This document shows positions 1-64,000 of a stretch of DNA of 64,000 bases, piece after piece. Source of the DNA: Lysobacter sp. Root76 (GTDB lineage Bacteria > Pseudomonadota > Gammaproteobacteria > Xanthomonadales > Xanthomonadaceae); contig NZ_LMIK01000005.1 of the NCBI RefSeq assembly GCF_001428685.1, positions 515,224 through 579,223 on the forward strand. Reading direction: 5' to 3'. The notes below the pieces were generated by a model. The model was not told the origin of the DNA and did not search any database. It saw only the letters and a program-made list of their open reading frames with translations. How positions within the stretch are numbered: the first letter of the stretch is position 1; every line of letters begins with the position of its first letter. The translations under genes were made by a program, and so were the position numbers.

Positions 1-260
1 GCCTGGTCGGTTAGGTGGCGGGCGCCCTGCAGGCAGTACGCAGCCATAACTGCTTGAGAGGTCGGCCTTGAGTCGGCGGTGTCGCTTTCCGACAGCGCGC
101 GCTCCACAAGCCACTGGATGGCATCGCTCATCAGCAGCAGATCCTGCGGCGTGGCTCGGCTGAGCATGGGGCCGCAGCCTGGCTCCGAACGGCGGATCGG
201 CGGCATCGCGGCTTCCAGTTCTAACGCCAGCGTCTTGATCTCAGGTCTGGTCAGCGCCAT
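1..260 (-). CDS. Partial hypothetical protein of the integrated element
   Basis: The reading frame begins at an ATG (258-260) and stays open for 86 codons to the window edge, so the C-terminus is missing. It starts MALTRPEIKTLALELEAAM and is mostly helical and acidic, with no motif I recognise. It lies 3 nt after the stop of the preceding HTH gene, so the two are almost certainly co-transcribed. From position it is cargo of the mobile element whose integrase is at 1500-2663. Coding status is supported by operon spacing only; no function is proposed. Confidence 0.55.
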   Translation of the reverse strand, partial: MALTRPEIKTLALELEAAMPPIRRSEPGCGPMLSRATPQDLLLMSDAIQWLVERALSESDTADSRPTSQAVMAAYCLQGARHLTDQ

Positions 261-263
261 GGC

Positions 264-473
264 TTAGCCCTCCCTACCCATCGGCAGGACGCCGGCATCG
301 AGTAAGGCAGCCCGCCACCTGTAAGCCGTGGCTCGGCTCATGCCGAATGTGCGCTGCAGCGAATCTACCGTCGGCATCCGGTTCGGATAGGCGCGAACAA
401 CTCGAAGCGCCAACTCGATGCAGCGGCTGTAGCCAGGTTGTACACGGTAGCTGCTGGTGCCGCGCGCGCTCAT
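264..473 (-). CDS. Small helix-turn-helix protein
   Basis: A 69-residue protein. Residues about 34-62 (PTVDSLQRTFGMSRATAYRW) read as a helix-turn-helix: a turn G-M-S before a recognition helix with R-A-T-A-Y-R-W. The start is chosen at the ATG at 471-473 because GGGGAGG lies 7 nt upstream and because this ATG overlaps the stop of the preceding 52-codon ORF (ATGA), a sign of translational coupling. An upstream in-frame start at 518 would give 84 residues but has less support. Probably a DNA-binding accessory or transcription factor of the mobile element; its target is unknown. Confidence 0.6.
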   Translation of the reverse strand: MSARGTSSYRVQPGYSRCIELALRVVRAYPNRMPTVDSLQRTFGMSRATAYRWRAALLDAGVLPMGREG

Positions 474-628
474 TGCTGCCTCCCCGCGGCGCTCGCCCGC
501 TTGCTCACGATGTCGCACTCCGTGCGCGTGGCCAGCCGGGGCCGCGTCAAGTAGGAGTTTTCTGACACCACGACGGGTTGCTTTCTCACTGCCTGGGATT
601 TCGGTTCCTGTACACTTTGGGTGGTCAT
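470..628 (-). CDS. Small hypothetical protein, 52 residues
   Basis: A short basic protein starting MTTQSVQEPKSQAV and ending ASAAGRQQ. It has a strong ribosome binding site (AGGAGAACGATC before the ATG at 626-628), and its TGA overlaps the ATG of the HTH gene downstream. These two signals are the reason to call it despite its length. No domain or membrane segment is visible, and residues 1-25 look disordered. It may act mainly as a leader coupling translation of the downstream gene. Confidence 0.5.
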   Translation of the reverse strand: MTTQSVQEPKSQAVRKQPVVVSENSYLTRPRLATRTECDIVSKRASAAGRQQ

Positions 629-696
629 GATCGTTCTCCTAACGAACGGTTGTGGTCTCGCGGGTCGGGCGTCTTCAGCGCTCGGCCCGTTCTCTT

Positions 697-930
697 TTAG
701 GCAGCATCCTTCCGGCTATCCGCCGTCTCGACGGTTGAGGCGCTGAGATACGCGTCCAGATCCGTGCGCCGATAGAAAACGCGACCGCCGAGCTTCACGT
801 AGCGTGGGCCTCGCCCTTGGCTTCGCATCTTGTGAAGCGTCTGTTCGCTTAGCCCCAAGTAGGCCGCAGCCGATGCCACCCTCAGCCTTTCGAGAACTTC
901 CGCCGTCGATTGGTCGTTGCTATGTCCCAT
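697..930 (-). CDS. AlpA/excisionase-like helix-turn-helix protein
   Basis: A 77-residue protein of the MerR-like HTH_17 / AlpA type. The core reads LRVASAAAYLGLSEQTLHKM, followed by the wing SQGRGPRYVKLGGRVFYRRTDLDAYL. This is the standard layout of phage and integrative-element excisionases and activators: an AAxYLGLS helix, a GP-Y-K-GG-V-Y-R wing, then DLDAYL. The ATG at 928-930 is preferred over a TTG at 963 because AGGAG lies 10 nt upstream. It is transcribed divergently from the ribbon-helix-helix/integrase pair, from a promoter that overlaps three palindromes. Likely role: recombination directionality factor or regulator of the element. Confidence 0.75.
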   Translation of the reverse strand: MGHSNDQSTAEVLERLRVASAAAYLGLSEQTLHKMRSQGRGPRYVKLGGRVFYRRTDLDAYLSASTVETADSRKDAA

Positions 931-961
931 CTCAATTCGTCTCCTGATATTCGAGTTTTCC

Positions 962-1013
962 AAGCACGGTGCTTTGTATCACGGTGCTTTATAGAAGTGC
1001 AAGCACCGTGCTA
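962..1013. promoter_or_regulatory. Divergent promoter with three copies of a 13-bp palindrome
   Basis: Site 1 is AAGCAC-G-GTGCTT (962-974), a perfect palindrome. Site 2 is TATCAC-G-GTGCTT (977-989), with an imperfect left arm. Site 3 is AAGCAC-C-GTGCTA (1001-1013). Centres lie at 968, 983 and 1007. On the minus strand, TTGCAC (997-1002) and TACAAA (973-978), 18 nt apart, fit -35 and -10 boxes for the HTH gene. The sites cover both boxes. A ribbon-helix-helix protein encoded 14 nt to the right is the natural candidate ligand, implying autoregulation and control of integrase and excisionase. Confidence 0.6.
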
Positions 1014-1026
1014 GTACCATCCGCGT

Positions 1027-1503
1027 ATGGCGCGATCTGATCCTCAAGTTAATTTCCGCATTCCTTTGAATTTGAAGGATATTTTGGAGGCGTCTGCTCG
1101 GAATAGCGGTCGGACCCTGACGGCTGAGATCGTCTGGCGCCTTGAAGCGAGCTTCTCCGCTTCAGGCCAAGATCCCGCGGATCCTGAAATTCAAATGCTG
1201 GATCGTCGGCTTCAGGAACTTGAGGCGCTCCAGGCCCGGTGGAACGGTTTGAATGAAGAGGGCAAGCAACTAGACGTTGCCGAAGAAGAGGCCATGAAAG
1301 AGGCTGACAGGCTGAAACGTGCGCCACAACTTGCCGCTATAAGGGCGCGAATCATCGCGTGCGCCGAATCAGCTTTGCGCCTCGACACCCAGATTCAACG
1401 CGTGCGAGCAGACATTGACGCCTTGACCGACTCCATCAAGGGGCGTGCGCATCAGTTGCATGAGGCGCATCAGTTGCAGGGCGAACGGAAACTCAAGAGA
1501 TGA
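1027..1503 (+). CDS. Arc-like ribbon-helix-helix protein with C-terminal coiled coil
   Basis: A 158-residue protein. Residues 6-45 (PQVNFRIPLNLKDILEASAR, then NSGRTLTAEIVWRLEASF) match the Arc/ribbon-helix-helix fold: a beta strand with alternating polar residues followed by two helices. This fold dimerises and inserts the strand into the major groove. Residues about 55-155 are charged and heptad-like, probably a coiled coil for higher-order assembly. Its TGA overlaps the ATG of the integrase (ATGA), so the two are translationally coupled. The three palindromes just upstream are likely its operators. DNA binding by the N-terminus is well supported; the target is inferred. Confidence 0.75.
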   Translation: MARSDPQVNFRIPLNLKDILEASARNSGRTLTAEIVWRLEASFSASGQDPADPEIQMLDRRLQELEALQARWNGLNEEGKQLDVAEEEAMKEADRLKRAPQLAAIRARIIACAESALRLDTQIQRVRADIDALTDSIKGRAHQLHEAHQLQGERKLKR

Positions 1504-2663
1504 CCGCATTCGTCAAGCTAACAAGGCCCGCCATGCGCGCCCTGAAGGCCGGCGAGTCCATCAGCGAGCACGGCATCACCTTCACCAGGCTGGTCAATGG
1601 CGATGGTCGTTGGTCCATCAACGTAATGGTCAGCAGGGTCAGGCACCACAAGGTTGTCGGCAACGAATCGGAGGGCTACACCCGAACCCAGGCCGAGGAC
1701 GTGATTGCTGGCCTCAAGGCGCAAAAGCGCTCCGCAGGGCATGGGGTGTCCGGCAGCCGTCAGGGAGTGCCTAAGACCGTTCGCGGAGCCGCGGCAGACT
1801 ATCTCGCCTTCCTGCGCTCACACGATGGCAAGGACGTCGACACGAAACAGATGCGGTTCCGGGAGCACCTAACCCCGCATCTTGGTGACAAGAGCGTGTC
1901 TAGGCTCACAGAGGACGACTGGGCGGCTTACGTGGCCGCCCGGAAAGGGGAGGGGGCTGGTCCGGGTACGATCAACCGCGAGCGATCGGCGCTTCTCCAT
2001 ATGCTCAATACGATGCGCCGGCATCGACAGCTGGCCGCGGTGCCCGTGCTCGATCGTCAGAAGGAGCCGGCAGGCAAGCTGGTGTATCTGTCCCCCGATG
2101 AGGCACAGCGTCTGCTGAAGGCTGCTGCAGAGGACCAGTCCGAGCACGCGCACCTGTTCGTCATGATCGCCCTCTACTCCGGCATCCGACAATCGCCGAT
2201 CCTCAACCTGCGTGCCCGGGATGTGGATCCCGCGCGCCGCATTCTCTGGATTGGGAAGGACAAGGCCGGCAGGCGAGAGCAACCTATTCCCGAGGTGCTG
2301 GCCAAGTACCTCGCCGCGGTGATCAAGCGGCTGGATCCCGACGAGCTGCTGTTCGCTTCCAAGCGGGCTGAGTCAGGCCGCGTCTATCAGATCAACTCGA
2401 TCTTCGCCCGATGTGTCGATCGCGCCAAGATCGACAAGCACGTCACTCCGCACACGATGCGACACACCATGGCGACGAACGCCGCGCAAGCCGGCCTGGA
2501 TGCGGCGACGATCCAGGCAATGGGTGGCTGGAAGACTAGAGCGATGGCCGAAAGATATACTCACGCCGCATCGATGCAGGACGCCATGGCGGCCCTCGAA
2601 CAGCAGTTGACGAAGCGCAAGACTTCACCAAAATTACACAAAGCGATTCGCAAAACCGCCTGA
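1500..2663 (+). CDS. int: Tyrosine site-specific integrase
   Basis: A 387-residue phage-type tyrosine recombinase that inserts and excises the element to its left. There is an N-terminal arm-binding region (1-90), a SAM-like core-binding domain (about 95-185) and a catalytic domain (about 195-375). Catalytic residues are visible: R230 in SGIRQSPIL, H318 and R321 in HTMRH, W344 in GGWK and the nucleophile Y353 in AERYTH. All are present, so it should be active. It overlaps the ribbon-helix-helix gene by 4 nt and stops 10 nt before the 5' end of a tRNA, the expected attachment site. Confidence 0.9.
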   Translation: MTAFVKLTRPAMRALKAGESISEHGITFTRLVNGDGRWSINVMVSRVRHHKVVGNESEGYTRTQAEDVIAGLKAQKRSAGHGVSGSRQGVPKTVRGAAADYLAFLRSHDGKDVDTKQMRFREHLTPHLGDKSVSRLTEDDWAAYVAARKGEGAGPGTINRERSALLHMLNTMRRHRQLAAVPVLDRQKEPAGKLVYLSPDEAQRLLKAAAEDQSEHAHLFVMIALYSGIRQSPILNLRARDVDPARRILWIGKDKAGRREQPIPEVLAKYLAAVIKRLDPDELLFASKRAESGRVYQINSIFARCVDRAKIDKHVTPHTMRHTMATNAAQAGLDAATIQAMGGWKTRAMAERYTHAASMQDAMAALEQQLTKRKTSPKLHKAIRKTA

Positions 2664-2673
2664 AACCCTTTCA

Positions 2674-2749
2674 GGGCCTATAGCTCAACGGTTAGAGCAG
2701 AGGACTCATAATCCTTTGGTTCCAGGTTCGAATCCTGGTGGGCCCACCA
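2674..2749 (+). tRNA. tRNA with CAU anticodon, probably tRNA-Ile2, otherwise elongator Met
   Basis: A complete 76-nt cloverleaf with encoded CCA. The acceptor stem GGGCCTA pairs with TGGGCCC (one G-U). The D stem is GCTC/GAGC, the anticodon stem GAGGA/TCCTT with loop CTCATAA, and the T arm CCAGG-TTCGAAT-CCTGG. The anticodon is CAU. The acceptor and anticodon stems resemble gammaproteobacterial tRNA-Ile2, whose C34 becomes lysidine, more than elongator tRNA-Met; the two cannot be told apart with certainty by eye. It is not initiator tRNA, because the three G-C pairs at the base of the anticodon stem are absent. It flanks the integrase and is the likely attB gene. Confidence 0.93.
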
Positions 2750-2784
2750 TGCTGCTGTGCGCGGGTATCTGGTGGGGCAAGCAT

Positions 2785-2810
2785 AAGCTGGCCGGTTCGG
2801 CCAACTTTTA
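2785..2810 (+). terminator. Intrinsic terminator-like hairpin after the tRNA
   Basis: TGGCCG (2789-2794) and CGGCCA (2798-2803) form a 6-bp stem with a 3-nt loop. Three more pairs extend it beyond one mismatch. CTTTTATT follows. Position and T-run fit rho-independent termination of the tRNA transcript. A second hairpin, AACCGGC (2851-2857) with GCCGGTT (2865-2871), lies further down without a clear T-run. Confidence 0.5.
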
Positions 2811-3022
2811 TTGAAATGCCAACCATAATTTGACCGCCAAGATGGCCGATAACCGGCTTTAACGGCCGGTTGTCCTTTGGGCTCGGCTGCTGCCAGCCAG
2901 GCAAGATGGCGAAGGCTCAAAGCGGACACACCTCTTCCGTTTGATTGAGCCCGTCGTGACATTGGCTACTTGCCGCACTCATCACTCCGAGCGACCATCG
3001 GTCATTCTTCGCGGGTAGATCA

Positions 3023-3850
3023 ATGAATCTTCCAGGCGCCAGGCGACTGAAATCCTTGTTGCATGCACTGGCGTTCTTTCTGGCCGCTGCGGCGGCCCTC
3101 GTGGCTGCCAGCATAGTAGCCCGCCATTTCCCTGGATGGCCCGAAGAGATAGTGATCGGGGGGATAGGAGTTTTGCTTACGCTGGCACTGACTGCTGCAT
3201 TCTTGCGTTGGGACAGAAAGAGATTCAGCGATATCGGACTCGCATGGGACCGCCGGACGCACATGCGTTTTCTTGTCGGTTTGGCAATCGGCTGCGCGTT
3301 GGTGGCCTTGCACGCGGCTATTGTCGCCAGCACGGGTCAGGTGAGCTGGACTCGCAATACTCAAGTCGACGCGACGGGGATAGCTGTTGCTGCGCTCGGA
3401 TACGGCCTCCTTGCCTTGCGCGAAGAAGTCGCGTTTCGGGGCTACCCGTTGCGCACTCTGCTGCCTGCGTTCGGCGCGGTCGGCGCCCAGTTGATGGTGA
3501 TGACGATCTTCGTTGCGGAACACCGGTTGGGCGGCGCTACATGGAGTAATGCCGTTTTGGGATCAGGTTTAGGCGCGTTGGTGTTTAGCATGGCGGCTTT
3601 GCTGACGCGCGGTATCGCGCTTCCCCTGGGATTGCATGCAGCTTGGAATTTTGGCGACTGGATGCGTGGTGGCAAAGGAGACCACGGAATGTGGACCATG
3701 CGAATTGAAGCGGCCCACTCAGCCCACGTCAACGAAGTTGCGATGGTTGCGTACGTATCAGTAATGCTTCTAACCCTGTTCTGTCTCGCCGCTCTATATC
3801 GCCGAAACCAGATCACAGAAGGCAAGGGCGATCGAGGCATTCGATCTTGA
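3023..3850 (+). CDS. CPBP-family intramembrane metalloprotease
   Basis: A 275-residue polytopic membrane protein of the CPBP/Abi (Rce1-like) family. Hydrophobic segments fall at about 12-33, 45-63, 82-105, 115-132, 157-172, 184-205 and 243-262. The diagnostic motif EExxxR is present as E134-E135-V-A-F-R139 (EEVAFRGYPL). The second motif HAAWNFGDW supplies the conserved histidine. Such enzymes cleave or modify membrane-embedded substrates; bacterial members include bacteriocin-immunity and maturation factors, but many have unknown substrates. It stands alone, downstream of the tRNA and outside the predicted element. The substrate is not inferable here. Confidence 0.8.
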   Translation: MNLPGARRLKSLLHALAFFLAAAAALVAASIVARHFPGWPEEIVIGGIGVLLTLALTAAFLRWDRKRFSDIGLAWDRRTHMRFLVGLAIGCALVALHAAIVASTGQVSWTRNTQVDATGIAVAALGYGLLALREEVAFRGYPLRTLLPAFGAVGAQLMVMTIFVAEHRLGGATWSNAVLGSGLGALVFSMAALLTRGIALPLGLHAAWNFGDWMRGGKGDHGMWTMRIEAAHSAHVNEVAMVAYVSVMLLTLFCLAALYRRNQITEGKGDRGIRS

Positions 3851-3972
3851 CGCCCGCTGGCGCTGCTACCTGAGCTGAAGCTGTAGTATTCGCAGCCGCC
3901 TTCGGACAAATCCGACCAATCAGGGTATCCCGCCGTACTGAACTCTCGGGGACGACCGCTTCTGCCCGCCGC

Positions 3973-3994
3973 CCGCCGCCGGCGGAACTTTTTT
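3973..3994 (+). terminator. Possible intrinsic terminator after the CPBP gene
   Basis: CCGCC (3973-3977) and GGCGG (3981-3985) form a 5-bp GC stem with a 3-nt loop, followed by AACTTTTTT. It is short but followed by a good T-run, about 120 nt past the stop codon. Alternative pairings within this GC-rich repeat are possible. Confidence 0.4.
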
Positions 3995-4880
3995 CAATTG
4001 AGCGGCGAGCAGCGGCTAACGACCCGAGTGGTCATCCGAAGCGATGTGGCTCAACAGGAGAGCGGTGCGGCCGCTCATTACTCAATTGGATCGCTCATCT
4101 GCATTGACGGCATGCGGAATCGTGCGCGATATCGCCACGCATAGAGCGCAACGATTGGATTCAGCGCTGCCATGGCTGGCCAGATGGGCAAGTCGTTCGA
4201 TTGGGCATGCGTCGAATGTCGAAACACAGGTTGCCATAGCGAACCTTCGCTTGTGCGTAAAAGTGTGTCCTGAGCCACTTTGTTCGGCGGGTTCAATTGA
4301 TCGATGCAGCCTCATGTGATGGCCGAGCACCCCGCCGCTTGTGTCCGACATCGTGCCGGCCTGACCTCAACCCATGACCATGGAAGCGCGGGTCGCTCGA
4401 TTCCGCCGCGCAGGGCAGTGCAGTTCATTTATCGAATCCCCGGCGAAGGCGATCAAAAAACTAGCGGCCAACAATCTCAGCGGGTGATGACGTAACAGAG
4501 ACGGCATGAGGGCACAGAAAATACTTTTATCTAATGCCTTCTTGAAAAAATCGACCGCAAATTAATTCGCATCAGACACGATTGGGCTTGACGACGCTAG
4601 CTGCGCCGGATCAACCTCACCGTGCAAGCTGCACAGATCGAAGGGAGTCGCCAACGATGCTGTCTCAGACAGCACATTTTTTGATGATCGAGCCCAGTCG
4701 AAAGCAACTCGATATCGCACGGGACGGGTGATGCGAATCGACGATCGAACATGGATGCTTATGTCTTATCCCTCCAATGCGCATCGACAGATCGGAGCTG
4801 TTGCCAGACAGCGCGGGCCGTTCGCGTGGCGGCGATGAACTTCATCCGCATTAGGAATTCTTTTCTCAGGACATGCTGCA
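3995..4880. other. Gene-free, lower-GC stretch
   Basis: No open frame here shows a credible ribosome binding site, codon bias or recognisable product. The frames over 60 codons (for example 4044-4319 and its antisense) are rich in rare codons and read as noise. Base composition is visibly more AT-rich than the flanks, especially 4440-4740. Given the decayed cassette immediately downstream, this is most simply old horizontally acquired DNA in decay. I see no transposase remnant or terminal inverted repeats. Confidence 0.4.
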
Positions 4881-5139
4881 ATGACCCAAGGCGCTCGCCC
4901 CGCTAATGCTGCCGCCGACTTCCCGTGGCCGCTGACCTTCGATGAGTTCACCTTCGGATGTCAACGAGGATTGGGCGCGGTACGACAAAGACACACCGGA
5001 CATCTTGATGGAGATCAATGACCGAATCATCAATGTCTACATGAGCGCAATGGTGCTCACCAAGTTCCCCCCGAATCCTGATCGACCCGACATTGTGGGC
5101 TGCGAAAATTTGGTGCTGGCCTGGACGAAGACCTACTAA
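4881..5139 (+). pseudogene. Internally deleted, frameshifted copy of the 5333-5869 gene
   Basis: The first 75 nt from the ATG at 4881 encode MTQGARPANAADFPWPLTFD and continue EFTFG, matching residues 1-25 of the intact gene (PWPLTFDEFTFG is identical). The sequence then jumps straight to the region encoding DVNEDW and runs to the shared C-terminus VLAWTKTY and TAA at 5137-5139. About 100 codons of the middle are missing, and the two parts are in different frames, so no full-length product is possible. The two residual halves remain clearly similar to the intact gene, so the loss is moderately recent. Confidence 0.8.
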
Positions 5140-5152
5140 GGAAGGGTGGGCG

Positions 5153-5283
5153 CATAGAAGACAAAAAGGAACAAGAAGAAGGTGGTTCAACTCGCCGAAG
5201 ACGAGCTCCCGGAGGCCGACGTTTCGCACTACACCACCACGCCGGAGCAGCTGACGAGCATGACTTACGACAAAGTCGCCATG
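5153..5283 (+). pseudogene. Decayed copy of the N-terminus of the 5884-10014 effector gene
   Basis: After the pseudogene at 4881-5139, the DNA still aligns with the start of the large effector. It encodes EDKKEQEEG-, then LAEDELPEADVSHYTTTPEQ, where the intact gene has LAEDGLPKDDVSHYTATAEH, and ends around YDKVAMN. The start codon is lost (ATA in place of ATG) and there is a small frameshift near the beginning. Similarity ends near 5283. Together with the previous feature it shows that the whole two-gene cassette was once duplicated in tandem. Confidence 0.7.
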
Positions 5284-5332
5284 AACGGCACACTTGCGAC
5301 TATTGCGGCATTTTCCCCTTAGGAATCTGAAT

Positions 5333-5869
5333 ATGAATAACCAAGCCCCTAGCAACTCATCCCCAATCCCGTGGCCGCTGACCTTCGATGAGTTCACCTT
5401 TGGCTCAGCGATATTCAACACCCTTCACTCCAAGCTCCTTTTCGAGGGCCATCAACTCGCATTCGATGAGCATCTAACTGGACCGTCCGGTCCGCCTCCG
5501 TTACCAAATTGGAAGGATCGTTGGAGCGCCAGTTTCATCATCGGAGTTTACAGAATGCCCCCGGGGCCCGTGGAGGTCGAGTGGACCTCGCTGGACGGTG
5601 TGAAACACCATGATGAAATCGACCTCATCAAAGATATCTTTCCGGAGAAGATCGTTCTTCACAACGTCTCCAAAGAGGATGTCAACGAAGACTGGGTGCG
5701 ATACGAGGGTGGCAAAACCAGCGCTCCCGACATCCTTATGGAGGTCAACGACCGAACCATCAATGTCTACATGAAGGCGCGCGTGCTGACCAAAACACCG
5801 CCGAATCCCAATCGCCCCGATATTGTGGGACGAAACGAGTTGGTGTTGGCCTGGACGAAAACGTACTAA
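5333..5869 (+). CDS. Small cytosolic protein paired with the lipase effector, candidate immunity or adaptor
   Basis: A 178-residue acidic protein starting MNNQAPSNSSPIPWPLTFDE. The start at 5333 is chosen over an upstream in-frame start because TTAGGAA precedes it and the duplicated pseudocopy begins at the same place. There is no signal peptide, lipobox or membrane segment. It looks mostly beta with alternating hydrophobic residues. It ends 14 nt before the large effector gene and is duplicated together with it, which is the usual arrangement for a cognate immunity or chaperone gene. A periplasmic lipase would normally need an exported immunity protein, so an adaptor role is equally possible. 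I recognise no family. Confidence 0.7.
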   Translation: MNNQAPSNSSPIPWPLTFDEFTFGSAIFNTLHSKLLFEGHQLAFDEHLTGPSGPPPLPNWKDRWSASFIIGVYRMPPGPVEVEWTSLDGVKHHDEIDLIKDIFPEKIVLHNVSKEDVNEDWVRYEGGKTSAPDILMEVNDRTINVYMKARVLTKTPPNPNRPDIVGRNELVLAWTKTY

Positions 5870-5883
5870 CGGAGCGGCGTCAC

Positions 5884-8800
5884 ATGGAAGAAGACAAGAA
5901 GAGAAAGAAGTACGTCATCTATCTCGCCGAAGACGGGTTGCCGAAGGATGACGTGTCTCACTACACCGCGACTGCGGAGCATCTGAGGAGTTACGACAAA
6001 GCCGCCGATGAACTGTACAAGTTCAAGGTGCCGACGTTACTCAACACCAAAGACCCGCACTCGTATCTCTTGTTCGGGTTGATGGACGGCACTCAGAACG
6101 ATGTTGCGCAAGACCCGCTTAATGCAACCAACGTCGCTAGGTTCAAAGCTCAGGCCGAAAAATTAAAGAGCGCGGGATTAAACATTGAGGTCTTGTATGA
6201 GGCCGGTCCCGCCACGCAGACAAACCCTATCAAACAAAAAATCGACGCAGCTACCGGCTACACCAGCGAGTCAATCGCTGAGCAGCTGTACGGGCGGATA
6301 GTCGAGCAGACGAACAGCATTTACGAGCAAGACCCTGACGCGAAGGTCGCGGTTCATGCCGAGGGGTTTAGCCGAGGGGGTAGCCAAGTTCCGATACTGG
6401 CGCGGATGATTCATGAGCGTGGCATTCCGAATTTGTATCGCCCCGAAATTGTCTCAGACGAGCACGGCAACCTGAAGAAAGCCTTTCCTCACTTCCATCA
6501 GGCACCGGGACACACGGCGATGTCGGTGGGTATCTACGACCCGGTGCCGACTGGCGCGATGGAGAAGCTAGACCGGCGCTTGCCGCCTTCGGTCGTGTCC
6601 GGTTTCCAGATCAACGCCGCCGACGAGAGACGCCGTACGTTTCCGGTGGATCGCATCATACCGGCCGGCATGTCGGAAGACGGACGCTTTCTGAGCGTCA
6701 GCGTGGCCGGCGCGCATTCCGACATCGGCGGCAGCTACCTGCGCAATGGCCTGGGCACGCGCAGCTACAACCTGATGACGGATTACCACGACGCCCTTTT
6801 CAGTGAATCGCTGCTGCGGCGATTGCCGGAGACCGACGATCCGCGAATGAACGTTATCCATCGTTCCGAAGAAGCCAACCCATTTAAGTACATGCCGAAG
6901 ACTCGGCGGGACTTGCCTGCTGGCGAGGTCATCAAGCTGATGTCGGATGACGGAAGCCCGGTTCCCAGCGATCCGATCGCCGCAGCGGTCCGCCATCGGC
7001 CGGAGCCAATGACAACAGCCGCGCAGATCACCGAGATTGCGTCATGCACTCGGGATGCGGCCCGTTGCGTCCCGACGCAGATGACGGCTCCGCTGGCCGA
7101 GGACTCGATGGCGGCGGCACGCAACAAGCTTATGGTTGAGGTCGATATCGAGGTCCGGGCTTATGAACCTCCGAGGCCGCTCAGCCCCGGTGCGAAGGTC
7201 ATGGCCGCAGCCGGCATCGCCGGGATCGCCGCCAGCGTGGTGGATGCCAAGGCCAGCGCCGACCGCGCCAGTACGCTGTTTTCGCAAGACAATCCGCTGG
7301 CCGCACAGTCGGAACTGACCCACTACGCCGCGCGCGGCACGGGCGGCTGGGTCGGCGGCGCGGCCACTGGTCTTGCTGTTGGCTGGGAGACCGGTCCCGG
7401 CGTGATCGGCTTTGCTGCTGTGGGTGCCGTCGCCGGCAGTCACGTCGGCGAGAACGTCGCCAAGTGGTGGGACAACAAGCAGATCTACGAACAAAAGGAC
7501 GGGCAGGGCGTCGAGTGGGAGTTCAACGGTCGGCAGTGGCTGCGCCAGGAGCAAGGCGATCTCAGCGACACCGGTATCCGGGCGCCGACCAGGCAGTCGT
7601 TCTCCGCACTGCCGGAAAAGGAGCGCGAGCTGAACTTCCTGGCGAGCAACTCGGCCACGATGCTCGCTTTGGGCAACGTCGTGGCGCCGCGCGATCCCTT
7701 CAACCTGCCCGCGAATGACGAGGATGCCAAGAGCCTCGGCGATGCGAACTGGAAGCGCGATGCGGAATCCGGCGACTGGCGGCGCGAGACGGTCATCGCC
7801 CGAACGGACCGCGGCCATCCGCTGACCCGCACGGATACAGCGCCGCCCGAGCGCGCCGCAGAGTTGGAGCGCGATGCCGAGCAGGTCATCAAAGCGAACA
7901 TCGCGAGCGGACCGGCGCCGATCGCCGCGCGTTACGAGTTGGCCTATAAAGCCTACGGCTGTCAATCCTTCGGCGCGCCGCCGAGCGCGGTGACCGCCGC
8001 TCTGGCGAATGCGGATCGATTGACTGCTTCCAACGAGGAGTCCTACCGGCATGGCCAGGATGGCCAATGGCGGTCCGATAGCGGCGAACTGGCGCAGGGC
8101 AATACCGCCCGCGAACTCAATGGTACGCGCGAGCAACTGCAGCCCGCGTTGGTTCAGCACGCGGAGCAGTTGGCGGCGGCGCCTGCCTGGACGCCGCCCA
8201 CTCGCGAGGACATGGATCGCGTCAACCTGCGGACGGCCTACGCGGCGGTCGGCGTGGCCCCCAATCCCGATCGATTCGACGCGGCGCTGGAGGCCGTGCA
8301 ACGTACCCGTGAGGCGCAGGGTATCGATGCGAATCTGACCTCGCTTTACGTGGAGCGAAACGAGAAGGGCGGCTACGACGCTCAGAGTCCGATCGTCCAC
8401 CTGGGTCGTGATGCGCAAGGTGTGCACGTTGCGGCGGTCACCAGCTCACAGGACATTGAACTGGCGCTCGTCGATCAGCGCGGCTTGAAGCAGCCGATAC
8501 CGGAAACAGCGGAGTTGCGGATTGCGGCGTTGTCGCCGCAGCAGCGCGATGCCCAGGATCAGATGATCCGGGAAGCGAATCGGCAAGGCGTGTCGAACGA
8601 TCAGGTGCAACAGGTTGCGGTCGCGGCGGCGGCAGCGCCGTTGCGCTCGGAAGGCCCGCTACCCGTACGTGAAGTCGAGGCCGTCCGCGTGGTTGTCGAA
8701 GCGGAGCCCATCTCCGCGCTGAGGGTGACGCAGCCTGAAGCGTCTTCGCCGTCTCCGCAGGCTGCGACCGTGGCCGAAGCGGCGCCGCCCGAGCCGAAGT

Positions 8801-10014
8801 TGCCAGGCCGCACGATGGACCAGCCGAACCCGGCCGGCCAGGCCGAACAGTCCGATGTGTTGGCGACCAAGCCGGCAGGGCCTGGTGCACTTGCGCCTCA
8901 GCCTGCGAGCGCCCCCGAGGCGCCTGCGGAATTGCCGACCGCGCCGACGCCCCAGGTCGCGCCGCCTGTCGCGGCGGACCTGGCACCGGTGCCGCCGGTC
9001 GCGCAGCCAGTCGTGGCTGCGGCCACTCAGCCTGTGCAGGCCGTTCCGGCTGTTGCTGGCGAAGCAGCTTCGCTGGCCGTCCCGGAAGCATCCCAACCTC
9101 CGCAGGCCGCTCCGACTGTTGCGGCGGAGGCTATGCCTGCTCCGGACGACGGCGCGTTGAGTCGTGGCGATCGAGGTCAGGAGGTCGAACTGCTGCAATA
9201 CCGCCTGCAACGAGTGGGATACCGTGGGCCAGCAGATGCGCCGGCTCCCGAGCCAGGGCATTTCGACGCTTCGACCGAACATGCCGTCCGCCAGCTTCAG
9301 CGAGACCATGGTCTGGCCGAGACGGGCCGCGTCGACCCCGACACGGTGCAGGCGCTGGCGGTCGCTCAGCAGGCAAAGATCGAGTCGCAGAAATCCGTGG
9401 CGCCGTCGCCAGCATCGGAGGCAGTCGCGCAGTCCGGGCAGGCAAAGCCTGCGCCAATGGGGGCGGAGCCGCAGAAGCCCGACGTGCCTGTCCTCGCCGT
9501 AGGCGAGCCTGAGCGCCAAATCCCGTCACCGGCTCGGCCTGAGCCGGAACTCCCGATCCAGTCCGCGCCATTCCGGGCCGCGAGCGTTTCGGGGCATTTG
9601 CAGCCTGTCGCGACGCAGAGTGCGGAGCGTACGAATCCTGATCGCGATGAAGCCCGGCGAGAGGTTGCGCGACTATCACCAGCGGATCAGGCGATGTTCG
9701 CCAAAATTCGCGGCGCAGTACCGACCGATGTGTCCGACGAGGTGGTAGCCAAGGCCATGCTGGAGGCCAAGCGCAACGGCATTCCGGACGTTGAGCGCGT
9801 CGGCCAGGTCGGCGTTGTGGATGGAAAGCTCTGGGTCGGCAGCGTAACCCCTGGCTTTCATGCCTCGGTGCCGGCACATGGCCCCGCGCCGAGCATACAG
9901 GACACCCTCAAAGAAACGCAGGCCGTAAATCAGCAGTGCGATCAGCAACTGGCAATGGATGCGAGCCAGCGGCAACAAGACGAGCAACAGCGACCGGGTC
10001 GCGCGATCGGATAG
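5884..10014 (+). CDS. Tle1/DUF2235-like lipase with peptidoglycan-binding domain and XVIPCD-like tail
   Basis: A 1376-residue multidomain protein. Residues about 50-330 are an alpha/beta-hydrolase of the DUF2235/Tle1 phospholipase type: S163 in GFSRG, D219 in YDPVP and H278 in GAHSDIGGSY form a complete candidate triad. Residues about 430-520 are glycine/alanine-rich and hydrophobic. A Pro/Ala-rich linker (about 915-1085) precedes a PG_binding_1 domain (about 1088-1160, LSRGDRGQEVELLQYRLQRV then GYR). The last 120 residues (SPADQAMFAKIR... VAKAMLEAKRNGI... WVGSVTPGFH) and a glutamine-rich end resemble XVIPCD, which docks Xanthomonadales effectors to VirD4 of the killing T4SS. Likely an antibacterial effector attacking target-cell membranes. 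The ribosome binding site is GGAG, 9 nt before the ATG. No secretion machinery lies in the window. Confidence 0.8.
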   Translation: MEEDKKRKKYVIYLAEDGLPKDDVSHYTATAEHLRSYDKAADELYKFKVPTLLNTKDPHSYLLFGLMDGTQNDVAQDPLNATNVARFKAQAEKLKSAGLNIEVLYEAGPATQTNPIKQKIDAATGYTSESIAEQLYGRIVEQTNSIYEQDPDAKVAVHAEGFSRGGSQVPILARMIHERGIPNLYRPEIVSDEHGNLKKAFPHFHQAPGHTAMSVGIYDPVPTGAMEKLDRRLPPSVVSGFQINAADERRRTFPVDRIIPAGMSEDGRFLSVSVAGAHSDIGGSYLRNGLGTRSYNLMTDYHDALFSESLLRRLPETDDPRMNVIHRSEEANPFKYMPKTRRDLPAGEVIKLMSDDGSPVPSDPIAAAVRHRPEPMTTAAQITEIASCTRDAARCVPTQMTAPLAEDSMAAARNKLMVEVDIEVRAYEPPRPLSPGAKVMAAAGIAGIAASVVDAKASADRASTLFSQDNPLAAQSELTHYAARGTGGWVGGAATGLAVGWETGPGVIGFAAVGAVAGSHVGENVAKWWDNKQIYEQKDGQGVEWEFNGRQWLRQEQGDLSDTGIRAPTRQSFSALPEKERELNFLASNSATMLALGNVVAPRDPFNLPANDEDAKSLGDANWKRDAESGDWRRETVIARTDRGHPLTRTDTAPPERAAELERDAEQVIKANIASGPAPIAARYELAYKAYGCQSFGAPPSAVTAALANADRLTASNEESYRHGQDGQWRSDSGELAQGNTARELNGTREQLQPALVQHAEQLAAAPAWTPPTREDMDRVNLRTAYAAVGVAPNPDRFDAALEAVQRTREAQGIDANLTSLYVERNEKGGYDAQSPIVHLGRDAQGVHVAAVTSSQDIELALVDQRGLKQPIPETAELRIAALSPQQRDAQDQMIREANRQGVSNDQVQQVAVAAAAAPLRSEGPLPVREVEAVRVVVEAEPISALRVTQPEASSPSPQAATVAEAAPPEPKLPGRTMDQPNPAGQAEQSDVLATKPAGPGALAPQPASAPEAPAELPTAPTPQVAPPVAADLAPVPPVAQPVVAAATQPVQAVPAVAGEAASLAVPEASQPPQAAPTVAAEAMPAPDDGALSRGDRGQEVELLQYRLQRVGYRGPADAPAPEPGHFDASTEHAVRQLQRDHGLAETGRVDPDTVQALAVAQQAKIESQKSVAPSPASEAVAQSGQAKPAPMGAEPQKPDVPVLAVGEPERQIPSPARPEPELPIQSAPFRAASVSGHLQPVATQSAERTNPDRDEARREVARLSPADQAMFAKIRGAVPTDVSDEVVAKAMLEAKRNGIPDVERVGQVGVVDGKLWVGSVTPGFHASVPAHGPAPSIQDTLKETQAVNQQCDQQLAMDASQRQQDEQQRPGRAIG

Positions 10015-10332
10015 CTTGGAGGGGCAGGTTCATCTTTCCATTCCTCCGCGAAATCGCGGCCCAGGCGATTCTCGCTGACCTGCAGATTGCGTCCTTCCAG
10101 GTACTCCAAGACGAGGGGCAGGGAGTTATCGGAGTCGGTGATATAGCCGCGGGCGCCCTACGCTGAGGCCGGGACCGTCGGGACACCGCGCCCGCCAAAC
10201 CGACGAACGTCGCCGCGTGTCGCGGAAAGCGGGCAAGTCGTCAAGGTTGCGGGCCCCTGCAGGACTATGCTGCCCTCGCACCAAGAGCAGCACAGACCGC
10301 AGCTCCCCATCACCCAGCTCAAGGATGAAGCC
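10015..10332. other. Intergenic stretch with a possible reverse-strand gene remnant
   Basis: On the minus strand one frame (10157 down to 10015) reads GYITDSDNSLPLVLEYLEGR and goes on NLQVSENRLGRDFAEEWKDE, a composition typical of a real protein rather than noise. It has an in-frame TAG just upstream (10158-10160) and no start codon, and downstream it runs into the 3' end of the effector gene on the other strand. It may be the tail of a lost immunity or accessory gene. The rest holds the leader of the gene at 10333. No terminator is evident. Confidence 0.3.
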
Positions 10333-11775
10333 ATGAACGACATTCAGAACGGCCGGACCACGCAGCAAGGCATGGCGGCCGATAAAGCGGCCTATCTGGC
10401 CGAAGCTACTTCACTGTTCAAAGAGATCCTCCCGCTGTGGGACTCGGCCGGCAATGTCTGGCGCACGGCCTGCGCTTTCGACAGCCTGCTCGATTATTTC
10501 GTCGTCAGCGGTACCGACAGCGCGCCTTATGCAGCCGCCGCGTTGAATGCCTTGGATCCGACCAAGAAAGGCAATTGGTGGGACGACTTCGGCTGGATCG
10601 GCATCGCGGCCTTGCGTGCGGCCGAGTTGGGCTTCGCGGCCAATCACCGCTACGACTTCCTCAAGATCGCGATCAATTCCTGGTGCTACATGTACGGCGC
10701 GGGTTGGTCGACGAAGTCGGGTCCGCATGGGGCCTACCCCTATCTCGACCCGCCCGGTTGGGCGAGCTTCGCCAGCACCCACGGCAACAACACCGGCGCG
10801 CCCAATTGCTGGGCCTACATCGCCCAGACCTGGCCGGGCGTGTCGCCGGACATGCAGGCCAAGTTGCGTCCGCGCTACTCGCCCGGCGGCATTTGGAACT
10901 CGCCTTTCACCGCCACCGAGCACCCCATTCCGGTGCCCGAGTACAACAGCGGCGGCGGCGACGTCCTCAATCCGATCCAGAACACCGTCACCAATGCCGT
11001 CTACGCCTTACTGAGCCTGCGTTTGTCCCAGGCCGCGAAGAATCCGGATTTCGCGCCGTACTTCAACAACGTGAACTTCAATCTCGCAGCTTGCAACCAG
11101 GCCTGGGAAAACCAGATCGCCTGGTGGCAGCTGTGGATGCTGAAGACACCGGACCCGCTGCAATCGCTGTTGTTGACGGGGCAGCAGGGCTCGCAGGGCG
11201 GGTCCTTGGTGCGTGAGCGAGTGTCCAGCTTCGCGGCGGTGAACAACGAGATCTATTGGGACTCCTCGTACAACAAGGGGATGACCTGGAGCGGCGACCA
11301 GGGCCTGCTGATCGGGGCGCTGCGCGAGGCGAATGCGATTTATAAGGCCTCGCCGCCGCCGGTGTGCGGTCTGTACCCGGATCTCATCAAGGGCACGTTC
11401 GCCAACTATTTCCGGCCGCGCGCCTACGGCTCGGTCAGCGGCAATTTCCCGCTGCCATGGTTGGAGGTGGGGGCCACGGACCCGTACAACGCGACGCCGC
11501 CGGGCAGCGACTACGGCGATTACCAGACCGGCGTGGGCGCCTACATGCGCTATCTGCTGCAGGCCTATCGGGCCGAGCCGGCGCTGCTGGCCGCGTACAA
11601 GCCGGCGATCATCGCCACCGCTAACGCGCTGGTGAATCCGAACTTCGGCGCGGCATCGCCCCCTGGGGCCTGCGACGCATTCACTCCGCAGAACAACGGC
11701 AACGGCAACGCCGACCTGATGTCGGCCTACGTCAATCGCCTGGCGGTGCTGACGCTGGCGATCGCGATCAGCTGA
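10333..11775 (+). CDS. GH76-like six-hairpin glycosidase-fold protein
   Basis: A 480-residue protein. Repeated aromatic-rich helical hairpins (NVWRTACAFDSLLDYF, WDDFGWIGIAALRAAEL, WENQIAWWQLWML, WSGDQGLLIGALREAN) look like an (alpha/alpha)6 barrel. The paired aspartates in NWWDDFGW sit where GH76 alpha-1,6-mannanases carry their catalytic Asp-Asp. The start at 10333 is preferred because AAGGATG lies just upstream; the longer frame from 10267 lacks one. No signal peptide is visible, which is unusual for a secreted mannanase, so the substrate may be intracellular, or export may be non-classical. It has no functional partner among its neighbours. Fold is fairly well supported, specificity is not. 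Confidence 0.6.
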   Translation: MNDIQNGRTTQQGMAADKAAYLAEATSLFKEILPLWDSAGNVWRTACAFDSLLDYFVVSGTDSAPYAAAALNALDPTKKGNWWDDFGWIGIAALRAAELGFAANHRYDFLKIAINSWCYMYGAGWSTKSGPHGAYPYLDPPGWASFASTHGNNTGAPNCWAYIAQTWPGVSPDMQAKLRPRYSPGGIWNSPFTATEHPIPVPEYNSGGGDVLNPIQNTVTNAVYALLSLRLSQAAKNPDFAPYFNNVNFNLAACNQAWENQIAWWQLWMLKTPDPLQSLLLTGQQGSQGGSLVRERVSSFAAVNNEIYWDSSYNKGMTWSGDQGLLIGALREANAIYKASPPPVCGLYPDLIKGTFANYFRPRAYGSVSGNFPLPWLEVGATDPYNATPPGSDYGDYQTGVGAYMRYLLQAYRAEPALLAAYKPAIIATANALVNPNFGAASPPGACDAFTPQNNGNGNADLMSAYVNRLAVLTLAIAIS

Positions 11776-11880
11776 GTGTCCGCAATGCGGTCGCCGGTGC
11801 CTGGAGGCGCCGGCGACTTGTGGTTTCGATCGACGGCTGGCTGAGCGGCGCCGGCGATGCGTCGATGATTGCAGCCGGCC

Positions 11881-12345
11881 TCACACCGGCAGCGCGGTCG
11901 TCTTCTTGACGGTGCGCAGCGCCAGCGTCGATTGCACCCGCACCACGCCGGGCAGCTGGGTCAGGATCTCGGTATGGATGCGCTCGAAGTCGGCGGAGTC
12001 GGCATAGGCCACGCGCACCATGTAGTCGGCCGTGCCGGCGAGCAGGCAGCACTCGGTGACTTCGGGGTGTTGCTGGATCGCCGCCTCGAACGCGTCCAGC
12101 GACGCGCGCCCTTGCTGGTCCAGCGACACCAGCACGAAGGCGGTGCCGGGCAGGCCCACCACTTTCTCGTCCAGCAGCATCACGTAGCGCGCGATCAGGC
12201 CGCGCTCCTCCAGCAACTTGACGCGCCGCAGGCAGGCCGAGGGCGACAGGTTGATCTGCTGGGCGACGTCGGCGTTGGTCAGGCGCCCGTCCTCCTGGAG
12301 CAGGCGCAGGATGGCGCGATCGCGGGCGTCCAGTTTCATTCGCAT
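11881..12345 (-). CDS. Lrp/AsnC-family transcriptional regulator, probably controls ald
   Basis: A 154-residue feast/famine regulator. An N-terminal HTH (residues about 5-60: LDARDRAILRLLQEDGRLTN, then ADVAQQINLSPSACLRRVKL) is followed by the RAM ligand-binding domain (about 70-148: AFVLVSL... PEVTECCLLAGTADYMVRV), in which amino acids bind at dimer interfaces. The start is MRMKLD at 12345 or the second Met at 12339; a longer frame to 12456 runs into the promoter region. It is divergent from alanine dehydrogenase with a gap of about 154 nt, the same arrangement as AldR-type regulators, which activate ald in response to L-alanine. The target is inferred from this arrangement. Confidence 0.85.
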   Translation of the reverse strand: MRMKLDARDRAILRLLQEDGRLTNADVAQQINLSPSACLRRVKLLEERGLIARYVMLLDEKVVGLPGTAFVLVSLDQQGRASLDAFEAAIQQHPEVTECCLLAGTADYMVRVAYADSADFERIHTEILTQLPGVVRVQSTLALRTVKKTTALPV

Positions 12346-12499
12346 ATTATTCGACGGATGCTCGAAATATCGGTAAATAGTGCGGCATTGGCTTCGCCGA
12401 AGCAACGAAATTAGCGAATAAGTGCATGTTTGCTCGTTCATACTGCCTCCCCACAAGGCGCCGGAAGAGCCGGGGCCAGATCACGGGCGAGTACAGACC
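12346..12499. promoter_or_regulatory. Divergent lrp-like/ald control region with palindrome
   Basis: The 154-nt spacer is AT-richer than its flanks. It contains GCTTCG (12391-12396) and CGAAGC (12398-12403), a 6-bp inverted repeat around one base, with further AT-rich half-site-like tracts at 12405-12420 (CGAAATTAGCGAATAA). Lrp-family regulators bind degenerate palindromes with AT-rich centres, so this is the expected operator zone. Promoter boxes are not clear enough to place. Confidence 0.4.
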
Positions 12500-13618
12500 A
12501 TGCGCATAGGTGTGCCGAAGGAAATCAAGAACCACGAGTACCGCGTAGGTCTCGTTCCCTCGTCCGTGCAAGAGCTGGTGCACCACGGCCACCAGGTGAT
12601 GGTGCAGCAGGGTGCCGGTCTGGGCGCCGGTCTGGCCGATGCCGACTACGTCGCCGCCGGCGCCGTCATCGTGGACGGTGCCGACCAGATCTTCGCCGAT
12701 GCCGAAATGATCGTGAAGGTGAAGGAGCCGCTGGCGGAAGAGCGCGCCAAGCTGCGTCCGGGCCAGATCCTCTTCACCTACCTGCACTTGGCCCCCGACG
12801 CGGCGCAGACCCACGACTTGATCAAGTCGGGCGCGATCTGCATCGCGTACGAGACGGTGACCGCGGCGAACGGTTCGCTGCCGCTGCTGACTCCGATGTC
12901 GGAAGTCGCCGGCCGCCTGGCTCCTCAGGTGGGCGCGCATTCGCTGGAGAAGGCGCAGGGCGGCCGCGGCGTGCTGCTGGGCGGCGTGCCCGGCGTGCCG
13001 GCCGCCGAAGTCGTCATCCTCGGCGGCGGCGTGTCCGGCACCCACGCGGCGACGATCGCCGTCGGCATGGGCGCCAAGGTCACCGTGGTGGATCGTTCGG
13101 CCGATGCGCTCAAGCGTCTGGCCACCCAGTTCGGCACCGCCATCTCGACCGTGTTCTCCACCCGCTCGGCCATCGAAGAACTCGTGCGCCGCGCCGACCT
13201 GCTGATCGGCACCGTGCTGGTGCCGGGCGCCGCCGCACCCAAGCTGGTCACGCACGACATGGTCCGCACCATGAAGCCCGGCTCGGTCATCGTCGACGTG
13301 GCCATCGACCAGGGCGGCTGCGTCGAGACTTCGCGCGCCACCACCCACGCGGCGCCGACCTACGTCGTCGACGGCGTCGTGCACTACTGCGTGGCCAACA
13401 TGCCCGGCGCGGTCGCCCGCACCTCCACCTTCGCGCTCAACAGCGTGACCTTGCCGTTCACCCTGGCGCTCGCGAACCACGGCTGGAAGGAAGCGCTTGC
13501 GCGCGACGTCCATCTGCGCAACGGCCTCAACGTGTCCGAAGGCCACGTGACCTGCGAGCCGGTGGCCGAAGCGCACGGCTTGCCTTACGTGACCGCGGAA
13601 ACCGCCATTGGCGTGTAA
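12500..13618 (+). CDS. ald: Alanine dehydrogenase
   Basis: A 372-residue enzyme, full length for the family. It catalyses NAD-dependent oxidative deamination of L-alanine to pyruvate and ammonium in the cytosol, for alanine catabolism and nitrogen balance. The start is [20 protein letters not shown], the classic N-terminal signature. The substrate-binding KVKEPL motif (about residues 74-79), the catalytic His in YLHLAPD (about 96) and the Rossmann motif [10 protein letters not shown] (about 174-183) are all present. It is transcribed divergently from an Lrp-type regulator and ends in a strong intrinsic terminator. The longer frame from 12422 has no support. Confidence 0.96.
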
Positions 13619-13647
13619 ACGGCGACGGAAGCTGAAGTTGTAAGTAG

Positions 13648-13676
13648 GGGCGGCGCGATTGCGCCGCCCTTTTTTT
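13648..13676 (+). terminator. Rho-independent terminator of ald
   Basis: GGGCGGCGC (13648-13656) and GCGCCGCCC (13661-13669) form a perfect 9-bp GC stem with loop GATT, followed directly by seven T (13670-13676). It lies 30 nt after the ald stop codon. Confidence 0.95.
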
Positions 13677-13839
13677 GCGATCCGGCGTCGGAGCCCACGG
13701 CCTGGAGCAAAGGACGCTTGGCCCTAGCCTGCGGGCCAGGCGCCGCCGATTCGTTTCAGCCCTTCGCTCACAGCGTTCCAGGAGCGCGCAGAACGACGCT
13801 GATATCGTGTGGGGCCGCAAGCCACGACGTGGTGCCCGC

Positions 13840-14352
13840 ATGAACATCGCACGAGCTTTCCCCGCCGCCTGCGCCGTTCTTTCCGCGCTGCTGGCCCTGT
13901 CGGTCAGCTCGCCGTCGCGCGCAACCGACGGTGCCGCGCCGCTGGTCGGTACCTGGCGGGTCGAGCGCGTCACCGACACCGATTCGAAAACCGGCAAGGT
14001 CGTCCATCCCTACGGCGAGCACCCCAAGGGCTACATCGTCTACGACCCAACGGGGCATCTGAGCGTGCAGCTCATGCGCACGCCCGCGACGCCACCGTTC
14101 GCGTCCGGCGACGATGCCAAGGGCACCGACGCGGAGGTGCGTGCCGCGTACGACGGTTTCGTCGCCTATTTCGGAACGTACGAGGTCGACGCCAAGAAGG
14201 GGGTCGTCGTGCATCGGGTGGAGGGCAGCTTGATGCCCAGCTACACCGGCACCGATCAGCCGCGGCCGTTCCGCGTCGAGGGGGATGTGCTCACTATCGA
14301 GGGCGATAGCGAGGGCGTGCATTTCCTGCGGCGGTTGAGGCGGGTGCGTTAA
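13840..14352 (+). CDS. Exported lipocalin-like domain protein
   Basis: A 170-residue protein with a cleavable signal peptide (MNIARAFPAACAVLSALLAL, cleaved near SRA-TDG). The mature part reads as a Lipocalin_5-like barrel: LVGTWRVERV at the start, GYIVYDPTGHLSVQLMR (the usual hallmark of this family), then FGTYEVDAKKGVVVHRVEGS and a C-terminal strand FLRRLRRV. Such proteins are mostly uncharacterised periplasmic binders of small hydrophobic ligands. The ATG at 13840 gives a proper signal peptide; the longer frame from 13675 would bury it. No operon partner is evident. Confidence 0.75.
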   Translation: MNIARAFPAACAVLSALLALSVSSPSRATDGAAPLVGTWRVERVTDTDSKTGKVVHPYGEHPKGYIVYDPTGHLSVQLMRTPATPPFASGDDAKGTDAEVRAAYDGFVAYFGTYEVDAKKGVVVHRVEGSLMPSYTGTDQPRPFRVEGDVLTIEGDSEGVHFLRRLRRVR

Positions 14353-14416
14353 CGCGATTCACGACGTGCGCCTGGCCCTTTCCGCTTTTCTGAATTAGCG
14401 GCACAGCGCCCTTTAG

Positions 14417-14695
14417 CTATCGCAGCCCGCCGGACCGAGGCATCCGGTTTAGCTCATCGATCACTTTCCTGGGCGCCCGCAATCGGATCTGCACGGGAAA
14501 GGACTCCTGCACGACGACGTCCTTCACCACGCCGTTCTTCTCCAACTCCATGACCTTGGCCAATACCGGGTCGGGGGTCTCCGCGCTGCCGACGATCAGC
14601 GCAGTTTCCAGAGGCGCTCGATCCACGGTCGCCTGTTTGCCGTTGACGCTGCAGGCTGCCAGCAGCATCAGTGCCACGATGAAGAGAGTTCTCAT
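14417..14695 (-). CDS. Small putative lipoprotein
   Basis: A 92-residue protein with a lipobox: MRTLFIVALMLLAACSVNGK, where LAAC places the lipidated cysteine at residue 15. The mature part is short and charged (DPVLAKVMELEKNGVVKDVV, then VQESFPVQIRLRAP), possibly two strands and a helix. I recognise no family. It lies downstream of, and on the same strand as, the protease gene at 14795-15790, with about 100 nt between, so the two could be co-transcribed. Confidence 0.65.
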   Translation of the reverse strand: MRTLFIVALMLLAACSVNGKQATVDRAPLETALIVGSAETPDPVLAKVMELEKNGVVKDVVVQESFPVQIRLRAPRKVIDELNRMPRSGGLR

Positions 14696-14794
14696 GCTTC
14701 CGGCCTCGCGGGTTGGGCTAGGCGACGAAAGCGTGGCGCGCCGTCTTGCGGCGCGCCACGCCGGCGTCAGTTCGATTCAACGCCCGTCGATAGA

Positions 14795-15790
14795 TCAAGG
14801 ATAGGTCGTGATCCAGTTCTGCAGCTGGTTGTAGACGGTGCTGGTGATCCGCGTTCCGCAGTTCTGGGAGGCCGAGCCTGTGGTGTGGATGCCGCGGACA
14901 TTAACGCCGCCCTCGCTGGCGATGCCGCTGCCGCTGTTACCGCCGAAGGTGTCGATGGTGTAGCACAGCCGGTAGGAACCGCTGGTGGAGACCGTTCCGG
15001 AATGCGTCCACATCGTGCCGAAGGGCTTGTCGCCCGGATAGCCGCTGATGGTGTGGGTGCCGCCGGAGTAGACGCCCCAGCCGGAGTTGCCGCCGTGCGG
15101 GGCCGAGCTGAGCACGATCAGGGCGTAGTCGTAGTTGGAGTCCGCACTGTTGTGCCATGCCGTCGTGGTGACGGCGCGGGCCCAGCTGGTGGTGCCCCAG
15201 GGCTGGTAGCTGCCGTTCTGGGCGGTGGTGAAGTTCAAAGCGGAGTACCAGGTGCCGGCGCCGTTGGACACGCAGTGCCCGGCGGTGAGCACGTGCTTGG
15301 GCGTGATCAGCGTGCCGGTGCAGCCGATCGCGATGCGGCCGATATGCCAATACGGCGAAGCGACGGTGTTCGTCACCTGCACGCGATTGTCGGGGCCGAT
15401 GACGACGGTGGGGCCGATCATGGCGCTACCGTAGCGGAGCGGGGGCTTCGGGGCAGTGCTTTGCGAGGTGGGGGTGCGGCCGATCATCTCCAGGTCCTTG
15501 ATGGCCTGCTCGAAGATGGCGACGTCTTCCGGATGCATCTTGGACTCGTACTGATCGCCGTTGGGGGTGACCGTGATGGTGCTCAGTCCGGCGGCCTTCT
15601 GTCGCGGGCTCTGCAGGCGGGCGTCGGTGGCGATGCCCATTTCCGGCAACGCGTGCGTCACCAGATTGTCGCCATGGATGAACCTGGCTTTCGCGTTCAA
15701 CTTCTGGAATGAAGGTTCCTTGGCTTGCGCCGTCTCCATTGCCGGGATCGAAATCAACAGCACCAAACTCAGCGCGGCTAGCGTTTTCAT
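14795..15790 (-). CDS. Secreted trypsin-like serine protease, V8/glutamyl-endopeptidase type
   Basis: A 331-residue preproenzyme. It has a signal peptide (residues 1-23, ending TAQA-KEP), a propeptide of about 90 residues, and a chymotrypsin-fold catalytic domain from about 125. All three catalytic residues are visible: His in TAGHC, Asp in NYDYALIVL and Ser in GGNSGSG. The order and the GNSGSG form (rather than GDSGGP) fit the S1B glutamyl endopeptidase branch, which cleaves after acidic residues; that specificity is inferred. Two cysteines frame GCTGTLITPKHVLTAGHC, a likely disulfide. Probably an extracellular nutrient-acquiring or lytic protease, common in Lysobacter-like bacteria. Confidence 0.9.
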   Translation of the reverse strand: MKTLAALSLVLLISIPAMETAQAKEPSFQKLNAKARFIHGDNLVTHALPEMGIATDARLQSPRQKAAGLSTITVTPNGDQYESKMHPEDVAIFEQAIKDLEMIGRTPTSQSTAPKPPLRYGSAMIGPTVVIGPDNRVQVTNTVASPYWHIGRIAIGCTGTLITPKHVLTAGHCVSNGAGTWYSALNFTTAQNGSYQPWGTTSWARAVTTTAWHNSADSNYDYALIVLSSAPHGGNSGWGVYSGGTHTISGYPGDKPFGTMWTHSGTVSTSGSYRLCYTIDTFGGNSGSGIASEGGVNVRGIHTTGSASQNCGTRITSTVYNQLQNWITTYP

Positions 15791-16728
15791 AACAAGCTCC
15801 GTTGTTGGTGGGGTAGTCCTTTAGCGGGCTGTCGAGAAAGCGCCTCCTGCGTTCTCTCGACCTGGAGCAATCCGGACAGGGGCCCGGACTGGCTCCGACG
15901 AAACGGGCAGGGGTCGTCCGTTTCGCCGACGCGGCCGTCCCTGGCCGCGCTGGCGGCGCGTCTCACGACGCTCCGCTGGTTCGCATGTTCGGATCCGAAT
16001 GCCATGCGCATGCCATGCGCATGCCGCTCGCGGCACGCTTGATGCCGCGGTCCGTGAATGTCGATCCTGAATTTCAGCCGCGTTCGCGGCAATCAGGGAT
16101 GTGCAGGCGTGGCACGCCGCGGAGGCGGCCTGAATTCGTAAAGAGCAAGCTCAACCGAGAGACCGTTGGCCGCAGAGAATATCGGGCACGCGTTTGCGTT
16201 GATGCGCATAGCGACCTCCATGTCTGCAGGGGAAAGCCGATTGAGGGCCCGTCCGCCTGCCTTGCCCAGTAGCGAGAGAAACTCCGTTTCTGGCGCGAAT
16301 TTGTACGCGCAAAAGGATGCTTCCGTCGTGATGCCACTCACAAATGCTCAAACATGAGGCGCAGTGGCTCGCTTGGCATCGTGTATGCGGCGCTAACGAT
16401 GAATCGCCGCGCTGATCGGCGCGAATGCTTTTAATTTGTTTGAAGGTTCGCTGTCATGATCTTCATGTTGCAAGGCCAGAATCGCAGCGAGGAGACGTAC
16501 TCGGCCGCGATCCGCTGCAACTTCTCCGGATTGCGCTACACCTACACCTGCACGATCCACTCGCCGTCGGTGTCGCAGGACTGAGCGGATTCGAGTTCGT
16601 CGCCGAACTAGCGCAATAGGCTCATGCGGCCGTTGATCGAGACGAGTTCCAGGCGCAACTCGTACTTGCGCCGCCGCCGACCACGCGCGGACCGGCCGCG
16701 TCGGCCGGCCCGCTGCATAAACGCCCGA
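15791..16728. other. Gene-poor interval between protease and wza
   Basis: No convincing gene. GCCATGCGCAT is tandemly repeated at 16001-16011 and 16012-16022. A minus-strand frame with a GTG start (about 16338 down to 16093) encodes about 80 residues with a plausible composition, but it has mixed third codon positions and no clear ribosome binding site, so it is not called. A 42-codon plus-strand frame from about 16456 is equally weak. Near the right end lies a GC-rich hairpin after wza. Confidence 0.4.
16689..16711 (-). terminator. GC-rich hairpin downstream of wza
   Basis: GGACCGGCC and GGCCGGCCC form a 9-bp stem (one G-U) with a 5-nt loop, 18 nt past the wza stop. No T-run follows, so it may act as an mRNA 3'-end stabiliser or need Rho rather than be a true intrinsic terminator. 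Confidence 0.3.
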
Positions 16729-17826
16729 TCAGTTGCCGCGATCGAAGTTGTACTGCGCCGAGGCCGCGTTGCTGATGATGCCGGACAGCGGCAACAGCTG
16801 CGACAGGAAGCGATTCCAACGGGTGACGCCCGCCGGGCCGACCCAGACCACGTCGCCCGGACGCAGCGAGAAGCGATCGCCCAGCGCGAACGCGGCCGGC
16901 GATTTGGCGTCGAGGTGGTAGACCGTGGCCGGCGTGTTCTGCATGGCCTCGATGCCGCGGATCACGTACACCGCCTCGCCCTTGGAGGTCACGGGATTGA
17001 GGCCGCCGCTGCGGCCCAGGGCCTGGGTCAGGCTCATGTCGGTGGTCTTGAAGGTCAGCGCCTGCGGGCGCAGTACCTCGCCGACCACGTAGACTTCCTT
17101 GCGATCGTTGAACGGCAGGAACAGGTGATCGCCGGGACGCAGCACGATATCGGGCGCCACCGAGCCGTCGCGGTTGAGGGCGTCGAGATCGAGCGCATAG
17201 CTGCGGCCGTCGCGGGTCAGGGTGAAGCCCGCCAGATCGGCGGTTTCGGCATTGATGCGCGCGCGGCCGATCGCCTGCGACAGCGTCAGCGGCACCGTGG
17301 TCAGCTCCTGCGGCGCGGTGTCGACGAAGGCGCCCTGCAGCGAGACGCGGCTGCCGAAGCCGACCACGTTGACGTCCAGCTGCGGATTGCGCAGGTACTT
17401 GGCCAGACTCGAGCTCAGCGTATCGCGCAAGGCCTGGACGGTCATGCCGGCGACGTTGATCTTGCCGGCGTAGGGATAGAAGAACGTACCGTCGGGCTGC
17501 ACCAGGCGGCCGTTGGTCACGGCCTGCTGCTGGCTGCCGGCGGGCGCGGTGAGCTCAGGGTGCTCCCATACCGTCACCAGCAGGGTATCGCCGGGATGGA
17601 TCGTGTAGTCCTCCTTGCGCACGTTCAGTAATTCCGGCGGCAATTTGGCCGCGGGGCGCGCGTTCGCCGTCACCAGCTCCTGGGTGATCGGCACCATCCT
17701 GACGTCGCTGCCGGCGACGGCTTCGGCTTCGTGCGCCGAACTCCTCGACATCTGTTGGCCGGGCACGCAGCCCACGGATACGATCGAAAGCGCGATCGCC
17801 GAACAAGCGCAAAGGATGGTCTTCAA
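16729..17826 (-). CDS. wza: Wza/GumB-type polysaccharide export lipoprotein
   Basis: A 365-residue outer-membrane polysaccharide export protein. The lipoprotein signal ends at IVSVGC (Cys20). A Poly_export domain follows (about 72-165: YTIHPGDTLLVTVWEHPELT... QPDGTFFYPYAGKINVAG), then two SLBB-like repeats (about 165-330: VSLQGAFVDTAP... VYVVGEVLRPQALTF). It forms the octameric exit channel and works with Wzc. It is the last gene of the minus-strand EPS run, 233 nt from the previous gene. A perfect 8-bp hairpin (CCGGCATC, 17855-17862; GATGCCGG, 17866-17873) lies in its leader, so it may also have its own promoter. Confidence 0.93.
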   Translation of the reverse strand: MKTILCACSAIALSIVSVGCVPGQQMSRSSAHEAEAVAGSDVRMVPITQELVTANARPAAKLPPELLNVRKEDYTIHPGDTLLVTVWEHPELTAPAGSQQQAVTNGRLVQPDGTFFYPYAGKINVAGMTVQALRDTLSSSLAKYLRNPQLDVNVVGFGSRVSLQGAFVDTAPQELTTVPLTLSQAIGRARINAETADLAGFTLTRDGRSYALDLDALNRDGSVAPDIVLRPGDHLFLPFNDRKEVYVVGEVLRPQALTFKTTDMSLTQALGRSGGLNPVTSKGEAVYVIRGIEAMQNTPATVYHLDAKSPAAFALGDRFSLRPGDVVWVGPAGVTRWNRFLSQLLPLSGIISNAASAQYNFDRGN

Positions 17827-18059
17827 GGTCTGGTCCTCATGTTCACGGCAGTGGCCGGCATCGTGGATGCCGGGTGCGCGTCCATGCCAACGTGCCGACT
17901 TTGATGGCGCTCAGCGTTCCCGCTGTGCACGTCAGTGAAAAAGATCCTAAGTGGGAATTCGCCTAAGGGATGTGACGGCCGCTGCCTGCGGCGAGAGCGG
18001 GTTCATCGTGAACGCGCGCGCGGCGCGTGCGACAGCCCGATTCATATCCGTGTAGACAT

Positions 18060-18815
18060 TCAGGTCCATAAGCGTACCGACAACAAGGCGGCGTACTCCT
18101 TGAATGCGCGGCCGCTGCGCCACAGCGCGCTGCGCGAAGGCAGCCAGCGCTCGCGCCAGGTCGATCGCCGCGCGAGTTCGGGTACCGGTACCGCGATCGC
18201 GTCTATGCCTTGCTTGCGGAACTGCGCGATCGCACGCGGCATATGCAGCGAGGAAGTGACCAGGAGCACGCGGCGCATGTGGAAGCGTTCGACCAGTTCG
18301 GCGGTGTAGTAGGCGTTGTCGCGGGTATTGCGGCTGCGCTCTTCCAGCAGCAGCGCCGACGACGGCACGCCCAGCCTGGCGATCGCGCCGGCCATCATGC
18401 GCGCTTCGCTGTCGCCGCCCTCGCCGCCGCCGGACAGTACGATGCGCGGCGCCCGCCCGGCATGCCAGGCGCGGGCGCCGGCGGCCAGGCGGCTGCTTTG
18501 CAGCGTCTCCGGCCGTACATCGGGCCGGTCCAGCCAGGCATAACGGCTGCCGCCACCGAGCACGACGACGGCGTCCGCCTGCGGCAAGGCCGCCGTGTCC
18601 AGCACCGGGTAGCGCTTCTCCAGCTGGTGGCGCAGCCAATCCGAGGCGCTCGGCACCGACCACAGCGCGGACCAGCCCAGCGCCGCGCACAGGGTCAGCA
18701 GGCCGGCCTTGCGGTAGCGGATCATCAGCAGCGCCGCCAGCACCGTCAGGCCCAGGCTCAAGGTGGGCGGATAGGTCAGCGCGACGGCCAATCTTTGCAG
18801 CGATGCCAGCATCAT
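18060..18815 (-). CDS. YdcF/ElyC-like DUF218 membrane protein
   Basis: A 251-residue protein with two N-terminal membrane segments (about 10-31 and 36-55) and a DUF218 domain from about 80. Motifs are DAVVVLGGGS, RIVLSGGG, E-R-S-x-N-T-R-D-N-A and VLLVTSSLHMPRA; the ERSxNTxxNA box is the family signature. Related proteins (ElyC, SanA, YdcF) affect envelope polymers and undecaprenyl-phosphate economy. Sitting between the polymerase gene (6 nt gap) and wza, it is clearly part of the EPS operon, perhaps tuning lipid-carrier use; this role is inferred. Confidence 0.85.
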   Translation of the reverse strand: MMLASLQRLAVALTYPPTLSLGLTVLAALLMIRYRKAGLLTLCAALGWSALWSVPSASDWLRHQLEKRYPVLDTAALPQADAVVVLGGGSRYAWLDRPDVRPETLQSSRLAAGARAWHAGRAPRIVLSGGGEGGDSEARMMAGAIARLGVPSSALLLEERSRNTRDNAYYTAELVERFHMRRVLLVTSSLHMPRAIAQFRKQGIDAIAVPVPELARRSTWRERWLPSRSALWRSGRAFKEYAALLSVRLWT

Positions 18816-18821
18816 CGGCCC

Positions 18822-19883
18822 TCAGATCACGATCTCGTGGGTCACGTAGTAATAGAACACCGCGCAGGACGCGATCAGTCCGAACCGGAGCAGCAGCGGG
18901 TGGCGCAGCAGGGGCAGGCGGCTGTGGAACAGCATCGCGGCCAGGATCAGGGACAGCGACAACCATGCCGGCAGCAGGTAGCGGTTGGAGAAATAGCCCC
19001 AGCCGATGGCGAAGAACGGCAGCATCATGACCAAGTAGATGCCGGTGCTGTCCTTGATCTTCTTGCGCACGTCCGCGCGCACCAGCGGCGACAGCAAATG
19101 CGGCACCAGGTACCAGAATATCGAGAACACTGCGAAATCGATGCGCACGCCGGAGCGGTAGTAGCTGTTGGCGGTATAGGACATCACCAGCTCGTACAGC
19201 GCCGGCACCGCGGCCCTCACCAGCATCAGCGAGGCCCCGCTGACGTAGAGCGCGAACGCGGCCACGGCGACCAGGCGCTGGGTCCGCGTGCTCAGCAACA
19301 GCAAGGGTGCGAACAGCAGATACAGCAGCGAGGACAGGTGCAGGCTGCTGGCGGCGGCGCCGTAGAGCAGGAAGTGCAGCCACTTGCGGTCGTGGAACGA
19401 CAGCAGGGCGGTGAACACCAGCAGCGCGGCCAGGCCCTGGCGCACCGCGTTGATGGTGGCGTTGACGAACATGGGCGAAACGAACAGCAGCATGACCGCG
19501 ACGCCGAGGAAGGTCAGGTAGCCGCGGCGATCGCCCAGATAGGCGAAGTAGCGATGGCTGGATATCACCACCGTGACCAGCATCAGGGCGAACAGCGCGG
19601 CCTGGTAGCCGGTGATGCCCACATCGAGCTTCCACAGCAGGTAACTGAGGTAGACGAAGCCCGGTTCCAGGCGCGTTTCCATGCTGCCCTGGCCCAGCGC
19701 CTCGAAGAAGCCGGCATAGGTGTGGGTATCGGTGCCGATATCGGGAGCGCGCGTGCCGACCAGCCAGCAACCGAACGCCGCCACCATCGCCAGCAGCAGC
19801 ACGCTCAGCACCGTTCTGGCGGCGACGTCGGTCGTGCGTTGCGGGCGCTCGCTGGCGACCAGGAGGTCCGGCACGGCGTTCAT
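18822..19883 (-). CDS. wzy: EpsG/Wzy-like exopolysaccharide polymerase
   Basis: A 353-residue membrane protein with about ten hydrophobic segments. The periplasmic-type loop PDIGTDTHTYAGFFEALGQG near residue 50 has the D-T-x-x-Y pattern of EpsG-family polymerases (usually GxDxxxY), and NATINAVRQGLAALLV is their conserved NxxRQ helix. The ATG at 19883 overlaps the stop of the GT2 gene by 4 nt (ATGA). Wzy enzymes polymerise lipid-linked repeats in the periplasm. With the flippase at 21876-23180 this completes a Wzx/Wzy pathway. Sequence conservation of polymerases is low, so the call rests on topology, motif and context. Confidence 0.8.
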   Translation of the reverse strand: MNAVPDLLVASERPQRTTDVAARTVLSVLLLAMVAAFGCWLVGTRAPDIGTDTHTYAGFFEALGQGSMETRLEPGFVYLSYLLWKLDVGITGYQAALFALMLVTVVISSHRYFAYLGDRRGYLTFLGVAVMLLFVSPMFVNATINAVRQGLAALLVFTALLSFHDRKWLHFLLYGAAASSLHLSSLLYLLFAPLLLLSTRTQRLVAVAAFALYVSGASLMLVRAAVPALYELVMSYTANSYYRSGVRIDFAVFSIFWYLVPHLLSPLVRADVRKKIKDSTGIYLVMMLPFFAIGWGYFSNRYLLPAWLSLSLILAAMLFHSRLPLLRHPLLLRFGLIASCAVFYYYVTHEIVI

Positions 19884-20725
19884 GTCCGCAGCTCGGGTTG
19901 GTTCGCGCGCCGCCACGCCAGCCGCAGGCGCTGGCGGCCGCGGCGCAGGTAGCCCAGCGCACGCGCGAAGCAGTGTTCGGGCAGGCTCACCAGGCCCTGG
20001 CGCAGCAGTTCGCGCCGGACCTCGCGGCCGGCCGCGTGCATGGCGCGCAGGTCTTCGCTGAGGCCGCCGGCGCCGAAGGTCGGTTTGTGCCAGAACGCCA
20101 GGGTGCGGTCGAGCTTGACGCAGCGGTAGCCGGAAAACGCGATCTGGGCCCAGAGCAAGAAGTCCTCGACGCGACGGAAACGTTCGTCGAAACGGAACGG
20201 CAAGTCGCGGCGCAAGATCACCGACGCGGTCGGGAACGGGTTGTTGAGCAGCAGACGGCGCCGGCCGATAACGGTCGCGCGCGCGCGCTCCACGGGCGGC
20301 GGCGCGGGCGCGTGGCGGTCGCGGACCTGCATGCGATGCGCGATCAGGGCGATGCCCGGATCCTGGCGCAATACCCGCATCTGCAGCTCGATCTTGCTGC
20401 GCGCCCAGGTGTCGTCCGAATCCAGGAACGCGACATACTCCTGGCTGGCGTGCGCCCAGCCGGCATTGCGGGCGCGCGACGGCCCTCCGTTCTCGGGCAG
20501 GGCGAGCACCTGCAGCCAGCCTTCGGGATAGCGCGCCGCCAAAGCATGCAGCCGCTCCAGCGTGCCGTCGCCGCTGCAATCGTCGACCAGGACGACTTCG
20601 GCCACCGCCAGGCTTTGCGCGGCGACCGAGGCCACGGCCTCGGCGATGGTGTCCGCGCAGCGGTAGCAGGGAACGATCACGCTGATCGGCGCGATCTCGC
20701 GCGGGGCTGGGCGGTTCACGTTCAT
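19880..20725 (-). CDS. GT2-family glycosyltransferase
   Basis: A 281-residue GT-A fold glycosyltransferase. ISVIVPCYRCADTIAEAVAS opens the nucleotide-binding half, VVLVDDCSGDGT follows, and FLDSDDTW is the metal-binding DxD motif. The C-terminal third (NNPFPTASVILRR... FDERFRRVEDFLLWAQIA) carries the ED box of the likely catalytic base. The start at 20725 overlaps the stop of the pyruvyl transferase gene by 4 nt, and 19880-19883 overlaps the polymerase start; a longer frame to 20857 lies inside the upstream gene. It adds one sugar of the EPS repeat on the cytosolic face; donor and linkage are not predictable. Confidence 0.9.
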   Translation of the reverse strand: MNVNRPAPREIAPISVIVPCYRCADTIAEAVASVAAQSLAVAEVVLVDDCSGDGTLERLHALAARYPEGWLQVLALPENGGPSRARNAGWAHASQEYVAFLDSDDTWARSKIELQMRVLRQDPGIALIAHRMQVRDRHAPAPPPVERARATVIGRRRLLLNNPFPTASVILRRDLPFRFDERFRRVEDFLLWAQIAFSGYRCVKLDRTLAFWHKPTFGAGGLSEDLRAMHAAGREVRRELLRQGLVSLPEHCFARALGYLRRGRQRLRLAWRRANQPELRT

Positions 20726-21879
20726 GGTGTCGAGGGCGCAGTCGTCGACCATGGTGCGCATTGGAATATACGCAGCGCTTGCTGCGCGTATAAGTTCGGT
20801 GAAACGACGGGCTCGATACCGGTTTCGTTCAGCATCGTCGACAGCGCACGTGCGCATGCGGCGTAGTCATGTTCGTCCGCGGTGAGACGCAGCGCCGACG
20901 GCAGGCCGATGTCGTCGGCGAAATCGCGGCACTTGGGATGGTAGTCCACGATCGTGAACGGGACGCCGCACAGATAGGCGACGATCGCCCCGTGCAGGCG
21001 CGCGCTGATGAAGGCGTCGCAGTCGGCGATCGCGTCGACCATGGCGAGCGGATCGCCGCCTGCGTACAGCTGCGCGGTGGCGACCACGCCGCGGTCGTGC
21101 AATTGCGACTGCATGCGCAGGGCCAGTTCCGCATCGCCGTGGCGCGGATGTCCGTTGAGACTGAACACCTTCACCGCCAGCGCGCGTTCGCTCGCGCACT
21201 GCGCGAGCGCCTCGATCGCCGCGTCCTGCCAGGCCTGCGGCGCGGGCGCGGGGTGGTCGGGGCGGACGTGGAAATGGCAGGGTGCGACGCCGATCACCGG
21301 CGCGCTGCGATCGCCGCGGCGCGCCGCGACCGGCACCAGATGCGCCAGCAAGCCGGCCAGATCGCGGCCGTCGTGGACGATGCGCTCAAGGCCCATCTCC
21401 AGCGCCAGCGCATGCGAGCGGCGGTCGCGCACCGCCAGGTAGGCGAAGCTGCGCACATACTCGGCGACGGTGGCCTGTTCGGCGCGGTTCGCGAACGGTC
21501 CGATCGAGACGCCGACCGCCGCGAGCTGCGCGCGCCCGCGCCGTTGCGCCGCCAGCATCAGCGGCTTGCGGAACGACTCGCGCGCGTTGATCACCGAGCC
21601 GCCGCCCATGACCAACAGATCGCAGGCGCGCAGCCCGTTGGCGAATCCCAGCAGGCGGCTGAGCTTGCCGGCGGGACCGCCGGCACCGTACAGCGCCGAC
21701 GGCAGCGGCCGCGGCCAGGTGCTGCGTGCGTGCGCGCCGAGCAGGGGCGGGCCGATCAGGACCGGCTCGGCGCTCCAGAACCGGCGCGTCGCGGCCGCGC
21801 ACAGCAGGCCGAACAGGTCGTCGCCGAAGTTGCGCATGCCGTAGTAGCCGCTCAGGGCGACGCTCAGTGGCCGGCTCAT
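20722..21879 (-). CDS. Polysaccharide pyruvyl transferase
   Basis: A 385-residue member of the CsaB/GumL pyruvyl transferase family. Landmarks: SGYYGMRNFGDDLFGLL at the N-terminus, DLLVMGGGSVIN, a central AVGVSIGPFANRAE, and the C-terminal DAFISARLHGAIVAYLCGVP plus VDYHPKCRDFADDIGLP, where the family keeps the S-R-L-H-G box. These enzymes transfer enolpyruvate or ketal pyruvate from phosphoenolpyruvate to a sugar of the repeat, giving an acidic polymer. It is coupled on both sides by ATGA overlaps, to the flippase upstream and the GT2 downstream. The product is therefore probably a pyruvylated exopolysaccharide. Confidence 0.9.
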   Translation of the reverse strand: MSRPLSVALSGYYGMRNFGDDLFGLLCAAATRRFWSAEPVLIGPPLLGAHARSTWPRPLPSALYGAGGPAGKLSRLLGFANGLRACDLLVMGGGSVINARESFRKPLMLAAQRRGRAQLAAVGVSIGPFANRAEQATVAEYVRSFAYLAVRDRRSHALALEMGLERIVHDGRDLAGLLAHLVPVAARRGDRSAPVIGVAPCHFHVRPDHPAPAPQAWQDAAIEALAQCASERALAVKVFSLNGHPRHGDAELALRMQSQLHDRGVVATAQLYAGGDPLAMVDAIADCDAFISARLHGAIVAYLCGVPFTIVDYHPKCRDFADDIGLPSALRLTADEHDYAACARALSTMLNETGIEPVVSPNLYAQQALRIFQCAPWSTTAPSTP

Positions 21880-23180
21880 GCGATCACCGCCTTGGCCATC
21901 ACGCGGCGCGCGCCCAACCACATCGAAAGCAGGAGCAGGCTTTCTGCGATCACCGTGGCCCAGGCGGCGCCGAGTTCGCCGTAATGCGGTACGGCCGCGG
22001 CGTTCAAGGCCACCGCGGCCGCGGTGGCGGCCAGCATGGCGAGCACGCGATAACGCATGTGCTGTGCGGTGAGCAATACCGACCCGACCGAGGTGGACAG
22101 GAAGCGGATCGGGGTGCAGAGCGCCAGGACCATCAGCACCGCGGCGACCTCGGCGTAGGCGGAACCGAACAAGGCGGGCACCAGCCAGGGCGCCAGCGCC
22201 GCCAGCGTCAGGCCGATCGCGGCGCCGGCCGCGGCCATGCAGCGGTTGCCCAAGCGATAGACGCGCCAGAACTTCGGCTGGTCGTGCGCGGCCCAGCGGT
22301 GCAGGCGCGAGAGCAGGAACTTCTGATAGATCGTGGCCGGCAACAGATAGACCGCGGTCATGATTGCCAGCGCGACGCCGTAGTGCCCGGCCTGGGCGTC
22401 GCTGCCCAGGTACTTCAGCAAGACCGTGCTGATCTGGAAGAAGATCGGATACAGCACCGCCGCCAGACCGTAGGCCCAGGCCTGGGCGCTGAGTTGGGCG
22501 ACGCTGGGAATGTCCAGCGCGGACGCGGCCTCGGGGCGGGGCCCGTGACCCTTGAGCTCGATCCGGCCCCGCCACATCGCCCACAACTGCGGCGCCGCCA
22601 ACATGGCCACCAGCGCCGCGACCAGGCCATAGCCCAGCGCCACGGCCGTGGCCGACACCGAGACCGCGGCGAACGCCAGCATCGCCACCAGCAGGCGCCC
22701 GCCCGGCATCAGCAGTTGCCAGGCTGCGAGCGCGCCGTGGCGTTCTTCCAGGCGCAGCTTGCTGCCGACCAGGTCGACGGCCAGCAGCCCCACCACCACC
22801 GGCAGCAGCGCCCACAGGGCAGTGCGCGTGGCGGCATCGATACCCGGGGCAAACCAGGCCCAGGCGGCGAGCAGCAACCAGGCCAGCATCGTGCTCAGCA
22901 GCGAGAAGCGCAGCGCCGGCCGCAGCCAGCGCTCGGCGGACCAGCCTTCGCTGCCGTAGGCCTTGAGCCGGAACTGCGACAGGCCGAAGCCGGCCAGCGG
23001 CGCCAGCATGCTGACCGTCGCCAGCGAAGAGGCGAACAGGCCGTAGTCGCTAGGACCCAGGCGGCGCGCCAGCAAGGTCTGGGACAGGAAGATCATGCCG
23101 GCCGCGGCCAGCGTGGCCAGCCACAGCACGGTGATCGCGGCCGCGGCGGAGCGCCAGGAGTGCGGCAGCATGCGACTCAC
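21876..23180 (-). CDS. wzx: Wzx-type oligosaccharide flippase
   Basis: A 434-residue membrane protein with about 12 to 14 hydrophobic segments across the whole length. The opening ITVLWLATLAAAGMIFLSQT, followed by LLARRLGPSDYGLFASSLAT, is typical of MOP-superfamily flippases (LARxLGPxxYGxF). I place the start at GTG 23180, which overlaps the GT4 stop as GTGA, like the other couplings in this operon; ATG at 23171 is the alternative. It moves the undecaprenyl-linked repeat across the inner membrane to the polymerase. Confidence 0.88.
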   Translation of the reverse strand: MSRMLPHSWRSAAAAITVLWLATLAAAGMIFLSQTLLARRLGPSDYGLFASSLATVSMLAPLAGFGLSQFRLKAYGSEGWSAERWLRPALRFSLLSTMLAWLLLAAWAWFAPGIDAATRTALWALLPVVVGLLAVDLVGSKLRLEERHGALAAWQLLMPGGRLLVAMLAFAAVSVSATAVALGYGLVAALVAMLAAPQLWAMWRGRIELKGHGPRPEAASALDIPSVAQLSAQAWAYGLAAVLYPIFFQISTVLLKYLGSDAQAGHYGVALAIMTAVYLLPATIYQKFLLSRLHRWAAHDQPKFWRVYRLGNRCMAAAGAAIGLTLAALAPWLVPALFGSAYAEVAAVLMVLALCTPIRFLSTSVGSVLLTAQHMRYRVLAMLAATAAAVALNAAAVPHYGELGAAWATVIAESLLLLSMWLGARRVMAKAVIA

Positions 23181-24337
23181 CGCGGCTCGGCCACGGCCTC
23201 CTGGGGGACGCGCCCCAGGAGTTCGTCGTATACCTCGAAGGTCTTGCTGATCACGCTGCGTTCGTCGAAGTCGCGGACCGCGCGCGTGCGCGCGTTCTCG
23301 CCCAATCGCCGCAGCAGCGCGCGATCGTCGTCCAGCCGCGCCAGCAGCGCGGCCAGCGAGGCGGCGTCGCGCGGCCGCACCCGCAGGCCGTCCTGGCCGT
23401 GCTCGCTGACGATCTCGCGGCAGCCGGGCATGTCGGTGGTGATCAGGGCCAGGCCGCAGGCCGCGCCCTCGAGCAGGCAGCGCGGCACGCCTTCGCGGTA
23501 GTAGCTGGGCAGGGTCATCACGTCGACGGAGTTGAGCAGCGCCGGCATGTCCTCGACGTGGCCCAGCCAGCGCAGCACGCCTTCGCGGTGCCAGGCCTCC
23601 ACTTCCTCCTGCGCCACCGAGCTGGGGTTGCCGGCATCCGGCGTGCCGGCCAGCAGGAATTCGATGTTGCGTCCGCTTTCGCGCAGCAGTCGCGCGGCGG
23701 CGACGAATTCGTGCACGCCCTTCTCGCGCACCAGGCGCGCCGCCAGCAGCACCCGCAAGGGCCTGGGGACATCGTCGCGCGCCGGCTGGAAACGTTCGGT
23801 GTCCACGCCGGAGCCCAGGATCAGGCGAATGCGGTCCTCCGGCACCAGGCCGGCTTCGGCCATGGTTTGCGCGTCGTCGGGATTCTGCAGGATCACCCGC
23901 GAATGGCCCCTGCCCAATACGCCGCGCATCAATCCGCCGACCACCGGACGCAGCAGGCGCGCCTTGACGCGGTCGCTGGCGTAGACGAAGCCCATGCCGG
24001 CCACCGCGTGCACAATCGCCGGCACCCGCGCCGCGCGCGCGGCGATGCCGCCGTAGATGGCGCATTTGACGGTGAAGTTATGCAGCAGGTCGGGCTGTTC
24101 GGCACGCAGCAGGGCGAACAGGCGCTGCAGGGTCCACAGTTCGCGCAGGGGATTCAGGCTGACCCGGTCCATCGGCAAGGTCAGCCAGCGCAGCCCGTGC
24201 TGCCGGAAGCGCTCGCCGAACTCGCCCGGCGGCGAGAGCATCACCACCTCGGCGCCGCGCTGCTGGAGCTGCAGCGCCATCGGAAGACGAAAGTTGTAGA
24301 GGTACCAGTCCGTGTTGGCAAAGAAAACGATACGCAT
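23177..24337 (-). CDS. GT4-family glycosyltransferase
   Basis: A 386-residue GT-B fold enzyme. The N-terminal half has NTDWYLYNFRLPMALQLQQR, the usual acceptor-side beginning of WbpH/PglA-like enzymes, and DLLHNFTVKCAIYGGIAAR. The C-terminal half has the donor-site signature LAARLVREKGVHEFVAA, then VMTLPSYYREGVPRCLLEGA, where E-G-x-P-R/x-x-L-x-E is the GT4 EX7E motif. Many relatives transfer GalNAc or other HexNAc. It is preceded by a 273-nt gap after the beta-helix gene, so an internal promoter is possible, and is GTGA-coupled to the flippase. Donor not determined. Confidence 0.9.
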   Translation of the reverse strand: MRIVFFANTDWYLYNFRLPMALQLQQRGAEVVMLSPPGEFGERFRQHGLRWLTLPMDRVSLNPLRELWTLQRLFALLRAEQPDLLHNFTVKCAIYGGIAARAARVPAIVHAVAGMGFVYASDRVKARLLRPVVGGLMRGVLGRGHSRVILQNPDDAQTMAEAGLVPEDRIRLILGSGVDTERFQPARDDVPRPLRVLLAARLVREKGVHEFVAAARLLRESGRNIEFLLAGTPDAGNPSSVAQEEVEAWHREGVLRWLGHVEDMPALLNSVDVMTLPSYYREGVPRCLLEGAACGLALITTDMPGCREIVSEHGQDGLRVRPRDAASLAALLARLDDDRALLRRLGENARTRAVRDFDERSVISKTFEVYDELLGRVPQEAVAEPR

Positions 24338-24610
24338 AGAAAATCGCGGTCGTGCATCGCGCAGGAACGAAGAGGCGATGCGGGCGACCGAATCGGATCA
24401 ACGGAGGTGGTTCGATTGTAGCCACACCCGCTGGCGCGGATTTTTACGACATGCTCACGTTTCCGGGCCGCAGGTGAACGAGTGCGAGACGGCGCGCAAC
24501 GATGGACGGCGATCGCGCCGTTTGTCGCATCGTTGGATGAATTGCGAACGTCGATACGCATTCATGGCGCGCAGCGCCGGCATTGTCGCCGGCTCTGCGC
24601 GCATGCGCGT

Positions 24611-25810
24611 TCATTTGGCGTACGAGTTTGTCGTCACGCGCAGGTCGATGCAGTCGGTGGTGGCCTGGATGTGGGCGCCGTTGCCGTTGTTGCCGCCGAC
24701 CAGGCCGGTCATGGACACCAGCGGCAGGTCGGTGGTGTTTACCCCGTGCAAGCGGGTGTGATTGTTGCGGAATACATTGCCGCTGACCTGGTAGGACGTG
24801 GTCGCCGAGCGCAGCATCACGCCCATCAGATAGTTGTGCGCGATCCGGTTGAGCGCGATGTAGCCGCTGACGGGGGCGATGGTCAGGATCCCATAACCGC
24901 CGTTGTACTCGATCGTGCAGCGCTTGATGGTGATGCCCTTGACGCGCTTGTAGACCTGGATGCCGTTGCCCTGGTTGCCCGTGATCAAGCAGTTCTCGAT
25001 GTGCACCGTGGTGGTGGTGCCCAGGTCGTTGGCGTCGGGCTCGACATCGATGCCGCAACCCGGCGCGATGCCGACGTTGTCGCTGAACTCCGAATCGTAG
25101 ACCTTGATCTCGCTGGATCGGCCGATCGACAGGCCCTGGCGGCGGTTGCCGGTAGACGCCACATTGGCGATCACCACGCTCTGCGAGATTACCGTGGGCA
25201 GGCCGGTGACGATCGCGCCGCCGACCGAGATGCCGTCGCCCCAGCAGCGGGAAATGCGGATGTCGCGGATCGTGACGCGCGAAGACCCGCGCACCATGAC
25301 GCCGTGGCCCCATTCACCGGTGGTGCCCAGGTGGTTGTCGCGGTCGCCGACGATCTGGCCGCCGGAAATCTCCACGTCGCTGACCTTGTAGGCCATGAGG
25401 ACGTAGGCGCGGTCGGCGCTGTTGCGCTTGGCCAGCAGCTTGGCGCCGTCGGCCAGCTGCAGGTGCATATTGCTGCGTAGGCGCAGGTTGCGGGTCGGGT
25501 CGATGATGTAGTTACCGGCCGGAACGTAGACGGTGCCGCCGTCGGCGGGCAGCGCGTCGATCACGGCCTGGAACGCGGTGGTGTCGTCGTGGTCGCCGTC
25601 GCCGTACACGCCGTGGTCGAGCACGTTGAGGACCGCGGCGCCGCGCGCGCGCGTGGGCGGCGTGTAGGTGGCGTCGGACGTGCTTCCGATCGCGGCCAAG
25701 GCGCGCGGAAGGTAGGAGAAGGAGAGGATGCCGGGTACGGCGAGGAGCAAGGACTTGCGGAGAAAATCGCGGCGCGGCGTCGCTACGCCGCCGGAATGGG
25801 CTTCGTTCAC
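24611..25810 (-). CDS. Tat-exported right-handed beta-helix protein
   Basis: A 399-residue protein of the pectate-lyase-like superfamily. The N-terminus carries a twin-arginine signal, [20 protein letters not shown], with cleavage near ALA. Residues about 60-110 ([20 protein letters not shown]... [14 protein letters not shown]) form the usual N-cap of Pectate_lyase_3 proteins. Turn-by-turn repeats follow ([48 protein letters not shown]). It may depolymerise, epimerise or modify the EPS in the periplasm, in the way AlgG or EPS lyases do; the catalytic residues cannot be assigned. It is a paralogue of the next gene upstream. Confidence 0.8.
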
Positions 25811-26035
25811 TATGGTTCCCGGGATGACCCCTGTTCAGAGAATTGCGTTGCGATGCGCTGGTGCGTCATCACGTCACGATCATGTTCGTGACCGGCGCAA
25901 TCTAGCGCAGGGTGCCTGAACCGGAATCGTGAATTTCGCTATCTGTGCGCGCGCGCAAACATTGAGAGGAAAATCGTTCAGGATGCCGCGCATTCAAGTT
26001 GATGACTATGGATAGGGACGGCGGAGCATACGGAC

Positions 26036-26095
26036 GTTTGCGCGAAATCCGTTTGCGCGGAGCCCATTTGCGCGAAGCCCATTTGCATGGAATCG
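26036..26095. repeat. Four imperfect 15-bp tandem repeats
   Basis: Units are GTTTGCGCGAAATCC, GTTTGCGCGGAGCCC, ATTTGCGCGAAGCCC and ATTTGCATGGAATCG, exactly 15 nt each, 3 nt short of the stop codon (26099) of the beta-helix gene on the minus strand. They lie in its 3' untranslated region. The 15-nt period keeps frame and gives five-residue repeats on translation, but no frame here has a credible start. The remainder of the 288-nt gap (25811-26098) holds nothing else I can name. Confidence 0.6.
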
Positions 26096-26098
26096 CAC

Positions 26099-27196
26099 TC
26101 ATTCGCTGTAGCGGTTGTCGTCGTCGATGCGGACCGCGCGCGCTTCCGCCGCCACCGACAGCTGGCGCGCGCGCAGGCCGTCCTTGCCGCCGCGCGCGCG
26201 CGCCGGCCCATTGGCGACGAACTCGTTCAGGCTCACCACCACGCCGTCGCTGCCCGGGCGCAGGCTGAGCCCGCCCAGGGCGTTGCGGCGGATACGGTTG
26301 TCGACGACGGTGCAGTCGCTGGCGCCTATGACCAGCACGCCGTGGCCGCGATTGGCCTCGATGGTGCAGCCGCGCAGGACGACGCCGGCGCTGCGTTTGT
26401 AGATCTGCACGCCGGCGCCCTGGTTGCCGTGGATGAAGCTGCCGCTGATCACCGCGTCGCGGGCGCTGTCGCCGGCGTCGGGCTCGATGTCGATGCCGCA
26501 GCCGGGCAGGGTGCCGCCGGTGTCGGCGAATTCGCAGTCGCGCACCCGCACCCGCCGCGAACGGCCGATGGTCAGGCCCTGGCGGCGGTTGCCGATGCAG
26601 CGCACGTTGGCGATCAGGACGTCGCTGCTGGGTGTGACGCGCCCGCCGGCGGCCTTGTCGCCGCCGATGGAAATGCCGTCGCCCCAGCAGCGCGAGATGT
26701 GCAGATCGCGCAGGGTCACCGAGGACGAGCCGCGCACCATCACGCCATGACCCCATTCGCCGGTGGCGCCCAGGTGGGTGTCGCGATCGCCGACGATGCG
26801 GCCGCCGGAGACCTCGACGTCGTCGACGCCGATCAGGCTGAGCACGTAGGCGCGCGCGGCCGGGTTCGGGATCGCCAGCAGGCGCGTGCCGGCGTCCATG
26901 GCCAGGTGCATGCGGCTGCGCAGGCGCAGGCTGCGTTGCGGATCGATGCGGTAGTCGCCGGCCGCCACCACCACCGTGCCGCCGCTCGCGGGCAGGGCGT
27001 CGATCGCCGACTGAAAGGCGGCGGTGTCGTCGTGGCGGCCGTCGCCGCGCGCGCCGTGAGCGCGCACGTCGACGCGCACGCTGTCGCGGGAGGGACCGGC
27101 GCCCGCCTGCGGCGCGATCGCGCCCAGCAGCGCGGTCAGGCCGGCGCGCAGCAGCGCCCGGCGTCGGCCGTCGTGCTCAGTTCCATGCCGGCGCAT
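26099..27196 (-). CDS. Second Tat-exported right-handed beta-helix protein
   Basis: A 365-residue paralogue of the 24611-25810 product. A signal with consecutive arginines (GRRRALLRAGLTALLGAIAP) and a likely Tat route precedes VRAHGARGDGRHDDTAAFQS, the N-cap, then parallel beta-helix rungs. Long stretches are shared with its paralogue ([40 protein letters not shown]). The C-terminal end differs. The start at 27196 overlaps the asparagine-synthase-like gene by 20 nt; a frame to 27235 would overlap further. Having two such proteins in one EPS cluster suggests paired tailoring or cleavage steps, for example epimerase and lyase. No catalytic residue is assigned. Confidence 0.8.
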   Translation of the reverse strand: MRRHGTEHDGRRRALLRAGLTALLGAIAPQAGAGPSRDSVRVDVRAHGARGDGRHDDTAAFQSAIDALPASGGTVVVAAGDYRIDPQRSLRLRSRMHLAMDAGTRLLAIPNPAARAYVLSLIGVDDVEVSGGRIVGDRDTHLGATGEWGHGVMVRGSSSVTLRDLHISRCWGDGISIGGDKAAGGRVTPSSDVLIANVRCIGNRRQGLTIGRSRRVRVRDCEFADTGGTLPGCGIDIEPDAGDSARDAVISGSFIHGNQGAGVQIYKRSAGVVLRGCTIEANRGHGVLVIGASDCTVVDNRIRRNALGGLSLRPGSDGVVVSLNEFVANGPARARGGKDGLRARQLSVAAEARAVRIDDDNRYSE

Positions 27197-28619
27197 GGCG
27201 CGCTCGCGGCTGGGCGGCGGCGGTGTCGGCGGCATGCCGATCCAGCCAGGGCAGGACCACGGCCAGCAGGTAGAACTTGGAGGCGTAGTACTTGTTGTCG
27301 AGACGGCCGCGATTGCGGTCCAGCCAGGCCGTCGCGCCGGGCAGGAAATCGCGCGCGCGTTCGGCGTAGTCGCGCACCCGATCGTAGCGCTGGCGCGCCA
27401 GGCCGCGCAGGTCGAAGCGGAACGAACCCTTGCGCTCGACGTAGGGCAGCTGCGGGAATCGGGTCGCGATATGGCGCCGGATCAGCATCTTGTTGAGCTG
27501 GCTGGCCGGGTCGACCTTCTGATAGCCCGGCACTTCGTGGTGGATCCATTCGCGCAGTTCGCGGTCGCACAGCGGATAGGCGACCCCCAGGCCCAGCGCC
27601 TCGGACACGTACAGGCCCTTGGCGAAGGCGCCGGCGGAGCCCGCGATCGAGGTCGACATGTCGCGCCACTCCCAGGCGCTGGTGGCCGATCCGATCTCCC
27701 GCGCGAACACCTGCAGGCGTTCGCGCGACTGCCGCGAGACCTCGCGCCCGAACAGGGCGTCCACCTCCTCGTCGCTGAAGCGCGAGCCGGGAAACACCCG
27801 CTCCACCGGATTCATCTGCAGGGTGCTGAGCAGATAGCACAGGTGGAAACTGCGGGACACCAACGGCAGCTCGGACAGGGAGGGCGGCAGCCGCAACTCC
27901 CGCGCCAGACCGGACAGCAGCTGCTGGCGCGTGCTCATCGGGGTGCCGAAATAGCTGTCGGCGCCGAGGCCGTCGACGACGCCGTCGCCGCCCAGGGCCG
28001 CGATCTCGGTGCCCAGATCGGCGTAGGACAGCAACGCGAAGTCGGCCGTCAGCAGCGGCATGCGCGGAATCAGGTCCAGGTAACGGTCGTAGGCCCGGCC
28101 GGGGTCGCAGACCAGGGCGTGATGGCGCAGTCCCAGCGTGCGCGCGACCTGCGCGGCCGAAGCGACTTCGTCTTCCTCGCGGCCGCCTAGATAGGTGATG
28201 CACACGGTGTCCGGACGCGCCTGCGCGATCGCTATGGCCAGGGTGGTCGAGTCCTTGCCGCCGCTTTGCAGCAGCCAGGGCGCGCGCATGTCGGCGCAGC
28301 GCCGGCTCACGGCCTGGCACAGCAGGCGGTGGTACACGCCCACCCAGTCCTGCTCGACGCCCACCTGCTCCGGCATCTCGCCGGCATTGCGGAACTTGAA
28401 GCGGAAGTTCGGATCGGCGTGCATGTCTTCCTGCGGACAGAAGCCGAAGGTGACCAGGCGCACGCCCTCGTAGATCGAGTAGGGCGGATACACGAAGGCG
28501 TTGCGCAACAGGTCCGCCACCGACACCGGGTCCAGCCTCGCCGGCGCCGCGCCGTCCAGGGCCGAGAAGTCGGGCGTGCCGTAGTAGGGCGACATGGTGA
28601 TCTGCATGCGCATGCTCAC
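27177..28619 (-). CDS. Asparagine-synthase-like protein without a functional glutaminase N-terminus
   Basis: A 480-residue protein. The ATP-pyrophosphatase signature SGGKDSTTLAIAIA lies near residues 118-131, and the synthetase domain extends to about 400. The N-terminus begins MSMRMQ and lacks the Cys2 nucleophile needed for glutamine hydrolysis in class II amidotransferases; only about 110 residues precede the synthetase domain, against about 200 in AsnB. It would have to use free ammonia or a partner, or catalyse a different adenylation. By analogy with WbpS-like proteins it might amidate a uronic acid of the repeat; this is inference. The GTG start at 28619 overlaps the wzc stop (GTGA). 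Confidence 0.8.
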   Translation of the reverse strand: MSMRMQITMSPYYGTPDFSALDGAAPARLDPVSVADLLRNAFVYPPYSIYEGVRLVTFGFCPQEDMHADPNFRFKFRNAGEMPEQVGVEQDWVGVYHRLLCQAVSRRCADMRAPWLLQSGGKDSTTLAIAIAQARPDTVCITYLGGREEDEVASAAQVARTLGLRHHALVCDPGRAYDRYLDLIPRMPLLTADFALLSYADLGTEIAALGGDGVVDGLGADSYFGTPMSTRQQLLSGLARELRLPPSLSELPLVSRSFHLCYLLSTLQMNPVERVFPGSRFSDEEVDALFGREVSRQSRERLQVFAREIGSATSAWEWRDMSTSIAGSAGAFAKGLYVSEALGLGVAYPLCDRELREWIHHEVPGYQKVDPASQLNKMLIRRHIATRFPQLPYVERKGSFRFDLRGLARQRYDRVRDYAERARDFLPGATAWLDRNRGRLDNKYYASKFYLLAVVLPWLDRHAADTAAAQPRARHAPAWN

Positions 28620-30877
28620 CGCCTCGCCGGCGCTTCGTGGAGGGCGCGGTAGTCGTAGTAGCTGTAGGCGTACTGGCCTGAACCGCGCTTCTCGACCGCG
28701 TTGAAGATCGCGCCGCGCACGTCGACGCCGTTCTGTTCCAGGCGCTGCTTGGCCAGCGCGATCTCGCGCTGCTGGTTGAGGCCCCAGCGCACCACCATCA
28801 GGCAGGTGCCGACGTGGTGGCCGATGACCGCGGCGTCGGTCACGGCCAGCACCGGTGGGGTATCGATCACCACCACGTCGAAGTCGCGCGCCATCTGCTT
28901 GAGCAGCTCGGCGAAACGCGGCCGCATCAGCAGTTCGGAAGGGTTGGGCGGCACCGCGCCGCGCGAAATGAACGACATGCGCTCGGTGCCCGGCACCTTG
29001 CGTACCGCGTCCTCGGGGGTGATCTGCCCGGAAATCAGCTCCGACAGGCCGCCCTCGGAGCGTACGCCCACGGCCTGGTGCAGGGTGCCGCGGCGCATGT
29101 CGGCGTCGATCAGCAACACGCTCTGGCCGGCTTGGGCCATGGTGACGGCGAGGTTGGCGCAGACGAAGGTCTTGCCGACGCCGGGGCTGGGCGCGGCGAT
29201 CATCAGCACGTTGTTCTTCATCTCCATGCGGGCGAAATGCAGGCTGGTGCGCAGGGTGCGCAGCGCCTCCATCGCCAGGTCGGACGGCGATCGCAGCGCG
29301 AGCAGGCGCTGGCGGCCGTCGCGGCGCCTACGGCCGGGCTGGGTCGCGATCTGGCGGCCGCGCGCGCTGAACGGAATAGAGGCATACACCGGCAGGCCGA
29401 GCAGCTCGATGTCGATGGGGTCCTCGACGCCGCGCCGGAAGGTCTGGCGCAGCAGCACCAGCGCGACCATGAGCACGCTGCCCAGGGCGGTGCCGACGGC
29501 CAGGATCAGCATCGGCTTGGGCCAGGCCGGACTGTCCAGGTTGACGTCGGCTGGGTCGATGATGCGCGCGTTGCCGACCGCGCTGGCGCGCGCGATGTTG
29601 AGCTGTTGCTCCTGGTCGAGCAGATTGGCGTAGGTCTGGTTGATGACTTCGACGTCGCGGTTCAAGCGGAACAGGCCCTGCTGGGTGTCCGGCAACTGGC
29701 TGATCTGGCCCTGCAGGCGGCCTTTCTCGCCCTCGAAGCGGGCGATCTGCTGCGCCAGCGACGCGTACACGGGGTGCGACGGGGTGTAGCGGCTGCCGGC
29801 GTCGGCCAACTGCACCTGCAGCTGACGGATGTTGGTGTCCAGGGCGACGGTCTGGTTGAGCAGGGCCTGGTTCTGCATGCCGACATCGAGGGTGTGGGTG
29901 CGGGTCTGGAACGCGTTCAGCGCCGCCTGCGCGTTGGCCAGTTCGCGGCGCACGTTGGGCAGCTGCTTGCTCACGAACTGCAGGCGCTTGGCGGCCTCGG
30001 CGGAATTGCGCGCGACGTTCTGGCGCACATAGGCCTGGGTGATCTTGTCCAGCACTTCGCGCGCGCGGATCGGGTCTTCGTGGGCGTAGGTCAGGGCGAT
30101 CACACCCGAACTGCGGCCTTGCTCGGCGACGGTGATGTCGTTCTTGAGCGCGCTGATCACCGCCACCGGATTGAACTTGCGCAACTCGAAACGGGTGCCG
30201 GGCTGGGCGACCAGGGTCTTGAGATCCAGGCTCACGCCCTGGCCGTTGCTGGCGGTCCTGCCGACCGTGCCTTCCAGCAGTTGCTGGCCGTCGGGCCCGA
30301 ACAGGACATAGCGGCCGTGTTCGCCGGCCTGCAATCGCAAGGGCACATCCATCAGTGCGTCGGGCAGCTTCAGGTGGGCGACGTCGATGCGCTCGCCGCC
30401 CCAGCCGTACTGCTTCAGGTCCAGCCAGGGTGCGGCCAGTACGCCGGGATTGAAGCGCTGTTGCGCGCGCGCGATCAGATCGCCGATCACCGGCAGACGC
30501 ATCGGCTTGGCGCTCACATCCAGATCCAGCTCGCTCATGGCCTCGCCCAGCACGCGGCGCGAGGTCAGCAACTGCGATTCGGTCGCGGCCGGCGCGTCGA
30601 CCACCGGCGGCATGGGCGTGGCGCTGCTGGTGCTCAGGCCGGGCACGGTGGGCGGCCGGCTTTCGACCTGCACCACGGCGTTGGCTTCGTACTTCGGCGT
30701 CGCCAGCATGGCGTAGGCCGCGCTGAGCAGGAAGAACAGCAGGGTGCCGAACGCGATCGTCCATTTGTGATCGGCCAAGGTCGAGACCAGGTTGGGCAGG
30801 TCGATGTCGTCCTCGCGTGTCGCGACGGCGGGAATCGCCTGGATGGGCTCGGTTCGCGGTATCAGTTGCGTTGCCAT
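28616..30877 (-). CDS. wzc: Wzc-type polysaccharide co-polymerase and tyrosine autokinase
   Basis: A 753-residue inner-membrane protein. Order: membrane segment near residues 40-60, Wzz domain, long periplasmic coiled coils (about 270-430), second membrane segment (about 450-475), then the BY-kinase domain with Walker A SPGVGKT near residue 565, Walker A' LLIDADMRRG and Walker B VVVIDTPPVL. The C-terminal tyrosine cluster GQYAYSYYDYR is the autophosphorylation site. It controls chain length and assembly with Wza, and is dephosphorylated by the Wzb-type phosphatase encoded at 33033-33464. It is the first of the tightly coupled stretch and follows wecA by about 100 nt. Confidence 0.95.
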   Translation of the reverse strand: MATQLIPRTEPIQAIPAVATREDDIDLPNLVSTLADHKWTIAFGTLLFFLLSAAYAMLATPKYEANAVVQVESRPPTVPGLSTSSATPMPPVVDAPAATESQLLTSRRVLGEAMSELDLDVSAKPMRLPVIGDLIARAQQRFNPGVLAAPWLDLKQYGWGGERIDVAHLKLPDALMDVPLRLQAGEHGRYVLFGPDGQQLLEGTVGRTASNGQGVSLDLKTLVAQPGTRFELRKFNPVAVISALKNDITVAEQGRSSGVIALTYAHEDPIRAREVLDKITQAYVRQNVARNSAEAAKRLQFVSKQLPNVRRELANAQAALNAFQTRTHTLDVGMQNQALLNQTVALDTNIRQLQVQLADAGSRYTPSHPVYASLAQQIARFEGEKGRLQGQISQLPDTQQGLFRLNRDVEVINQTYANLLDQEQQLNIARASAVGNARIIDPADVNLDSPAWPKPMLILAVGTALGSVLMVALVLLRQTFRRGVEDPIDIELLGLPVYASIPFSARGRQIATQPGRRRRDGRQRLLALRSPSDLAMEALRTLRTSLHFARMEMKNNVLMIAAPSPGVGKTFVCANLAVTMAQAGQSVLLIDADMRRGTLHQAVGVRSEGGLSELISGQITPEDAVRKVPGTERMSFISRGAVPPNPSELLMRPRFAELLKQMARDFDVVVIDTPPVLAVTDAAVIGHHVGTCLMVVRWGLNQQREIALAKQRLEQNGVDVRGAIFNAVEKRGSGQYAYSYYDYRALHEAPARR

Positions 30878-30977
30878 GTCTGTTCACCCTTGAAAGTGGC
30901 GCGCCGGCATAGGCCCGGAGACGCAGGCGGCAGGCGCCGCATGCGTGCACGTCCGGGCGCGATGTCGGTATTGCGAT

Positions 30978-32762
30978 TCATGAGACCCGTACCGTGTCGG
31001 CCTCAGGCGGGATTGGCGAACCCACGCCCCACGTCGGGGTCTGTGCGGTGTGGGCTGCGGAGCGCAGGCCCGCCAATGCGTCGGCGACGCGCGCGCACGC
31101 GTCGAAATCGTTGGCTGGATCGCCGGTCACCAGCACGCGTTCGGGAGGAACGCCGCGATCGACCAGCAGTTGCCCGGCATCGTCGTCGTTGGCCAGGTGC
31201 AGGGTCGCCAGCGCCAGCGCGATGCCGCGGGCGGAATCGTCCGCGCCGGCGAGTTCCGGCGCCGACTGGCCGGAATCCACGCATACCACGGGCACGTGGT
31301 GGTAATGCGCGGCCAGGGTCGCCAGCAACGAGGCCGAGGTATCGCCCGGCACCAGCACCATATCGGGCTGCACCTCGTCCATGACCCGCTGCAGGCCGTC
31401 CAGCGCGGACACGGCGAGCTCAGGGCCGTCGCGCACCGGCGCGGGCAGATCGATCGCGAGATCGGCGACCAGGCCGAACTCATCCAGTACCTGGGTGGTC
31501 GCGTCGACCGGATCGGGCGTGGTCACGCAGACGGTCGATTCGAAGCGCTCGTCGCGCGCGAGTTGCTGCGCGATGGGGCCGATCTGCGCCGAATCCGGCG
31601 GGTCGGCGAACACGCACAAGGCCTTGAGCGGCGGCGCCTGGTCCGGGGAGAACTCGTCGAGCGCCGGCAGCGACGCTTGCGCGGCTTCGGGCGTCGCGCC
31701 CGTCGCGGCGGCGGCGGCCGGCGAACGCTGCGGCAGCCGGCTCAGGATCGCGGTCAGGCCGAGCACGTAGGCGATCAGGCAGACGATGAAAACCGCGCCG
31801 CTGACCGGCTCGGGCGCCTTGCGCAGGCTGTAGCCCAACAGCATCAGCGCGCCGTACAGGCCCAGGATCGCGACCAGCACCGCGCGCGGCTTGAGGCCGG
31901 CGCCGATCAGCAGATGGTGCAGGTGGCGGCGGTCGGGACGGAACGGCGATCGGCCGGCGCGCATGCGGTGGAACATGACCGAGAGGGTGTCCATCACCGG
32001 CAGGGACACGCACCACATCACGTCCACCGGCGACAGCCGCGCGATGCGCGGATGGCTCACGTAGATCAGGCTCCAGGCCAGCACGAAGCCGATCAGGGTG
32101 CTGCCCGCATCGCCCATGAACACCTTGCGCCCGTCGGGCCAGCCCAGGTTGACCAACAGATAGGGAATGAGCGCGGCGAACATCACCTGCAGCAGGACCA
32201 GCACCCCCGGCACCGTCCAGTGCGTGCCGTTGAACAGCAGGATCGCGGCGATGCAGGCCATGGCCATGGTCGCGGCCAGGCCGTCGATGCCATCGAGCAT
32301 GTTGAAGGCGTTGATCAGCCCGATCACTGCGACGATGGTGAACGGAATGCCGAATGGGCCGAGGCCGAAGGTATCGCCCGTCACCGCGAAGTCGCCCAGG
32401 TCGCGCACGTAGAAGCCGGACAAGCCGATCACCAGCAAGGTCGCTCCGGCTTCGATCACCAGGCGTGAGCGGACGCTCAGATCGTGCGCATCGTCGAGGG
32501 CGCCGGCGATCACGATCGCCGCCGAGCCGATCATCAGGCTGGTGACGAAACGGTCGAGGTAGCCCAGATAGCCCAGGCCGATCAGCGTGCCTAGGAAGAA
32601 GCAAAGCCCGCCTATCAGCGGAATATGGCCGCGATGGCGCTTGCGTGCATCGGGCTTGTCGACCAGGCCGAACCTGCGTGCCCAAGGCCGGATGGAGAAG
32701 ATGGCAAACAAAGTGACAGCCAAGGCGATCGCGCTGGCGGCTACCAACTTGTGGTCGTTCAT
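30978..32762 (-). CDS. wecA: WecA-like initiating transferase fused to a degenerate WecB-like domain
   Basis: A 594-residue fusion. Residues 1 to about 355 are a polytopic WecA/MraY-family enzyme that transfers GlcNAc-1-P or a related HexNAc-1-P to undecaprenyl phosphate. Its motifs include NAFNMLDGIDGLAAT, KVFMGDAGSTLIGF and RPDRRHLHHLLIGAGL. After an Ala-rich linker, residues about 380-560 match the N-terminal half of UDP-GlcNAc 2-epimerase (FADPPDSAQIGPIAQQLA, then MVLVPGDTSASLLATLAAHY). The second half is missing, and the catalytic EAG box of the epimerase reads VDSGQS, so this part is probably non-catalytic. The start at 32762 has GAGG 7 nt upstream. It is the first biosynthetic gene of the EPS run. 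Confidence 0.9.
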   Translation of the reverse strand: MNDHKLVAASAIALAVTLFAIFSIRPWARRFGLVDKPDARKRHRGHIPLIGGLCFFLGTLIGLGYLGYLDRFVTSLMIGSAAIVIAGALDDAHDLSVRSRLVIEAGATLLVIGLSGFYVRDLGDFAVTGDTFGLGPFGIPFTIVAVIGLINAFNMLDGIDGLAATMAMACIAAILLFNGTHWTVPGVLVLLQVMFAALIPYLLVNLGWPDGRKVFMGDAGSTLIGFVLAWSLIYVSHPRIARLSPVDVMWCVSLPVMDTLSVMFHRMRAGRSPFRPDRRHLHHLLIGAGLKPRAVLVAILGLYGALMLLGYSLRKAPEPVSGAVFIVCLIAYVLGLTAILSRLPQRSPAAAAATGATPEAAQASLPALDEFSPDQAPPLKALCVFADPPDSAQIGPIAQQLARDERFESTVCVTTPDPVDATTQVLDEFGLVADLAIDLPAPVRDGPELAVSALDGLQRVMDEVQPDMVLVPGDTSASLLATLAAHYHHVPVVCVDSGQSAPELAGADDSARGIALALATLHLANDDDAGQLLVDRGVPPERVLVTGDPANDFDACARVADALAGLRSAAHTAQTPTWGVGSPIPPEADTVRVS

Positions 32763-33032
32763 GCACACACCTCGGAGGGGAATGTCCCGGATGTTGCGTT
32801 CCGTGTGCGTGCGCACCTACAACAACCACCTGCACGAATTCGATATTTCCGTTCAGCGCGAGAGGCGCGAGCGATATCGGTTCGCAACGAAATCTATTCG
32901 GCGGAAGTTGATGATTTCATGAAGATCGCAGATTCATCGTCGTGAAACTGCACGCTCGCTAGGCTTGAGTTCAGTTCAATGAACGAGATCGTGTTCGATG
33001 TTGCGATAACGGAAACAGCGAGCGCGATCGCA

Positions 33033-33464
33033 TTAATCGAGTTTCGCTAGCCAAGCATCCACTGCCGATGCGATGATCGCGCAGCTGCGATCGAATGCAT
33101 CCTGCGAACGGCCGAACGGGTCGTCTATGTCGAGCTTGTCGCTCCAGCGCGAAAGCAAGTAGGCCTTGCTGCGCGCGGCCGGCGACAGCGCGAGCAGGGC
33201 GGCGATGTGACGCTTTTCCATCGCCAGCACCACATCGGCGCATTCGATGGCCGCCAGCGTGACCTGGCGCGCGACATGCGCTTGCGCGTCCAATCCATGC
33301 GCCGCGAGCGCACGCCGCGCGGCGGGATCCATATCGCTGCCCTCGATCGCGGCCAATCCGGCCGAGGTCACCGTGAGCGCCGATGCGCGGTGGCGCATCA
33401 GCGCTTCGGCCATGGGGCTGCGGCAGAGATTGCCGCGGCACACGATCAGGATGCGTTGCGACAT
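33033..33464 (-). CDS. wzb: Low-molecular-weight protein-tyrosine phosphatase (Wzb-type)
   Basis: A 143-residue cytosolic phosphatase. The P-loop CRGNLCRSPMAEAL (C-x5-R-S) lies at residues 9-16, and the general-acid loop is DIDDPFG (residues about 112-118). It should dephosphorylate the tyrosine tail of Wzc, a cycle needed for polymer assembly. It opens the EPS cluster, 270 nt before the wecA fusion. That gap is AT-richer, contains GTTCA-A-TGAAC (32974-32984), and is a likely promoter zone for the downstream genes. Confidence 0.92.
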   Translation of the reverse strand: MSQRILIVCRGNLCRSPMAEALMRHRASALTVTSAGLAAIEGSDMDPAARRALAAHGLDAQAHVARQVTLAAIECADVVLAMEKRHIAALLALSPAARSKAYLLSRWSDKLDIDDPFGRSQDAFDRSCAIIASAVDAWLAKLD

Positions 33465-33689
33465 GGTGCAGGGCCCATCAGGCGTCGCCCGGGTCGAGGG
33501 TCGTTCGGTGGCCGCATTCCCTCATTAAAGAACAAAGGCCGGTCGCGCGCATGCGAACGGCCTTGATCTTCATGAACGCGCTTTAATCCATTCGCGGGCG
33601 CATCCGAGCGATGAAGTTGCGATATGGGGATGGTGCTTGGGCACGGCGCGCGTCGGGCGGTTCGCCCGCCCGCGCCCGAAGCGCCGCCC

Positions 33690-35495
33690 TCAGCGGAAAT
33701 GCGCTTCGATCTGTTCCAGCGACTTGCCCTTGGTCTCGGGCAGGAAGAAGGCCGCGACCAGGAAATACACCACGGTGCAGCCGGCCCAGAAGAAGAACAT
33801 GCTGGCGTAGCCGTATTGGCCGACCGTGGGCAGGAAGATCGCCGCGATCACGGTGGAGACGAACTGGTTGATCAGCAGGGCGATGCTCATGCCGTTGGAG
33901 CGGATGCGCGTGGGCATCAGCTCCGATAGCGCCAACCACACGCACACGCCGGGGCCGACCGCGAAGAAGGCGACGAACACCAGGATGCAGGTCGCCACCG
34001 CCCAGCCGTGCGCGGGCGGCGGCACCGGGCCGATGCTGGCGCGCTCGATCGTCAGCGGGGCTTGCGCCGCGGCGGCCGGGTCGGGGAAGGGGTTGAGGTG
34101 CAGACGGCGGAAGAACGCACCGATTACGCTGTCGGCCTGCACGCTGTCCTCGCGCCGGATCGTCAGTTCGGCGGTGCCGATCGCATCGCTGCGCAGCGAA
34201 CGCACGTTGCTGAAACCGCCGTAGGCGTAGGCCACCGTCAACTGTTGCGGCTGCGCCGCGGTGTTGCCGCCCAGGCGCTGCCATTGCGCCGCATCCAGAC
34301 GCAGCGACAGCGCGTCGCCGGCGATCTGCTGGTGCAGCGGTTGGCGCACGTCCTGCAGGCCGCGCTCGGCTTGCAGGAACAGCAGCGCGGCCGCGAGCAG
34401 GGCCACGGCGATGCCGCCGCTGCCGAGCATCAGCAGGAACTTGCGCCCCTTGCAGTCGACCAGTACCAGCGCGACCACGGTCATCACCGCGTTGAGCAGC
34501 TTGATCGCCACGTCCGCCCAGTTCGCGGCCGCGCCGGGCAGGCCGGCCTGGTTGAGGATGTTGACCGCGTAGGCGAGCACCGAGTTGATGCCGGTGGCCT
34601 GGGTGAAGGCGAGGATCGCGCAGGCCAGCAGGAACGGCCAGACGTAGCGGCGGCTGAGCAGGCGGTCGCGCTGCTGGGCCACGCCGGTGGTCTGCTCGCT
34701 CGCGGGCGTCTGCATCTGCTGCAGAGTGGCTTCGACCTGGGCCGCGGGCACGGTGCGTTGCAGCGCCATGCGCGCCTGCTCGATGCGGCCGCGTCGCACC
34801 AGCCAGCGCGGCGATTCGCTCAGCAGCAGCACGCCGGCGCTGAACACCATGCCCGGCAGCAGGCAGCTCCAGAAGATCGTGCGCCAGGCGTGGTCCTTGA
34901 CCGCGAACAGCACGCGCTGCTGCTCTTCGGCGGCCAGTTGCTGCACCGAAGCGGTAGCGATGTCGACCGCATGCGCGTGGTACAGCCCGATCACCGCGGC
35001 CAGCACCAGGCCGATGGTCAGCAACAGCTGGAACATCGCCGCGCCGCGGCCGCGCCGTTCCGGGCTCAGCACTTCGGCCAGGTACAGCGGCACCACCACG
35101 CCGATCAGGCCGCCGCTGATGCCTTGCAGCAGCCGGCCCAGCAGCAGCGGCAGATAGCCCGAAGCCAGCGCCATGATCGGAATGCTGAGGGTGAACAGCA
35201 CGCCGCTGAGCAGCATCGCGCCGCGGCGTCCGATCAGGTCGGCCACCGCGCCGGCGAACAGGGAGGACAGCACGCTGCCCAACAGCACTGCCGCGACGAC
35301 GAAGCCGAGTTGCTGGCTGCTCAGGTGCCAGCTCGCGGTCGCGGTGGTCTCCAGGTAGGGCAGCGCGCCGGCGATGATGCCGATGTCGATGCCGTAGAGC
35401 AGGCCGCCCATGCCGGCGATGAACAACAGGTAGCGGATGCGCCATGACGGCGTGGCGCTGGCGTGCATGGGCGTGGCGGCGGAAACGTCGTTCAT
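33690..35495 (-). CDS. MFS sugar porter with a large extra loop, probable GalNAc permease
   Basis: A 601-residue sugar-porter-family transporter, about 110 residues longer than usual. Family signatures are present: GIDIGIIAGALPYL in TM1, GRRGAMLLSG after TM2, PLYLAEVLSPERRGRGAA, TQATGINSVLAYA, and the C-terminal PETKGKSLEQIEAHF. Between TM9 and TM10 (about residues 382-492) there is a soluble, beta-rich insertion (SLRLDAAQWQRLGG, AYAYGGFSNVRSL, AELTIRRED) predicted to face the periplasm. Being last in the aga operon, it most likely imports free N-acetylgalactosamine by proton symport; the substrate is inferred from context. It follows the deacetylase gene by 90 nt. Confidence 0.88.
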   Translation of the reverse strand: MNDVSAATPMHASATPSWRIRYLLFIAGMGGLLYGIDIGIIAGALPYLETTATASWHLSSQQLGFVVAAVLLGSVLSSLFAGAVADLIGRRGAMLLSGVLFTLSIPIMALASGYLPLLLGRLLQGISGGLIGVVVPLYLAEVLSPERRGRGAAMFQLLLTIGLVLAAVIGLYHAHAVDIATASVQQLAAEEQQRVLFAVKDHAWRTIFWSCLLPGMVFSAGVLLLSESPRWLVRRGRIEQARMALQRTVPAAQVEATLQQMQTPASEQTTGVAQQRDRLLSRRYVWPFLLACAILAFTQATGINSVLAYAVNILNQAGLPGAAANWADVAIKLLNAVMTVVALVLVDCKGRKFLLMLGSGGIAVALLAAALLFLQAERGLQDVRQPLHQQIAGDALSLRLDAAQWQRLGGNTAAQPQQLTVAYAYGGFSNVRSLRSDAIGTAELTIRREDSVQADSVIGAFFRRLHLNPFPDPAAAAQAPLTIERASIGPVPPPAHGWAVATCILVFVAFFAVGPGVCVWLALSELMPTRIRSNGMSIALLINQFVSTVIAAIFLPTVGQYGYASMFFFWAGCTVVYFLVAAFFLPETKGKSLEQIEAHFR

Positions 35496-35585
35496 CGTGC
35501 CGATCCTGTCTGGGAGGGGAAGGCCGCGCGGCGCGGACGCGTCGGCGGCGGTGGCGATTGGGGAAGACGATTCGAACGGGTGAGC

Positions 35586-36698
35586 TCAGGCCAGCGCGAC
35601 CTCGTCCCCTTCGACGAAGACCCGCTGCACTTGCAGCTGCGGATCCAGCACCACCAGGTCGGCCCAGGCCTCGGCCTGCAGGCGGCCGCGGTCGTGCAAA
35701 TCGAGGTAGTCGGCCGGATAGCGCGACAGGCGATCGGAGGCGTCGGCCAGGTCCAGGCCCAGCGATACCAGGTTGCGCAGCGCCTGGTCCATGGTCAGTG
35801 CGCTGCCGGCCAGCGAGCCGGTGCCCAGGCGCACGCAGCCCAGGCATTTGTGCACGCGCTGCGAACCCAGGGCGTACTCGCCGTCGGGCATGCCGGTCGC
35901 GGCGGTCGCATCGGTCACGCAGTACAGGCGCGGGATCGCGCGCAGCGCAGTGCGAATCGCGCCCGGATGCACGTGCTGCAGGTCGGGAATCAGCTCGGCG
36001 TACTCGGCGTGGGCGAGTGCGGCGGCGGCGATGCCGGGGCGGTAGTGGTCGAGCCCGGTCATGCCGTTGAACAGATGGGTGAAGCCGGAAGCGCCGGCCT
36101 GCAGCGCCGCCACGCCGTCCTCGTAGCTGCCGGCGCTGTGGCCTAGCTGGACGCGGATCCCGAGCGCGACGAGTTGCGGAATCAGCGCCAGGTGCTGGCC
36201 GACTTCGGGTGCGAGCGTGAGCACCCGGATCGGTGCGACGGCATGCAGGCGCCGCACCTGCGCCATGGTCGCCTCGATCGCCAGCGGCGGCTGCGCGCCC
36301 AGGCGTTCGAGGCTGATGTAGGGGCCTTCCAGGTGCACGCCCAACACCCGCGCCATGTCCGGCGTGCGGATGGCGATGGCGTCGGCGAGACCGTGCAGGG
36401 CCTGGACGATGTCGTCCTCGTGCGCGGTCATGGTGGTGCCGAGCAGGGCGGTGGTGCCGTGTCGGGCGTGGGTGCGCGCCACGGTCCGGGCGACGTCGCC
36501 GCCTTGCATGAGGTCCACGCCGGCGCCGCCGTGCACATGCAGATCGATGAAGCCGGGCAGGATCAGCGGGCCGTCGCCGCCGTCCGCATCGTCGTGCGTG
36601 GCGCGGATGCGCCGCACGCGTTGGTCGAACTCGATGTTCCCTCGCACCCATCCCGTTGCGGTGAGGATGCGGCCGTGCAGTACGCGTGGCGTGGTCAA
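35586..36698 (-). CDS. nagA: N-acetylgalactosamine/glucosamine-6-phosphate deacetylase
   Basis: A 370-residue NagA-family amidohydrolase. Motifs: PGFIDLHVHGGAGVDLMQGG (first metal box), GVHLEGPYIS with the metal-binding Glu, QLGHSAGS, THLFNGMTGL and VTDATAATGM with the catalytic Asp. It removes acetate from HexNAc-6-phosphate in the cytosol. Among aga genes it should act as AgaA on GalNAc-6-P, giving galactosamine-6-P for AgaS. Its ATG overlaps the agaR stop by 4 nt. Substrate preference over GlcNAc-6-P is from context only. Confidence 0.92.
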   Translation of the reverse strand: MTTPRVLHGRILTATGWVRGNIEFDQRVRRIRATHDDADGGDGPLILPGFIDLHVHGGAGVDLMQGGDVARTVARTHARHGTTALLGTTMTAHEDDIVQALHGLADAIAIRTPDMARVLGVHLEGPYISLERLGAQPPLAIEATMAQVRRLHAVAPIRVLTLAPEVGQHLALIPQLVALGIRVQLGHSAGSYEDGVAALQAGASGFTHLFNGMTGLDHYRPGIAAAALAHAEYAELIPDLQHVHPGAIRTALRAIPRLYCVTDATAATGMPDGEYALGSQRVHKCLGCVRLGTGSLAGSALTMDQALRNLVSLGLDLADASDRLSRYPADYLDLHDRGRLQAEAWADLVVLDPQLQVQRVFVEGDEVALA

Positions 36699-37471
36699 GG
36701 TGGCGGCTCGGCGATGATCACCTCGATGCCCAGCCGCTGCAGTCCCTCGCGGTACTCGCTGCTGATGCCGTCGTCGGTGATGACGGTGTGGATCTGATCG
36801 AGGCGGGCGATGCGGTGCAGACTGACGCGTCCGAACTTGGAGGCGTCGGTCAGCACCACGACCCGGCGCGCGTGTTCGACCATGCGGTGGTTGAGACTGG
36901 CTTCGGCCTCGTGGTGGGTGGTCAGCCCGAACTGCAGGTCCAGCCCGTCCACGCCCAGGTACACGGCGTCGAAGCTGTAGGGGTTGAGGCTGGCCTCGGC
37001 GCGGCTGCCCTGCAGCGACAGCGATTGCTTGCGCAGCAAACCGCCGGTGAGCAGCAGCTCGACGCCGGGCGCGTTGGCCAGTTCCCAGGCGATGTTGAGG
37101 CCGTTGGTCATCACCGTGACGTCGCGATGCTGGCGCAGGTGGCGGGCCAGGGTCATCGTGGTCGAGCCGGAGTCGATGATGATGTTGTCGCCGGCCTTGA
37201 CCAGCCGCGCGGCATGCGCGCCGATCGACTCCTTCAGCGGCAGGTTCAGCGCGTCCTTCTCGTGGATGTCCTGTTCCTGCGGCGGCGTGCGCACCAGGGT
37301 GGCGCCGCCGTGGTTGCGCGTGGCCAGGCCCTGCGACTCGATATGGCTGAGGTCGGCACGGATCGTCACCGACGACACACCGAACTGCTCGACCAAGTCC
37401 GCGACCTGCAGGTTGCCGTGCTGGACCAGCAATTGCAGGATCTGTTGCCGGCGTTGGCGGGTGTTTCGCAT
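36695..37471 (-). CDS. agaR: DeoR-family repressor AgaR
   Basis: A 258-residue DeoR-type regulator. The N-terminal winged helix RQRRQQILQLLVQHGNLQVA, then DLVEQFGVSSVTIRADLSHI, is the DeoR signature. The C-terminal sugar-phosphate-binding domain (DeoRC) has IIDSGSTTMTLARHL and VYLGVDGLDLQFGLTTHHEA, the latter close to AgaR. It sits inside the operon it would control, between agaZ (34 nt) and the deacetylase gene (4-nt overlap). It presumably represses both divergent operons and is released by a GalNAc-pathway phosphosugar. Candidate operators with CTTTCGA arms are in the promoter region at 40996-41165. Confidence 0.9.
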   Translation of the reverse strand: MRNTRQRRQQILQLLVQHGNLQVADLVEQFGVSSVTIRADLSHIESQGLATRNHGGATLVRTPPQEQDIHEKDALNLPLKESIGAHAARLVKAGDNIIIDSGSTTMTLARHLRQHRDVTVMTNGLNIAWELANAPGVELLLTGGLLRKQSLSLQGSRAEASLNPYSFDAVYLGVDGLDLQFGLTTHHEAEASLNHRMVEHARRVVVLTDASKFGRVSLHRIARLDQIHTVITDDGISSEYREGLQRLGIEVIIAEPPP

Positions 37472-37505
37472 GACGGGCCTTGGTTGTCGGAACGGAAGCC
37501 GAAGC

Positions 37506-38840
37506 TTACCGTTCCGAAAGCACGCTGGCAGCAGAGGTTTCGTTTTCGTCGAACGCGCCAGCGCGGTTGCGGGCGCAGGCGCGGGCGTACTCGGCCAGGC
37601 GCCCGAAAATCCTGTGCCGGATCAGCGCCAGCGGCTCGGGCGCAAGGCGGCCGGCTTCGATCTCGCGCAACTGCTCGGGCATGAACTGGCTGAGCAGGAT
37701 CGCCGGCGGCGGCAGCGCCTGCAGGTTCGCGAGCAACCGCTCCACCGCGGCCTGTACTTCCGGTTCGCCCCAGTAATAGCGGCAGCGGTCGCTGAGCGCG
37801 TAGCCGCGCAGCAAGCGCAGCTGGCGTTCGTCGCCGCTGTAGTGGTTGCGCCAATGCGCGGGACGTTCGCGCATGACCCGGTCCAGCACTTCGACCAGAT
37901 CGGAGCGCTGCGCGGGCGGCAGCAGTTCGTCTTCGATCGCGGCCAGCGCGAACAGCGCCTCGCGGTAGGCGTAGGTCGCGGCCGGGCCGACCTTGAGGAT
38001 GGCGTAGTGGTCGCGCACCAGCGCGTGCAGCGAGGCCTCGGTCTGGTAGTCGGTGGAATGCGCCTCGTAGACGATGCGCGGCTGGCTCTCGACGAAGCCC
38101 GACAGTTCGGCCGCGGCGCGAGGGTCGTAGTGGTGCACGCTGCTGTGGTCGAAGTCGACGCCGGGCTGCACCACCATCGCGATCACGCGCTCCCAGGCCG
38201 GAGCCAGGTCCGGTGTTTGGAAGGCGAGGCGGTGGATCTCCAGGGTCCGGGCGGCCGCGTCCGGGCGCGTCACCGACAGGCCGCCGGCGAGCGAGGCTTC
38301 GCCGCCGGGCACCGGCACTTCGGTGCCGATCACGTACACCGGCGGCGGCAGGCCGGCGTCGGCGGCGGTGCGTTCGGCGATCCGCGCCAGCTCGGCCGAA
38401 CGCGCGGCCACGATCTCGTCCGGCAGCGGGGTGGGGTCGTCGGCGCAGGACATGCTGCAGTCGAGATGGATCTTGTGGAAACCGGCGGCGACGTAGGCGG
38501 CGATCAGCTCGCGCGCATGCGCCATCGCTTCGGCGGCCGGGCGTCGCTGCCAGGCGTTCGGACCCAGGTGATCGCCGCCGAGGATCAGGCGTTCGCTCGG
38601 GAAATCCTGCGTGCGCGCCAACTGCAGCACGTAGTCGCGGTACTGGGCCGGGTTCATGCCGGTGTAACCGCCGAACTGGTCGACCTGGTTCGAGGTCGCC
38701 TCGATCAGCAGCACGGTGTCGTAGCGGCGCGCGACCTGCATCGCCGCCAGCAGCACCTGCTCGTTGCTGCAACAGACGCTGTACAGGCCGACGTTTTCTC
38801 CACGGCGGTGGGCGGCGATCAGCGATTGCACGGCGGACAT
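37506..38840 (-). CDS. agaZ: AgaZ/KbaZ family, tagatose pathway
   Basis: A 444-residue protein of the GatZ/KbaZ/AgaZ family. The sequence GENVGLYSVCCSNEQVLLAA, the segment LILGGDHLGPNAW and FHKIHLDCSMSCADDP are diagnostic. It was long called the non-catalytic subunit of class II tagatose-1,6-bisphosphate aldolase; a Shewanella study of GalNAc use proposed AgaZ as tagatose-6-phosphate kinase. Either way it handles the product of AgaS. The ATG at 38840 is chosen over a long frame to 39029 because that frame overlaps the kinase gene. No catalytic aldolase partner (AgaY/KbaY) is present in this window. Confidence 0.9.
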   Translation of the reverse strand: MSAVQSLIAAHRRGENVGLYSVCCSNEQVLLAAMQVARRYDTVLLIEATSNQVDQFGGYTGMNPAQYRDYVLQLARTQDFPSERLILGGDHLGPNAWQRRPAAEAMAHARELIAAYVAAGFHKIHLDCSMSCADDPTPLPDEIVAARSAELARIAERTAADAGLPPPVYVIGTEVPVPGGEASLAGGLSVTRPDAAARTLEIHRLAFQTPDLAPAWERVIAMVVQPGVDFDHSSVHHYDPRAAAELSGFVESQPRIVYEAHSTDYQTEASLHALVRDHYAILKVGPAATYAYREALFALAAIEDELLPPAQRSDLVEVLDRVMRERPAHWRNHYSGDERQLRLLRGYALSDRCRYYWGEPEVQAAVERLLANLQALPPPAILLSQFMPEQLREIEAGRLAPEPLALIRHRIFGRLAEYARACARNRAGAFDENETSAASVLSER

Positions 38841-38862
38841 GTGGCCTCGGCGGTTCTGGGAA

Positions 38863-39807
38863 TCAGGAAGCGCTGCGCTGACGCGCGAGCAAGGCCGCGC
38901 CGCGCGCGCCGCCGGCATCGCCGAACGCGGGCGGCAGGATCGGCGGCACGCGCGGGCCGCGGAACAGATGCGCGGCGACCGCCGCGGGCAAATCGCGGTA
39001 CAGCAGCTCGAGTTTCGACAGGCCGCCACCGAGCACGATCACGTGCGGATCCAGCGCCAGCACCAGGCCGGCCAGGCCGTAGCCGAGCAGATCGCGGTGG
39101 ATGTCGAGCGCGCGCAGCGCGGTGATCTCGCCTTGCTGCGCTCGTACCGCGATCGCGCTGGCGTCGATGGTGTCGCCGCCGAGCTGATGGTGGATCAGGG
39201 CCAGGCCGCTGCCGGAGACGTAGCGCTCCATGCAGCCGCGCAGGCCGCAGGCGCAGTCCAGCAGCGGTAGGGAATGACGTTGCAGCAGGGCGGCCGGCGC
39301 GCTCCAGTGGCCCCATTCGCCGGCGATGCCGTTGTGGCCGGCGATCAGCCGGCCGTCGAGGCAGTAACCGCCGCCGGCGCCGGTGCCGAGGATCGCGCCG
39401 AACATGCTGGGATAGCCGGCGGCCGCGCCGCCGTGGGCTTCCGACAGGGCGAAGCATTGGCAGTCGTTGCCGAGAAACAGCGGGCGCTGCAAGCGTGCGC
39501 GCAGGTCCTGCTCGACGCGTTGGCCGGTCAGCGCCGGCACGTTGGAGCTGAGCTGGCGTCCGCTGTCGCGATCGACCACGCCCGGCACGCCCAGGCCGAC
39601 CGCCGCACCGGCGTGTCCGAGGTCGGCGTCGGCGGCGAGCACCAGGTCGGCGACCGCCTGCAGGAAGGCCTCGTAATCCTGGGTCGGGGTGGCGACGCGG
39701 CGCCGATAACGCACCTCCATCGCCTGGTCGCAGGCGACCAGTTCGATCTTGGTACCGCCGATGTCCAGGCCGTACCAGGTCTGCGCGGAGGCGTTCGGAT
39801 CAGTCAT
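38863..39807 (-). CDS. ROK-family N-acetylhexosamine kinase
   Basis: A 314-residue ROK kinase. ATP-site motif DIGGTKIELVA (residues 15-25), sugar-site GLGVPGVVD and GNDCQCFALSEA (catalytic Asp in the ND pair), GTGAGGGYCLDGRL, GEWGHWS, and the zinc-binding CACGLRGCMERYVSG that defines bacterial ROK sugar kinases. It is closest in look to NagK, which phosphorylates free GlcNAc at O6. In this operon it most likely phosphorylates imported GalNAc to GalNAc-6-P (AgaK role), since import by an MFS permease leaves the sugar unphosphorylated. It overlaps agaS by 8 nt. Confidence 0.92.
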   Translation of the reverse strand: MTDPNASAQTWYGLDIGGTKIELVACDQAMEVRYRRRVATPTQDYEAFLQAVADLVLAADADLGHAGAAVGLGVPGVVDRDSGRQLSSNVPALTGQRVEQDLRARLQRPLFLGNDCQCFALSEAHGGAAAGYPSMFGAILGTGAGGGYCLDGRLIAGHNGIAGEWGHWSAPAALLQRHSLPLLDCACGLRGCMERYVSGSGLALIHHQLGGDTIDASAIAVRAQQGEITALRALDIHRDLLGYGLAGLVLALDPHVIVLGGGLSKLELLYRDLPAAVAAHLFRGPRVPPILPPAFGDAGGARGAALLARQRSAS

Positions 39808-40957
39808 GGCGATGGATGATCACGCCTTGGACGACACGGTTGACGGTGCCGTCGGGGAATGGATTGTCGGGCGTCAGGCCCAGGCCGGCGGAACGGTGCA
39901 GGGCGTAGCGCTGGGCCATGCTCAGCCACAGCGGCGCCAGCCAGGGATCGGGCAGGGCCGGTGTATCCAGAGTGAAATCGCCGGCATCGGCCCGCTCGTC
40001 GCCCGGGCCGACCGAAAGCACGCGCGCGGCGATGCCGTCGCGGCGCAGTTCGTCCAGCAGATCCTGCTCGTAGCGGCGCGCGACCGGTTCGGCGCTGCGC
40101 AGCAGCACCACCAGCGTCTCGCTATCGAGCGTGGACTTGGGGCCGTGGCGGAAACCCAGCGGCGTGTTCGCCAGCGCGAGCACGCGGCCGGCGGTGAGTT
40201 CGAGCAGCTTGAGCGCGGCTTCGCGCGCGAGCGATTCCAAGGGGCCGCTGCCCAGATAGATCACGCGCGTGTACGGCGCCTGCGCGAGCGCGGCCACGGC
40301 TGCGTCCCAGTCCGCCAAGGCGCGGCGGCCGTGCGTGGCGAGCGTGCGCAGCTGCTGCAGCCGCTGCGGCCACGGCGCTTGATCGAATACGGCGAGCGCG
40401 GCGAGCTGCATGCAGCTCAGGCTGCTGGTCATGGCGAAGGCGCGGTCGCAACTGGCCTCGGGCATCAGCAAGGTGAGCGTGTCGGCGCGGCCCTGGCCGC
40501 GTCGTGCGAGTTCGCCTTCGCCGTTGCAGGTGATGTCGAGGAAGCGTGCGTCGGCGACGCGTTCGCGCACCAGTTCCACCGCGGCGATGCTTTCCGGGCT
40601 GGAGCCGCTGCGCCCGAACGACACCAGCAGGGTCGGTCGCTCGCGCTGCAGGTACAGGGACGGATGCGTCAGCAGGCTGGTCGTATGCAGGGCGCGCACG
40701 TCGGCCGGCCACTGCGCATTGATCTGGTCGGCGACCATCTCGGCGATGAAGCCGGAGCTGCCGGCGCCGGTGAGGATCACCCGGTGCCCGGGCTGGCGCA
40801 GCCAGTCGCCGAGAAAGCCGTCGATGCGCTCGCGCTGCCGATCGAGCGTCGCGGCCAGGTCTTCCCACAGCGCGGGCTGCTGGGCGATTTCTTCGGCGGT
40901 GTGGGCTCCGCCCAGGCGGTGCCAGGCGGGCAAGTCGGGGAGCACGGGAGCGTCCAT
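39800..40957 (-). CDS. agaS: AgaS, galactosamine-6-phosphate deaminase/isomerase
   Basis: A 385-residue protein with two SIS domains. The first has ILTGAGSSGFIAEMVADQIN and VSFGRSGSSPESIAAVELV; the second has IYLGSGPLESLAREAALKLL. LANTPLGFRHGPKSTLD is the family landmark that contains the likely catalytic residues. AgaS converts galactosamine-6-phosphate to tagatose-6-phosphate and ammonia. It is the first gene of the minus-strand operon, with AGGAA 8 nt before its ATG, and immediately downstream of the AgaR-like operators. Confidence 0.92.
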   Translation of the reverse strand: MDAPVLPDLPAWHRLGGAHTAEEIAQQPALWEDLAATLDRQRERIDGFLGDWLRQPGHRVILTGAGSSGFIAEMVADQINAQWPADVRALHTTSLLTHPSLYLQRERPTLLVSFGRSGSSPESIAAVELVRERVADARFLDITCNGEGELARRGQGRADTLTLLMPEASCDRAFAMTSSLSCMQLAALAVFDQAPWPQRLQQLRTLATHGRRALADWDAAVAALAQAPYTRVIYLGSGPLESLAREAALKLLELTAGRVLALANTPLGFRHGPKSTLDSETLVVLLRSAEPVARRYEQDLLDELRRDGIAARVLSVGPGDERADAGDFTLDTPALPDPWLAPLWLSMAQRYALHRSAGLGLTPDNPFPDGTVNRVVQGVIIHRHD

Positions 40958-40995
40958 TCACGGTTCCTGTTGGGCACATGCACGATCTGTGTTTC

Positions 40996-41232
40996 CTTTC
41001 GAAAAGTCAAATATCGAAAGCTAATAGAAAGTTATCGGTTCCCGGGCCCCGCAGACAGTCGAATTAAGCTTTCATCATGCTGCTCTGCAGCAATCGAGTG
41101 GATGAGCAGAAAATACGCACGGACCGCGCCCGTAACTGTAAGTTGTGCTCTGCACAATCTTTCGATATAAAGAAAATATCCTTCTTTTTCCTTTGCAATT
41201 TGTTGACATATTTCGACGCGCTGCCCTAGAGT
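40996..41232. promoter_or_regulatory. Divergent aga promoter region with AgaR-like operators
   Basis: CTTTCGA (40996-41002) and TCGAAAG (41014-41020) are a perfect 7-bp inverted repeat with an 11-nt spacer, just upstream of agaS. A third CTTTCGA is at 41159-41165, on the glycosidase side. TTGACA (41203-41208) and TAGAGT (41227-41232), 18 nt apart, fit a sigma-70 promoter for the GH31 operon. The region 40985-41220 is clearly AT-rich against its surroundings. DeoR-family repressors often recognise repeated T-T-T-C-G/A half sites, so AgaR is the natural ligand. Confidence 0.6.
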
Positions 41233-41278
41233 CGGCCGCAAGGGTTTCATATCCGCATACGGCGGCTTGGGGGCAAGA

Positions 41279-44200
41279 GTGGGAACCGATGCACGCAGCA
41301 GGGGCCGGCAGCTGACCGCAGCGATGTGCGGGCTGTGGCTGTTCGCCGCGCCGGCCCTGGCTGAACCTCTGGGCAAGCTGCGCGCGATCGCGCCGGCATC
41401 GGATGGCGCGGCCACGCCGACCTGGACCCTTACCGCCGACAACGGCGCGCGCATCCGCATCGATCTGCTGCGCGCCGATCTGTTGCGCGTGCAGGCCGGA
41501 CGCAACGGCAAGCTGACCGCGCCCGCCGACAAGGCCACGCCGATCGTGCTGGCGCAGCCGGCGGCGAAGGTGGCCTACACCTTCGAAGAGGACGCGGACG
41601 AGCTGCGTATCCGCACCGACGCGCTGGTGCTGCATATCCAACGCCAGCCGCTGCGTCTGTCGATGGACCGGATCGCGGCCGGCAAGACGCTGCCGCTGTG
41701 GCGCGAACTGCAGCCGCTGGATCTGGCCAAGGACCAAAGCGTGCAGGTGCTGTCCAGCGAAGCCGGCGAGCACTACTACGGCGGTGGTCAGCAGAACGGG
41801 CGTTTCGAGTTCAAGGGTCGCGAGCTGGAGATTTCCTACTCCGGCGGCTGGGAGGACGGCGATCGTCCGAGTCCGGCGCCGATGCTGTTGAGCTCGCGCG
41901 GCTGGGGCATGCTCCGCAACACCTGGAGCGACGGCAACTACGACCTGCGTCAGCTCGACCAGTCCACCTTGCTGCATCGCGAAGACCGTTTCGACGCCTA
42001 TTACTTCGTCGGCGCCGGCCTGCCCGAACTGCTGGACCGCTACACCGCGCTGACCGGCCGCGCCGGCCTGTTGCCGCGCTGGGCGCTGTCCTACGGCGAC
42101 GCCGATTGCTACAACGACGGCGACAACAAGAAGAAGCCGGGCACCGTGCCCGAAGGCTGGAGCGACGGCCCCACCGGCACCACGCCGGACGTGGTCGAGA
42201 GCGTCGCGCGCCAATACCGCGAACACGACATGCCGGGCGGTTGGATCCTGCCCAACGACGGCTACGGCTGCGGCTACAAGGATCTGCCGAAAGTCGCGCA
42301 GGGTTTGGCGCGCTACGGTTTCCGCACCGGTCTGTGGACCGAGGACGGCGTCGACAAGATCGCCTGGGAAGTCGGCAAGGCCGGCAGTCGCGTGCAGAAG
42401 TTGGACGTCGCCTGGACCGGCAAGGGCTATCAGTTTGCGATGGACGCCAACCACGCGGCCTACGACGGCATCCTCAACAATTCCGATTCGCGCCCGTTCC
42501 TGTGGACGGTGATGGGCTGGGCCGGCGTGCAGCGTTACGCGGTGGCCTGGACCGGCGACCAGAGCGGCAGCTGGGACTACATCCGCTGGCATATCCCGAC
42601 CTTGATCGGCTCGGGCCTGTCGGGCATGGCCTACGCCACCGGCGACGTCGACGGCATCTTCGGCGGCAGCGCCGAGACCTACACCCGCGATCTGCAGTGG
42701 AAGAGCTTCACCCCGGTGCTGATGGGCATGTCCGGCTGGTCGTCGGCGGGGCGCAAGCATCCGTGGTGGTACGACGAACCCTACCGCAGCATCAACCGCG
42801 ACTACCTCAAGTTGAAGATGCGCCTGACGCCGTACATGTACGGGTTGACGCGCGAGGCCGAACGCAGCGGTGCGCCGCCGGTGCGCGGCTTGATGTGGGA
42901 CTACCCGCAGGATCCGCAGGCCTACACCGAGGCGCACAAGTACCAGTTCCTGCTCGGCCGCGAGCTGTTGGTCGCGCCGGTCTACCGCAGCCAAGCCGCC
43001 AGCCGCGGCTGGCGCCGCGACATCCACCTGCCGCCGGGCCGCTGGATCGACTACTGGGACGGTCGCCAGCTGCAGGCCGGCGCGCAGGGCCGTCAACTCG
43101 ATCGCCAGGTCGATCTGGCGACGCTGCCGCTGTTCGTGCGCGCCGGCGCGATCCTGCCGATGTACCCGGCCATGCTCTACGACGGCGAGAAGCCGCTCGA
43201 CGAGCTGACTCTGGATCTGTACCCGCAGGGCGAGTCGCACTACACCCTGTATGAGGACGACGGCGGCACCCGCCGTTATGTGCAGGGCGAGTTCGCCGAG
43301 CAGGTCATCGCCATGCAGGCGCCGGAGCAGGGCAGCGGCGAAGTGCGCGTGCGCATCGAAGCGCAGCGCGGCCAGTACGCCGGACAGCTGCCGCAGCGCC
43401 GCTACGCCTTGCGCGTACTCAGCCGCGAGCGCCCGCGCGCGGTCGAACTCGACGGTCGCGCGCTGCCGGCGCTGGCCGACCGCGCCGCACTGGCCTCGGC
43501 TACGGAGGGTTGGTACTTCGATCCGGCCGAACGTCGCGGCAGCTTGCACGTGCGCACCGCGCCCATCGACATTCGCCGCGCGCTGGACTTCCGCCTCGAC
43601 CTGCCGGTCGCGGCGGCCGTGCCGGACGATGCGTTCCCGACCGCGCCCGAACTCGGCCGCGCGCTGCCGGCCGACAGCCTGCTGGTGATCAACCGTCCTG
43701 CCGAAGAACCCGGCCACGCGCTGGAGAAGGCTTTCGACGACGATCCGGCGACCTGGTTCCGGACCCTGCGCAATCAGGCCGTGCGCACCGGCGCACACGA
43801 ATGGACGATCGGCTTCGGCGAACGCAGCCTGATCGACGGCATCGAACTGGCGCCGCGCAACGACCAGCATTGGAAGCACGGCCAGGTCCGCGATTACGAG
43901 GTCTACCTGGCCGACAGCAACGGCGAGTGGGGCGAGCCGATCGCGCGCGGACAGCTGAAGTTGCAGCAGGAACTGCAGCGCATCGATTTCGCGCCGCGCG
44001 CGGGCCGGATGCTGCGCTTCCGCGTGCTGAGCACGCAGAACCCGGACGGCGACGCCGCCAGCGGCAGCGATCCGATGGTGTCGGCGGCGCAGAACGGCGC
44101 CGCGCGCGCGGTCGATGCGCTGCGTCCGCGCGATGTCGGCCCGATCGCCCTGTCCACCTTCCGCATCCTCGAACACCGCACGCCGGAGCGTCCGGCGCAG

Positions 44201-44644
44201 CAGCGGTATTTGTCCGAACTGGAGCTGCCGGCGGCGCTGGCCAACGAGGTCGCGCGCGACCGCGCGCACGGCGGCGCCGGCGAGATGCGCATGAACGGTC
44301 TGCAATTTCGCCGCGGTCTGGGCGTGGGCGCGGCCAGCCGCATCGATGTGCAGTTGCACGGCGGCTGGCGTTTGCTGCGCGCCGACCTGGGCATCGACGA
44401 CCGCTGCCGCGAGGCCGGCGGCCTGCAGTTCCAGGTCTGGGGCGACGACCGCCTGCTCTACGACAGCGGCCCGTTGCGTGCGCCTGCCGTGGTCAAACCC
44501 GAACTGGATATCCGCGGCCTGCAGCGCCTGAGCTTGCGCACTCTCGGAGCACAGGGCGCGAAACCGGCGCAGGTCTGCGGCAACTGGGCCAATGCGGTCC
44601 TGATCGGACAGGAGGGCGATACCGCCAGCATCGCCACGCCCTAA
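41279..44644 (+). CDS. GH31 glycosidase with F5/8C and NPCBM modules, probable alpha-N-acetylgalactosaminidase
   Basis: An exported enzyme of 1121 residues. Signal peptide: LTAAMCGLWLFAAPALA. After a beta domain comes a GH31 barrel (about 250-560). The candidate nucleophile is D376 in KLDVAWTGKGYQF and the acid/base is D427 in AWTGDQSGSWDY, about 50 residues apart as expected for GH31. A DUF5110-like beta domain follows, then an F5/8 type C/CBM32 module (about 800-920) and an NPCBM-like module (about 960-1110), both galactose-type binding folds. The KLDVAW form differs from the usual W-x-D-M of alpha-glucosidases and fits the GH31 alpha-GalNAcase branch; the aga operon and GH109 neighbour support this. 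The start is GTG 41279 (GGGGG upstream) or TTG 41267. Confidence 0.85.
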   Translation: MGTDARSRGRQLTAAMCGLWLFAAPALAEPLGKLRAIAPASDGAATPTWTLTADNGARIRIDLLRADLLRVQAGRNGKLTAPADKATPIVLAQPAAKVAYTFEEDADELRIRTDALVLHIQRQPLRLSMDRIAAGKTLPLWRELQPLDLAKDQSVQVLSSEAGEHYYGGGQQNGRFEFKGRELEISYSGGWEDGDRPSPAPMLLSSRGWGMLRNTWSDGNYDLRQLDQSTLLHREDRFDAYYFVGAGLPELLDRYTALTGRAGLLPRWALSYGDADCYNDGDNKKKPGTVPEGWSDGPTGTTPDVVESVARQYREHDMPGGWILPNDGYGCGYKDLPKVAQGLARYGFRTGLWTEDGVDKIAWEVGKAGSRVQKLDVAWTGKGYQFAMDANHAAYDGILNNSDSRPFLWTVMGWAGVQRYAVAWTGDQSGSWDYIRWHIPTLIGSGLSGMAYATGDVDGIFGGSAETYTRDLQWKSFTPVLMGMSGWSSAGRKHPWWYDEPYRSINRDYLKLKMRLTPYMYGLTREAERSGAPPVRGLMWDYPQDPQAYTEAHKYQFLLGRELLVAPVYRSQAASRGWRRDIHLPPGRWIDYWDGRQLQAGAQGRQLDRQVDLATLPLFVRAGAILPMYPAMLYDGEKPLDELTLDLYPQGESHYTLYEDDGGTRRYVQGEFAEQVIAMQAPEQGSGEVRVRIEAQRGQYAGQLPQRRYALRVLSRERPRAVELDGRALPALADRAALASATEGWYFDPAERRGSLHVRTAPIDIRRALDFRLDLPVAAAVPDDAFPTAPELGRALPADSLLVINRPAEEPGHALEKAFDDDPATWFRTLRNQAVRTGAHEWTIGFGERSLIDGIELAPRNDQHWKHGQVRDYEVYLADSNGEWGEPIARGQLKLQQELQRIDFAPRAGRMLRFRVLSTQNPDGDAASGSDPMVSAAQNGAARAVDALRPRDVGPIALSTFRILEHRTPERPAQQRYLSELELPAALANEVARDRAHGGAGEMRMNGLQFRRGLGVGAASRIDVQLHGGWRLLRADLGIDDRCREAGGLQFQVWGDDRLLYDSGPLRAPAVVKPELDIRGLQRLSLRTLGAQGAKPAQVCGNWANAVLIGQEGDTASIATP

Positions 44645-44771
44645 GCCAGCGTCACACCAAGCACTCGCCTTCCGACTGCGGCCATGGGCCGCGGCACCGG
44701 AGCTTTGTTGCCTCACGCAAGCCAACCCGCACGCGCAGCGCCGAGCGCTGCCGATCGAAATGGAGCCGAAG

Positions 44772-47759
44772 ATGTTGCATTCAAGCCAACGCTGTCGCCA
44801 TCGCCGCATCCCCGTCACCGTGCTGTCCGTCGCCCTGGCCGCCGCCCTGGCGGGACCGGTCTACGCGCAGACCGCCGACACCGCCGCGCCCGACGCCGAG
44901 GCCAAGGAGAAGGCCACCGAACTGGAGCGGATCGAAGTCACCGGCTCCAACATCAAACGTACCGATGTGGAAACCGCTTCGCCGGTGCAGGTCATCAGCA
45001 AGCAGGACATCGAGAACATGGGCGCCCGCACCTTGTTGCAGGTGCTCGACAACCTGCCGGCGGCACGCCCGGCGCAGGTGGATTCCAAGTCGCTGTTCAC
45101 CGGTTCCGATGGTGCCTCGCAGGCCAATCTGCGCGGCCTGGGCGCGCAAGGCACGCTGGTGCTGTTGAACGGCCGCCGCCTGTCGTACTACGGCGCGCCG
45201 GCCGGCTTCCAGACCCAGTTCGTCAACATCGACTCGATCCCGGCCGCGGCGATCGAACGCATGGAAGTGCTGACCGACGGCGCCTCGGCGGTGTACGGCA
45301 CCGACGCGGTCGCCGGCGTGATCAACGTGATCACCAAGCGCGAGTACCAGGGCGCGGAAATCAACCTGACCACCGACTTCGCGCCGCGCTTCGATTCCTA
45401 CGGCGAGCACCAGCTCAGCTTCACCGGCGGCTTCGGCGATCTGGACGAGGACCGCTACAACGTCTACGGCTCGGTCAACCTGTACCGGCGCGACCCGATT
45501 CCGCTGTCCGAGTGGTACGACAAGAAGCCCGAGCAGTACTACGTCAACAACCCGAACTACATCAACAACCTGCGCCTGGGCACCGGCAGCGCGCCGGGCG
45601 TGTTCAACCCCGGCAGCTATTTCGCGATCAATCCGGTCACCGGCCGGCGCACGCAAGAGGCCGCGCCCGGCTGCCAGAACGTCGTCGTCGAAGCGGCCGG
45701 TCCGCGCTGTATCTGGCAGACCTGGCTGAACAACGAGATCGACGGCGGCGCCCAGTCCGAACGCGCCACCGCCTACGTCAGCGCGCGCTTCCTGATCGGC
45801 GACACGACCGAAGCGTTCGCCGAGGCGACCTACACCGACATCGACCTGCGCGCCAACGGCGGCACCCCGCGCGCCTTCGGCACCACCACCGGCAACCCGA
45901 CCAGCTGGTTCTCGCGCAACACCGGCAACACCGTCAACCAGTTCTTCTACCCGTACCTGGGCCCCAACAACGTCTACAACAAGGCCAGTCCGGCGCTGCG
46001 CGCGATCAACGGCGGCGTGGTCGGGCTGCAGTACCTGCTGCAGGACGTCGGCGACAACCACTTCGGTCAACGCAATACCGATAAGAGCTACCGCGGCATG
46101 TTCGGACTGCGCGGCAGCCTCGGCGACTGGAACTGGGAAAGCGCCTTCACCACGGCCGGCTCGCATTCGGTCACCTACCAGACGGCCAACGTCAACCTGG
46201 AAGGCTTCGAACGCGCGTTCGGTCCGTTCACCGTCGACCCGGGCACGGGACGCGTGATCATCTCCGACAACCCGGCCTACAAGTTCGGCGAGATCAGCGA
46301 GGCCAACGCCAAGCTGCTGCGCGAGGCCTATCCGACCTTCGACATCGAGTCGTGGACGCGCCTGCACACCCTCGACGGCAAGATCGAAGGTCCGCTGTTC
46401 TCGCTGCCCGCGGGCGAAGTGCGCGCGGCGTTCGGCTTCAACCTCAGCCGCGAAACCTTCTACACGCCCGGTAACGCCGACGCGGCCAATGGCCTGATCA
46501 CCCAGCAGGGCGGTTCCTGGTTCGACGGCAAGCGCACCACCTACGCGCTGTTCGGCGAGGCGGTGGCGCCGATCACCGAGAAGCTGGAGCTGGAAGTCGC
46601 CGCGCGCCTGGACAAGTACCCCAACTTCAGCGCCAACCTGGCGCCCAAGATCGGCCTGAAGTACCAGGCGTTCGATCAGCTGCTGCTGCGCGGCACCTAT
46701 TCCGAAGGCTTCCGCGCGCCCAGCCTGGCCGAGTCCGGCGAGGGCGGCGTGTTCGCGCAGATCGGCGGCTACCGCGACGAGATCCGCTGCAACGAAACCA
46801 ACGCCATCGCCAGCCTGCTGCTGCAGTCCGCGCGTCCCGGCGACGTGGACCTGGGCCGCACCCTGCGCAATTCCGATTGCAGCCGCAACGTGGCGCGCCT
46901 GACCCAACCCAACCAGGACCTGAAGCCGGAGAAGGCCAAGATCGCGACGCTGGGCTTTGTGTACGAGCCCGCCGACTGGCTGTCGGTCTCGGCCGACTAC
47001 TGGTTCATCTATCGCCGCAATGAGATCGTGGCACCGGACTACAGCAAGCCGGAGGACGTTCTGGAGCTGCGGCGCTTCGGCATTACCGACGCCGACCGCG
47101 CCAACTTGGCCGCCCTGGCGGCGATGTGCGCCGATCCGGCCAGCGGCGTGACCTGCCCGGGCACGCTGCCGGGCTACAGCATCGGCAACATCTCCAGCGT
47201 CGTCGGCCAGTACAAGAACCGCGGCCGCACCCTGGTCGACGGCTTCGACATCGACGCGCGCGGCCGTTTCGACCTGGGCGAATGGGGTCGCCTGAACGTC
47301 GGCGTGGCCGCGACCATCGCCCGCCGCAACATGTACTACGTCGACGACGCCTCGGGCTGGATGTACGGCAACTCGGTCGGCTACTACAACAACCCACGCG
47401 TGCGTGCGACCTTCAACGTCGACTGGAACTACGGCGACTGGAACACCAGCTTCTACGTCAACTACGTCGGCAGGACCAAGTGGGCCTACGACCGCATCGA
47501 CAAAGAGGACAACAACGCCGAGACCTGCACCGGTAGCTATGTGTCGGTGGAGCCGAGCAAGTGCGACGGCGCGCCGGCCTGGTGGACGGCCAACCTGGGC
47601 GTGACCTGGCGGCCGACCGACAAGCTCACCGTCGGCGCGACGGTGAAGAACCTGTTCGACCGCCGTCCGTTCTACGACCCCAACGACTGGATGTCCTTCT
47701 CCGGCTACACCAACAACTTCGGCCGCATCTTCAGCATGACGGTGGGCTACAAGTTCTGA
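44772..47759 (+). CDS. TonB-dependent receptor
   Basis: A 995-residue outer-membrane receptor. The signal peptide ends VYA-QTA. A short N-terminal extension leads to the plug domain (about 60-190: VQVISKQDIENMGARTLLQV, NLRGLGAQGTLVLLNGRRLS, VEVLTDGASAVYGTDAVAGV-type motifs, here MEVLTDG), followed by a 22-strand-like barrel to the C-terminal aromatic YKF. It is of the large oligosaccharide/peptide-uptake type common in Xanthomonadaceae. In this operon it should import GalNAc or GalNAc-containing glycans freed by the GH31 and GH109 enzymes. The start at 44772 has GGAG 8 nt upstream; ATG 44760 has none. Confidence 0.93.
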   Translation: MLHSSQRCRHRRIPVTVLSVALAAALAGPVYAQTADTAAPDAEAKEKATELERIEVTGSNIKRTDVETASPVQVISKQDIENMGARTLLQVLDNLPAARPAQVDSKSLFTGSDGASQANLRGLGAQGTLVLLNGRRLSYYGAPAGFQTQFVNIDSIPAAAIERMEVLTDGASAVYGTDAVAGVINVITKREYQGAEINLTTDFAPRFDSYGEHQLSFTGGFGDLDEDRYNVYGSVNLYRRDPIPLSEWYDKKPEQYYVNNPNYINNLRLGTGSAPGVFNPGSYFAINPVTGRRTQEAAPGCQNVVVEAAGPRCIWQTWLNNEIDGGAQSERATAYVSARFLIGDTTEAFAEATYTDIDLRANGGTPRAFGTTTGNPTSWFSRNTGNTVNQFFYPYLGPNNVYNKASPALRAINGGVVGLQYLLQDVGDNHFGQRNTDKSYRGMFGLRGSLGDWNWESAFTTAGSHSVTYQTANVNLEGFERAFGPFTVDPGTGRVIISDNPAYKFGEISEANAKLLREAYPTFDIESWTRLHTLDGKIEGPLFSLPAGEVRAAFGFNLSRETFYTPGNADAANGLITQQGGSWFDGKRTTYALFGEAVAPITEKLELEVAARLDKYPNFSANLAPKIGLKYQAFDQLLLRGTYSEGFRAPSLAESGEGGVFAQIGGYRDEIRCNETNAIASLLLQSARPGDVDLGRTLRNSDCSRNVARLTQPNQDLKPEKAKIATLGFVYEPADWLSVSADYWFIYRRNEIVAPDYSKPEDVLELRRFGITDADRANLAALAAMCADPASGVTCPGTLPGYSIGNISSVVGQYKNRGRTLVDGFDIDARGRFDLGEWGRLNVGVAATIARRNMYYVDDASGWMYGNSVGYYNNPRVRATFNVDWNYGDWNTSFYVNYVGRTKWAYDRIDKEDNNAETCTGSYVSVEPSKCDGAPAWWTANLGVTWRPTDKLTVGATVKNLFDRRPFYDPNDWMSFSGYTNNFGRIFSMTVGYKF

Positions 47760-47851
47760 TCGAAAGCGCGCGGCGGCCGCTCCCCGTGGGGCGTCCGTCG
47801 CGCACCCGGCCGCGTTCGCCAGAACGCCACGCCTTTCACAGGAGAGTTTCC

Positions 47852-48961
47852 ATGCGCACCATCCGCTACGCCATGCTGCTGCTGTGCCTGATGCTTTCGT
47901 CCAACGCCTTCGCTCTGGTCGCCGGCGGCATGGTCAGCATCAAACGCCAATGGCCGGCCACCGAGCTGGGCTATCTGGACATGGACTTCCCCACCACCAT
48001 CACCGACGAACCCGGTAATGACGGCTACACCTACTGGGCGCACCAATTCTGGTTCAAGAACGGCGACGGCGGCTACATCGGCCTGCAGCAACGCGACGGC
48101 AGCAGCAAGTGGCTGAACTTCTCGATCTGGAAGGCGACCGGCTGGACCGCCGAGCCCGGCGCCCAGTGCGCCTACTTCGACCACGAAGGCAGCGGCGTGC
48201 AATGCTCGATCGACTATGCCTGGCGCGAGCGTGCCACCTACGACATCCGCATCGTCGCCGAGGCGCCCGCGCAATGGGCGGCCTACATTGTCGACACCGG
48301 CAGCGGCGCCCAGCGCAAGGTCGCGACCATCCAGGTGCCCGCGACCTGGGGCGGCCTCACCGACAGCACCAATACCTTCCTGGAAGACTATGCGCAGGGC
48401 GCCAATGAACGTGCGAGCTGCGCCGCGGTGCCGGCCAGCAGCGCGGTAATGCACGCGCCGACGGCGGAGCAGGGCAGCGTGAGTCCTGTGTCCAGCACCG
48501 CGACTACCTATGGCAATTGCGTGGCCATCGCCCGCGCGGCCTGCACCGCGGAGCAGGATTGCATCGCCGCGGCCAACGTCTACGGCACGCTCGGCAGCCC
48601 GCAGCGCCTGCTCAACGAACAAAGCGGCTACTGCCTGGACACCTTGTCGGGCGGCACGCAAGCGGGCCTGTGGGACTGCACGGCCAACGCCAATCAGCAG
48701 ATCGAGCGCGACGACGGCTTCCGCCTGCTGATGCGCTCGCGCAGCCAGTGCCTGCAGGCCGACGCCGACGGCAAAGTGCGGCTGGCCGATTGCGGCAACG
48801 GCTCGCGCCAGCGCTGGATGCCGATCCCGGGTTCCAAGGAGGTCTACAACATCGGCGCGCGCAAGTGCCTGGACCCGATGAACGGCGGCGTGCGCGGGGC
48901 CTACCTGCAGACCTACACCTGTCTGGCCAACGGCTATCAGCGCTGGAGCCTGAAGCCCTGA
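47852..48961 (+). CDS. Secreted ricin-B lectin domain protein, copy 1
   Basis: A 369-residue exported protein. Signal peptide MRTIRYAMLLLCLMLSSNAF-A. Residues about 22-190 form a beta domain like DUF3472 (DGYTYWAHQFWFKNGDGGYI, WLNFSIWKATGW, YDIRIVAEAP). A Cys-containing linker follows (about 200-250), then a ricin-type beta-trefoil (about 255-369: SGYCLDTLSGG... CLQADADGKVRLADC... RQRWMPIP... CLDPMNGG... YQRWSLKP) with its QxW-like motifs. Ricin-B folds often bind Gal/GalNAc, which suits the operon. Ribosome binding site CAGGAGAG, 5 nt before the ATG. A surface or secreted glycan-capture protein is the best guess. Confidence 0.85.
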   Translation: MRTIRYAMLLLCLMLSSNAFALVAGGMVSIKRQWPATELGYLDMDFPTTITDEPGNDGYTYWAHQFWFKNGDGGYIGLQQRDGSSKWLNFSIWKATGWTAEPGAQCAYFDHEGSGVQCSIDYAWRERATYDIRIVAEAPAQWAAYIVDTGSGAQRKVATIQVPATWGGLTDSTNTFLEDYAQGANERASCAAVPASSAVMHAPTAEQGSVSPVSSTATTYGNCVAIARAACTAEQDCIAAANVYGTLGSPQRLLNEQSGYCLDTLSGGTQAGLWDCTANANQQIERDDGFRLLMRSRSQCLQADADGKVRLADCGNGSRQRWMPIPGSKEVYNIGARKCLDPMNGGVRGAYLQTYTCLANGYQRWSLKP

Positions 48962-49098
48962 CCGATTCCTCGCGGATCCGATTGGACAGTGGACTACAAG
49001 TTCTGATCGCAAGCGCACGGCGGCCGCTCCCCCTGGGGCCGCCGTCGCGCACCCGGCCGCGTTCGCCAGAACGCCAAGCCTTTCACAGGAGAGTTTCC

Positions 49099-50208
49099 AT
49101 GCGCACCATCCGCTACGCCGTGCTGTTGCTGTGCCTGATGCTTTCGTCCAACGCCTTCGCTCTGGTCGCCGGCGGCATGGTCCGCATCGACCGCCACTGG
49201 CCGGCCACCGAGCAGGGCTATCTGGACATGAACTTCCCCACCACCATCACCGACGAGCCCGGCAAGGACGGCTACACCTACTGGGCGCACCAATTCTGGT
49301 TCAAGGGCGGCGACGGCGGCTACGTCGGCCTGCAGCAGCGCGACGGCCGCAGCAAGTGGCTGAACTTCTCGATCTGGAAGGCGACCGGCTGGACCGCCGA
49401 ACCCGGCACCCTGTGCCGCTACTTCGATCACGAAGGCAGCGGCGTGCAATGCTCGGTCGACTATGCCTGGCGCGAGCGCGCCACCTACGACATCCGCATC
49501 GTCGCCGAGGCGCCCGCGCAATGGGCGGCGTACATCGTCGATACCGGCGATGGCAGCCAGCGCAAGGTCGCGACCATCCAGGTGCCCGCGGCCTGGGGCG
49601 CCCTGACCAACTACAGCCTCACCTTCCTGGAAGACTATGCGCAGGGCGACCAGCAGCGTAAGAGCTGCGCCGCAGTGCCGGCCAGCAGCGCGGTAATGCA
49701 CGCGCCGACGGCGGAGCAGGGCAGCGTGGGTCCGGTGTCCAGCACCGCTGCCACCTATGGCAATTGCGCGACCATCGCCCGCGCGGCCTGCACCTCGGAG
49801 CAGGATTGCATCGCCGCGGCCAACGTCTACGGCACGCTCGGCAGCCCGCAGCGCCTGCTCAACGAACGCAGCGGCTACTGCCTGGACACCCTGTCGGGCG
49901 GCGCGCAAGCGGGCCTGTGGGATTGCACGGCCAACGTCAATCAGCAGGTCGAGCGCGACGACGGCTTCCGCCTGCTGATGCGCTCGCGCAGCCAGTGCAT
50001 GCAGGCCGACGCCGACGGCAAGGTGCGGCTGGCCGATTGCGGTAACGGCTCGCGCCAGCGCTGGATGCCGATCCCGGGTTCCAGGGAGCTCTACAACATC
50101 GGCGCGCGCAAGTGCCTGACCCCGATGAACGGCGGCGTGCGCGGGGCCTACCTGGAGACCTACACCTGTCTGGCCAACGACTATCAGCGCTGGCACCTGA
50201 AGCCCTGA
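49099..50208 (+). CDS. Secreted ricin-B lectin domain protein, copy 2
   Basis: The duplicate of copy 1, also 369 residues, with the same signal peptide, DUF3472-like domain and ricin-B trefoil. Substitutions are spread over the length and include likely surface or binding positions: K-R-Q-W to D-R-H-W near the mature N-terminus, ALTNYSLTFLE for GLTDSTNTFLE, and CLTPMNGG for CLDPMNGG in the third trefoil repeat. That last change removes an aspartate at a usual sugar-contact position, so specificity may have diverged. Same leader and ribosome binding site as copy 1. It is followed by a perfect 8-bp hairpin and then the GH109 gene. Confidence 0.85.
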   Translation: MRTIRYAVLLLCLMLSSNAFALVAGGMVRIDRHWPATEQGYLDMNFPTTITDEPGKDGYTYWAHQFWFKGGDGGYVGLQQRDGRSKWLNFSIWKATGWTAEPGTLCRYFDHEGSGVQCSVDYAWRERATYDIRIVAEAPAQWAAYIVDTGDGSQRKVATIQVPAAWGALTNYSLTFLEDYAQGDQQRKSCAAVPASSAVMHAPTAEQGSVGPVSSTAATYGNCATIARAACTSEQDCIAAANVYGTLGSPQRLLNERSGYCLDTLSGGAQAGLWDCTANVNQQVERDDGFRLLMRSRSQCMQADADGKVRLADCGNGSRQRWMPIPGSRELYNIGARKCLTPMNGGVRGAYLETYTCLANDYQRWHLKP

Positions 50209-50218
50209 CCGATTTCTT

Positions 50219-50238
50219 GCGGATCCGGTCGGATCCGC
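50219..50238 (+). terminator. Perfect hairpin between lectin copy 2 and GH109
   Basis: GCGGATCC (50219-50226) and GGATCCGC (50231-50238) pair perfectly around GGTC. No T-run follows, so it is more likely an attenuator or mRNA stabiliser than a full terminator. The equivalent position after copy 1 (48971 onward) has only the left arm and GGA of the right arm, because the duplication junction removed the rest. Confidence 0.4.
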
Positions 50239-50302
50239 ATTCATTCGAACCGCGCGTGGCAAGCTGAAGGCGGAACCGGCCGCGGATGCAAAGGAACACC
50301 TC

Positions 50303-51658
50303 ATGAACCGTAGAGATTTCATCCTGGCAGGCGCCGCCCTGGGCGCGACCAGCCTGCTGTCGGCAACGCCGGCCTGGGCCGTCGACCGGCGCATCCGCCT
50401 GGGCCTGATCGGAACCGGCATGCGCGGCCAGGTGCTGCTGCGCGAGTTGCTGCGCCGCGACGACGTCGAGGTCGTCGCGATGTGCGACATCGAGCCGATC
50501 ACGCTCAAGCGTGGGCTGGCGATGGCGAGCGAGGCCGGCAAGCCCGCGCCCAAGGCCTATGGTCAGGACGGCGACGAGCACGCTTACCGCCGCCTGCTGG
50601 AGCAGCGCGGCCTGGACGCGGTGATCATCGCCACGCCCTGGGAATGGCATGCGCCGATGGCGATCGATGCGATGCAGGCCAAGGTCGCGGTCGGCTGCGA
50701 GGTGGTCGCCGGCGTGAGCCTGCAGGACCATTGGGACGTGCTGGCGACGCAGCAGCGCACCGGCACGCCCTACATGCTGCTGGAGAACGTGTGCTACCGG
50801 CGCGATGTGATGGCGGCCCTGCAGATGGTGCGGGCCGGCCTGTTCGGCGAGCTGGTGCATCTGCAGGGCGGTTACCAGCACGATCTGCGCGCGGTGAAGT
50901 TCAACTCCGGCGATCCGGATCAGCCGTACGGCAGCGGTGTGGAGTTCGGTCCCAAGGGCTGGTCGGAAGCGCGCTGGCGCACCGAGCATTCGGTGCGTCG
51001 CAACGGCGAGCTGTATCCGAGTCACGGTGTCGGCCCCTGCGCGATGTACACCGGCGTCAATCGCGGCAACCGCTTCACCCACATCAACAGCTTCGCCACC
51101 AAGGCGCGCGGCCTGCACGAGTACACCGTGGCCAAGAGCGGCGGCACCACGCATCCCAGCACCCAGGTCAAGTTCAAGCTCGGCGACGTGGTGACCACGA
51201 CCCTGGCCTGCGAGAACGGCGAGACCATCCTGCTGCAGCACGACACCTCGCTGCCGCGGCCGTATTCGCTGGGCTTCCGCGTGCAGGGCACCCAGGGCCT
51301 GTGGATGGACGTCAACCAGTCCATCCACCTCGAAGGCCGCAGCCCGGCGCACAAGTGGGAACCGTTCCAGGCCTACCAGGATCAGTACGACCATCCGCTG
51401 TGGCGCAAGTACGCGCAGGACGCCGCCGGCGCCGGTCACGGCGGCATGGACTATTTCGTCGTCCATGCCTTCATAGAGGCGCTCAAAGCCGGAGCGCCGA
51501 TGCCGATCGACATCTACGACGCGGTGACCTGGAGCGCGATCACGCCCCTGTCCGAGCAATCCATCGCCGAAGGTTTCAAGACCCTGGAGTTCCCGGATTT
51601 CACCAAGGGCCTGTGGCGGTCGCGCAAGCCGATCTTCGCTTTCGACGCGAAGTACTGA
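50303..51658 (+). CDS. GH109 NAD-dependent alpha-N-acetylgalactosaminidase
   Basis: A 451-residue Tat-exported enzyme of the Gfo/Idh/MocA fold. Signal: MNRRDFILAGAALGATSLLS, cleaved near AWA. The Rossmann motif is IRLGLIGTGMRGQVLL (about 31-46). GH109 landmarks: LENVCYRRDVMAALQMVRAG, HGVGPCAMYTGVNRGNRF (catalytic Tyr/His region), GGMDYFVVHAFIEALKAG and DIYDAVTWSAITPLSEQSIA. These enzymes remove terminal alpha-GalNAc by NAD-assisted elimination/addition; Elizabethkingia members convert blood group A antigen. With the GH31 enzyme this operon has two unrelated alpha-GalNAc hydrolases. It is the last gene of the plus operon. Confidence 0.93.
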   Translation: MNRRDFILAGAALGATSLLSATPAWAVDRRIRLGLIGTGMRGQVLLRELLRRDDVEVVAMCDIEPITLKRGLAMASEAGKPAPKAYGQDGDEHAYRRLLEQRGLDAVIIATPWEWHAPMAIDAMQAKVAVGCEVVAGVSLQDHWDVLATQQRTGTPYMLLENVCYRRDVMAALQMVRAGLFGELVHLQGGYQHDLRAVKFNSGDPDQPYGSGVEFGPKGWSEARWRTEHSVRRNGELYPSHGVGPCAMYTGVNRGNRFTHINSFATKARGLHEYTVAKSGGTTHPSTQVKFKLGDVVTTTLACENGETILLQHDTSLPRPYSLGFRVQGTQGLWMDVNQSIHLEGRSPAHKWEPFQAYQDQYDHPLWRKYAQDAAGAGHGGMDYFVVHAFIEALKAGAPMPIDIYDAVTWSAITPLSEQSIAEGFKTLEFPDFTKGLWRSRKPIFAFDAKY

Positions 51659-51672
51659 GGGAATGAAGCCGT

Positions 51673-51690
51673 CGGCAGCGAATGCTGCCG
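51673..51690 (+). terminator. Hairpin after GH109, possible operon end
   Basis: CGGCAGC (51673-51679) and GCTGCCG (51684-51690) form a perfect 7-bp stem with loop GAAT, 14 nt past the GH109 stop. No T-run. The rest of the gap to 52043 has no gene; the frame open from 51663 is an accidental extension of acnD. Confidence 0.35.
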
Positions 51691-52043
51691 GCGGCCGCGG
51701 TGCGGCTGTGGAACCGCCGAGTCCGCGAAGAACCGCATGCGGGACTGCGCCGGCACGAGCGGGGCAGGCCGATTCCACGCCCGACCCTTGCGGCCGCAAC
51801 CTAGTCCGGGCCTGCGTCAGGCCCGTCGAACCACAAGACCTCTCCCCGGCGCGGAGGCCATGCTGGCGGCCTCGCCGTGCCGCCGCACCCCGGTCAGCGG
51901 GCGATTGCGGGATAATCCTCATGGCCGGGCGAGTCCCGGCCTTGGCGTCGTCGCCCTCAGGCTTCCGTATGGCCGCATGCGTGCGGGCTCCGGTCCGCGT
52001 GCCGCGTCGCCGTCCCTCATGCCTCCCAATCCAGCAGCCAGCC

Positions 52044-54641
52044 ATGAATTCTGATTACCGCAAGCCGCTCCCGGGCACCGAGCTCGACTTCTACGACGCC
52101 CGTGCCGCGATCGAGGCGATCGCGCCCGGCGCCTACGACCGCCTGCCCTACACCTCGCGCGTGCATGCGGAAAACCTGGTGCGGCGGGCCGAACCGGCGA
52201 TGCTGACGGCCTATCTGACCCAGCTGATAGAGCGCCGCCGCGACCTGGACTTCCCCTGGTTCCCGGCGCGCGTGGTCTGCCACGACATCCTGGGCCAGAC
52301 CGCGTTGGTCGATCTGGCGGGCCTGCGCGACGCCATCGCCGAGCGCGGCGGCGACCCGGCCCAGGTCAATCCGGTGGTGCCGACGCAGCTGATCGTCGAC
52401 CACTCGCTGGCGGTGGAAGCTCCGGGCTTCGACAAGGGCGCGTTCGCCAAGAACCGCGCCATCGAGGACCGCCGCAACGAAGACCGCTTCCACTTCATCA
52501 ACTGGACCAAGCTGGCGTTCAAGAACGTCGATGTGATCCCGCCGGGCAACGGGATCATGCATCAGATCAATCTGGAGCGGATGTCGCCGGTGGTGCACGC
52601 GCGCGACGGCGTCGCCTTCCCCGACACCCTGGTCGGCACCGACAGCCACACCCCGCACGTCGACGCGCTGGGCGTGATCGCGATCGGCGTCGGCGGCCTG
52701 GAGGCGGAGAGCGTAATGCTCGGCCGCGCCTCGTGGATGCGCCTGCCGGAAATCGTCGGCGTGGAGCTGACCGGCAAGCCGCAGCCCGGCATCACCGCCA
52801 CCGACATCGTGCTGGCGCTGACCGAGTTCCTGCGCCAGTCCAAAGTGGTCGGCGCCTACCTCGAGTTCCACGGCAAGGGCGCGTCCGCGCTGACCCTGGG
52901 CGACCGCGCCACCATTTCCAACATGGCGCCGGAGTACGGCGCGACCGCGGCGATGTTCTCCATCGACGACAAGACCATCGACTACCTGCGCCTCACCGGC
53001 CGCGAGGATGCGCAGGTCAAGCTGGTCGAGACCTACGCCAGGCTGGCCGGCCTGTGGTCCGATTCGCTGGCCGATGCCGAGTACGAGCGCAGCCTGAGCT
53101 TCGACCTGAGCTCGGTGGTCCGCAACATGGCCGGCCCGTCCAACCCGCACAAGCGCCTGCCGACCTCGGAACTGGCCGCGCGCGGCATCGCCGGCGCCTG
53201 GCAAGACGTGCCGGGCCAGATGCCCGACGGCGCGGTGATCATCGCCGCCATCACCAGCTGCACCAACACCAGCAACCCGCGCAACGTGATCGCCGCCGGC
53301 CTGTTGGCGCGCAACGCCAACGCGCGCGGCCTGAGCCGCAAGCCCTGGGTGAAGACTTCGCTGGCGCCGGGTTCCAAGGCCGTGCAGCTGTACCTGGAGG
53401 AAGCCAAATTGCTGCCCGAGCTGGAACAGCTCGGCTTCGGCATCGTCGGTTTCGCCTGCACCACCTGCAACGGCATGAGCGGCGCGCTGGATCCGGCGAT
53501 CCAGAAGGAAGTGATCGAACGCGACCTCTACGCGACCGCCGTGCTGTCGGGCAACCGCAACTTCGACGGCCGCATCCATCCCTACGCCAAGCAGGCGTTC
53601 CTGGCCTCGCCGCCGCTGGTGGTCGCCTACGCCATCGCCGGCACGGTGCGCTTCGATATCGAGAAGGACGCGCTCGGCTTCGACGCCGACGGCCAGCCGA
53701 TCACGCTCAAGGACCTGTGGCCCAGCGACGAGGAGATCGACGCGATCGTCGCCGCCAGCGTGAAGCCCGAGCAGTTCCGCCAGGTCTACGACCCGATGTT
53801 CAAGTTCAGCGTCGAGCACGGCGCCAAGATCAGCCCGCTGTACGACTGGCGTCCGCAGAGCACCTACATCCGCCGTCCGCCGTACTGGGAAGGCGCGCTG
53901 GCCGGCGAACGCACGCTGACCGGCATGCGTCCGCTCGCGGTGCTCGGCGATAACATCACCACCGATCACCTGTCGCCGTCGAACGCGATCCTGCTCGACA
54001 GCGCCGCCGGCGAGTACCTGGCGAAGATGGGCCTGCCGGAAGAGGACTTCAATTCCTACGCGACCCACCGCGGCGATCACCTCACCGCGCAGCGCGCGAC
54101 CTTCGCCAATCCCAAGCTGCTCAACGAAATGGTCCGCGACGAGGCCGGCAAGGTCGTGCAGGGCTCGCTGGCGCGGATCGAACCGGAGGGCCAGGTGGCG
54201 CGCATGTGGGAGGCGATCGAGACCTATATGGACCGCCGCCAGCCGCTGATCATCGTCGCCGGCGCCGACTACGGCCAGGGCTCCTCGCGCGACTGGGCGG
54301 CCAAGGGCGTGCGCCTGGCGGGCGTGGAGGCGATCGCGGCCGAGGGCTTCGAGCGCATCCACCGCACCAACCTGATCGGCATGGGCGTGCTGCCGCTGGA
54401 GTTCCTGCCCGGCACCGACCGCAAGACGATCGGTCTGGACGGCACCGAGACCTTCGACGTGATCGGCGAACGCACGCCGCGCGCGACGCTGACGCTGGTC
54501 GTCCATCGCCGCAACGGCGAGCGCGTCGAAGTGCCGGTGACCTGCCGCCTCGACACCGCCGAGGAAGTCTCGATCTACGAGGCCGGCGGCGTGCTGCAGC
54601 GCTTCGCCAACGACTTCCTGGAATCCGTGCAGGCGGCCTGA
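52044..54641 (+). CDS. acnD: Fe/S-dependent 2-methylisocitrate dehydratase AcnD
   Basis: An 865-residue aconitase-family enzyme. It dehydrates 2-methylcitrate to 2-methylaconitate in the methylcitrate cycle for propionate. The iron-sulfur cysteines are visible in AAITSCTNTSNP and GFACTTCNGMSGA. HFINWTKLAFKNVDVIPPGN and LVGTDSHTPHVDALGVIAIG are conserved substrate-side segments, and GDNITTDHLSPSN and DYGQGSSRDWAAKG are in the swivel domain. Pairing with prpF identifies it as AcnD rather than AcnA. The ATG at 52044 (MNSDYRKPL) is the natural start. prpB and prpC are not adjacent. Confidence 0.93.
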   Translation: MNSDYRKPLPGTELDFYDARAAIEAIAPGAYDRLPYTSRVHAENLVRRAEPAMLTAYLTQLIERRRDLDFPWFPARVVCHDILGQTALVDLAGLRDAIAERGGDPAQVNPVVPTQLIVDHSLAVEAPGFDKGAFAKNRAIEDRRNEDRFHFINWTKLAFKNVDVIPPGNGIMHQINLERMSPVVHARDGVAFPDTLVGTDSHTPHVDALGVIAIGVGGLEAESVMLGRASWMRLPEIVGVELTGKPQPGITATDIVLALTEFLRQSKVVGAYLEFHGKGASALTLGDRATISNMAPEYGATAAMFSIDDKTIDYLRLTGREDAQVKLVETYARLAGLWSDSLADAEYERSLSFDLSSVVRNMAGPSNPHKRLPTSELAARGIAGAWQDVPGQMPDGAVIIAAITSCTNTSNPRNVIAAGLLARNANARGLSRKPWVKTSLAPGSKAVQLYLEEAKLLPELEQLGFGIVGFACTTCNGMSGALDPAIQKEVIERDLYATAVLSGNRNFDGRIHPYAKQAFLASPPLVVAYAIAGTVRFDIEKDALGFDADGQPITLKDLWPSDEEIDAIVAASVKPEQFRQVYDPMFKFSVEHGAKISPLYDWRPQSTYIRRPPYWEGALAGERTLTGMRPLAVLGDNITTDHLSPSNAILLDSAAGEYLAKMGLPEEDFNSYATHRGDHLTAQRATFANPKLLNEMVRDEAGKVVQGSLARIEPEGQVARMWEAIETYMDRRQPLIIVAGADYGQGSSRDWAAKGVRLAGVEAIAAEGFERIHRTNLIGMGVLPLEFLPGTDRKTIGLDGTETFDVIGERTPRATLTLVVHRRNGERVEVPVTCRLDTAEEVSIYEAGGVLQRFANDFLESVQAA

Positions 54642-54676
54642 GGCCGCCCGCGATTCCCGAACGCAACCGCTAGAGA

Positions 54677-55870
54677 ATGCCCATGTCCCACGCTCCGCAG
54701 ATCCGCATCCCCGCCACCTACCTGCGCGGCGGCACCAGCAAAGGCGTGTTCTTCCGTTTGCAGGACCTGCCGGTCGCCGCGCAGACGCCGGGCCAGGCGC
54801 GCGACGCCCTGTTGATGCGGGTGATCGGCTCGCCCGATCCCTACGGCAAGCACACCGACGGCATGGGCGGGGCGACCTCCAGCACCAGCAAGTGCGTGAT
54901 CGTCTCCAAGGCCTCGGTGCCCGACCACGATGTCGACTACCTCTACGGCCAGGTCGCCATCGAACAGCCTTTCGTCGACTGGAGCGGCAACTGCGGCAAC
55001 CTCAGCGCCGCGGTCGGTCCGTTCGCGATCGCCGCCGGCCTGATCGATCCCAACCGTATTCCGCAGGACGGCACCGTGGTCGTGCGCATCTGGCAGGCCA
55101 ACATCGGCAAGACCATCGTCGCGCACGTGCCGGTCAGCGACGGCCAGGTCCAGGAAACCGGCGACTTCGAACTCGACGGCGTCACCTTCCCGGCCGCGGA
55201 AATCCAATTGGAGTTCATCGACCCGGCCGACGAAGGCGAGGGCGGCGGCGCGATGTTTCCGACCGGCAATCTCGTCGACGACCTCGAAGTCCCGGGCGTG
55301 GGCACGCTGCGCGCGACCATGATCAACGTCGGCGTGCCGACCATCTTCCTCAACGCCGCCGACATCGGCTACACCGGCACCGAACTGCAGGGCGCGATTA
55401 ACGGCGACGCCAAGGCGCTGGCGATGTTCGAAGCCATCCGCGCCCACGGCGCGGTGCGCATGGGCCTGATACCGAACGTGGAAGCCGCGGCGCAACGCCA
55501 GCACACGCCCAAGGTCGCCTTCGTCGCGCCGCCGCAGGACTACGTGTCCTCCAGCGGAAAGCAGGTCGCAGCCGGCGACATCGACCTGCTGGCGCGCGCA
55601 CTGTCGATGGGCAAGCTGCACCACGCCATGATGGGCACGGCCGCGGTCGCGATCGGCACCGCCGCTTCGATCCCCGGCACCCTGGTCAACCTCGCCGCCG
55701 GCAACCGGCAGCGCGAGGTCGTGCGCTTCGGCCATCCCTCGGGCACGCTGCGCGTCGGTGCACAGGCGCAGCAGGTCGATGGCAAGTGGATCGTGACCAA
55801 GGCGGTGATGAGCCGCAGCGCGCGCGTGCTGATGGAAGGCTGGGTGCGGGTCCCGGGCGACTCCTTCTAA
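54677..55870 (+). CDS. prpF: 2-methylaconitate cis-trans isomerase PrpF
   Basis: A 397-residue PrpF with the diaminopimelate-epimerase-like double fold. Diagnostic segments: IPATYLRGGTSKGVFFRLQD near the N-terminus, DGMGGATSSTSKCVIVSK, DWSGNCGNLSAAVGPFAIAA, MINVGVPTIFLNAADIGYTG and VVRFGHPSGTLRVGAQ. It isomerises the AcnD product so that the methylcitrate cycle can proceed, and is always partnered with acnD. The gap between the genes is 35 nt. Start at 54677 or the second Met at 54683. Confidence 0.95.
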   Translation: MPMSHAPQIRIPATYLRGGTSKGVFFRLQDLPVAAQTPGQARDALLMRVIGSPDPYGKHTDGMGGATSSTSKCVIVSKASVPDHDVDYLYGQVAIEQPFVDWSGNCGNLSAAVGPFAIAAGLIDPNRIPQDGTVVVRIWQANIGKTIVAHVPVSDGQVQETGDFELDGVTFPAAEIQLEFIDPADEGEGGGAMFPTGNLVDDLEVPGVGTLRATMINVGVPTIFLNAADIGYTGTELQGAINGDAKALAMFEAIRAHGAVRMGLIPNVEAAAQRQHTPKVAFVAPPQDYVSSSGKQVAAGDIDLLARALSMGKLHHAMMGTAAVAIGTAASIPGTLVNLAAGNRQREVVRFGHPSGTLRVGAQAQQVDGKWIVTKAVMSRSARVLMEGWVRVPGDSF

Positions 55871-56229
55871 GCAAGGACGACGCAAACGGCGGCGGGCGCT
55901 GCTGTTACCAGCGCTGCCGTCGCCGATGCCGCTGTCGCCGCCCGCGCTCTGGCCGGCCGGCGCCGCTGGAGCCGTTTATCTGCCCATCGTGGTCCAGCCG
56001 GGCCTTCGTTCGGCCGCGTCGTCCGGCTCGCGGCGCCGCGCGACCGCTCGTCGCCTATGCCCGTGCCGGGTGGGGACAAAAAGTGTCATGGGGGTGGCCA
56101 GTAGCGGTATCCTCGCCGCCTGCCCGCCCTGAGCTCCGCTCGGCCCGGGCAAGGCCGAGCCGGGGGTAGGGGCCGGCCGTCGCCTGATCATCACGGAAGT
56201 CGAAGCGTCATCGACAAGGAGATGCGGTT
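55871..56229. other. Intergenic leader of the first nuclease-like gene
   Basis: No gene is supported. A GCGCTG...CAGCGC hairpin near 55899-55917 lies soon after prpF but has no T-run. The stretch 55970-56110 is GC-rich with unremarkable short frames in all directions. The last 20 nt give the ribosome binding site AAGGAG of the next gene. I looked for a small immunity gene here and found none. Confidence 0.4.
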
Positions 56230-57768
56230 ATGGGCTACGAATTCGAGAAGCAGACCTTCGCCAGCGGCAAGCAGGTCACCCTGGTCAGCTGGGAAGACGA
56301 GTCGCCGACCCAGCACGGGGCGAAACTGCAGAGCAAACCGTGGAAGACCACCGACACCCGCGCCAGCGTCGGCTTCTACGATTCCACCGTCGAGTACATG
56401 CGCAACGACTGGGCCGCCAAGCACATGTCGGCCACGCCGGTGACGACGCCGAAAGGCAGTCTGATGCTGTACCACAACGCATCCACCAACACCTGGCATT
56501 CCACCGATGCGCTCGACATCGACCATGTCGTGCAGTGGAAGGACCACTTCGCGGCCAAGGGCGTGAAGACCCACTCCGAGGCCCACATGGCCTACAACGA
56601 CGTCAGCAACCTGCGCATGCTGCCGGCGGTGGTGAATCGGGCCCGCGACAGCGCCGACAACGTGCTGAACACCTACGGCAAAGATTCCAAGCAGTGGAAA
56701 GAATGGGTCGATGAGCGTTTCAACTTCGATGCCAAGGCCAGTCATCCCGAATTCGATCCCAGTACCGACCTGGCCCGGCGCACGGTCGCCACCACCAGCA
56801 AGGACTGGTCGCCGGACGACGGCCGCAAGGGCCTGAGCTTCGACGCCAAAGTGGTCGGCAAGTGGTACGAGGCGCAGCTGGAAAAGCAGTACGCGACCAC
56901 GGTGGCGATGCCCCACCCGACCACCGGCATCAAGCAGAACGTGCACCTGTTCTATTGCTCGGCTTCCGGGCAGCTGTGCACCCGCGACGCCCTGGACATC
57001 GATCACGAACTGCCGTTCGAGATCCTGGCCAAGGAGATGATGAAGTACACCGACAACGGTACGGCCAGCAAGGCCCAGGCCCTGGACGCCTATAACGAGA
57101 CCAGCAACCTGCGCCTGGTCGGCCGCAGCGCCAACAGCTCGCACGAGTGGGAACTCAACGAGGAGATGACCTACCGCGACGACGACGGCGAGAGCCTGTC
57201 GGACGACTACGACGAAGACGAACTGGTGGTGTCCAGCAGCATCCGCGACCAGGTGCGCAGCGCCATGGGCCAGGGCCGCGGCACGATCTCCAGCATCCAG
57301 GAGCACAGCTTCGCGTCGATGCCGCAGAGCAGCAGCGGGTTCTCCCTGAACGGCGCAAGCTCCAGCAGCCCGCTCACCTTGAGCACCGCGAGTTCGAGCA
57401 GCCCGATCCTGCTCAACGACGGGCGCCATCCGGACAACAAGCTCTACCAGAGCGCGTTGGCGGGGGTGCAGAAGGAGTACGCCGGCAAGCTGTTGCAGCC
57501 GCAGCAGGAGATCGTCGCCTCGTCCCTGGTCCTGCTCGCCAAGGCCAACAACATGCCGGACATCAGCCGCGTGGTGCGCAGCGACGAGGGCATGGTGTAC
57601 GTGGTGCGCGACACCGGGCCAGCTTCGCGTCAGGTGGTCCATGTCGACGAGAAGCAGTTCAACGGCCGGACCGTGGAGCAGAACACGCGCGAGGTCGCGG
57701 CCTTGACGCCGCCGACCCAGACCACGACGCAGGCGCCGCAGAGCCACACTTTCTCGATGACCAAGTAA
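56230..57768 (+). CDS. Double HNH-like module protein with XVIPCD-like tail, copy 1
   Basis: A 512-residue soluble protein without a signal peptide. It contains two related modules. Each has a strand/helix lead, then DALDIDH and a later N-x-x-S-N-L-R box: D96-I-D98-H99 with N123, N127, N136; and D256-I-D258-H259 with N289, N293, N302. This spacing resembles His-Me-finger/HNH (DUF1524-like) endonucleases. Residues about 400-500 (NDGRHPDNKLYQSALAGVQK, then MPDISRVVRSDEGMVYVVRD and VEQNTREVAAL) resemble XVIPCD, the T4SS secretion domain of Xanthomonadales effectors. Likely a nuclease effector. Ribosome binding site AAGGAG. No adjacent immunity gene is visible. Nuclease activity is inferred. Confidence 0.75.
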   Translation: MGYEFEKQTFASGKQVTLVSWEDESPTQHGAKLQSKPWKTTDTRASVGFYDSTVEYMRNDWAAKHMSATPVTTPKGSLMLYHNASTNTWHSTDALDIDHVVQWKDHFAAKGVKTHSEAHMAYNDVSNLRMLPAVVNRARDSADNVLNTYGKDSKQWKEWVDERFNFDAKASHPEFDPSTDLARRTVATTSKDWSPDDGRKGLSFDAKVVGKWYEAQLEKQYATTVAMPHPTTGIKQNVHLFYCSASGQLCTRDALDIDHELPFEILAKEMMKYTDNGTASKAQALDAYNETSNLRLVGRSANSSHEWELNEEMTYRDDDGESLSDDYDEDELVVSSSIRDQVRSAMGQGRGTISSIQEHSFASMPQSSSGFSLNGASSSSPLTLSTASSSSPILLNDGRHPDNKLYQSALAGVQKEYAGKLLQPQQEIVASSLVLLAKANNMPDISRVVRSDEGMVYVVRDTGPASRQVVHVDEKQFNGRTVEQNTREVAALTPPTQTTTQAPQSHTFSMTK

Positions 57769-57993
57769 GCCGCGCCGCTGTCCGGCGGGACGCCCGGGGC
57801 ACGACGGCCCCGGCGTTCGCCGGGCACGCGGCGGGCCGCATGTTGAAGCGCCGCTCATCGGCCGTCGAAGCCTCGTTGTCGACGACCCAGGCCCCGTACC
57901 GGGCCGACCCGATCCACGACGTACCGGCGGGCCCGCGCCCGTCCTACGCCCGCCGCCAAGGACGCCGCAGCGTCATCGCCCAGGAGCCGTGCC

Positions 57994-59478
57994 ATGCCCT
58001 ACCAATTCGAAGACGTCGATCTGAATAGCGGAAAGACCGTCACCCTGGTCAGCTGGGAGGACCTGTCGCCGCCCGAGCACGGCGCCAAGCTGCGCAACAA
58101 GCCCTGGACCGATAGCGATACCCGTTCCTCGGTCGGCTTTTACGATTCCACCGTCGAATACATGCGCAACGACTGGGCCTTCGAGAAGATGAGCCCGCAG
58201 CTGGTGGGTAACGATCACGGCAAGGTGGTGCTGTTCCACAACGCCCAAACCGATACCTGGCACAGCACCGATGCGCTGGACATCGATCATAAGACCCAGG
58301 TGCTGGAGCACTTCGACAACCTCGGCGTGCAGACGCATGCCGACGCCCACAAGGCCTACAACGACGTCAGCAACCTGCGCATGCTGCCGGCGGTGGTGAA
58401 CCGCGCGCGCGACAGCGCCGATCTGGTGTACGGCACCTACGGCCCGAACTCGCCGGAGTGGCAGGAGTGGGTCGACAAGCGCCTGAGCTTCGACGCCAAG
58501 GCCGACCATCCCGAGTTCGACGAGGACCGCGATCTGGCGCGCCGCACCGCCAAGACGACGGGCGCGCAGTGGGCGCCGGAGGACGGGCGCAAGGGTTTGG
58601 CGTTCGACGCGAAGGTGGCCGGAAAGTGGTACGAGGCGCAACTGGCGCAGGCCTATGCGGGCTCCGTGCACATGAAGAGCCCGACCACCGGCAATATCAC
58701 CGAGGTGCCGCTGTTCAAGTGCGATGCCTCGGGTCAACTGCTGACCCGCGATGCCTTGGACATCGACCACCGCATTCCGTTCGAGATCCTGGCCCAGGAA
58801 ATGATGAAGTACGCCGACAACGGCGTCGCCACCAAGGCCAATGCGCTGGACGCATACAACGAGACCAGCAACCTGCGTCTGGTCGGCCGCAGCGCCAACA
58901 GTTCGCACGAGTGGGAATTGAACGGCCTGGGCCAGTTCCGCGACGACGTCGAGATCAAGCCGCTGCCGGGCGATTACAGCGAAGATCAAATGGTCGTGTC
59001 CGGCAACATGCGCGACGAGATCCGCTCGACCGTGCGGCAGGTCTACGGCGGTATCGGCAGCATGCAGGAAGGCAGTTTCGGCGGACAGCCTTTCGGCATG
59101 CCGCAGCCGCAACGGGCGATCCTGCTCAACGACGGGCGCCACCCGGACCATCCGCTGTACTGCAACGCGCTCAAGTGCGTGCAGGACGAATACAAGGGCC
59201 TGCTGCCGCAGCAGCAGGAGGTCCTGGCTTCGTCGGTGGCGCTGTTCGCCAAGCAGAATCACATGCCCGACATCTCGCGCGTGGTGAGCCACGAAGGCAA
59301 TCTGTATGCGGTGCGCGATCACGGCTTCAGCGGCGCGCGCGACGTGGTGAGTCACCCCGAGCAGGCCATGCTCAACCGCACCGTCGAGCAGAACACCCAG
59401 GAAATCGCCAACGTGGCCGCGCCGACCCAACAGAGCTGGCAGCAGGCGCAACAGCAGAATCGCGGCCTGGTCCAGTAG
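57994..59478 (+). CDS. Double HNH-like module protein with XVIPCD-like tail, copy 2
   Basis: A 494-residue paralogue of the previous gene, clearly similar along its whole length: same LDIDH and N-x-x-S-N-L-R boxes in both modules, for example TDALDIDHKTQVLEHFDN and RDALDIDHRIPFEILAQE. The linker before the tail is shorter and less serine-rich. The C-terminal domain (NDGRHPDHPLYCNALKCVQD, then MPDISRVVSHEGNLYAVRDH) ends in a glutamine-rich run (QQSWQQAQQQ), a feature reported for X-Tfe tails. Ribosome binding site AGGAG, 8 nt before the ATG. The 225 nt between the copies carry no gene. Probably a second, diverged effector of the same kind. Confidence 0.75.
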   Translation: MPYQFEDVDLNSGKTVTLVSWEDLSPPEHGAKLRNKPWTDSDTRSSVGFYDSTVEYMRNDWAFEKMSPQLVGNDHGKVVLFHNAQTDTWHSTDALDIDHKTQVLEHFDNLGVQTHADAHKAYNDVSNLRMLPAVVNRARDSADLVYGTYGPNSPEWQEWVDKRLSFDAKADHPEFDEDRDLARRTAKTTGAQWAPEDGRKGLAFDAKVAGKWYEAQLAQAYAGSVHMKSPTTGNITEVPLFKCDASGQLLTRDALDIDHRIPFEILAQEMMKYADNGVATKANALDAYNETSNLRLVGRSANSSHEWELNGLGQFRDDVEIKPLPGDYSEDQMVVSGNMRDEIRSTVRQVYGGIGSMQEGSFGGQPFGMPQPQRAILLNDGRHPDHPLYCNALKCVQDEYKGLLPQQQEVLASSVALFAKQNHMPDISRVVSHEGNLYAVRDHGFSGARDVVSHPEQAMLNRTVEQNTQEIANVAAPTQQSWQQAQQQNRGLVQ

Positions 59479-59627
59479 TCCGCGCCGCGTCGGCGGCGGT
59501 TCCTGCGCCAGGCCGCTACCGGCCTGGCGCATTCGTTTGCGCCGAAGCGATCGGCCTTGATGACTAACGCGCGATCGCTGCATCCAATCCCCTAGGTCGA
59601 CAAAACGATCGACAGTTCAGGGGTTCG

Positions 59628-61880
59628 ATGAAAACCAGGAAATTCAGAACGCATGCGCAGGCATGCGGCGGGCTAGTGTTGTCGCTGGGTTTGTGCGCCG
59701 GCGCGCAGGCGGCCATCGTGGTCGACGGAAAGTTCGACGAGACCGAGTGGCAGCAGGCGCGCACCTACCAGGACTTCAAGGTCACCGAGCCTTACCGCCT
59801 GGAGGCGCCGGCCGCCGGCACGGGCACGAAAGCGCGGCTGCTGTCCACGCCCGACGGCATCGCGGTGGCGTTCGAGCTTGAGCAATCCAGCGCGTTCGCG
59901 CGGGTCAAGCCGCGCCTGGAGCGCGACCAGGACCGCGCCGCCGACCGCGTCAACGTCAGCATCGATTTCGACGGCGACGGCCGCAGCGCCTACAGCTTCA
60001 GCGTGGACCTGTCCGGCTCGGTCCAGGACGGCGTGGTCGCCAACGAGAACGTGCTGAACCTGGACTGGGACACCGACTGGTCCTGGGCGGTGAGCGAGAG
60101 CGAAACCGGTTGGCAGGCCGAGCTGCTGATCCCGTGGTCGGTCGCGACCATGCGCGGCACCGACGCGGCCACGCGCAAGGTCAACGTCTATTTCAGCCGC
60201 ACCCTGGGCAGCAACGGCGAGCGCCAGGCGTATCCGGCGGTGGCGACCTCGCGCGGCCGCTTCGTGTCGGGTTTCGAATCCGTCGAGATCGCACAGTACC
60301 GCAAGCCGCTGCTGCACTTCTGGCCCTATCTGACCGCCAACCACGACCTGATCGACGGCCGCACCCGCTACAACGCCGGCGTCGACGTGTTCTGGAAGCC
60401 CTCGCCAACCTTCCAGCTCAGCGCCACGGTCAATCCGGATTTCGGCCAGGTCGAGTCCGACGATCTGGTGATCAACTTCGACGCGGTCGAAACCTTCTAC
60501 AGCGACCGGCGGCCGTTCTTCACCGAGAACCAGAGCATCTTCGCTTTGACCACGCCCGATTCGGGGCGCCTGATCCACACGCGCCGGATCGGCGGCGACG
60601 CCGACGACGGTTCCGGCGCCAGCGACATCGACGCCGCGCTCAAGCTCAACGGTTCGCTGGGCGCGCTCGGCTACGGCCTGCTCGCGGCCAGCGAGGACGG
60701 CGAAGCCGGCCGCGATTTCTACGCGGCGCGGCTGCAGTATCCGCTGCGTCCGGGGCTCAACCTGGGCTGGCTGGGCAGCCTGGTGCAGCGGCCCTACCGC
60801 GATCGCGAGGCCCAGGTGCAGGCGCTGGATCTAAGCTGGAAGCCCAACGAACGGCTGATCGTCAACGCCCAGGCCTTGGCCAGCTTCATCGACCAGGCCG
60901 GGCGCAGCAGCGACGGCAACGGCGCCTGGCTGCGGATCAACTGGACGCCGTCGAGCCGCTGGCGCTACGAGCTGGAACTCACCCATTTCGGCGAGCGGCT
61001 CGACTTCAACGATCTGGGTTTCCAGCGCCGCGCCAGCCTCAACGAAATGGAGGCGACCGGCGTGTACCTGCACCGGATCGAGGACGCGAATTCCAAGCTG
61101 GGCAGCACGCGCTGGTCGGCCGAGCTGCAGGCGCGCAGCAACGACCGCGGCGATCGTCTGCCGACCTACCTGCTGCTGGGCGGCAACCTCAATTTCCGCA
61201 GCGGCGATCTGATCTACCTGGAGGCCAGCCTGATCAGCGACGGCTGGGACGATCTGATCTCGCGCGGCAACGGTCTGTGGCATCGCTCCGGCCGCTACAC
61301 CACCGAAGTCGGCTACGCCAGCCGCCGCTACGGCCACTGGTCGCTGGGTGCTTCGCTCGAGCTGGCGCCACGCGGGCTGAGCGCGCGACCGACACAGGAA
61401 CTGGTCCTCAGCGCCAACTGGTACCCCAGCGATGCCTTCAACGCTTCGTTCGAATTCGGCCCGGACCGCGGCGAGGACTGGCTGATCTGGGAGGGCGGGC
61501 GCGACTTCGGCCGCTACGAGCGTCGCGGCGACTTCGCCAGCCTCGGCCTGAGCTGGTTCCCGGGCCAGCGCCACGAGCTGCGCCTCAAATCCGAATGGGT
61601 GGCGGTGCGCGGCAGCCAGGGCGAGCGCTACCGGCTGCAGCCCTCGGGTCAGCTGACCGCCGCCGGCCAGGCGCGCCCGGACTTCGACGTCAACAATTTC
61701 GGCCTGCAACTGCGCTACCGCTACCTGCTGGGGCCGCAGTCGGACGTGTTCCTGGCTTATTCGCGCGGCGGCTACCGGCGCCAGGAACGCGACGGCTACG
61801 GCAGCGGCGAGCTGTTCGAGGACGCCCTGGGCCTGCGCGACGCCGACCAGCTGCTGGCCAAGATCCGCTACCGGTTCTAG
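59628..61880 (+). CDS. DUF5916 outer-membrane protein with CBM9-like N-domain
   Basis: A 750-residue exported protein. After a signal peptide (to about AQA-AIV), residues 30-200 are a CBM9-like domain (IVVDGKFDETEWQQARTYQD, then FKVTEP; VNVSIDFDGDGRSAYSF; WQAELLIPWSVATM). DUF5916 follows from about 220: NPDFGQVESDDLVINFDAVE and FYSDRRPFFTENQSIF are its signature. The rest is an amphipathic beta-barrel ending in the aromatic RYRF, as needed for BAM insertion. Relatives are common in Xanthomonadaceae and Bacteroidetes and their role is unknown, perhaps glycan or peptide handling at the surface. It is a single gene on its own leader. Confidence 0.88.
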   Translation: MKTRKFRTHAQACGGLVLSLGLCAGAQAAIVVDGKFDETEWQQARTYQDFKVTEPYRLEAPAAGTGTKARLLSTPDGIAVAFELEQSSAFARVKPRLERDQDRAADRVNVSIDFDGDGRSAYSFSVDLSGSVQDGVVANENVLNLDWDTDWSWAVSESETGWQAELLIPWSVATMRGTDAATRKVNVYFSRTLGSNGERQAYPAVATSRGRFVSGFESVEIAQYRKPLLHFWPYLTANHDLIDGRTRYNAGVDVFWKPSPTFQLSATVNPDFGQVESDDLVINFDAVETFYSDRRPFFTENQSIFALTTPDSGRLIHTRRIGGDADDGSGASDIDAALKLNGSLGALGYGLLAASEDGEAGRDFYAARLQYPLRPGLNLGWLGSLVQRPYRDREAQVQALDLSWKPNERLIVNAQALASFIDQAGRSSDGNGAWLRINWTPSSRWRYELELTHFGERLDFNDLGFQRRASLNEMEATGVYLHRIEDANSKLGSTRWSAELQARSNDRGDRLPTYLLLGGNLNFRSGDLIYLEASLISDGWDDLISRGNGLWHRSGRYTTEVGYASRRYGHWSLGASLELAPRGLSARPTQELVLSANWYPSDAFNASFEFGPDRGEDWLIWEGGRDFGRYERRGDFASLGLSWFPGQRHELRLKSEWVAVRGSQGERYRLQPSGQLTAAGQARPDFDVNNFGLQLRYRYLLGPQSDVFLAYSRGGYRRQERDGYGSGELFEDALGLRDADQLLAKIRYRF

Positions 61881-61947
61881 GCCCGCGGCCTCGGCCGGAT
61901 CGGCCGGCATTGGATCGCAAAATCCGTGCTAACCGAATCCGGGGGGC

Positions 61948-62556
61948 GTGCATCCTATGGGGATGGACGGCGGCGACCCACCCTTGGACAGCGCGGCGCA
62001 AACGGCGGTGGCACGCGCGCGGGCGGGCGACGAGCGCGCGTTCCGCGACCTGGTCCAGGCTCATGCGCGGCCCCTGTTGCAACTGTGTTTCCGCATCACC
62101 CGCGACGCCGCCCTGGCCGAGGACGCGGTGCAGGAGGCGTTCTACAAGGCCTGGCGCGGGCTGGATAGCTACGACGGCCGCGCCGCGTTCTCGACCTGGT
62201 TGCACCGGATCGCGGTCAACGCCGCGCTGGAGCAACTGCGCCGCAACGCCCGCCACCGCCAGGACGCGACCGGGTCGGTGGCGGACGAGGACGAGGGCGC
62301 GGACTTCCTGGCCTCGCTGCCGGACGACGCGCCCGATCCGGAGGCGCGCGCCTCCGGCGTGCAGATCGGCCAGCGCATCGACCGCCAGATGCAGCGCCTG
62401 AGTCCGTCCGAGCGCGCGGCTTTCGTCCTGCGTCATTGGGAAGGCGAACCGCTGGAACGGATCGCCGAGACCCTGGGTTTGAACACTGGCCAGTGCAAGC
62501 AGGCCATCTTCCGCGCCGTGCGCAAGTTGCGCGACGCGCTGGAACCGTTGAGGTAA
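61948..62556 (+). CDS. ECF RNA polymerase sigma factor
   Basis: A 202-residue sigma-70 of the extracytoplasmic type. Region 2: FRDLVQAHARPLLQLCFRIT, then AEDAVQEAFYKAWRGLDSYD, FSTWLHRIAVNAAL. Region 4: LSPSERAAFVLRHWEGEPLE, then RIAETLGLNTGQCKQAIFRA, an HTH for the -35 box. An acidic linker (DEDEGADF) separates them. The start is GTG 61948, preceded by GGGGGG, or ATG 61957/61963. It is followed 3 nt later by a membrane protein likely to be its anti-sigma factor, the usual ECF pair. Confidence 0.93.
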   Translation: MHPMGMDGGDPPLDSAAQTAVARARAGDERAFRDLVQAHARPLLQLCFRITRDAALAEDAVQEAFYKAWRGLDSYDGRAAFSTWLHRIAVNAALEQLRRNARHRQDATGSVADEDEGADFLASLPDDAPDPEARASGVQIGQRIDRQMQRLSPSERAAFVLRHWEGEPLERIAETLGLNTGQCKQAIFRAVRKLRDALEPLR

Positions 62557-62559
62557 GCC

Positions 62560-63390
62560 ATGTCCATCCGCGACGACGACCTGATCCTGTACCACTACCG
62601 CGACGGCCTGGCGCCCGAGCGCCTGCGCGAGATCGAATCCGCGCTGGCCGCGTCGCCGGAGCTGGCCACGCGCTACCAGGCGCTGCGCCAGGTGCTGGCC
62701 GCGGCCGACGCCGACGCGCTGCCGCCGTACGATCCCGATCTGGAAGCGCGGCTGTGGCAGCGCCTGCAGCCGCGACTGCACGAAACCGCCGCGCCGGCGA
62801 CCGCCACGCTGCCGCTGTCGGCCGCACGCGCGCATGCGCGCCCGCGTCGCCGCCTGCGCGCCTGGGGGGCGGGCCTGGCTTCGGCCGCGGTGCTGGCCTT
62901 GGCGGTGTACCTGCCGTTCGCGCGCCGCGACGTGGAGCCGCCGGCGACCGCGCCGGTCGCGGTGCAGGATCGTGCGCCCGAAGCGGCCCAGGACGGTGCC
63001 CAGGACATGGCCGCCGACCGCGTGCTCGACGCCTACGTCGCCACTCATCTGCGCAGCACCGAAGGCCTGCTGCTGAGCGTGGTCAACAACGACGGCGGCG
63101 CGCTGGCCCCGGTCGACGGGGACTACGTCCGCGAACTGGTCGACGACAACCGCCTGTACGCGGCGGCCGCGAGCGAACGCGGCGACCGCGCGCTGGCCGG
63201 CTTCCTGCGCTCGCTGGAGCCGACTCTGATCGAACTGGCTAACCGCACGCCCGCCGAGGGCATCGAAAATGAAAACGCACTGCGCGACTACGTCGACGGC
63301 AGCGATCTGGTGTTCCAGGTGCGCGCGGTCGAAGCGCGTCTGCAACAGCGCAGCGGCGAGCCCGCGCAGCAGGAAGGAGTGACGACATGA
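62560..63390 (+). CDS. Probable anti-sigma factor
   Basis: A 276-residue bitopic membrane protein. The N-terminal cytosolic helical part (about 1-100: DDLILYHYRDGLAPERLREI) has the look of an anti-sigma domain, though I see no zinc-binding HxxxCxxC. One membrane segment (about 104-124: GAGLASAAVLALAVYLPFA) precedes a periplasmic domain of about 150 residues (RVLDAYVATHLRSTEGLLLS). It sits 3 nt after the sigma gene and overlaps the next gene by 4 nt (ATGA), so the three form one operon. The role follows from position and topology. Confidence 0.75.
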   Translation: MSIRDDDLILYHYRDGLAPERLREIESALAASPELATRYQALRQVLAAADADALPPYDPDLEARLWQRLQPRLHETAAPATATLPLSAARAHARPRRRLRAWGAGLASAAVLALAVYLPFARRDVEPPATAPVAVQDRAPEAAQDGAQDMAADRVLDAYVATHLRSTEGLLLSVVNNDGGALAPVDGDYVRELVDDNRLYAAAASERGDRALAGFLRSLEPTLIELANRTPAEGIENENALRDYVDGSDLVFQVRAVEARLQQRSGEPAQQEGVTT

Positions 63391-64000
63391 TGCGATTCAA
63401 GACCCTGCGGCCGCGGCTGACGGCGCTGGCGCTGGCGACGCTGCTGTTCGCCGGCCCCTTGGCGGCGGCGCCGGCCGATCCCGGCGGCGAGTTGAACGCT
63501 TTGTACTGGCAGGGCCACGGTGCGCTCGGCGCGGGCGACTGGAAGCTCGCCCAGCAGCGTTTCGCCGACCTCGAACGCCGGCTGCGCCAGAGCGAACCCA
63601 CCGCGGTCGATGCCGCGATCTATTGGCAGGCCTACGCGCTCAAGCGCGCCGGCCGCGACGACGAGGCGACCGTGCTGGTCAGGCGTTTGCGCGCCGAATA
63701 CCCGCGCAGCCGCTGGAACCGCGACGCGGCGCTGTTGCTGCGCAGCGGCGAGGGCGGCACTGCGAGCGCCCGCGACGACTCGCTGGAATCCCTGCTGCGG
63801 CAGCCGCCGGCGCAGGCGATCCCGAAACTGGTGGCGATGCTCAATGGCGGCGGCGCGCCGCGGCTCAAGCAGCGCGCGCTGTTCCTGCTCAGCCAGATGG
63901 ACGACGCCGGCGCGATGGCGCAGGTCGCGGTGGTAGCGCGCGGCAGGGATCCGCTGCTGGCCGAGCGTGCGGTGCGCATGCTCGCGGTGGCCAACGCCGG
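63387..64000 (+). CDS. Exported helical-repeat protein, C-terminus cut off
   Basis: The first 204 residues of a longer protein; the frame is open at the window end. Signal peptide MMRFKTLRPRLTALALATLL, cleaved near LAA-APA. The mature part starts with a TPR-like pair (LYWQGHGALGAGDWKLAQQR; DAAIYWQAYALKRAGRDDEA) and continues into HEAT-like helices (IPKLVAMLNGGGAPRLKQRA, LFLLSQMDD). The ATG overlaps the stop of the anti-sigma gene. As third gene of the operon it is a periplasmic scaffold that may sense or transmit the envelope signal; this is inference. Confidence 0.8.
   Translation, partial: MMRFKTLRPRLTALALATLLFAGPLAAAPADPGGELNALYWQGHGALGAGDWKLAQQRFADLERRLRQSEPTAVDAAIYWQAYALKRAGRDDEATVLVRRLRAEYPRSRWNRDAALLLRSGEGGTASARDDSLESLLRQPPAQAIPKLVAMLNGGGAPRLKQRALFLLSQMDDAGAMAQVAVVARGRDPLLAERAVRMLAVANA

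Follow-up and report, generated by a model that had tools for sequence, protein, structure and literature searches.

The genes between positions 33,690 and 51,658 of the window (the whole 64 kb stretch of DNA analysed) most probably form, with a probability that we put at roughly 0.6, a divergent regulon under AgaR that serves to feed on O-GalNAc glycoproteins, as predicted from the genes alone. The gene content, its conservation, a cluster of CTTTC boxes and the catalytic residues were seen in the sequence, and no class II aldolase was found. We would give slightly less than even odds to a more specific version, in which, in Lysobacter-type bacteria, the diverging tandem DUF3472 proteins, tethered by their ricin domains, act as glutamic O-glycopeptidases that supply glycopeptides to two unrelated alpha-GalNAcases and a stand-alone AgaZ 4-epimerase yields fructose-6-phosphate, under the control of AgaR.

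All the genes that the first-pass annotation named in this region are long open frames (Table 1), and their arrangement recurs in relatives, indicating that the locus did not arise by chance. Of 75 long loci from relatives, 72 contained the core set of agaR, agaZ, agaK, agaS and the GH31 gene, 68 the TonB receptor and 65 the GH109 gene; another 5 of the 80 loci, which measured at most 20 kb, were left out of these counts. The locus therefore represents the already known Aga pathway of Proteobacteria in a common form. It is common to Stenotrophomonas, Pseudoxanthomonas, Massilia, Duganella, Janthinobacterium and others, and is not peculiar to a soil predator. The division of the relative loci into Xanthomonadaceae and Burkholderiales was made manually, using the order of the loci and the titles of the records. 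In loci L003 and L008, the flanking frames replacing agaA/agaP had no Pfam match. We met no description of this locus in the open-licence literature.

Table 1. Features of the predicted GalNAc locus, in window positions.
Feature	Position	Strand	Evidence
agaP, sugar-porter (SP) MFS permease, predicted GalNAc importer	33690..35495	-	PF00083 294 bits
agaA, NagA-like GalNAc-6-P deacetylase (predicted)	35586..36698	-	TIGR00221 223.3 bits, just under cut-off 225.65
agaR, DeoR-family repressor AgaR	36695..37471	-	NF040755 335 bits, cut-off 260
agaZ, GatZ/KbaZ family, probable tagatose-6-P 4-epimerase	37506..38840	-	TIGR02810 596.6, cut-off 568.8
agaK, ROK-family GalNAc kinase (predicted)	38863..39807	-	PF00480 229 bits
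agaS, GalN-6-P deaminase/isomerase (predicted)	39800..40957	-	TIGR02815 404 bits, under cut-off 529
Shared control region, five CTTTC/GAAAG boxes	40958..41278	.	Boxes at 40996, 41016, 41027, 41069, 41159
GH31 alpha-GalNAcase (predicted), F5/8 type C and NPCBM modules	41279..44644	+	PDB matches, Pfam domains
TonB-dependent outer-membrane receptor	44760..47759	+	Plug and beta-barrel Pfam matches
DUF3472 + ricin-B protein copy a, predicted O-glycopeptidase	47852..48961	+	DUF3472 profile, HC7 alignment
DUF3472 + ricin-B protein copy b, predicted O-glycopeptidase	49099..50208	+	Tandem duplicate, Glu178 and Glu112 kept
GH109 NAD-dependent alpha-GalNAcase (predicted)	50303..51658	+	2ixa 488 bits; PF21252 GH109_C 271 bits

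The two proteins at first described as ricin-B lectins do each contain a ricin-B domain, but the simple-lectin reading had to be revised because it overlooked an N-terminal DUF3472 domain (77.3 and 72.6 bits, against a cut-off of 24.8). The two genes are 93% identical in DNA, and all 25 homologues scanned matched DUF3472 at E 0.01 or better. Work on the di-glutamate mucinase HC7 is reportedly that of Narimatsu et al. in 2024. According to the available text of PMC13003899, HC7 is a solved mucinase of this type with a DUF3472 domain, a catalytic Glu200 and a CBM5. Its PDB chains (8pmu, 8pn3 and 8pn5) are titled 'DUF3472 domain-containing protein' and were retrieved by the DUF3472 profile at E 2e-10, second to the uncharacterised 4qhw, which scored slightly higher. 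Since the domain matches HC7 and the catalytic glutamate is kept, the two proteins are more likely O-glycopeptidases; we propose that they are probably lectin-tethered, endo-acting enzymes that cut mucin-like glycoproteins.

In a profile alignment to wild-type 8pmu, HC7 Glu200 pairs with Glu178 (codon 48383-48385 in copy a), and HC7 Glu131 pairs with Glu112 (codon 48185-48187 in copy a), present in both copies. The first alignments left out 12 of 37 frames, six being the same genes in overlapping loci and six distinct (L085, L091, L097, L102, L104 and L109), and the latter were included when the full set of 31 distinct homologues was aligned anew. Glu178 occupied a single column in 25/25 sequences at first and in 24/31 upon re-alignment, where seven distant homologues, of about 25% identity, had a Glu one residue away; Glu112 was present in 20/25 and 25/31, respectively. 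Re-alignment of the most distant homologues thus leaves neither column invariant, which, together with the ricin-B domain and a lectin-like jelly roll that is a common fold, shared at lower Z by galectins too, would suit non-catalytic lectins serving only to capture GalNAc glycans. We regard this alternative as rather doubtful, although far from negligible, because each of the 22 homologues with identities of 40% or above keeps both glutamates and because the mucinase HC7 ranks first among the structural matches and second among the sequence matches. Structure comparison of the DUF3472 model gave Z 14.7 for HC7, 13.3 for 4qhw and 9.4 for the next entry, and the lower-scoring entries (galectins, eqolisins, neprosin) reflect only the common shared fold. 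The model itself is weak (mean pLDDT 52, with blocks of 58-83 confined to residues 61-170) and places Glu178 in a stretch with pLDDT below 50, so we take the structural offset as simply consistent with the sequence alignment.

Among 11 genomes with full-length homologues, six have the DUF3472 genes flanked by those for the TonB receptor and GH109, and two more have them beside an AgaR paralogue; the DNA examined for the other three contained no aga genes. DUF3472 genes were found in 1/75 long loci, at the criterion used, and in 15/297 family genomes, distant homologues included, indicating that they are not part of the core locus.

The proposal of two unrelated alpha-GalNAc hydrolases was supported. 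The GH31 product is nearest, by a wide margin, to solved GH31 alpha-GalNAcases, and the GH109 product to solved GH109 enzymes. The GH31 product scored 380 bits to the GH31 alpha-GalNAcase chains 6m76, 7f7r and 7f7q, as compared with 177 for the next GH31; in this GH31_18-type comparison, made by bit scores rather than by a subfamily tree, it was nearest to the characterised GH31 alpha-GalNAcases and not to other GH31 enzymes. D380, taken as the nucleophile and the aligned partner of the Asp replaced in 7f7q/7f7r, and D431, the Asp of WTGD, which we take to be the acid/base, are both kept, and the KLDVAW and WTGDQ motifs were found in 80/80 relatives. The protein also has an N-terminal signal peptide, as judged by eye. 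That the enzyme is instead an alpha-glucosidase, so that the GalNAc specificity of the locus is only apparent, seems hardly credible: NCBIfam alpha-xylosidase/alpha-glucosidase models are indeed among its matches, but all far under cut-off, alpha-GalNAcase chains are preferred by more than 200 bits, and the gene is linked to agaS/agaR in 72/75 long loci. The GH109 product contains an NAD-binding Rossmann domain (PF01408, 36.6 bits) and an N-terminal twin-arginine sequence (TAT_signal 20.0 bits, under the cut-off of 22.7).

As regards the natural substrate, we read the genes as favouring O-GalNAc glycoproteins over galactosaminogalactan, because of the putative O-glycopeptidases and because no GH114 was found. 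Searches of the genome returned no match for GH114 endo-galactosaminidase (control positive in 2/14 genomes) or M60 mucinase (control positive in 1/14); GH101 gave no match either, but its control was silent in every genome, so its absence is not established. The prey of Lysobacter includes fungi, and both GH31 and GH109 are alpha-GalNAc-directed by homology, as would be expected if the target were an alpha-1,4-GalNAc polymer such as fungal galactosaminogalactan or bacterial Pel. A characterised GH31_18 enzyme, moreover, was active on pNP-alpha-GalNAc, whereas every native O-glycan substrate tried was left uncut (PMC13096917). Nevertheless, a polymer target appears quite improbable. The genome has no match to GH114, the one family covered among GH114, GH135, GH166 and GH191, so galactosaminogalactan, previously considered an attractive substrate, is not favoured; DUF3472 is homologous to a mucinase; and the text available from PMC11992087 gives Tn, Forssman and blood-group A structures as targets of BT4243-GH109, and desialylated submaxillary mucin as that of BT3169-GH31.

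The end of the pathway is probably an epimerase, not an aldolase, with AgaZ as a tagatose-6-phosphate 4-epimerase. AgaZ does not reach cut-off with either the KbaZ-only or the GatZ-only model, and is 54% identical to KbaZ and 49% to GatZ of E. coli K-12. According to the available part of PMC11907403, the E. coli proteins display 4-epimerase activity, and a proposed GatZ active site, itself a model, comprises C20, E44, D87, H88, E171, H257 and K279; all seven residues are kept in AgaZ and in 76/76 relatives. The expected catalytic partner of AgaZ, a class II aldolase (PF01116), was absent from the genome search (control positive in 11/14 genomes), and none exceeded the cut-off in 43 family genomes with AgaZ, two of which had sub-cut-off fragments; likewise, none of 81 loci contained a KbaY/GatY match. 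A PFK is present in the genome, as is a match to class I fructose-bisphosphate aldolase, so an aldolase route is possible, in which AgaZ would be a helper subunit or a kinase, the resident PFK would phosphorylate tagatose-6-phosphate and the class I aldolase of the cell would split the product. A kinase role for AgaZ is proposed in the accessible text of PMC12118421. We nonetheless consider this route unlikely, given that no class II partner was found, either here or above cut-off in the 43 genomes, and given the 4-epimerase activity of GatZ/KbaZ in E. coli.

The claim of a full cytosolic pathway stands as to gene content, with kinase, deacetylase, AgaS, AgaZ and AgaR genes all present, but the assignment comes partly from context, because the NCBIfam scores of AgaS and the deacetylase fall short of cut-off and the search for a class II aldolase found none. 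The best PDB match of AgaS is 3c3j (285.5 bits), and no NCBIfam kinase model scored above cut-off for AgaK. A paralogue 38% identical to AgaA is encoded elsewhere in the genome. The permease AgaP belongs to the SP family (TIGR00879, 268.4 bits against a cut-off of 237.8) and carries a conserved insert, about 115 residues long, that separates TM9 from TM10 and that the predicted topology puts in the periplasm. This insert is ungapped in 59 relatives, 32 of which entered one alignment, has no Pfam match and is missing from the nearest solved porter, which aligns without it. Foldseek with the whole AgaP model, of pLDDT 81, returned sugar porters.

The CTTTC box is reportedly the AgaR consensus of Leyn et al. 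in 2012. The gap between agaS and the GH31 gene contains five such boxes versus 0.98 expected, a number reached in 2/1000 shuffles, and is the sole site in the window with at least four boxes per 321 bases. In relatives, the gap contained at least three boxes in 72/72 cases, with a mean of 6.8 versus 1.5 after shuffling; 8 of 80 loci, lacking a divergent agaS/GH31 gap of 50-900 bases, were left out. Together with an AgaR that exceeds its family cut-off, this cluster supports the AgaR-type control predicted at first pass. There were no boxes before the TonB receptor or GH109 genes, between agaP and agaA, or after agaP or GH109, and a single shared promoter region is therefore assumed. Two boxes precede DUF3472 copy a (27/1000 shuffles) and one precedes copy b (385/1000). 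For DUF3472 genes that lie away from the core aga locus, 8/9 upstream regions were not enriched (L119, L121, L122, L091, L101, L105, L095 and L096), including the two beside an AgaR paralogue, whereas that of L120 was (5/1000 shuffles). The DUF3472/agaR gaps of L121 and L122 contained two boxes each (58 and 54 of 1000 shuffles, respectively).

We thus envisage that the secreted, lectin-tethered DUF3472 proteins would, by homology to HC7, cut clustered O-glycan stretches, and that GH31 and a probably Tat-exported GH109 would, as their close solved relatives suggest, free alpha-GalNAc from the glycopeptides. Passage through the outer membrane, whether of fragments or of GalNAc, may be the task of the TonB receptor, and AgaP may bring GalNAc through the inner membrane, after which AgaK would phosphorylate, AgaA deacetylate and AgaS deaminate the sugar to tagatose-6-phosphate. 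Epimerization at C4 by AgaZ would then give fructose-6-phosphate, entering central metabolism without a tagatose-bisphosphate aldolase. If AgaZ is a stand-alone epimerase, the textbook label of non-catalytic aldolase subunit is wrong here, and the genomes in which AgaZ occurs without a class II aldolase offer a clean set for asking what GatZ/KbaZ proteins do. If the rest also holds, a set of 'lectin' genes from environmental bacteria would encode mucin-type O-glycopeptidases, mucin-cutting tools with a binding module unlike that of HC7, and the diet would be animal-type O-glycoproteins.

Leyn et al. in 2012 reportedly described agaP, agaAII, agaK, agaS, omp-Aga and agaO of Shewanella under AgaR control with CTTTC boxes. 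In the available text of PMC2996990, permease, kinase, deacetylase, deaminase and TonB receptor are assigned to one GalNAc pathway in that genus, and the present locus is alike in all of them. However, the Shewanella permease is assigned in that text to the GGP family, whereas AgaP, over the cut-off of the SP model, lies outside it and has a predicted periplasmic insert; and only here are there two predicted alpha-GalNAcases, an AgaZ without class II aldolase and DUF3472 proteins. The aga and gat clusters of E. coli K-12 share homologues of agaR, agaS and kbaZ but, unlike this locus, have kbaY/gatY aldolases and PTS import. HC7 shares the DUF3472 domain and the equivalent of Glu200, with CBM5 in place of a ricin-B lectin; our proteins come from a Gram-negative host and a GalNAc operon (PMC13003899, available text). 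Bacteroides thetaiotaomicron, as far as the accessible part of PMC11992087 describes it, likewise combines GH109 and GH31 alpha-GalNAcases (BT4243-GH109 of PUL BT4240-50, and BT3169-GH31), an O-glycopeptidase, predicted in our case, a GalNAc kinase and outer-membrane import. There, however, the peptidase is M60-like instead of DUF3472, import is of SusC/D type, the kinase is thought to act on O1 and the GH31 gene lies outside PUL BT4240-50.

All genes named in the first-pass annotation, which had described a locus for capturing, cutting, importing and catabolising alpha-GalNAc, were found as long open frames with the expected domains; that observation stands up, and the main biochemical interpretation given with it is sound, if unremarkable. 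We favour, at a probability of roughly 60%, a more specific reading predicted from sequence, in which an AgaR-controlled regulon would serve O-GalNAc glycoprotein use through DUF3472 O-glycopeptidases and an AgaZ 4-epimerase.

The minus-strand genes are spaced as in an operon, with overlaps of 4 (agaA/agaR) and 8 bases (agaK/agaS) and gaps of 34 (agaR-agaZ), 22 (agaZ-agaK) and 90 bases (agaP-agaA). Intergenic gaps on the plus strand measure 92-137 bases, and an AT-richer region of 321 bases separates the two arms. AgaP, a sugar porter, carries an insert between TM9 and TM10 (residues about 378-492) that is predicted from topology to be periplasmic, is conserved and ungapped in 59 relatives and is modelled at pLDDT about 80-92; GlcP, the closest solved porter, is without it.

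Coordinates of features in the window (positions only) and in other loci and contigs (prefixed)
Feature	Coordinates	Strand	Remark
WecA/MraY-type glycosyltransferase (PF00953) fused to UDP-GlcNAc 2-epimerase-like domain (PF02350)	30978-32816	-	single frame; adjoins Wzc-like exopolysaccharide gene (by eye)
AgaP insert	34020-34364	-	
GH31 frame	41267 (start)	+	
DUF3472 + ricin-B tandem copies	47852-48961, 49099-50208	+	
AcnD (aconitase-like) and PrpF-like genes	51663-55870		by eye, downstream of GH109; no obvious relation to GalNAc use
Class I aldolase match, window's genome (L127)	G000:C1:1056240-1057241		sole match; one TAA inside matched span
Receptor, two DUF3472 genes, GH109 in another genus (G072)	L124:3716-15544		
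DUF3472-ricin gene beside AgaR paralogue	L121:9400-11613		
DUF3472-ricin gene beside AgaR paralogue (G157)	L122:8203-10433		

AgaR scored above its family cut-off, and its consensus element, according to Leyn et al., is reportedly CTTTC. The 321-base gap has five copies of this motif, both strands counted, where 0.98 would be expected; 2 of 1000 dinucleotide shuffles reach five, and all 321-base stretches of the window with at least four boxes overlap the agaS/GH31 gap. All 72 relatives having such a gap, which are not mutually independent, contain at least three boxes (mean 6.8, versus 1.5 after shuffling). Of 9 regions preceding DUF3472 genes that lie away from the core aga locus, 8 were not enriched. 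The agaS/receptor gap of L124 contains nine boxes (0/1000 shuffles).

The two proteins first read as ricin-B lectins do carry a ricin-B domain, preceded in each by a DUF3472 domain that the earlier reading lacked, and by eye both have a signal peptide. An AlphaFold model, built from four sequences only, was poor overall (pLDDT 52); ten-residue blocks between residues 61 and 170 scored 58-83, and the stretch around Glu178 scored under 50. Its nine Foldseek matches at E 0.001 or better were 4qhw and eight chains of the mucinase HC7, labelled in the PDB as DUF3472 domain-containing protein; VIA-align gave HC7 Z 14.7 (rmsd 2.8, 153 aligned), 4qhw 13.3 and the following row 9.4. A profile built from 25 DUF3472 domains of this family, which makes no use of the model, matched the uncharacterised 4qhw (E 8.5e-11) and HC7 (E 2e-10). 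The profile alignment pairs Glu178 with Glu200 of the wild-type HC7 chain; two HC7 entries hold the Glu200Ala mutant, and matches to mutant chains end before this position. An identical offset follows from where the structural alignment starts and stops; with so poor a model, this check is weak. Glu112 aligns with HC7 Glu131. The Glu178 column was shared by 25/25 sequences in the first alignment and by 24 when all 31 distinct homologues were re-aligned, the remaining seven (about 25% identity) having the Glu one residue later; every one of the 22 homologues with 40% identity or more keeps both glutamates. Our confidence in the favoured reading is slightly lowered because Glu178 falls in a low-confidence model stretch and its column is alignment-dependent in distant homologues.

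Full-length DUF3472 genes occur in 11 genomes, and homologues in 15 of 297 family genomes. In six of the 11 (the window's own, G229, G015, G062, G217 and G072) the full-length gene is flanked by the TonB receptor and GH109, and in two (G283, G157) its neighbour is an AgaR paralogue with 76% identity to the window AgaR; no aga gene was found in the DNA examined near it in G205, G252 and G116, the last represented by 3.3 kb only. The 20 kb examined in G072 gave no match to GH31 at the applied cut-off. The AgaZ gene of G157 lies on a different contig from the DUF3472 gene and AgaR paralogue, which makes a second AgaR circuit likely there. The window's tandem copies share 93% DNA identity, with 42 non-synonymous and 18 synonymous codon differences; their dN/dS of 0.72, compared with 0.16-0.28 in nine other pairs involving orthologues, suggests relaxed or diversifying change since duplication.

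The GH31 protein matched the alpha-GalNAcase chain 6m76 at 380 bits, with the alpha-GalNAcase chains 7f7r and 7f7q nearly equal and remaining GH31 chains at no more than 177. In the numbering of the frame starting at 41267, the Asp replaced in 7f7q/7f7r aligns with Asp380 and the WTGD Asp with Asp431; the KLDVAW and WTGDQ motifs are both kept in 80/80 relatives. In the experiments described in PMC13096917, a GH31_18 enzyme cleaved pNP-alpha-GalNAc and cut no native substrate tried. The GH109 protein matched 2ixa (488 bits) and contains the GH109 C-terminal domain. Its N-terminus has a twin-arginine sequence, which scored 20.0 with Pfam TAT_signal, under the cut-off of 22.7; a loose pattern occurs in 55 of 66 orthologues, several misses shown being frames with N-termini cut in extraction.

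AgaZ is a member of the GatZ/KbaZ family, whose proteins are commonly described as a non-catalytic subunit of class II tagatose-bisphosphate aldolase. A search of the window's 4.36 Mb genome, with a control that was positive in 11 of 14 genomes, detected no class II aldolase domain. Among 198 family genomes, AgaZ occurred in 43 and this aldolase, above cut-off, in three, with zero overlap; two AgaZ genomes gave sub-cut-off fragment matches. PMC11907403 reports conversion of fructose-6-P to tagatose-6-P by GatZ and KbaZ of E. coli; of the active-site residues proposed there, 7/7 are kept in the window AgaZ and in 76/76 relatives. Together, the lack of a class II aldolase match, the E. coli activity and the seven residues indicate that AgaZ likely 4-epimerises tagatose-6-P to fructose-6-P. 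A second route, through resident PFK and class I aldolase, may also operate, with a match for both in the genome.

Two features are unusual. One is that the operon includes two predicted O-glycopeptidases tethered by ricin domains, and this makes O-GalNAc glycoproteins its most probable substrate as food. The other is how cleanly the genomes support AgaZ as an enzyme that works on its own.

One scan of genome contigs yielded 217 GH31 relatives, of which the best 80 were kept; the closest among the matches listed was from Lysobacter sp. cf310 (88% identity), which suggests that the host is probably of the Lysobacter type. Of these 80 loci, 75 exceed 20 kb; in this set agaR, agaZ, agaK and agaS were all present in 72, the TonB receptor in 68, agaA in 66, GH109 in 65 and agaP in 58. 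Source genera include Stenotrophomonas, Lysobacter, Pseudoxanthomonas, Massilia, Duganella and Janthinobacterium, and the gene combination is thus widespread. A DUF3472 gene at 45% identity or more was present in one of these loci only (L002), and the homologue in L036, at 44%, lacks the ricin part. A record titled Bacillus subtilis (L034) contains an entire Xanthomonadaceae-type aga locus and is probably a mislabelled or contaminated assembly. Leyn et al. (2012) reportedly gave a fuller treatment of the proteobacterial Aga pathway. The locus is a variant of this pathway, which has been described in Shewanella (PMC2996990).
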